From Terramyces sp. JEL0728 (lineage: Eukaryota; Chytridiomycota; Chytridiomycetes; Rhizophydiales; Terramycetaceae), in contig JADIIU010000173.1 in the NCBI GenBank assembly GCA_027603945.1, forward strand, positions 1 through 23,319: 23,319 bases of DNA. Reading direction: 5' to 3'. The position numbers and the translations under genes are program-made. How positions within the stretch are numbered: position 1 is the first letter of the stretch; every line of letters begins with the position of its first letter. The notes beneath the pieces were generated by a model. The model saw only the letters and a program-made list of their open reading frames with translations, did not search any database and had not been told where the DNA came from. Below, piece after piece: positions 1 through 23,319 of this stretch.

Positions 1-16
1 AAATGCACTCACAGCC

Positions 17-526
17 ATGTCACTCTTGGTTTGTTATTGCGTCCAAAGACAAAATGTATTCTACAGTAATCAAGTACCACTTTATATTCAGAATGATAAA
101 TTCACCCAAAACGATTACAATTCAATTATGAATAAGGTTGAAAATATTGTGAAACCACTTCGACCAAATACCTCGTTAGCTATATTGATCACGTTGATTG
201 GTTCCGCTGTGCTTGGAATCTTGTTTTACTTGGCTTGCACTACAAATACCCACCTCTTGAAAATGATTTACATAATAGGCACACTCCTGGTACTGCTACT
301 ACTATGGTTGTGGAATAATCACAAAATGGCGAAATGTATACGACAAATGGAACGTGAAATGAAGCACTGCTGTGATGAACTGGATGTATTATACAAGAGC
401 AAGGAATTGCGGTTCTACTGCACAAAAGCACATGAAAAGAAAATCAAAACTTATCCGTTTGATGGGAATTTTATTCAGTCGCCTGATAGAAGATATGATG
501 CGTGCTATTTCTGTATTTACGGATAG
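17..526 (+). CDS. Small two-helix membrane protein, GOLGA7/Erf4-like family, copy 1
   Basis: This encodes 169 residues with no intron. The start codon lies in the context ACAGCCATG, which is also seen at position 2807. A Cys-containing N-terminus is followed by a soluble stretch with PLYIQNDKFTQNDYNSI (about residues 21-37) and PLRP (47-50). Two hydrophobic helices follow (about 52-74 and 80-100), then a charged helix RQMEREM, then ELDVLYKSKELRF, and the protein ends in YDACYFCIYG. The paralogue at 841-1368 has the same order and key residues. The pattern (acidic/aromatic segment, I-x3-N/E, hydrophobic hairpin, then LDVLYKPKGL and a hydrophobic C-terminal strand) resembles GOLGA7/Erf4, the non-catalytic partner of DHHC palmitoyltransferases such as Erf2. 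That assignment is inference from pattern only. AATAAA lies at 536-541, ten bases after the stop. Only 16 bases of upstream sequence are in the window. Confidence 0.8.
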   Translation: MSLLVCYCVQRQNVFYSNQVPLYIQNDKFTQNDYNSIMNKVENIVKPLRPNTSLAILITLIGSAVLGILFYLACTTNTHLLKMIYIIGTLLVLLLLWLWNNHKMAKCIRQMEREMKHCCDELDVLYKSKELRFYCTKAHEKKIKTYPFDGNFIQSPDRRYDACYFCIYG

Positions 527-840
527 CACTCTCTTAATAAACGTGGATTGTGATTATTGTGCCGCAAATTCGGATCTCGTGATTTTTAAAACCGAGCGAA
601 ATCCTTTCAACTAAAATTACCACCTTTTATATATTTGAATAATGCGCATCGTTATTGCTTGCTCTAATACAGCGCTATAATTCTAGATATTTTTGAAGAA
701 ATTAGATATTCATCCCACTCCTAGAACAAAAAAATGACAATCTATATTTCGGATTCGGATTATACACCGCCTTTTTGAGGTTCTGAGTTCGCCACCGAAT
801 ACAGATATAAGTACTGACCAGTTCGCTTGTTTCGTCGCAA
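527..840. other. Intergenic region between family copies 1 and 2
   Basis: This 314-base gap has no convincing ORF or RNA gene. It holds the AATAAA of the upstream gene (536-541), an AT-rich patch near 623-640 and a TATA-like box at 805-811 that belongs to the downstream gene. The sequence CGG-N8-CCG occurs near 756-769, but its arms do not extend into a dyad, so I give it little weight. Confidence 0.6.
805..811 (+). promoter_or_regulatory. TATA-like box of family copy 2
   Basis: ATATAAG begins 36 nt before the ATG at 841. Similar boxes stand 29-36 nt before the ATG of five other genes in this window (5453, 18442 minus, 18840, 20133 minus, 20330), which supports it as a core promoter element. 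Confidence 0.45.
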
Positions 841-1368
841 ATGTCAATTCAGTTCGTTTATTGTGCTTGCAAAGAGTACAAGTCGTATTTCTTTATGGGC
901 AACCCAAGCGTTCCAGCGTACTACCAGAACAACAAAGTAACTTACGAAGACTACTATGCAATTATTAACAACGTAAACGCAACTATTGATCCACTGCGAC
1001 CTAAAAAATGGCTCATAGGTATCAACTATATTCTAGCTTTTGGTTCATCCCTTGGAATACTTTGGTACATTACAAACAAGATGACTGGAGAAGAAAGTTA
1101 CTTTAACGTAATGCTAGCCATGATCTTTATATTCTACATATTCTTTATCATGTGTAATATCATGCATGTAGCAAATTGCTTGAAGCGAATGGAAAGTAGT
1201 ATGAAAGAAACATGTAGAGAGTTGGATGTCTTGTACAAACCAAAGGGGTTGAAATTCAAATTTGTAAAAGCGCATGAAAGTACTGTAACCACTACTATTT
1301 ACGAAAATAACTCTAAAATAACTGGGCAATCAAAGTATGACGCGGTGTACTTTATAATATATGCTTGA
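841..1368 (+). CDS. Small two-helix membrane protein, GOLGA7/Erf4-like family, copy 2
   Basis: This encodes 175 residues with no intron. It is a clear paralogue of the gene at 17-526. It shares the N-terminal YQNNKVTYEDYYAIINNVN segment (about residues 28-46), PLRP (51-54), two hydrophobic helices (about 58-78 and 88-110), the charged helix KRMESSM, then ELDVLYKPKGLKFKFVKAHE (about 127-146) and the C-terminal YDAVYFIIYA. The piece VKAHES-x-VTTTIY also matches LEQIHTGTTVTTTTY in the minus-strand genes at 17537-18406 and 19410-20102, which links the left and right ends of the window. The GOLGA7/Erf4-like fold is inferred from N..LY.P.GL followed by a terminal hydrophobic strand. If the assignment holds, the protein would be a membrane-associated cofactor of a DHHC acyltransferase. 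AATAAA is at 1369-1374, directly after the TGA. Confidence 0.8.
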   Translation: MSIQFVYCACKEYKSYFFMGNPSVPAYYQNNKVTYEDYYAIINNVNATIDPLRPKKWLIGINYILAFGSSLGILWYITNKMTGEESYFNVMLAMIFIFYIFFIMCNIMHVANCLKRMESSMKETCRELDVLYKPKGLKFKFVKAHESTVTTTIYENNSKITGQSKYDAVYFIIYA

Positions 1369-1503
1369 AATAAATTTTTATATTGTCGGGAATCCGTTTT
1401 GTTGGTATGAATTGAATACACATACCTGCGCAGTCTATGTCTCCATTTGTAAGATTTAATTATTGGTGGATCGTTTGTAAGCCACATTTCAAACTTACTC
1501 CAA

Positions 1504-2541
1504 ATGAGTGAATCTCGTTTTGTTATTAAACCTCTTAGCAGCGACAAGTTCCTGACTCAAACAAGCACAAGTTATAATGACCCAACAGAACTAAAAGAAA
1601 AGAAACCCGAGGATCCATACCAGCGATTAATAGTGAAACACTACAGCGGAATGGCTGGATTGCGATTTGATACTTATTTCCAGCCATATTTGGGGATAAA
1701 GCCTTCAAAAGAACTTGCGGATGATTCAAAACTAACTTTACAGCCTTACTGGTCGCCAGAAACACAATTCAAAATGGTAGTTCTGGGAAGGAAGCATTTT
1801 TCAGCTTCACAGTATACGCAATGGAATTCCGGCATTGAATATTCAGTCGCAAAAGAGCATTCTTTCCTTGTTGCATTCTTACACCTCAACACTCTATCTT
1901 TCTTGTCTTTCAACAACAATTTTCAAACAGAAGGATTGTCGTACGATTTCTTGGCTTCAGAAAACAAACAAGATTTCCTTATTACCAAGCACGAGTTGTT
2001 GTTTGAAATGATTACTGTTGGACATGGATTGTCAACTGAAGAATTCAATTACAAATATGTTGTGCCTGTTTGTTCGCTGACTGCTGGAATTGGGATCGGG
2101 CTGTATATGGCTCCCCTATTCGCAACTACCGCATCTACCACCACTGCATTGATTGGGGCTGGAGCTGTAGAAGCGACTGCGATCTCCACAACAACAGCTT
2201 TATCAACTGCGTCAACCGCAACCACGTTAACAACCGGATCTCTAGCTATAGGCACTTTATCTTACCTGCAAATATCCTCTGAAACTCAAAGAAACATTTG
2301 CAACTTTGTAATTGAAGCATTGCCGCACATTATCGTTACAATTATAGTCCCAATGACTATAAACACAGTACAAAGCTACTTGAACGACTTTACAAAGGAA
2401 TATCGCAACAGTTCGAATGTTATTCTGCTGAAACAGAAGCTAGAAGAGTATTTGATTGGGTTGGGCCATGTGGTAGCTGGAATGACTCGCGAAACTGTAG
2501 CATTAGTTATCCAGCAGTTGTTTGTGTTACAGTTTGAATAA
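1504..2541 (+). CDS. Unrecognised protein with a long Thr/Ala/Gly hydrophobic segment
   Basis: This is a single exon of 345 residues, and I do not recognise the family. Residues 1-180 look soluble and are rich in aromatic and polar residues. Residues about 185-257 are a long uncharged run rich in Ala, Thr and Gly, with a single Glu near 223. It begins AGIGIGLYMAPLFATTAS, has ALIGAGA in the middle and ends GSLAIGTLSYLQI, so a membrane hairpin or glycine-zipper helix pair is plausible. A further hydrophobic helix lies at about 267-285 (FVIEALPHIIVTIIVPM), followed by an amphipathic C-terminus. There is no signal peptide. AATAAA at 2537-2542 overlaps the stop codon. Gene status rests on length, codon-like composition and the poly(A) signal; function is unknown. 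Confidence 0.75.
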   Translation: MSESRFVIKPLSSDKFLTQTSTSYNDPTELKEKKPEDPYQRLIVKHYSGMAGLRFDTYFQPYLGIKPSKELADDSKLTLQPYWSPETQFKMVVLGRKHFSASQYTQWNSGIEYSVAKEHSFLVAFLHLNTLSFLSFNNNFQTEGLSYDFLASENKQDFLITKHELLFEMITVGHGLSTEEFNYKYVVPVCSLTAGIGIGLYMAPLFATTASTTTALIGAGAVEATAISTTTALSTASTATTLTTGSLAIGTLSYLQISSETQRNICNFVIEALPHIIVTIIVPMTINTVQSYLNDFTKEYRNSSNVILLKQKLEEYLIGLGHVVAGMTRETVALVIQQLFVLQFE

Positions 2542-2806
2542 ACCTTGTATTTCTGTTTTATATTCTAGCAGCAGGTACCTTTATTCAAGTTCGTGGAGAT
2601 TATAGTTTAATTCCGGGAATCAAAAGTGATTGATTCAAATGGCTGTACAGTGAAATTCAACGCGCTGGCAGTGACCAAAAGAACAGTGAGATCTCCAACC
2701 CGCAGAACAGTGTTTCCAACTAATGCGTATCTCTTTACCTGATAACTGGTAACTATTTTGATTGATATTCTCATCACAAGACCAGCTCGTATAACGTTCC
2801 ACAGCC

Positions 2807-3064
2807 ATGTTTTCTACATCTCCATCCCTTTTTTCGTCCAAAGGTGGGATGTTTCAAGGGAGCCCGACCATAATGGAAATAATGCAGTTGACCGCAACTA
2901 AAGCAAATGCAAAAACAGAATTAATCAATCAAAGAGTGCAAACAAATACCAGGTATTCATCCGTCTTTGATTGTTCAATTCAGATGAAACCCGGTTTGAT
3001 TGAGCAATTCGTTAATTTTGCCAGTAAAAGCGTTCCACCAATTTGGGAGCAGTGCCACCTATAG
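2807..3064 (+). CDS. Small unrecognised ORF, 85 residues
   Basis: This is an intact ORF with the same start context (ACAGCCATG) as the gene at 17. The N-terminus is rich in Ser, Phe and Gly (MFSTSPSLFSSKGG) and could be a targeting peptide. The rest is mildly amphipathic with no cysteine motif or membrane helix. It ends nine bases before the ATG of the downstream glycosyltransferase, in a different frame. I looked for a short intron that would fuse the two and found no GT...AG pair with a branch-like TAAY at the right spacing. It may be a genuine small gene, an upstream ORF of the glycosyltransferase, or chance. The 265 bases before it (2542-2806) hold nothing I can assign. Confidence 0.45.
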   Translation: MFSTSPSLFSSKGGMFQGSPTIMEIMQLTATKANAKTELINQRVQTNTRYSSVFDCSIQMKPGLIEQFVNFASKSVPPIWEQCHL

Positions 3065-3072
3065 TGGTTAAA

Positions 3073-5131
3073 ATGGAAAAAAAATGTTCAAATAATTACA
3101 TTATGGGATTGTTGGATGTTGAATCTGGGCCAAACTTATCACCAGGAGCGGAATTCCTATTTTCAGCCATTTCCATTTTACTCTGCTACTCACTCCTGTT
3201 TCTATTCCTCCTGGGAATATACGCCGGGTTCATTTCTCCAATGATTGCAGACCACTTTCCAAAATATGATCAGCTATTCTCGCAAAAGTCTCGTGTATCG
3301 ACAATTATTGCTTCGTGTTTCATTTCAATCATTATCCTTGGAGGTGTGGTTTACGCCTCGGTCGATCAATACGGATTTCAAGGCCTTAATCCAGCAGTAT
3401 TCATTCCAATGCTGTGGTCCGCATCTCAATACTGGAAAACGTACTCGTTCTTGCGTCCGCCAACCGAATTGTACCTTTACATATTGTCTGTGATGTCTTT
3501 TGAAGTCGCAATGGCTATTATTCAGTGCACATTTGTTTCATGGAATCCGCCATTGCCAGATGCTGCTGAGCCAGCTCCAGATACACATGTTTTTATGATT
3601 GTTGCCCACAACTCGTCAACTGGAATCGAACCTACCCTGTTGGCTTTGCTTAAACTGGTTCGTCCCCACCAAATTTATATTGCAGATAATGGGTCAAAGA
3701 AGCATGAAGAAGAAGACACTGACCGACTTACGCAGCGACTGTCGGATCAATATTATGGTCACCGAACCGACCGGCCCATTAATGTTGTCCACATTTCAAA
3801 GTACGGAAACAAAACTTTGGCACAATATGCGACAATCTTTTATTTGAATAATGAAATCAGGGCTGGAAGAACGAAAGCAAAGATTGTCACTATGATTGAT
3901 GATGATGTCATTGTTCCAAGCAACTGGAGTTACAGAGCCATTGATGAGCAATTTAAAGATCCAACAAAAGTAGCTCTGGCGTATCCTTTGGCATCTAGTA
4001 ACATGGATGACTGTTTCTGTGCTGGTTTCCAGGATATCGAATATTTATCTGCAAACTTTATGCGATCTGTCCTTGACAAGCTCGGCGGACAGCTGTTTGC
4101 GTCTGGTGCTATTGCTACTTGGCACATCCAGCCGCTGCTAAAAGTGCTGGAGCGCCATTGCACTACTTTTAACGGCGAAGACCTGGAACTTGGATGTATC
4201 TTGAACAGACTCTCTGATACCAATGATTCCGAAAAGCTTGGTCTCTCTACCTCTGCACGTATTGGATTCATCGCAGATTGTTTGATTAGAACTGCTGTGC
4301 CGCCATGCCCAGTTCATTGGTATGATTTAGTACCAGCATCAATCAAGAGAAAGGTGAAGCCTGAGGCTTGTGCTTGTGGAGAGCACTCCTTCTTCAACCA
4401 AAGGTATTTTCTTACTAAAATAGACTCCGAAGTTGGGATCCTGCTTCCTACCAATTCTTTTACAAGTACTTGATTATTATTTTCACTCCAAGAGGACTCT
4501 TATCCAAAGCTAAATGGTCTATTAGAGTATTTTGTGTTTACAGAATCATTGAGCTATTTCGAGGTGAGTTAATTTAATGTTAGATGCAAGCTTGGTTATT
4601 GGTATGCTCATGTCTTTTGTGTTTGTAGATATCTACAAACTCATGTCCTATTATTTTACCATTATGGGTATTGGCTGGGGACTTTCTTGCACCTGCTTGA
4701 TGATGTATTCCGCCAGATACATAAGAGCCCAAAACTGTTTCCGACCAGACATGCTATTGTGGTACCCGATCATGTTCAACTTGCCGATGGGGTTAATCCT
4801 TAAGCCTGTTGTCATGTTCTACTCACTTATTTATTACATCTGGTTCTGTCGATTCAAACCAGATGTGAGGGCACAACTTGCTGCGGATCTCAACAAGCAA
4901 ATGACCCTTCATACTTGTTGGGAGGAGCAGCTGTTAAATTATCCTATTTATATTGAAGAAATTTACTACAAGCAAAAGAGAAGATCAACCATCAGGCGTA
5001 CAATGAACAGACATTCTACCATCAAATCTCTCAAGAACATTGAAGACAAAGAGAGCATTCCGATGGAGCATATTGTTTCCGTCTCAGAAGACAGGATGCC
5101 GCTTATCATTGAAGTCGACGACTCTGTCTAA
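3073..5131 (+). CDS. Membrane glycosyltransferase family 2 (polysaccharide synthase-like)
   Basis: There are three exons: 3073-4403, 4424-4563 and 4584-5131. The introns are 20 nt each: GTATTTTCTTACTAAAATAG (4404-4423) and GTGAGTTAATTTAATGTTAG (4564-4583). The spliced product is 672 residues. Three N-terminal helices (about 28-53, 75-95, 130-150) precede a cytosolic GT-A domain. That domain has IADNGS for nucleotide binding, the DxD metal site in MIDDDV (D276-D278), the catalytic-base type GED (E369-D370) and QRLRSW (443-448). The last is a Q-x2-R-x-W version of the processive-synthase signature, and it is assembled across the first intron. At least three C-terminal helices follow. This places it with fungal GT2 membrane synthases (chitin, hyaluronan or Cps1-like). 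The lack of the chitin synthase QRRRW form argues against a classical chitin synthase, and the polymer made is unknown. The start is the first in-frame ATG; the ORF upstream of it lacks one. ATTAAA is at 5137-5142. Confidence 0.85.
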
Positions 5132-5182
5132 ATTACATTAAATTTGCATATTTTTATTGTTCTCTGTAATCGGCTTTCTGCT

Positions 5183-5331
5183 AACTGATATTCAAAGGTA
5201 TATTTCCACTACAGCCGGTTATACAAGCCTTCAAACATAGAGCTTCTCTTTGCTCTTTCCTCGCGGTTCCGTAAATGGAAATCCGTGTGACGTTGATTCC
5301 GATATGATTATTTTGTGAACTGATATTCAAA
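5183..5331. repeat. Pair of 14-bp direct repeats AACTGATATTCAAA
   Basis: Perfect copies lie at 5183-5196 and 5318-5331, 135 bp apart, in the promoter region of the Bem1-like gene. They may be transcription factor sites, or the remains of a local duplication; the flanks differ. Confidence 0.5.
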
Positions 5332-5452
5332 CGATTGCCCTTATAAAGGAGATTGGAAAGCACAAATGAATTGGTCCAGTGAGCTGGTTTCATCAAAGGC
5401 TCAGTTCACATATTGATGTAATGGACATTTTGGGATGGACTGGGACACCGAG

Positions 5453-5459
5453 TATAAAG
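5453..5459 (+). promoter_or_regulatory. TATA box of the Bem1-like gene
   Basis: TATAAAG begins 29 nt before the ATG at 5482. It is the best match to the canonical TATA sequence in the window and sits at the spacing seen for the other TATA-like boxes. Confidence 0.55.
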
Positions 5460-5481
5460 TCTGACACCATCCATCACAGAC

Positions 5482-6882
5482 ATGGCTTCTGTTGATTCCA
5501 GAGAGGGCAGGAGAATTCCAAGGAAGGCACTCGCACCAATAAACACCAAGCATGACAAAATCAAAGCCAGACAATCCTCGCATCCAGATGCAATCTTCAA
5601 AATGGCTCCGAAAAAGATTATAAGGGCAACTGTGAATTATATTGCTGTATCCAGCACAGAACTATCATTTGCAAAAGGGGATTTCTTTTATGTGATTGAC
5701 ATCAAAGACCGGTATTATGAAGTCATGAATCCGATGGAAAAGACTAGAGGATTGGTGCCAATGGCATATTTCAGTAATTTACAGCAGAAACGACCTGAAA
5801 GTATTTATCCTTCTGTCAATGCAGACACTAGGTCCGAATATTCAGCATCAGACAACAAATCCAGACAGTCTGATTTCATTGCGCCAAGAGATACGCCCTC
5901 AGTTGCCTATTCTGCATCAAGAGATACTCTGTCAGTCGCTTATTCTGATCCCAGAAACACAACCGTGCCTTCTAGATACACTCCTGAACCAACTGCAACT
6001 AGAATGGCTGAAACTATCTATTCACCTCAGGGCTATCCCACACCAGGACCAAACTCTCCCAACGACTCGCCCTTTGGACATCCTAATTCTGCAACGCCAA
6101 ACAAATCCTCTCCCCAATCTCATACTCCAAAGAGCCCTTCCTCATATCAACTGCCAGGCATCTATGAAACATCACACATCCATAATCCACTGGCACTTCC
6201 AACTATACCCAACGAACGAATTAGTTTGAAAACGTGTCTCTCTTCCGTTGAAGTTCTCGAATGCCAGCTACTTAATTCAGCATGGGTATATACAGTTCAA
6301 TTGGTGTTTATCAACAACACTTGTCGAAAGTTTTATCGGACCATGGATGATTTCATGAATTTACAAGTAGCTTTACTAAACAAATTTGAAATGGAAGCAG
6401 GCTACTCCAGTGCACAAAGAGTAATTCCTTTCCTTCCAAAGCAAGAGCGAATGACACTCGCGCAAGCACACAAACGAAAGAGCTACTTGACATTCTACTT
6501 GGACCAGCTACTGTCCTTATCGGACAAACTAGTAGATTCCGCAGAAATGGAAATATTTTTTGTGCCTAGAGGGTCTGAAGTAAATCTAGAAAGAAAAATC
6601 GATTCTGTAGATTATTCTGATGCTTTACTAGATATTATTGAAGAATTCAAGGAAAACAGTAAAGTCAGCATCACACTCGTTGATGCCGGACAGCGCTATG
6701 AGTGGTCAGTGTCGTCGAGAATCTTATTTTCGTCATTGTGGAGTTCAGTCGAATATTACTCTAACGATTTAACAGAAATTATTTACCATGATGAAGCAGG
6801 CCGGGAACTAATCCTTCAGAACGACTTGGACGTTGGTCTACTGTTCCAGCTCCCAAAAGTCGAACTCTCTGTCTTGAAATAA
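5482..6882 (+). CDS. BEM1: Bem1/Scd2-like polarity scaffold with SH3, PX and PB1 domains
   Basis: This is one exon of 466 residues. An SH3 domain lies at about 46-101 (IIRATVNYIA... ELSFAKGDFFYVID... GLVPMAYFSNL). A Ser/Pro-rich linker follows, with near repeats RDTPSVAYS and RDTLSVAYS. A PX domain lies at about 245-363, with RKFYRTMDDF, the proline-rich turn VIPFLPKQERMT and KRKSYLTFYLDQLL. A PB1 domain lies at about 393-460, ending in the acidic strand IIYHDEAGREL. The order SH3-PX-PB1 is that of fungal Bem1/Scd2, which binds Cdc42 effectors, phosphoinositides and the Cdc24 exchange factor at growth sites. Animal p40phox has PX-SH3-PB1. Bem1 and Scd2 normally carry two SH3 domains. Here only one is present, and its end resembles the second (GLVPV-type) one. 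AATAAA at 6878-6883 overlaps the TAA stop. Confidence 0.88.
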   Translation: MASVDSREGRRIPRKALAPINTKHDKIKARQSSHPDAIFKMAPKKIIRATVNYIAVSSTELSFAKGDFFYVIDIKDRYYEVMNPMEKTRGLVPMAYFSNLQQKRPESIYPSVNADTRSEYSASDNKSRQSDFIAPRDTPSVAYSASRDTLSVAYSDPRNTTVPSRYTPEPTATRMAETIYSPQGYPTPGPNSPNDSPFGHPNSATPNKSSPQSHTPKSPSSYQLPGIYETSHIHNPLALPTIPNERISLKTCLSSVEVLECQLLNSAWVYTVQLVFINNTCRKFYRTMDDFMNLQVALLNKFEMEAGYSSAQRVIPFLPKQERMTLAQAHKRKSYLTFYLDQLLSLSDKLVDSAEMEIFFVPRGSEVNLERKIDSVDYSDALLDIIEEFKENSKVSITLVDAGQRYEWSVSSRILFSSLWSSVEYYSNDLTEIIYHDEAGRELILQNDLDVGLLFQLPKVELSVLK

Positions 6883-7045
6883 ACCTTTCCTCTGGATGAC
6901 AAAGAAACATGCAGACTAACTGCAGACATCTCAATAAACTCATTTCCGCTATTGAATTAGATGTTCCTCTAATCTGAGGATTTCTGTGATCACTCATCCC
7001 AAAATGGGCAAATTCCCATTTTAGTCACTCAAGGTTTCCTCAATA

Positions 7046-8331
7046 ATGAAAACGAATTGGTTGATTCTAGCAGGGGTTAGCTATGTGCATGCAAAGGAGC
7101 CGATCGTAATCCCAATCCAGCGTAATTCCAAATCAACTGTCGCATCGTCCCTGACTCGTATGCAGTTAATGAGCGATAGAATCAACAATGTTGCTTCCAG
7201 TGCACCACTAAAGAACGAACAAGTACTTTATAGTTGCCCAGTCTATGTTGGAAATGGCCAGTATCTCGAATTAGATTTAGATGTAGTTGAATTTTAACCT
7301 AGACCGGCTCTTCTGATGTGTGGGTATTTGGTTCTAATTGTACTGCAGTTGATGGTTCTTGCAACCATCCAAAAATTAACTTGAATGACACTGCCATTAC
7401 TGAATGGCTACCACACAAATCGTTGACTATTTACTACGGTAGTGGTAATGCCACTGTTGATATCTATGAAGCACCTGTTTCTATTGGAAATGACACTGCT
7501 GTATTTCCAATTGGAGTAGCTTCCAGCGCTTACGGTATGAAAAGTACCAACGGACTGATTGGTCTGGCTTTCAATTCTTTGTCAACGATTGCATATAATA
7601 TCAACAAGACTGCACGTCCACCATTCCTAGCGCACAATACAAACTTTTTTGACAATCTCGATTTCCCGCAAGAACAGCAAATGTTTAGTTTCTATTTGTC
7701 AAACTATCTGGATGGAGACAGTGGAGAAGTGACTTTTGGCGGCTATGACGATTCAAAGTTTGCTGGAGATATCCATTGGATGGATGTAATGAGCACTGAT
7801 ATTACTTTGCTGGGGTATCGTCAATCAGACCCGCCAACTCCGCCAACACCATTCTATTGGATGTTTGACTTGTCTGATTGGACTGTTTCTGTCAATGGGA
7901 CTGTTCCTATCTTTGATCAGCCTCTTGCTTCTGGTAAATACAATACATCAATTGCTGATACTGTAAGTTTTGATTTACCATAGGGAACTACTTTACTTAT
8001 ACTTGGGTACGATATTGCCAAATCAATCAACACCGCAATTGGTGGGACCTACAGCCCAACTACTGGCTACTATGATCTTAACTGTGCCTCAGCTGACTAT
8101 CCAGATGTTACATTTACTCATAACGGAGTCGATTTCTCTATCCCTGCTTCAATCTACTTGTTTAGACTAAGCAGCGTGCACTGCATCTCTGGGATCATTG
8201 GACAACGAGACCGCAAAGGACTGAGCATTGCGATTTTTGGTGATATATTCCTGAGAGCCTACTACTCCATCTACGATAAATCCACCGATCCACCTAGAGT
8301 TGGGTTTGCTAAAGCTGCACATCCAAATTAG
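7046..8331 (+). CDS. Secreted pepsin-like aspartic protease (family A1)
   Basis: There are three exons: 7046-7282, 7303-7962 and 7984-8331. The spliced product is 414 residues. Residues 1-16 (MKTNWLILAGVSYVHA) are a signal peptide, and a propeptide follows up to about residue 60. The first catalytic motif is LDLDTGSSDVWVFG with D79; the flap is YYGSG; NGLIGLAF follows. The second motif is ADTGTTLLIL with D298. The C-terminal lobe carries FGDIFLRAYYSIYD, typical of the family. N-glycosylation sequons are frequent, and there is no GPI-anchor tail, so secretion to vacuole or outside is likely. The introns are GTAGTTGAATTTTAACCTAG (7283-7302) and a 21-nt intron (7963-7983). The first splits D|TG and the second splits DT|G, so both active-site triads exist only after splicing. 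AATAAA is at 8336-8341. The gene is convergent with the MBOAT gene, with a 25-base gap. Confidence 0.92.
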
Positions 8332-8356
8332 AACGAATAAAATAGATTAAAATATA

Positions 8357-9828
8357 TTATTGTGTTTTCTTATCTATTGGAATATAAGCCCTGCGGATAA
8401 GTCTTCCCAAGCCAAAAGTGGTGAGTGTCGCATGAACAACTATTGGCAACAAGATGCCGACAAAATACATGCTTTTCCATACTATATACGAGCTTGACAA
8501 CGTGCGCAATATAAATGGCATGTATAGAAAGTTGAGAGAGAACAGCGTTGCCAAATATCCAATAACATCGTATACCTTTTTGTACGGTTTCAAAGTGCCT
8601 TGAATAAACACTGGTCGAAGGTGCTTACGGGCTGTTCTACCCACTACCATCAACGGAACTGACCACAAGAAGGATAAATAATAGCCAGCTAATATTAAAT
8701 AAATGTTACGATAGAATCCATGCCAGAATGCCGAAATAAAGAATGTGAGCGGCAATTTCAATGCTGGGTGGCCAACTCGAACATAAACGTATCGTCTTAA
8801 CCAGTTGGCAGTGTACTTGTTCCATCCATCCATAGCCATCTTTGGGTTTTCTGCAAATTCAACTGCAAATACATCTACGTTCTCTGCAGCATCAAACCTC
8901 TCCTTTCCATCGGTAACGGCATATCCTACCCCAGACACCAATGCTGAAGCTTCAGAGATTTTCCAAACCGCATGGAACTTTGCCCGGACAAACATTCCTG
9001 CAATATTGATGTAAATCAGCCTATTATTAAGGATAATCTACTTTTGAGCAAGAGGTTTTTGGAAAAAGTATTCAGAGTTTGTGAGACCAAAGTGATAGTG
9101 TTTACCGACTACAGTTTCCAAGGTAATCATCACCAATCCAAGAACAAGGGCTTTTAACATTGGAACTACTGTGGATGGAATTTTCTTGTATTCTCGCTAA
9201 TATTAGCTACAAATACCTCTTGGTTGATAAAGCTTTGATAGTGTTTGAATTCGATAGCAGGACCAACCCAATACCCATTGAAAAAGAATGAGTATCCCAT
9301 GAATTCAACCAAACTTGGCATCGCTCGGACTCCATACTCTTTTTGATAAGAATCCAATTCCGATTCTGGTTTAGTCCCATCATGGCAGCAGTATGAAAAA
9401 CTAGACATTTTGATTAGCAGCACCATCATCATTGCCGAGTAATCCACAAATGTCGGATCGTTTTCTCTCCATATCTGCGCTTCAGCGTGAATCCAGGACA
9501 TATGGGCGAGAGCAATTCCGAATCCCAAGAGCGGACCAAACTTGTATTTCGCAAAGAATACATTAGTATAATAAATTAATATAACTTGAAGCACCAGTTG
9601 TAAAAATGATGAGGTTGAAAAGACGATACAAGTGATTATTCCCGATGTAATGATTGAATAGAGGTGTTTTAGCTGGATCTGCTTTGATGGAAGCAAGTTG
9701 TAAATCAGGGAGAGCGGAAATCCAGCGAATAAGCAAATTGCAAAGCGGATGACTTCTACCTTGACCCCTAGCGAGGCTGCATAATCTTGAATCATAACTT
9801 GGATTGCTTGCAAATTTTTTTGAGGCAT
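8357..9828 (-). CDS. ALE1: MBOAT lysophospholipid acyltransferase (ALE1-like)
   Basis: There are three exons on the minus strand: 9828-9217, 9196-9042 and 9020-8357. The introns are 20 nt (9197-9216, GTATTTGTAGCTAATATTAG) and 21 nt (9021-9041). The product is 476 residues if the start is at 9828; an in-frame ATG at 9885 would add 19 residues. It is polytopic. Family signatures include HMSWIHAEAQIW, VDYSAMMMVLLIKMSSF with a following HDG, the Asn-type motif WNKYTANWLRRYVYVR, and the catalytic His in FFISAFWHGFYRNIYL (H356). The order matches yeast Ale1 and animal LPCAT3/MBOAT proteins, which acylate lysophospholipids in the ER (Lands cycle). The splice at 9021-9041 restores QKLIYINIAGMFVRAKFHA, which aligns with the family. 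I chose the 9828 start because the longer leader looks unlike the family N-terminus; this is not certain. I see no AATAAA. Confidence 0.88.
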
Positions 9829-10051
9829 GCGCGGACGGCAAGCGGAAGGACTGGAAATGAATAGTATGAAGGAGATTTCAGGCATATGCAGGGAATTCGC
9901 TTGGTTTATCTCGGAACATTGGAGGAAAGGTTGACGTGCGCTTTACCTTTGAAATTCGCAATTACAAAGTTTTAAAGAAACAGTACTTTTGTAATTCAAC
10001 TGCATAAACGTGAAACAGCGGACTAATATTCAAATAATATAATTTATAATA

Positions 10052-13000
10052 TTACACTACTTGGAAATCTTCCAATTTTCCAACACTAAAATCTTTACCA
10101 AAGCCTTGATAAACTTGATCAGTTCCTTTTCCACCTGGCGCTGTTACTACTGTTACCCGCTTATCCTTTTGAAGGAACAGTAGGAAATACTGCTCGATTA
10201 CCCGCTTCAAGTCTGATTTGGTCACTTGATAAAGTTCACGGATTATTGATTGATAATCTTTGATATCCTTGTAGCCACGAAGAGACGCTCTTAATGCAGT
10301 AGACAAAAGACTGGATGCAGTGGCACCATCGCTTGCCCAGCGATATGCAATTCCAGCTTGGGCAGTGTCAATTTCAAACTTTGTGAACACTTGATCAAAC
10401 CCTTTGTCGGTTGAGATTGACTCGACCAGCTCGTGGAACACCGAAAGGGCTTTTGAGGGTTCACTGGAACGGTAAATATCAATAGAAAGTTGTCCAGACC
10501 ATAAATATGCATTTACGTTAGCACCATAAGCATAACCTTTTCCTCTAATGCCAGTGTACAACGGCCCTTCTGCTCTTGAGAGCAATTCAGCAACAAGCAT
10601 TGTTGGGAAAAAGTCTGAGCGATTGGTTAGTAAATCACATTCTACAATTTGGCATAGATAACAAGTGGAGAGACCTGCAACAGGGACGATAAGCGATTTG
10701 GAAAAGTTAATATCAACCTGGTCCAGATTGTAAGGCACTCTAGGGAATGGGAAGGCAAGCGGCAACTCGCTACTGGTAAACTTTCTCTTCCTTTCAATGG
10801 TCTGACACTTTTCCCTTTCCATGTTCCAAATTCGTTTAATATCCTGAGCAATATCAATATCGCTGGAAGTATTTTTAGAGTTGATGATCGAAAAGTAGAA
10901 CGGAACCCCAACTCTAATGAAACTAGGCCCTGGAGAATTCAAGATGTATTCCCGAAGCTGATTCAACATTTGGATTGACTTTGCACCGGTTTCCTGCATT
11001 ATATTAGTAGTACCTTGCAATCGTTTAGAACAGCTTTTAGGAATGATTCCTGCTTGAAAATTGAAATATCTGAATCTATGCTGTTGTATTGAGTTATTCG
11101 AGTCACAACGGCATTCAGTGCTGCACTCCCATCGTTCTTTGTATCTGAAATACTGCTAATCAAGTTCTTTGCTGTAGTAACAATTCTATCTTTTGTAAAC
11201 ACTGAAAACATCAACACTTGGAACACAAACCGAACCATAGTTTCCCATTCGCTCGGCTTGGCGGTGACAAATATTGTAATTAATTCGCTAAGACTGCCAG
11301 TGCTGAAGAGCGAGTTTCCTAATCCAACCCCGCATTCATGAGACACAAACAACTCGGATGCATATTGTGCTACTTGTTGGTAATTCATAGTGGTCACTGT
11401 ATTATTAAATAACCGAAGCTCTAACGGACATGCGAAAAAAAGTTCTTGAAATAGGACAAGGTAGGGTTTTAAATGGCTTGGCAGTGCTTCAATATTCAGT
11501 GCCAATCCTATATGAGCAAAGCCAGTTTCGGTGTGGATGACTTGGCAGGATGAGAATACAAATCCATCATCCAAATTCTCATAGTCAATGATCTGCATTT
11601 GCGATCTGATGGTGCTGGCTTTGGAAACATCAGGTATAGGTGGCATATTGGCAATCAATTCATGGGACAGGTTGACTTGATTTTCAACAACAGCTTGATC
11701 TACCTTGGTTTTCAATTCTGCTAGTCCTTTTGAACCAATTGCTTTAATTCTGTTTTGTTCTTGGACGAGCTTTTGTTGAGTGATGGTGTTGGACAATTCA
11801 ACATCAGGAATCATAAACACCTCACATGCTGGCTGATCTAAAAAGTACTGTTTAGCAAGTAGTTGCCAATAAGAGTCCGGCTAAGTTAATTCCAATTACT
11901 TCTTTTTCAAGCAAGTCGAGAATAGATATAGCTTGCATTCCCAATCCAATTTTTGGAGACCCACCCTGTGATTTAGTATCCTTCAAAGAAGAACTATGGT
12001 TAATAATCAGTCTTACTTTTGTCCGAATGCATATCTGATAATATCTATAACCAAGTTCATCGCAATAGTTTCGTGAGGGGAATCTTCCAGTTCCTCGCAA
12101 GTTTTCAATACGTGTCTCTTAATGGTTGGGGACATTCCACCTGGCTGTTTGAATCCATTGACTACAAAATCTTGAATACATTCAATCACCATTTTGCGAT
12201 AAACTCCAGGAGCAAATAAATCTGGTAGATCTTGGTCCATTGCCGATGCTTCTGATTTTCCGTCGTGAGTGTCATCTTCAGAGTAATCATCTTCCTCATC
12301 TTCGTCCTCCTCAGAGTCATGTCCTGCTTGCTTGTATGGAACACCGCTGAAAATCAAAGTAATCGGAGAATCCAGGTGGTTCTTTGAGGATAAATCAATG
12401 TAATTTGCATATGGCGAGCTCTTTTCAGTGAATCTTTGCGGGAACGGAGAAGATGGATTGTCATTAAAGTATCGATATAAAACTTCAAGAGCAATAGTTG
12501 TTTTTACGTCTTCTGATGGCGGCCCTTTCCATCCATATCCAATGGATCCAACATCTTCACTATCTGATGGAAAAGGAACATTTTTACTGACGAGCTTTCC
12601 TGGGAATGATTTCGGAAGTTGTATTAGCTGGGGTTCGCATTTTGAATTGATTCCTTGGTGGACAAAAGTATATTTTTCCAGTTCGTCAAATAAATCTGAC
12701 GGACGCAACTGTCCACAAATGATAACATAACAATTGTTCAAATGATAAAATTTTTTGTGATAATCAATGATTTCCTGATTTGTGAGTTTGGCAATATCTG
12801 GTGTTAGCCCTCCACATTCATGCGAGTAAGTGGTTTGATTTTGGTACAGCAGCTTTCTCAAATTCAAATCCAGCAAATCCGCCTCGGTATTTTCCCTTGA
12901 AGCCATTTCACAAAATACTACTCCTGCTATTAATACTATTTACCCTGCTCTTTTCCTTCACTGTCCAAGTGATACACTTCGGTCATGAACTGCGATTCAA

Positions 13001-13419
13001 CCAATGTTGGATGGAGGACATGGTCCAAAAATACTGGAAATATCTTCAACATTCCTTCAGAGCCAGCAGTGGTGATCTCATAGCAAGTATGATCCTCAGC
13101 TGTATAGGCGTTGGTCCCAGTAGATAAACACCTAAATTAAAGATAAATACCTGGTAGCCAAGTTGTCCAAGTATCCTCTGTGTGGAATTGACTCTGATCC
13201 GCAGAAAATCAAGTGCTCAAGAGTATGCGGGAGTCCTTTATCATCGTTTGAAAGTGTTGGGATTACAATTGAACATGAGACTAGCGGGCCAGGAACGTCC
13301 ACGAATACAATTCTAAAATCAGAATTTTCCAATTGGTATGCTTTTATAAATGTATTTGTCGTTGGCAGTGCAAGTGGTTGCTTTGTCTCTAAAATGAAAT
13401 TCAATTTTTTGTTTTCCAT
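10052..13419 (-). CDS. SDD3: M16 family metallopeptidase, YOL098C/SDD3-like
   Basis: There are six exons on the minus strand: 13419-13151, 13131-12944, 12923-12018, 11994-11900, 11880-11014 and 10993-10052. The introns are 19, 20, 23, 19 and 20 nt. The spliced length is exactly 1088 residues, near the roughly 1040 of the yeast protein. The inverted zinc motif HxxEH is present as PHTLEHLIFCGS (H65, E68, H69). It is followed by CLSTGTNAYTAEDHTCY, made by splicing, and the downstream acidic ligand region EGKEQGVVFCEM, also made by splicing. An acidic loop (SEEDEDEEDDYSEDD) lies near 12270-12325. The C-terminal half has the usual paired M16C domains. The family is a cytosolic, little-studied relative of insulin-degrading enzyme and presequence protease. 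The start codon is only 52 bases from the CAND1 stop. No AATAAA follows the stop. Confidence 0.88.
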
Positions 13420-13471
13420 TGCAAGTTTTTTCCAGCCAGATCTTGAACTCGAATCAATGAGATGGAATTTA

Positions 13472-16400
13472 TTAAACAGAAGAATAAATTTCTCCTACAG
13501 AACTCTTTTGAATTTCCTCTACAAAGTTAATCCAGGTTGGAAGAGTCATAATTGCATTTAGGGCTTTGATGGTCTTTACAGAGCTCTGGACGTAGCTCTT
13601 GATGTTTTCGATTTCTTGCTTGACAGCACTATCTTTAGTGACTGTAAGAGCACCGGCTTTCAAGAGTACAATCAATTCAGCTGCAAACAAGTTTAAGGTT
13701 TTATCTTCAGTTCTTGCAAGTTTTTGAAGAATCAGATGGTTTGTGATCTTGATTTCGTTTTGGGTGTCTGCTAAACCTTTGAGCACCACCTTGATATAGT
13801 CTGTCATGACTAAATGCTGGTAGCAGTTGTCCAAGAGTGACGCCATGCATTCGTAGGCAGTCTGCATTAGTAAAAACTACCTTTCTTGCTTCCAACCCGT
13901 GATCTATCTTGTTTTTGAAAGGTCCCATGTCAACAATTTCAATCAGTTCTTCCTAATATTAGTTTATTTTACTCTCAACTTGGTTTGTTCATACAAGGCT
14001 GGCAAGAGCTGAGATAGCAGGTCAGCAATTAATTCAGATCTGCTGTGAATCGTAGAATGCAATGCAGATAAGGCAGAGTACCGAACTTTGTTTTCGGAAT
14101 CACCGATTTTATCCAAAAAGTTGATGATAAAAGGTTTAACAATGTTGTTGTATTCTGGGTTGGTGCTTGAAAGTGTGAATCTGTAAGCAGTTATTACACT
14201 TGCTCTGGTTGAAATAGTTGGCGAATTTACATTGTCTTGCAAGATTGGAACATATTTGGAAACATTCGTGAGTGACAATTTCCCCAAACTTTCAGCCAGC
14301 AAACTTAGGGTGGAATCATCAGTAGGGTTTTGAGTTCTTGCAAGTAGTATTTTGAATAATTCGTCATCGAATGATCCAAGTGAGACTCCTTCCGAAACAG
14401 CACATTGCAATAATTCATGCATGGCAGATAAATATTGATATTCAAATTTCTTGTTTTGGATGTTACTGATGAGCACTGGCAAGCTGGTTTTGAGACTTCC
14501 AAGAGAAATTCTTCCAATCGCATAGGCAGCAGAGTTCTTGATGGATTCCCCGCCATTTTGGAAGAGCGAGTCAATTGTCGCAAAAATGTCTGGAATTTGT
14601 TGAGTAAGATCAACGCTTACACCGATTTCTCCCAGAGCGATAACGGAAAAGAATTGTACATTATTTTGGGTGGTGGTCACTCTTCCGTACAATTCCTTGA
14701 TCAAAGAGCTGAATTGATTGCACTTGTGTGATTTCCCGACACATTTGGCGAGGACATGGTAAGTTTCTTTTGAAACGTTCATACTTTCAGCACTAGTTGA
14801 TAAATCCACCAAAGGTCTAACTCCAGTAACATAGAAATCAGAAAGTTCTTCATTGGATGCCAATTTAGACCACAAATACAAAAGCGAGTCAAGTCCACTG
14901 CCGCCAGACACAATATATGAAGAGTTGGCTATAAGGTCAATCAGTCTTGGGATGGTTGTGGTTTTGATAGTGTCGCGCAAAGTTTGGTCGAATTTATCTG
15001 CTGATGTTTCTACGAGACACGCCAACAAATCGAATCCAAGAGTCAAAATGGAAACATCTGGCAAATTGGAGTACAAAATGTTTAAATTTTCCAAAATTAA
15101 TTTGTACTCGTTCAAGTTTGCTGATTTTGCCTTTGGAATCAAGAGAATGAGGCATTGTAAAGAGTTGATTGCAGAAGGACGATGACTTTTTGTAATGAAT
15201 TCCAAAATCTGTCCTACAAACTGATCAAGAATAGTGGAATTGACGTTTTCCAGCAGTGAGGATGCAAACAGAGTTTTGATGACTTCAAGCGTTACAATCC
15301 TGGAAGATTCATTCTTTAATCTGCCCAATAAATGAGGCAATATTTCTGATTCTACTTTTTCAACACTAATCAAATCAGCTGCATTGGAAACAATGGCACC
15401 AAGAGCCAAGAGAGCCTTTTCAGATACTTCAGATTCTACATCGTCGCGTTGCAAGATTCCCCAAGTTACTTGATATAATTGCAAAACTAGTTCTTTTGCA
15501 GATTCGGAAACACTGACATATCCCATATCCCCACTCGGACGCAGAACTACAACCAATTGCATAATAGCGTTAAATGCTTCGGTTTGAACTTTATAGTAAC
15601 TATCATCCGTGGAATCAATAACTGCGTTAACGAAAGCAGGGTAATACTGGCTGATTGAATCCGAATCATGCAAAGTGACAATAGACACAATCAAGTCTAA
15701 AGTTTTGATTTTGATGTCGGTGTGGATTACAGAGTTGTTGAAAGCCTTTGTGTTGGACAACAAACTCTTTAAACTTGGCATAATAAAGTTCAATGAATTT
15801 TCGAGTCCTCCTCTACACACTTTTGCAATTTCAGAGAGTAATTCAATTCCTACAATGGCAGTTGATACAGATGACAATGTAACATATCTCGATATGGCTC
15901 TGACAATTCCAGTAACCTGGGCTTTAAGTAATGCAACACTGGGTTATATAAAAATACCTTCCGTTGGAACCACTTTGGTAAGGTCCTTGGCTGCCCTTGC
16001 GTCGCTTGATTCTTTCTTGAACAGCTTGGCCATGGTGTACGCCAGTGCACTTTACTAATGTAATAAATGCAGTAATGACATCAACCCTGACCGTCTCTTG
16101 TCTTTCATTGAATCTTTGAATCAATACCGGGGTGACTTTATCGTATAATGTTGGGATAGTTTGGGGCTGGTTAGTAACAATCGAGGCCAGCAATTTAGCA
16201 GAAGCTCTTCTTACTTTGTAAGACATATCATCGTCGTCTGAATAGTCCTCCTCTTCTTCATCTTCATCCACATCCATTTCTTCCTCGTCATCGTCATAAT
16301 TAGGATCATACTTGATCAGCTCGAGTGCAAGGTTAATAACTGCATTCAAAGTCTCTGAAGAAATGGAGGATTGCACAAGAATTTCAAGCGCTTGAAGACA

Positions 16401-17323
16401 GTTTTCCTTTAAATCATCATCATCAACCTTGGCAATTTCCAAAGTATGGTCGATTAATATCCTAACAAATCCGGCCATTCTATCAGGATTGGTACGGCTA
16501 TGTTAGCTAAAGTTACCATAAACTAGCGAGTGCTGAAATGATAGTTTGCAATTTTGGATAGTCATTCTTTTTTGATTCTGCCAATAATTCATTAATTAAA
16601 TCCTGGGAAATAGAATTGAACCTTTGATCTGGAGCAATTGTTGAAAAGGCAGACAAGGCGTTTATAGCTCTCTTTCTTACCACTGGTCTTCCGTGATTCA
16701 ATAGCGCCAATAAAGTGGTTGCAATTGCTTGCTGCAAGGAACCAGCATCTGGCAGTGCATTCAAAGTTACTCCAAATTTAGGCAGGAAATCAGCCAGCAC
16801 ATCCAACAGGTCAATTTCAAAGCTGTCTTGCTAAATTAATAGTAATTACAGTGAAATGCTTCAGTACTTTTGGGATAAAGAACTGGATCACTGTTGTGAT
16901 GTATTTGTAATCCACAGGTAATTCAGTGATAATAATCTTTAACGAAGTAGCGGCGATATCACTGGTGGCTGGATCGTCCAGTTTAACTGCGATTTGCTTT
17001 ACTAACGGCAAGTAGTCTTGAAGTTTTGCGACATAAGGCACAAGGCTGCATTAGAACAAAATTACAGCTTCAACGACATGTTTTGCACCTCGGTGTTTGT
17101 ATCATACAAGCATTTCATCAGCGCTTCAGTGATTTTGCCTTCCAATTGCTTATCCAAGCTCAACTCCTTTCTTCTGAGGTCCTTGTCTAAATCACAAATG
17201 GCCATATATCTAAAATCCGAATCCAAGTCAGACATCTAGGTGAGAATTAATTACCTATGGTTAACGAATGCTTACTTTTTCAAGGTGTCCAGTAATAACC
17301 TGTTGGAGCTGATAATACATCAT
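13472..17323 (-). CDS. CAND1: CAND1, cullin-associated NEDD8-dissociated protein
   Basis: Eight exons on the minus strand: 17323-17276, 17235-17066, 17045-16850, 16830-16517, 16497-15958, 15938-13973, 13952-13881 and 13861-13472. The introns are 40 (17236-17275), 20, 19, 19, 19, 20 and 19 nt. The total is 1231 residues, almost identical to human CAND1 (1230). The N-terminus HLEKMSDLDSDFRYMA, the acidic insert before YSDDDDMSYKVRRASAK, HEAT repeats throughout, and the C-terminal IVDMGPFKNKIDHGLEARK joined by splicing to TAYECMASLLDNC all match CAND1. CAND1 wraps the cullin-Rbx1 core and exchanges substrate receptors of SCF ubiquitin ligases. It is a single uninterrupted gene here, whereas in Aspergillus the homologue is split in two. 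AATAAA (13468-13473) overlaps the TAA. Confidence 0.95.
17236..17275 (-). other. Forty-base intron that parses as two adjacent minimal introns
   Basis: On the minus strand, 17275-17255 is a 21-nt GTAAGC...TTAACCATAG and 17254-17236 is GTAATTAATTCTCACCTAG (19 nt). They touch at AG|GT with no exon between. Removing all 40 bases joins LEK to MSD exactly as in CAND1. Removing only the first shifts the frame into a stop. Each half has its own donor, branch-like site and acceptor. Confidence 0.7.
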
Positions 17324-17536
17324 CTTTTAAATTACAGATTCTCAGTTTTTTGTGAAATTGAAAAGCAGATTCTTGATCATGTAGGCAGCAAATATTCTGT
17401 AGTGCACCATTAAATATTAACAAGATTAGAATCTCACGTATAAAGTGTTTAGTTCATTCGGTTGCAGTATTTTTTCTGTGATTTAATTACACACTCAAAG
17501 TTGAGATTCAAAACTCGGCAATTAAAAGAATTCTAT

Positions 17537-18406
17537 TTATTTACCATATTGATATTGGTTGCTTTGCGGTATCCTATTGCCATTAGGATTAGTCTGGTAT
17601 TGCGGAGCTCCATAAGTTTGAGCTGGTTGATAATTTTGATTTGGTTGATAATTTTGAGCTGGCTGGTAGTTGCCATTTGTATAGCTTCCTGGAGAGTAGC
17701 TTTGCTTTTCTTTGTTATTCACGTATGCGGATTTTTGGGTTCCATAATTAGAGGTAGAATTATAGGTTGGTGTTTGCGGGGTGTAATTGGACGGTGGAGA
17801 GGATTGGTAAGTTGGTGCTGGGGATGATCGGTAAGTTGGTGCTGGGGATGATTGGTAAGTTGGTGCTGGGGAGGTGTACTTTGATGCTTCAGCGCGGCCA
17901 GTGCCGTAGATATACACGTTATAGTCGTAGTGTCTAGTGACTGAAGAGCTGGACCTGCCACTTGAATAGGTGGTGGTAGTAACAGTAGTCCCTGTATGTA
18001 TTTGTTCAAGCTTGACTTTAATCCTGCCTCTGTACTTTGCATTGATATCATTGACATGCAGCACGAACTCTGGGTAAATCCCTCTATTAGCAAGGTAGCT
18101 GAGGGAAAACAATGCGAAAAAGACGGCAAAGGTACAACCAAAAGGAATGTAAGTAGTAGAGAATCCGTTTTCATCTGATTTCGTTATACTGTAGCCAGAA
18201 AATGCCATACAGAGCGGGAACAACACGATTGCCAGGATCCAAGTTACCCCAGTTGTTGCCATCTTTGTATGTTCGTTCAAGTACCGCAACACATCATCGT
18301 ATTCAGTTTGGCCAAGGTAGCTTGAGAAATCAGCATCGTAGGGATGTGTATATTTCTGCGAGAGATTTTTCGCTGTCATTTTAAGCAAGAGTGGGCTGGA
18401 AGACAT
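17537..18406 (-). CDS. Two-helix membrane protein with a Pro/Tyr/Gln-rich tail (family copy 3)
   Basis: This encodes 289 residues with no intron. Residues 1-50 carry YTHPYDADFSSYLGQTEYDD and RYLNEHTK. Helices lie at about 54-74 and 84-106. Then come HVNDINAKYRGRIKVKLEQ (about 117-135), a Thr/Ser loop TGTTVTTTTYSSG and the strand YDYNVYIYG (160-168). All of this is shared with the genes at 19410-20102 and 20834-21733, and more distantly with the two plus-strand genes at 17-1368. Residues 169-289 are low-complexity, with three copies of PAPTYxSS and NYQPxQ repeats, and are probably disordered and cytosolic. The GOLGA7/Erf4-like fold is weakly supported through copies 1 and 2. AATAAA (17536-17541) overlaps the stop. 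The gene is divergent from the Cys-rich gene at 18873. Confidence 0.82.
   Translation of the reverse strand: MSSSPLLLKMTAKNLSQKYTHPYDADFSSYLGQTEYDDVLRYLNEHTKMATTGVTWILAIVLFPLCMAFSGYSITKSDENGFSTTYIPFGCTFAVFFALFSLSYLANRGIYPEFVLHVNDINAKYRGRIKVKLEQIHTGTTVTTTTYSSGRSSSSVTRHYDYNVYIYGTGRAEASKYTSPAPTYQSSPAPTYRSSPAPTYQSSPPSNYTPQTPTYNSTSNYGTQKSAYVNNKEKQSYSPGSYTNGNYQPAQNYQPNQNYQPAQTYGAPQYQTNPNGNRIPQSNQYQYGK
17621..17674. repeat. 18-bp tandem repeat in the tail of family copy 3
   Basis: About three units of (A)GCTGGTTGATAATTTTG spaced 18 bp start near 17621, 17639 and 17657. They encode NYQPAQ/NYQPNQ units. The last unit is diverged. Confidence 0.7.
17806..17873. repeat. 24-bp tandem repeat in the tail of family copy 3
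   Basis: Units of GGTAAGTTGGTGCTGGGGAT plus four bases begin at 17806, 17830 and 17854. The first two are nearly identical and the third is cut short. On the coding strand they give PAPTYxSS repeats. Near identity at the DNA level suggests recent slippage expansion. Confidence 0.8.
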
Positions 18407-18435
18407 TTTGTTTGAATGCGGTTGAAAAAGACGAG

Positions 18436-18442
18436 TATTTAT
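18436..18442 (-). promoter_or_regulatory. TATA-like box of family copy 3
   Basis: On the minus strand ATAAATA begins 36 nt before the ATG at 18406. Confidence 0.45.
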
Positions 18443-18483
18443 GGGCTACTCAGTCCGAAATTTCCGAGTCGCGCCATTGAATT

Positions 18484-18500
18484 CGGTAGTTTCGCTACCG
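18484..18500. promoter_or_regulatory. Perfect dyad CGGTAG-N5-CTACCG (CGG-N11-CCG)
   Basis: CGGTAGTTTCGCTACCG is a perfect 6-bp inverted repeat with a 5-base centre. The CGG-N11-CCG form is the type bound by fungal Zn2Cys6 (Gal4-class) regulators. A related dyad with the same CGGTA/TACCG arms is at 20256-20270, in the matching promoter of the duplicated cassette. Confidence 0.5.
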
Positions 18501-18839
18501 CCACACTGGTTTACTTCGAGAAATTCAACGATAGAAACAAGCCAGTTTATCCAAAAGCGATCTTGGCATCTATTTTTGATAGGCATTAGTTGTTTGGTTA
18601 GTATTCGGTCATTTTTGTCGCAAATGAAAATCACCAAAAGTCCGAACTGGAACTTAATAGCAGCACTTTCCAGCGTTTACCCCGATATTTACAGATAAAT
18701 ATCCGGTATTATAGTGTCGAATAAACTGCACACGCAATTACCAGCGTTCTTTGGTCTGATCTGCAATATATCTCTGAAAATGCAATCTACAAATTTTCGG
18801 TACTATGATTTCGAAACGGCCAAGACCCGCGCTGCAACC

Positions 18840-18846
18840 ATAAATA
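18840..18846 (+). promoter_or_regulatory. TATA-like box of Cys-rich gene 1
   Basis: ATAAATA begins 33 nt before the ATG at 18873. Confidence 0.45.
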
Positions 18847-18872
18847 GTGCAGCAAACTGCAGTCATCCACAA

Positions 18873-19319
18873 ATGTTCAAATTCGCTCTCCTACTAGTCT
18901 CAACCGTCTATTCTGCTTTTTGTTCAAAAGATTCCGATTGTCCGAGCTCGCAATACTGCTGGGCAAATTCAAGCTGTTCAAATTACGATTTCCAGCACTG
19001 TAGAGCTGACACTGATTGCAACACAGGAGGATTTTCCGGCTATTACTGCCAAACTAGTTCAAACTCTTGTATAAGTAAAAGTTCCAACTGCACAATGTTT
19101 GCAAACGATCCAACGGTATGCATGTCTGGATTTACGTGTGATACAACTTCTGGAAAATGTGTGATCGCGGCTATGCACAACTTTGCATTGACTTGGTATA
19201 ATTGCTACGTTCCTGCCTTGATTGTTGCTGTAGCATGGGGAAATGTTTTGCAAAAAGTGTTTTCGAATTCTAAATTGAAGAAGCAATGGGCTGAAGAACG
19301 ATCTGCATTGAAAAATTGA
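18873..19319 (+). CDS. Twelve-cysteine secreted or type I membrane protein, copy 1
   Basis: This encodes 148 residues with no intron. The signal peptide is MFKFALLLVSTVYSA. A small ectodomain has 12 cysteines, with repeated D-x-D-C and YC pairs (CSKDSDCPSSQYC, CRADTDCNTGGFSGYYC) and several Asn sequons. It is followed by WYNCYVPALIVAVAWGNVL, a single hydrophobic helix, and a short charged tail ending KKQWAEERSALKN. The gene at 20359 has the same 12 cysteines with nearly the same spacing and the tail QKQWTEERAAL. The ATG chosen is the one directly before the signal peptide. I do not recognise the family. The layout suggests a small cell-surface or ER-lumen protein. It converges on family copy 4 (gap 90 bases). 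AATAAA is at 19326-19331. Confidence 0.82.
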   Translation: MFKFALLLVSTVYSAFCSKDSDCPSSQYCWANSSCSNYDFQHCRADTDCNTGGFSGYYCQTSSNSCISKSSNCTMFANDPTVCMSGFTCDTTSGKCVIAAMHNFALTWYNCYVPALIVAVAWGNVLQKVFSNSKLKKQWAEERSALKN

Positions 19320-19409
19320 ATTTATAATAAATCATATATATTACTAATATTGGCTCTAGAGCTCCATTTTTGGACATGTGCTTAAAGTACTGGTATCTAA
19401 GTAATATTA

Positions 19410-20102
19410 CTATTGCCGAGAAGTCGGGATGAATTGATTCGGCGGACTGGATTGCATTTGAAACGCCTGGTTTGTCTGAGGATATCCTTGATAAGGAGGT
19501 GGTATGGCATAATTGGTAACAGATCCGATTGGGTAGGCTGTGTTGACACCATTCCACTGTGCATACGCTTGAGGAACATTCATAACACTAGGTGGGGACA
19601 CGCCATAAATGTAAATATTATAGTCATAGTATTGTCGAACAGAAGTACTAGCTCCTCCATTCGAGTAAGTAGTAGTAGTAATGGTAGTCCCAGTATGAAC
19701 CTGTTCCAATTTGACTCTGGCTCTACCTTCATACTTGAAATTGACATCGTTAATATGGTTGACAAAGGATAAATAGACACCAGAATTGATTATGTATGAC
19801 GTCGTTGCTATTGCAAATACAGTTGCAAATGTGCATCCAAGAGTAATGTACAGTGTTGTGAATCCGGTTTCGGTTATTTCGTGTCCGCTAAAGCCAGAGC
19901 ATACTATACATGGTAGGAAAGCGCTTATCAGTACCCACCGTGCAGTAGCTATTCCCAGCCTCGTATGCTCATTCAAATAGCGAATAATGTCGTCGTATTC
20001 TGATTGGGTTATGTATTTGGAGAATTCCGCTTCGTAAGGGTGAATGTAGTTCTGCCAAAGGCTTTTTGTGGTTAATTTGATTAGCAGATGATCGGTATCC
20101 AT
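19410..20102 (-). CDS. Two-helix membrane protein with a PPPY-containing tail (family copy 4)
   Basis: This encodes 230 residues with no intron. It is closely related to the gene at 17537-18406. Shared parts are YIHPYEAEFSKYITQSEYDD, RYLNEHTRLG, two helices, HINDVNFKYEGRARVKLEQ, VHTGTTITTTTYSNGG and YDYNIYIYG. The tail is shorter and rich in Pro, Gln and Tyr. It contains PPPY (about 201-204), a match to the PPxY motif bound by WW domains of Nedd4/Rsp5 ubiquitin ligases; that role is inference. The linker between the helices is the most divergent region. No AATAAA follows its stop within the 90-base convergent gap. The gene is divergent from the Cys-rich gene at 20359. Confidence 0.82.
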   Translation of the reverse strand: MDTDHLLIKLTTKSLWQNYIHPYEAEFSKYITQSEYDDIIRYLNEHTRLGIATARWVLISAFLPCIVCSGFSGHEITETGFTTLYITLGCTFATVFAIATTSYIINSGVYLSFVNHINDVNFKYEGRARVKLEQVHTGTTITTTTYSNGGASTSVRQYYDYNIYIYGVSPPSVMNVPQAYAQWNGVNTAYPIGSVTNYAIPPPYQGYPQTNQAFQMQSSPPNQFIPTSRQ

Positions 20103-20125
20103 TGGTTATCGATCACTCGTTTAGG

Positions 20126-20133
20126 TATTTAAA
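20126..20133 (-). promoter_or_regulatory. TATA-like box of family copy 4
   Basis: On the minus strand TTTAAATA begins 31 nt before the ATG at 20102. Confidence 0.4.
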
Positions 20134-20199
20134 GGAATTCGCAAGCGTGCTTGGTTTTCCGGATTTGGAATGGTTGTTGCAATATTTCTTGTATCCTAC

Positions 20200-20215
20200 C
20201 GGCTCAAACCAGCCG
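20200..20215. promoter_or_regulatory. Dyad CGGCT-N6-AGCCG (CGG-N10-CCG)
   Basis: This is a perfect 5-bp inverted repeat with CGG/CCG ends, in the 256-base divergent promoter between family copy 4 and Cys-rich gene 2. Confidence 0.4.
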
Positions 20216-20255
20216 CTATGACTAATAGTTGTTGATAATGATCCAATGGTGTAAT

Positions 20256-20270
20256 CGGTATACCTTACCG
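20256..20270. promoter_or_regulatory. Dyad CGGTA-N5-TACCG (CGG-N9-CCG)
   Basis: CGGTATACCTTACCG has the same arm sequence as the dyad at 18484-18500, in the equivalent divergent promoter. It is a candidate site for a Zn2Cys6 regulator shared by both cassettes. Confidence 0.45.
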
Positions 20271-20305
20271 GTGTTATATTAGTCCAAAAACCGCTATTGC
20301 ACTTT

Positions 20306-20324
20306 GCACCTTATTTCAAGGTGC
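20306..20324. promoter_or_regulatory. Inverted repeat GCACCTT-N5-AAGGTGC
   Basis: This perfect 7-bp inverted repeat with an ATTTC loop ends just upstream of the TATA-like box of Cys-rich gene 2. It is probably upstream of transcription, so an operator-type site is more likely than an RNA hairpin. Confidence 0.4.
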
Positions 20325-20329
20325 CAGAC

Positions 20330-20337
20330 ATAAAATA
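20330..20337 (+). promoter_or_regulatory. TATA-like box of Cys-rich gene 2
   Basis: ATAAAATA begins 29 nt before the ATG at 20359. Confidence 0.4.
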
Positions 20338-20358
20338 CACAAATGAATCAGTTCTCCA

Positions 20359-20802
20359 ATGATCCGCCAGCTATTCCCACTAATTTCAACAGTGCTTGCA
20401 GATACACCATGCACCTCAGATTCAAATTGTACCAGCACACAATACTGCTCCTTTGGAGGTTGTTCACCATTCGATTCCACACACTGCCAACTAGACACTG
20501 ACTGTGGATTTAGCATGTACTACTGCTTATCAAGTAAACATTCATGCGAACTAAAATCACAAAACTGCACACTGTTTCCAGATGATCCAGATGTCTGTGC
20601 CTCTGGATTTTCATGTAATACCAAAACTAATCGCTGTGAGTATGGCACTGCGTTTAAACTGACATTTTATAATTGCTATTTGCCGATAGCTTTGACTTTG
20701 ATTTCGTGGGCTAGTGTTGTTCAAAAAGCTCTCGAAAATGCAAAGATACAGAAACAGTGGACGGAAGAACGGGCTGCGCTAACAGCAAGCAAACAACGAT
20801 AA
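20359..20802 (+). CDS. Twelve-cysteine secreted or type I membrane protein, copy 2
   Basis: This encodes 147 residues with no intron. It is a paralogue of the gene at 18873. The short signal peptide is MIRQLFPLISTVLA. The ectodomain keeps all 12 cysteines (CTSDSNCTSTQYC, CQLDTDCGFSMYYC, CTLFPDDPDVCASGFSC), then FYNCYLPIALTLISWASVV as the single helix, and the tail ends with IQKQWTEERAALTASKQR. Charged residues and the helix-tail junction are better conserved than the loops, which suggests that the membrane and cytosolic parts have a partner. An out-of-frame ATG at 20343 precedes the start used. The gene converges on family copy 5 with a 31-base gap. AATAAA (20801-20806) overlaps the stop. Confidence 0.82.
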   Translation: MIRQLFPLISTVLADTPCTSDSNCTSTQYCSFGGCSPFDSTHCQLDTDCGFSMYYCLSSKHSCELKSQNCTLFPDDPDVCASGFSCNTKTNRCEYGTAFKLTFYNCYLPIALTLISWASVVQKALENAKIQKQWTEERAALTASKQR

Positions 20803-20833
20803 TAAAGATTCACTGACAATTATTATTTTTATT

Positions 20834-21733
20834 CTAGTCTAATAGATGTCCAGTTACAAACGGATTGGTCTGTGCATATGCTGGAGGAGGAGAATTTGGT
20901 ACCGATTCAACAAATACCGGATTTATTGCTGGTTGGACTGGTTGTACGAGACTTTGAGCACGGCTTGGATGCAGGTAAGTTTGAACTGGGGGATTAACTG
21001 GTTGAACGTATGTAGCTGGTTGGCCAAATACAGGCGATGGTTGCCGAGCTGGTTGTGCAAACATGTTTGCGTATGAATTTACTGTAGAGCTTTGTAGCGC
21101 TGGTTGGTAATCACTGCTCATACCTGAAATAACAGTTGGCGCTTGCTGTGGTGCTGCATAGTCACTACCGGCAGTTGATGGAACTCTGCTATAAACAGGA
21201 TCTGGAGAAGAAGTGACACTGGGAGAAGCACTAGAACTGCCAGAAGGATTTCCAAGGCCATACATGTATACATTGTAGTCGAACCTATTCTTTGTGTTTG
21301 ATTGACCAGCAGTAAACCCAGCAAACGCTTTTTCAAGCCTAACACTGACTTTCCCACTATATTTCAAGTTAACATCGTTAATATGCGCAACAAATTCCGG
21401 ATATATGCCTTTGTTTGAAATGAACGTGAGGCCGAATATTGAAACGAATGCTATTATAGTGCACGCTAACGCAATGTAAATTGTATTGAATCCATTATCG
21501 GATGCAGTTACTGCCGAATACACTGTGAATGCGATACAGACTGGGAATAGGATTGTTGACACTCTCCATCTTGGACTTGCGATTCCTAATTTTGTGTGTT
21601 CGTTGATATATTCGAGAATATCTTCCAATTCATCAGCAGTGATGTATCTTCCTATATCGACATCGTGTGCTTGATGGTATTGCTGTACTAGACTGTTTCT
21701 AGTTAGTTTGAAGAGGAGTTTTGATGCAGACAT
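20834..21733 (-). CDS. Two-helix membrane protein with a long Pro/Gln/Ser tail (family copy 5)
   Basis: This encodes 299 residues with no intron. The core matches copies 3 and 4: YITADELEDILEYINEHTKLG, a helix at about 57-76, GFNTIYIALA leading into a second helix at about 84-106, then KGIYPEFVAHINDVNLKYSG and FDYNVYMYG. The Thr-rich loop of the other copies is replaced by a shorter FAGFTAGQSNTKNR. The tail (about 162-299) is low complexity. It contains PPPAY (about 282-286), a PPxY motif, close to the C-terminus. AATAAA (20828-20833) directly follows the stop. CAACCGCA lies 15 nt before the ATG, as in copy 3, but there is no TATA-like box at the usual place. The membrane topology and the Erf4-like assignment are inferred. 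Confidence 0.82.
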   Translation of the reverse strand: MSASKLLFKLTRNSLVQQYHQAHDVDIGRYITADELEDILEYINEHTKLGIASPRWRVSTILFPVCIAFTVYSAVTASDNGFNTIYIALACTIIAFVSIFGLTFISNKGIYPEFVAHINDVNLKYSGKVSVRLEKAFAGFTAGQSNTKNRFDYNVYMYGLGNPSGSSSASPSVTSSPDPVYSRVPSTAGSDYAAPQQAPTVISGMSSDYQPALQSSTVNSYANMFAQPARQPSPVFGQPATYVQPVNPPVQTYLHPSRAQSLVQPVQPAINPVFVESVPNSPPPAYAQTNPFVTGHLLD

Positions 21734-21964
21734 TTTTTTCTAACCTTTGCGGTTGTTGAAAAGCATTCCTTTTCGGGTTGTTTCAAGATTGACACAAAAA
21801 TTTCCCGAATTTGAGATATCAGCGATTGTTTTGTTTGTGGGAATGGCAGCAAGAAGATTAAAATAAAGATTACAAGTACTAATTCTATTCTACATGAATA
21901 CCCATATAAATCCTTGGATGCTAGAATTAAACATTCCCTGGATTAGTTGGATCTAAATAAGCCA

Positions 21965-23319
21965 TTAAAAATCAAGGTTCTTTATTCGTGTGATGCTAAA
22001 TTCTTGCCCTTTGGTAACAATCAACCCATCGCTATAAATTTCCTTCACATCAACCAAATCCTTCTCCTCAAATCCTTCAAACTCTTTCTTCCACCCATCA
22101 ATAACGATATTCTCCACGACTTTAATATTATCTAGGGGTATGTTGAACGCATCTGCGAGTACAAGCTCATAAATAGGCTCAAGTTCAGTGATAATATCGC
22201 ATTGTTCCAGGTACTCTTCAACTATGCTCATTTGCTTGTCAATATCAAAAATAGGCTTTTGGTACTTGCATGGTACAGGCGGGTTTGAATCAAATAACCG
22301 TTTCCATAGACAATTCCCTTGCATTCGCTGTGAAAGCTGATTGTTTTTAATATCATTCGGCGAGTACCATCTATATTAACTAGACTCACTTTACAAAATC
22401 AATAAATTTGCAGTTTGGATTGGCGGCTTTGAACGATTGTATATCAGATTCCAAGTGTTGCGTTTGTAGCATTGTCGGATTATCAGCGTAGAGCAATTCT
22501 TGTTGGAAACTATCAATCATATCGCTGAATTAATAAAAGAAACCTTGTTTGTACTGTTGGAGACTGTGTTTCTGGGATATACAGCTCATCATCGAGTTTC
22601 ATCTTTCTTCCATCAAATTTGAGCTCAAGTAATTCAAAACTAGCATCAGACTTCCAGCTATTGATTTCAATCTTTTCATAATTTTCAATCAAGTTAGATT
22701 CTCGGTCTTTTCGTCTTTTTAAACAAGCGTTAATCATGCTGATTTTCTGGTGTAGCAGGATATGCTGTAATCCGATGCATTCACATGGCTGTATGCACTC
22801 ACAATTTAGTAAATTTGGTATTGGTTTGTTTGAGAATAGTCGTACTAGTAACTGATTGTAAATTGACTGAATAACAGAAGTTGGATCGATTTCAGTCTTT
22901 TTGATTTTTATAATTAACTTTGCAAAGTTCCACAATAAAGATCCTTTTGGCACCGTTTTATTCAGGAACCGTAGCTTCTTGATTGTTTCTTTTGTTATAT
23001 TGTCTGAATTTGAGTTTATAAACAAGTTGGAAATATCGTAATCGTAGAAATCATAGTGTCCTGGTATGCGTGTTTGCTTGTTGTGTTTGAATATTTGCGT
23101 GATTCCGTTTTCAATGATCTTAATATCCAAATTTCCTTTGGCTGGTTTAACTTGTGAGTTTGTTTCTGCAAGATCCTTCCTGGTTGGTGATTGGAGGTTG
23201 GTATTCTGTAATTCACTCTTGTTGTCATTCAAATTCGACTTGCTATCTCCGGGTTGCAGATTTGGCTTGATTTCATCCAGGTTAGACTTGCTATCTCCAG
23301 TTTCCAGATTTGTCTTGCT
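21965..23319 (-). CDS. RAB3GAP1: Rab3 GTPase-activating protein catalytic subunit, C-terminal part (5' end outside window)
   Basis: This is the last three exons of a minus-strand gene: beyond 23319 to 22544, 22524-22390 and 22370-21965. The introns are both 19 nt: GTTTCTTTTATTAATTCAG (22525-22543) and GTGAGTCTAGTTAATATAG (22371-22389). Splicing makes SDIQSFKAANPNCKFIDFVK followed by WYSPNDI, then LSQRMQGNCLWKRLF and PIFDIDKQMSIVEEYL. This is the hallmark block of Rab3GAP1 (FKAANP, FVRWYSP, LSxRM, W, RRLFD). Rab3GAP1 with its non-catalytic partner inactivates Rab3 and activates Rab18, and it supports autophagy and ER-lipid droplet traffic. The catalytic Arg region is not identifiable in the part seen. 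A Ser/Lys/Asn-rich repeat lies at the upstream edge. The gene is absent from S. cerevisiae and S. pombe as far as I know. Confidence 0.85.
23237..23319. repeat. 48-bp tandem repeat inside the Rab3GAP-like gene
   Basis: GACTTGCTATCTCC recurs at 23237 and 23285 with a period of 48 bp, and the second copy runs off the window. On the coding strand it gives units with GDSKSNL followed by Asp/Lys/Asn-rich spacers. The copy number cannot be seen from here. Confidence 0.65.

Follow-up and report, generated by a model that had tools for sequence, protein, structure and literature searches.

Probable U2-type spliceosomal introns of about 20 nucleotides in the chytrid Terramyces sp. JEL0728

Short segments that interrupt the genes of Terramyces sp. 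JEL0728 are, judging from sequence, very probably genuine U2-type spliceosomal introns pressed against a mechanical minimum of size. The window (the whole 23,319-nt stretch analyzed here) is a contig deposited under this member of the Chytridiomycota, whose assembly comprises 15.0 Mb in 231 contigs. Intron counts were taken from a genome sample of 226.5 kb out of these 15.0 Mb. Across the sample, the introns show a narrow length distribution of 19 to 21 nt with no large second class of long introns, at a density of about one per kb. At almost exactly 20 bases, the introns would rank with the shortest reported from any organism, so the splicing machinery would have to operate near the smallest possible size. 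A sequence-only reading of the window had already placed them near the known spliceosomal minimum, and this is supported by homology across many junctions, a shared GT-AG and TAAY signature, an ordinary U2 snRNA, and the dominance of the class in the sample. Beyond that reading, we add the chytrid source, two separate spacing constraints, a probable tandem block, and a deposited CAND1 protein that fits most of the introns proposed for its gene.

Introns in six genes of the window

We rebuilt 21 segments in six genes between positions 4404 and 22543, exactly reproducing the earlier tally of nine of 19 nt, eight of 20 nt, three of 21 nt, and one of 23 nt. The donors had been described as nearly all GTA or GTG, with one GTTTCT at 22543, and we likewise count 18 GTA, 2 GTG, and 1 GTT. 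The total of 21 takes a CAND1 block at 17236-17275 as 21 + 19 nt; with the block taken whole, the window holds 20 introns. A gene finder run with a flat intron-length prior matched 13 of these 20 exactly.

Two genes lie on the forward strand. The glycosyltransferase-like gene (about 3073-5131) has 20-nt introns at 4404..4423, which is not within its weak Pfam match, and at 4564..4583, which has a GTG donor; both were placed by the open frame only. In the aspartyl protease, a 20-nt intron at 7283..7302 has its junction within the Pfam Asp match (62-410), while a 21-nt intron at 7963..7983 was placed by the spliced open frame and a Pfam domain search.

The other four genes are on the reverse strand. 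The MBOAT acyltransferase carries a 21-nt intron at 9021..9041, with the junction within the Pfam MBOAT match (108-362), and a 20-nt intron at 9197..9216, placed by the open frame and a Pfam domain search. The border of the latter is ambiguous, as a 14-nt alternative (9197-9210), which was the gene finder's choice, also keeps the frame; the spacing rule described below favors 20 nt. Five introns interrupt the M16 peptidase. Those at 10994..11013 (20 nt), 11881..11899 (19 nt), and 11994..12016 (23 nt) were placed by the open frame only, and those at 12924..12943 (20 nt) and 13132..13150 (19 nt) have junctions within a PDB alignment. The Rab3-GAP catalytic subunit gene has a 19-nt intron with a GTG donor at 22371..22389, whose junction lies within the Pfam PF13890 match (242-359). 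A second 19-nt intron, at 22525..22543, has the only GTT donor (GTTTCT) and was placed by the open frame and a Pfam domain search; the gene finder gave a 58-nt segment at the same place.

CAND1 offers the additional comparison of a deposited protein, which agrees with five of its seven introns and differs at two. The differences are at the 19-nt introns 13862..13880 and 16831..16849, where the deposited protein is without the conserved ARK and the VLKHFT, respectively, that precede them. The introns at 13953..13972 (20 nt) and 16498..16516 (19 nt) rest on the open frame and on comparison with homologues and the deposited protein, and that at 17046..17065 (20 nt) on the open frame, a human CAND1 alignment, and the deposited protein. 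The 19-nt intron at 15939..15957 falls in a poorly conserved stretch, through which Boothiomyces continues gap-free. A search with a single CAND1 exon returned one match. The spliced frames of CAND1 (1231 aa) and the M16 peptidase (1088 aa) stay open throughout and have the lengths claimed for them earlier.

The seventh CAND1 intron is the 40-nt block at 17236..17275, between LEK and MSDLDSDFRYMA, across which the human CAND1 alignment is gap-free. Its sequence suggests that it is probably a tandem pair, 21 nt (17255-17275) and 19 nt (17236-17254), lying back to back. Both halves obey the spacing rule (14 bases and a gap of 4; 13 bases and a gap of 3), though the second has a weak TCAC branch. 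The competing view, that the block is one longer intron and that the genome tolerates longer introns too, strikes us as somewhat less credible. In its favor, the homologues and the deposited protein, from which all 40 nt are absent, establish only the loss of the whole block. In addition, none of the 95 short gene-finder introns is immediately followed by a second one that has a correctly spaced T-A-Y branch, and 2 of the 95 are followed by looser candidates that lack such a branch. Tandem introns are thus rare, and the idea that they are frequent was rejected on the same count. As one intron, however, the block would be the sole case above 24 nt among the 36 introns that we checked.

Length distribution in the genome sample

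To count introns without gene models, we tabulated GTA..TAAY-N0-4-AG pairs of 12 to 79 nt, with ATG in place of GTA as a control. There were 80, 117, and 49 pairs at 19, 20, and 21 nt, compared to 8-28 at each other length, and the control was flat. The gene finder called 132 introns, of which 95 were 19-23 nt (mode, 20), 34 were longer, and 3 were shorter.

The checked set consists of 36 introns in 12 genes. Nearly all (33/36) are 19-21 nt long, 35 have GT-AG borders and one has GC-AG, and T.AY occurs at a gap of 2-5 in 34, where the gap is the number of nucleotides between the A preceding Y in TAAY and the AG. The junction lies within a homologous alignment or domain match for 22 of the 36, two of them compared by eye, and the remaining 14 were placed by the open frame only.

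It is exceedingly improbable that these segments are chance mimics of introns produced by errors of assembly or sequencing or by unspliced frameshifts. It is true that the window evidence by itself is largely frame continuity, and that the deposited CAND1 protein departs from our reading at two of seven junctions. However, errors would not have GTA...TAAY-N2-3-AG in common at one length, and many junctions sit where homologues continue unbroken. Frame-restoring GT-AG segments of 17-23 nt number 36, versus 3-9 for eight control dinucleotide pairs. The ATG, dinucleotide-pair, and background controls led us to reject chance and frame errors.

The case for an abundant second class, made up of longer introns, was also weakened. 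A short intron lies at one or both ends of 20 of the 34 gene-finder calls above 24 nt (4.6 expected from shuffled interiors): at both ends in 6 (0.08 expected) and at one end in 14 (4.5 expected). This leaves 14 of the 34 without an explanation by short introns. Pairs at 26-299 nt number 2,491 versus 2,356 expected (standard deviation, 49), an excess of 2.8 standard deviations that is diffuse and without a peak; at 26-50 nt, there are 251 versus 215 expected. Because of this excess, some longer introns may exist, and they may make up a minor share of the introns of Terramyces.

Spacing constraints and the spliceosome

The 5' splice site is commonly GTAATT (bases 1-6), with T common at +5. We take the A before Y in TAAY, from sequence, as the branch A. 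Two spacings are locked: that from the intron start to the putative branch A, which falls at base 14-16 rather than 13, and that from this A to the AG, with 3-4 nt in between. Among GTA donors with TAAY, 12, 13, 14, 15, and 16 bases precede the branch A in 0, 59, 47, 10, and 1 cases at gap 3 (background, 4.4) and in 6, 61, 26, 14, and 4 cases at gap 4 (background, 4.7). Small excesses also occur at gaps of 1, 2, and 5-12 nt. The distance of 4-5 nt given earlier for the branch-like TAAY and the terminal AG is corrected in detail to 3 or 4 nt, counted from the A before Y to the AG. The first of the Vma1 introns, as we read it, would skip an AG lying 1 nt beyond the branch A and use the one at 4 nt; the gene finder put the start of Vma1 in the wrong place.

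The U2 snRNA of Terramyces is ordinary (L002, 140.2 bits) and carries the branch recognition sequence GTGTAGTATC. Genes for the second-step factors Slu7 and Prp18 are present, the latter with a stretch, SIGNAAWPIGVDSVGIHER, that aligns with yeast Prp18; loss of these factors was therefore rejected as an explanation of the short 3' spacing. A family search of the assembly gave no match for U1 snRNA and two below-cutoff matches for U6, and the control genomes gave no match for either. Three sequence patterns for U1 and U6 returned none, one chance-level, and one unconvincing match. A Pfam RED_N search of Terramyces gave no match, but no control matched, so absence is not implied. A 5.8S query of the assembly, a search without a control, gave no match.

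We infer that the major spliceosome excises the introns and recognizes them by intron definition. Each would hold little besides spliceosome contacts: a 5' splice site, a short spacer, a YTAAY-like branch site, 3-4 nt, and (T)AG. The likely cause of the length lock would be small deletions that wear down longer ancestral introns, an erosion that would stop where fewer than 13 bases precede the branch A, as splicing would fail there. The 3' splice site would be set by the separate window of 3-4 nt.

Alternatively, the tiny introns could be real and owe their constant size to selection for recognition instead of deletion pressure toward a mechanical wall: the spliceosome would read length as a signal, and weak sites could then make do with fewer bases. 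We counted decoys that score as well as the top three quarters of real introns in 65,001 nt of coding sequence free of called introns. Widening the permitted lengths from 18-22 nt to 18-200 nt raises their number from 6 to 52, a roughly ninefold difference made by the length window. Against this, the distribution of bases before the branch A is one-sided, at or near background at 12 and then falling away from 13, as erosion against a wall predicts. Furthermore, decoys of 19-21 nt are not depleted in that coding sequence, their means exceeding those of other lengths for both a looser motif (20.3 versus 16.9) and a stricter one (3.7 versus 1.8), and selection against such decoys was rejected. 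We consider size held by recognition unlikely relative to erosion to a mechanical limit. Equally doubtful is a shifted geometry of the Terramyces spliceosome, in which the branch A and the 3' splice site would be 5-6 nt apart (by the yeast convention) despite Prp18 and Slu7. Under this geometry, intron size would have an upper limit as well as a lower one, and a longer insert, the 40-nt CAND1 block for example, would therefore have to leave as two introns in direct succession, without an intervening exon.

Comparison with known systems

Terramyces is a free-living, cultured saprobe. Fungi would join a short list of lineages with introns at the size floor (chlorarachniophyte nucleomorphs, mikrocytids, and heterotrich ciliates), here in a 15-Mb genome that is neither a relict nucleus nor that of a reduced parasite. 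Our open-literature search found no report of size-locked tiny introns in a fungus. Since fungi are among the best-studied splicing models, a fungal spliceosome could serve to explore how small an intron can be. Such genomes can escape surveys, as the deposited CAND1 protein is off at two of seven introns and a survey of over 3,000 genomes omitted every intron under 30 bp (PMC10639083).

Terramyces shares with other fungi GT-AG borders, a TAAY-like branch, a standard U2, Slu7, and Prp18. Its introns of ~20 nt contrast with those of Cryptococcus neoformans, cited as short at a mean of 63 bp (PMC8476143). By the yeast convention, its branch-to-3' splice site distance of 5-6 nt is below both the 10-nt natural minimum of Saccharomyces cerevisiae, where alternative sites favored without Prp18 lie at 7 nt, and the predicted 7-8 nt of most Debaryomyces hansenii introns (PMC10711555). 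Prp18 has been proposed as a ruler setting the minimum distance in S. cerevisiae, an idea on which so short a distance with Slu7 and Prp18 retained would bear.

The likeness to nucleomorphs and ciliates drawn by the sequence-only reading is borne out by PMC10245619, which gives lengths of 18-21 nt for the former and 15-16 nt for the latter. Chlorarachniophyte nucleomorph introns (Bigelowiella natans and Lotharella oceanica) are 18-21 nt, with 19 the commonest length (PMC10245619; PMC4035089), whereas the mode is 20 in Terramyces; in both, GT-AG introns are plentiful and tightly clustered in length, and GC-AG members are rare. The nucleomorph is a relict endosymbiont nucleus, of about 385 kb in Gymnochlora (PMC4035089), compared to 15 Mb for Terramyces. 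Mikrocytos mackini, a reduced parasite, has 224 introns in total, of 16-17 nt, and 17-19 spliceosomal proteins (PMC10245619). Mikrocytid introns are uniform, tiny, and conserved in sequence, as in Terramyces, which has about one per kb of the sample. Nucleomorphs and mikrocytids have reduced or endosymbiotic genomes; Stentor does not, and neither does Terramyces at 15.0 Mb. In Stentor coeruleus, the commonest intron starts with GUAAUU and its branch A is base 10 of 15 (PMC9505925). Its introns, at 15-16 nt, are shorter than those of Terramyces, yet both are size-locked, with a GUAAUU start and a 3-nt gap before the AG. The Stentor spliceosome table includes SMU1 and IK (RED), the latter given the same protein as MFAP1, and does not list Slu7 and Prp18 (PMC9505925), both of which Terramyces, unlike that table, retains.

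Tiny introns in conserved genes

Rebuilding six genes of the window by hand (glycosyltransferase-like, aspartyl protease, MBOAT, M16 peptidase, CAND1 and Rab3-GAP catalytic subunit) reproduced exactly the tally of the sequence-only reading, in which 21 segments between 4404 and 22543 were taken as introns: nine of 19 nt, eight of 20, three of 21 and one of 23. That reading supplied the range and tally without every intron position, and the match requires that a 40-nt block in CAND1 (17236-17275, minus strand) be counted as 21 plus 19 nt. Spliced lengths were also as quoted, 1231 aa for CAND1 and 1088 aa for the M16 peptidase. Pfam searches identified the aspartyl protease, MBOAT, M16 peptidase and Rab3-GAP catalytic subunit; the family-2 glycosyltransferase match falls under its cut-off, and the CAND1 product aligns with human CAND1. 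For the MBOAT intron at 9197, frame alone also permits 14 nt, and we adopted 20 nt by the spacing rule (13 to 15 bases before the inferred branch A, then a gap of 3 to 4 nt to the AG).

The window also holds three adjacent reading frames (17537-18442, 19410-20105 and 20834-21736, minus strand) with alike N-terminal membrane regions and repetitive tails, which look like a tandem lineage-specific family; the first had no match in Pfam. Interleaved with them are two alike short cysteine-rich, secreted-looking proteins (18876-19316 and 20347-20802, plus strand), the first again with no Pfam match.

For a homology check we assembled 36 introns in 12 genes, adding Vma1, SRP54, AGX, ISWI, Slu7 and Prp18 to the window genes. 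The introns of SRP54, AGX and ISWI, presumptive names given on inspection of the products, are gene-model calls, as are four of Vma1; the others were read by hand. Lengths were 19 nt (nine), 20 nt (19), 21 nt (five), 23, 24 and 40 nt, the 24 nt of the first Vma1 intron presupposing the start methionine of its relatives. Twenty-two of the 36 junctions fall within a homologous alignment or domain match, and the remaining 14 are placed by open frame. The 22 comprise seven in CAND1, aligned with homologues; six in Vma1, four by PDB sequences and two by eye against the Boothiomyces protein; two in the M16 peptidase and one in Prp18; and two each within the Pfam domains of the aspartyl protease, MBOAT and Rab3-GAP. 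Around the CAND1 junction at residue 423 conservation is poor, and Boothiomyces alone aligns well. Vma1 of this genome is 97% identical to that of Boothiomyces sp. JEL0866.

The databases already reflect some of these introns. The deposited CAND1 protein of Terramyces sp. JEL0728 (Chytridiomycota, Rhizophydiales, Terramycetaceae), 99% identical to our rebuilt model, fits five of the seven introns; at the remaining two it is missing VLKHFT and ARK, residues whose counterparts are kept in CAND1 of Boothiomyces, Globomyces and Gorgonomyces. In Boothiomyces macroporosus, Globomyces and Gorgonomyces, the deposited CAND1 proteins (P0123-P0125) begin exactly at the M after the 17236-17275 junction; the same cause may have cost these annotations their first exon, a hint of tiny introns beyond Terramyces. 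Elsewhere in the genome, locus L009 carries two adjacent alike genes (5868-8556, plus strand) with secreted-looking products sharing the motif ACP[YF][AT]GEHKIAKRSANWQ, which we presume could be peroxidase-like.

Excess of 19- to 21-nt introns across the genome sample

The assembly spans 15.0 Mb in 231 contigs, from which we sampled 226.5 kb: the leading 10 kb of each contig from C1 to C20, a series in order of decreasing size, plus the window (contig C173) and the U2 locus. Counted without any gene model, GTA...TAAY-N0-4-AG pairs numbered 80, 117 and 49 at 19, 20 and 21 nt, against 8 to 28 at each remaining length from 12 to 79 nt. A control with ATG for GTA gave 11 to 35 per length and no peak.

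A semi-Markov gene finder run free of motifs, with a flat length prior of 10 to 300 nt, called 141 introns, 36 of them 17 to 23 nt long, whereas eight alternative dinucleotide pairs yielded only 3 to 9 such segments. With motifs learned and the prior kept flat (10 to 200 nt), its calls came to 132 introns, of which 95 measured 19 to 23 nt (18, 55, 13, 7 and 2 at successive lengths), three were shorter and 34 longer. In six of the longer calls each end holds a short intron (0.08 expected after shuffling of the interiors), and in 14 one end does (4.5 expected), leaving 14. The finder is rough, being exact for 13 of 20 window introns and placing the Vma1 start within an intron. One 44-nt call in locus L017 (8121-8164, plus strand) reads as a 21-nt intron, a possible 3-base microexon (CAA) and a 20-nt intron.

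In the 226.5 kb, GTA introns exceed background by about 225, made up of 182 with TAAY at gaps of 3 to 4 nt and 43 with other branch variants; non-GTA donors add hardly anything. If contig starts are typical, this density of about one per kb corresponds to roughly 15,000 introns genome-wide. Judged from sequence, the observation of tiny introns is confirmed and holds across the sampled genome.

Intron anatomy and an apparent lower limit on length

Among the 95 short model introns, the third donor base is A in 94%, +4 is A in 61%, +5 is T in 51% (G in 20%) and +6 is T in 72%. The branch-like motif is mainly TTAAT, TTAAC or CTAAT, T occupies -3 in 77%, and phases 0, 1 and 2 occur 43, 27 and 25 times. 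We then counted GTA donors with TAAY by the bases before the A, assigned from the motif, and by the gap between A and AG. At gap 3, there were 0, 59, 47, 10 and 1 cases with 12, 13, 14, 15 and 16 bases (background 4.4); at gap 4, the counts were 6, 61, 26, 14 and 4 (background 4.7). Gaps of 1, 2 and 5 to 7 nt show small excesses at most (gap 2, 8 and 8 against 2.4), and small excesses at 13 bases for gaps of 8 to 12 may reflect second AGs downstream. Two locks therefore emerge from these counts: the inferred branch A is preceded by at least 13 bases, with a declining tail above, and a window of 3 to 4 nt separates it from the AG. The first Vma1 intron skips an AG one base beyond the inferred branch A and uses the AG at 4.

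The 40-nt CAND1 block is flanked by LEK and MSDLDSDFRYMA, and human CAND1 is gapless there, so the whole 40 nt must be removed. Its halves measure 21 nt (17255-17275), with 14 bases and a gap of 4, and 19 nt (17236-17254), with 13 bases, a gap of 3 and a weak TCAC branch. Each obeys the spacing rule, and we infer that the block would be excised in two steps. None of the 95 model introns is directly followed by a second intron with a correctly spaced T-A-Y branch (two have looser candidates), so the tandem arrangement is rare.

Each intron is probably recognised as a unit by the major spliceosome (intron definition), with little retained besides the 5' splice site, branch and 3' splice site. 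Deletions would shrink introns down to the limit of 13 bases before the branch A, below which splicing would presumably fail; this would account for the one-sided distribution seen in the counts. A similar balance is suggested for reduced genomes in section 7 of PMC10245619. A length window also aids recognition: in 65 kb of coding sequence, strong decoys rise from 6 to 52 once lengths up to 200 nt are allowed. A search of the same sequence for decoy depletion found none. Either erosion or selection may lie behind intron size.

Splicing machinery and comparison with known systems

The U2 snRNA is ordinary (140 bits) and carries GTGTAGTATC. Slu7 is present, its gene read as interrupted by three introns (20, 20 and 21 nt), as is Prp18, in which the stretch SIGNAAWPIGVDSVGIHER, presumably the functional loop, aligns with yeast Prp18. 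The Prp18 intron (contig C7, 206771-207210, locus L028) reads GC-AG, GCAAGTTTTCTTTGATCTAG, 20 nt. Family and pattern searches of the 15.0-Mb assembly, run without working controls, gave no convincing U1 or U6, nor was 5.8S rDNA matched, likewise without a working control; these genes may be absent from the assembled contigs, divergent or intron-interrupted. Weak U6-like matches (27 bits, under cut-off) at loci L023 and L024 (contigs C199 and C111), near-identical in the stretches shown, are probably a repeat rather than U6. With U1 and U6 not found, no partner can be assigned to the common +5 T; since the GC-AG intron goes on with AAGT, U1 may well be of the usual kind. RED_N had no match in a Pfam search of the genome in which the controls were silent too.

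Introns of 18 to 21 nt in nucleomorphs, 16 to 17 in mikrocytids and 15 to 16 in heterotrichs are described in PMC10245619 (section 7) and PMC4035089. For fungi, Cryptococcus, with a mean of 63 bp, is cited as short in section 14 of a fungal intron survey (PMC8476143), and a survey of more than 3000 genomes left out introns below 30 bp (PMC10639083). Among the matches listed from the open-access literature on short introns, fungal introns and these chytrids, no paper described fungal introns of 20 nt.

The presence of Slu7 and Prp18 matters because both are dispensable in yeast at a short branch-to-3' splice site distance, and Prp18 is proposed as a ruler setting the minimum. PMC10711555 gives 10 nt as the shortest natural distance in S. 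cerevisiae, with alternative sites down to 7 nt increasing without Prp18, and predicts mostly 7 to 8 nt in Debaryomyces hansenii; by that convention, Terramyces has 5 to 6 nt. In human cells, short introns require Smu1 and RED (PMC6692369). For Stentor, whose gap is 3 nt, PMC9505925 tabulates SMU1 and IK, the IK entry being the same protein as MFAP1, and neither Slu7 nor Prp18, whereas Terramyces has both. The mechanism is known in kind; what is new, as read from the genome, is the lineage and the spacing combined with retained second-step factors.
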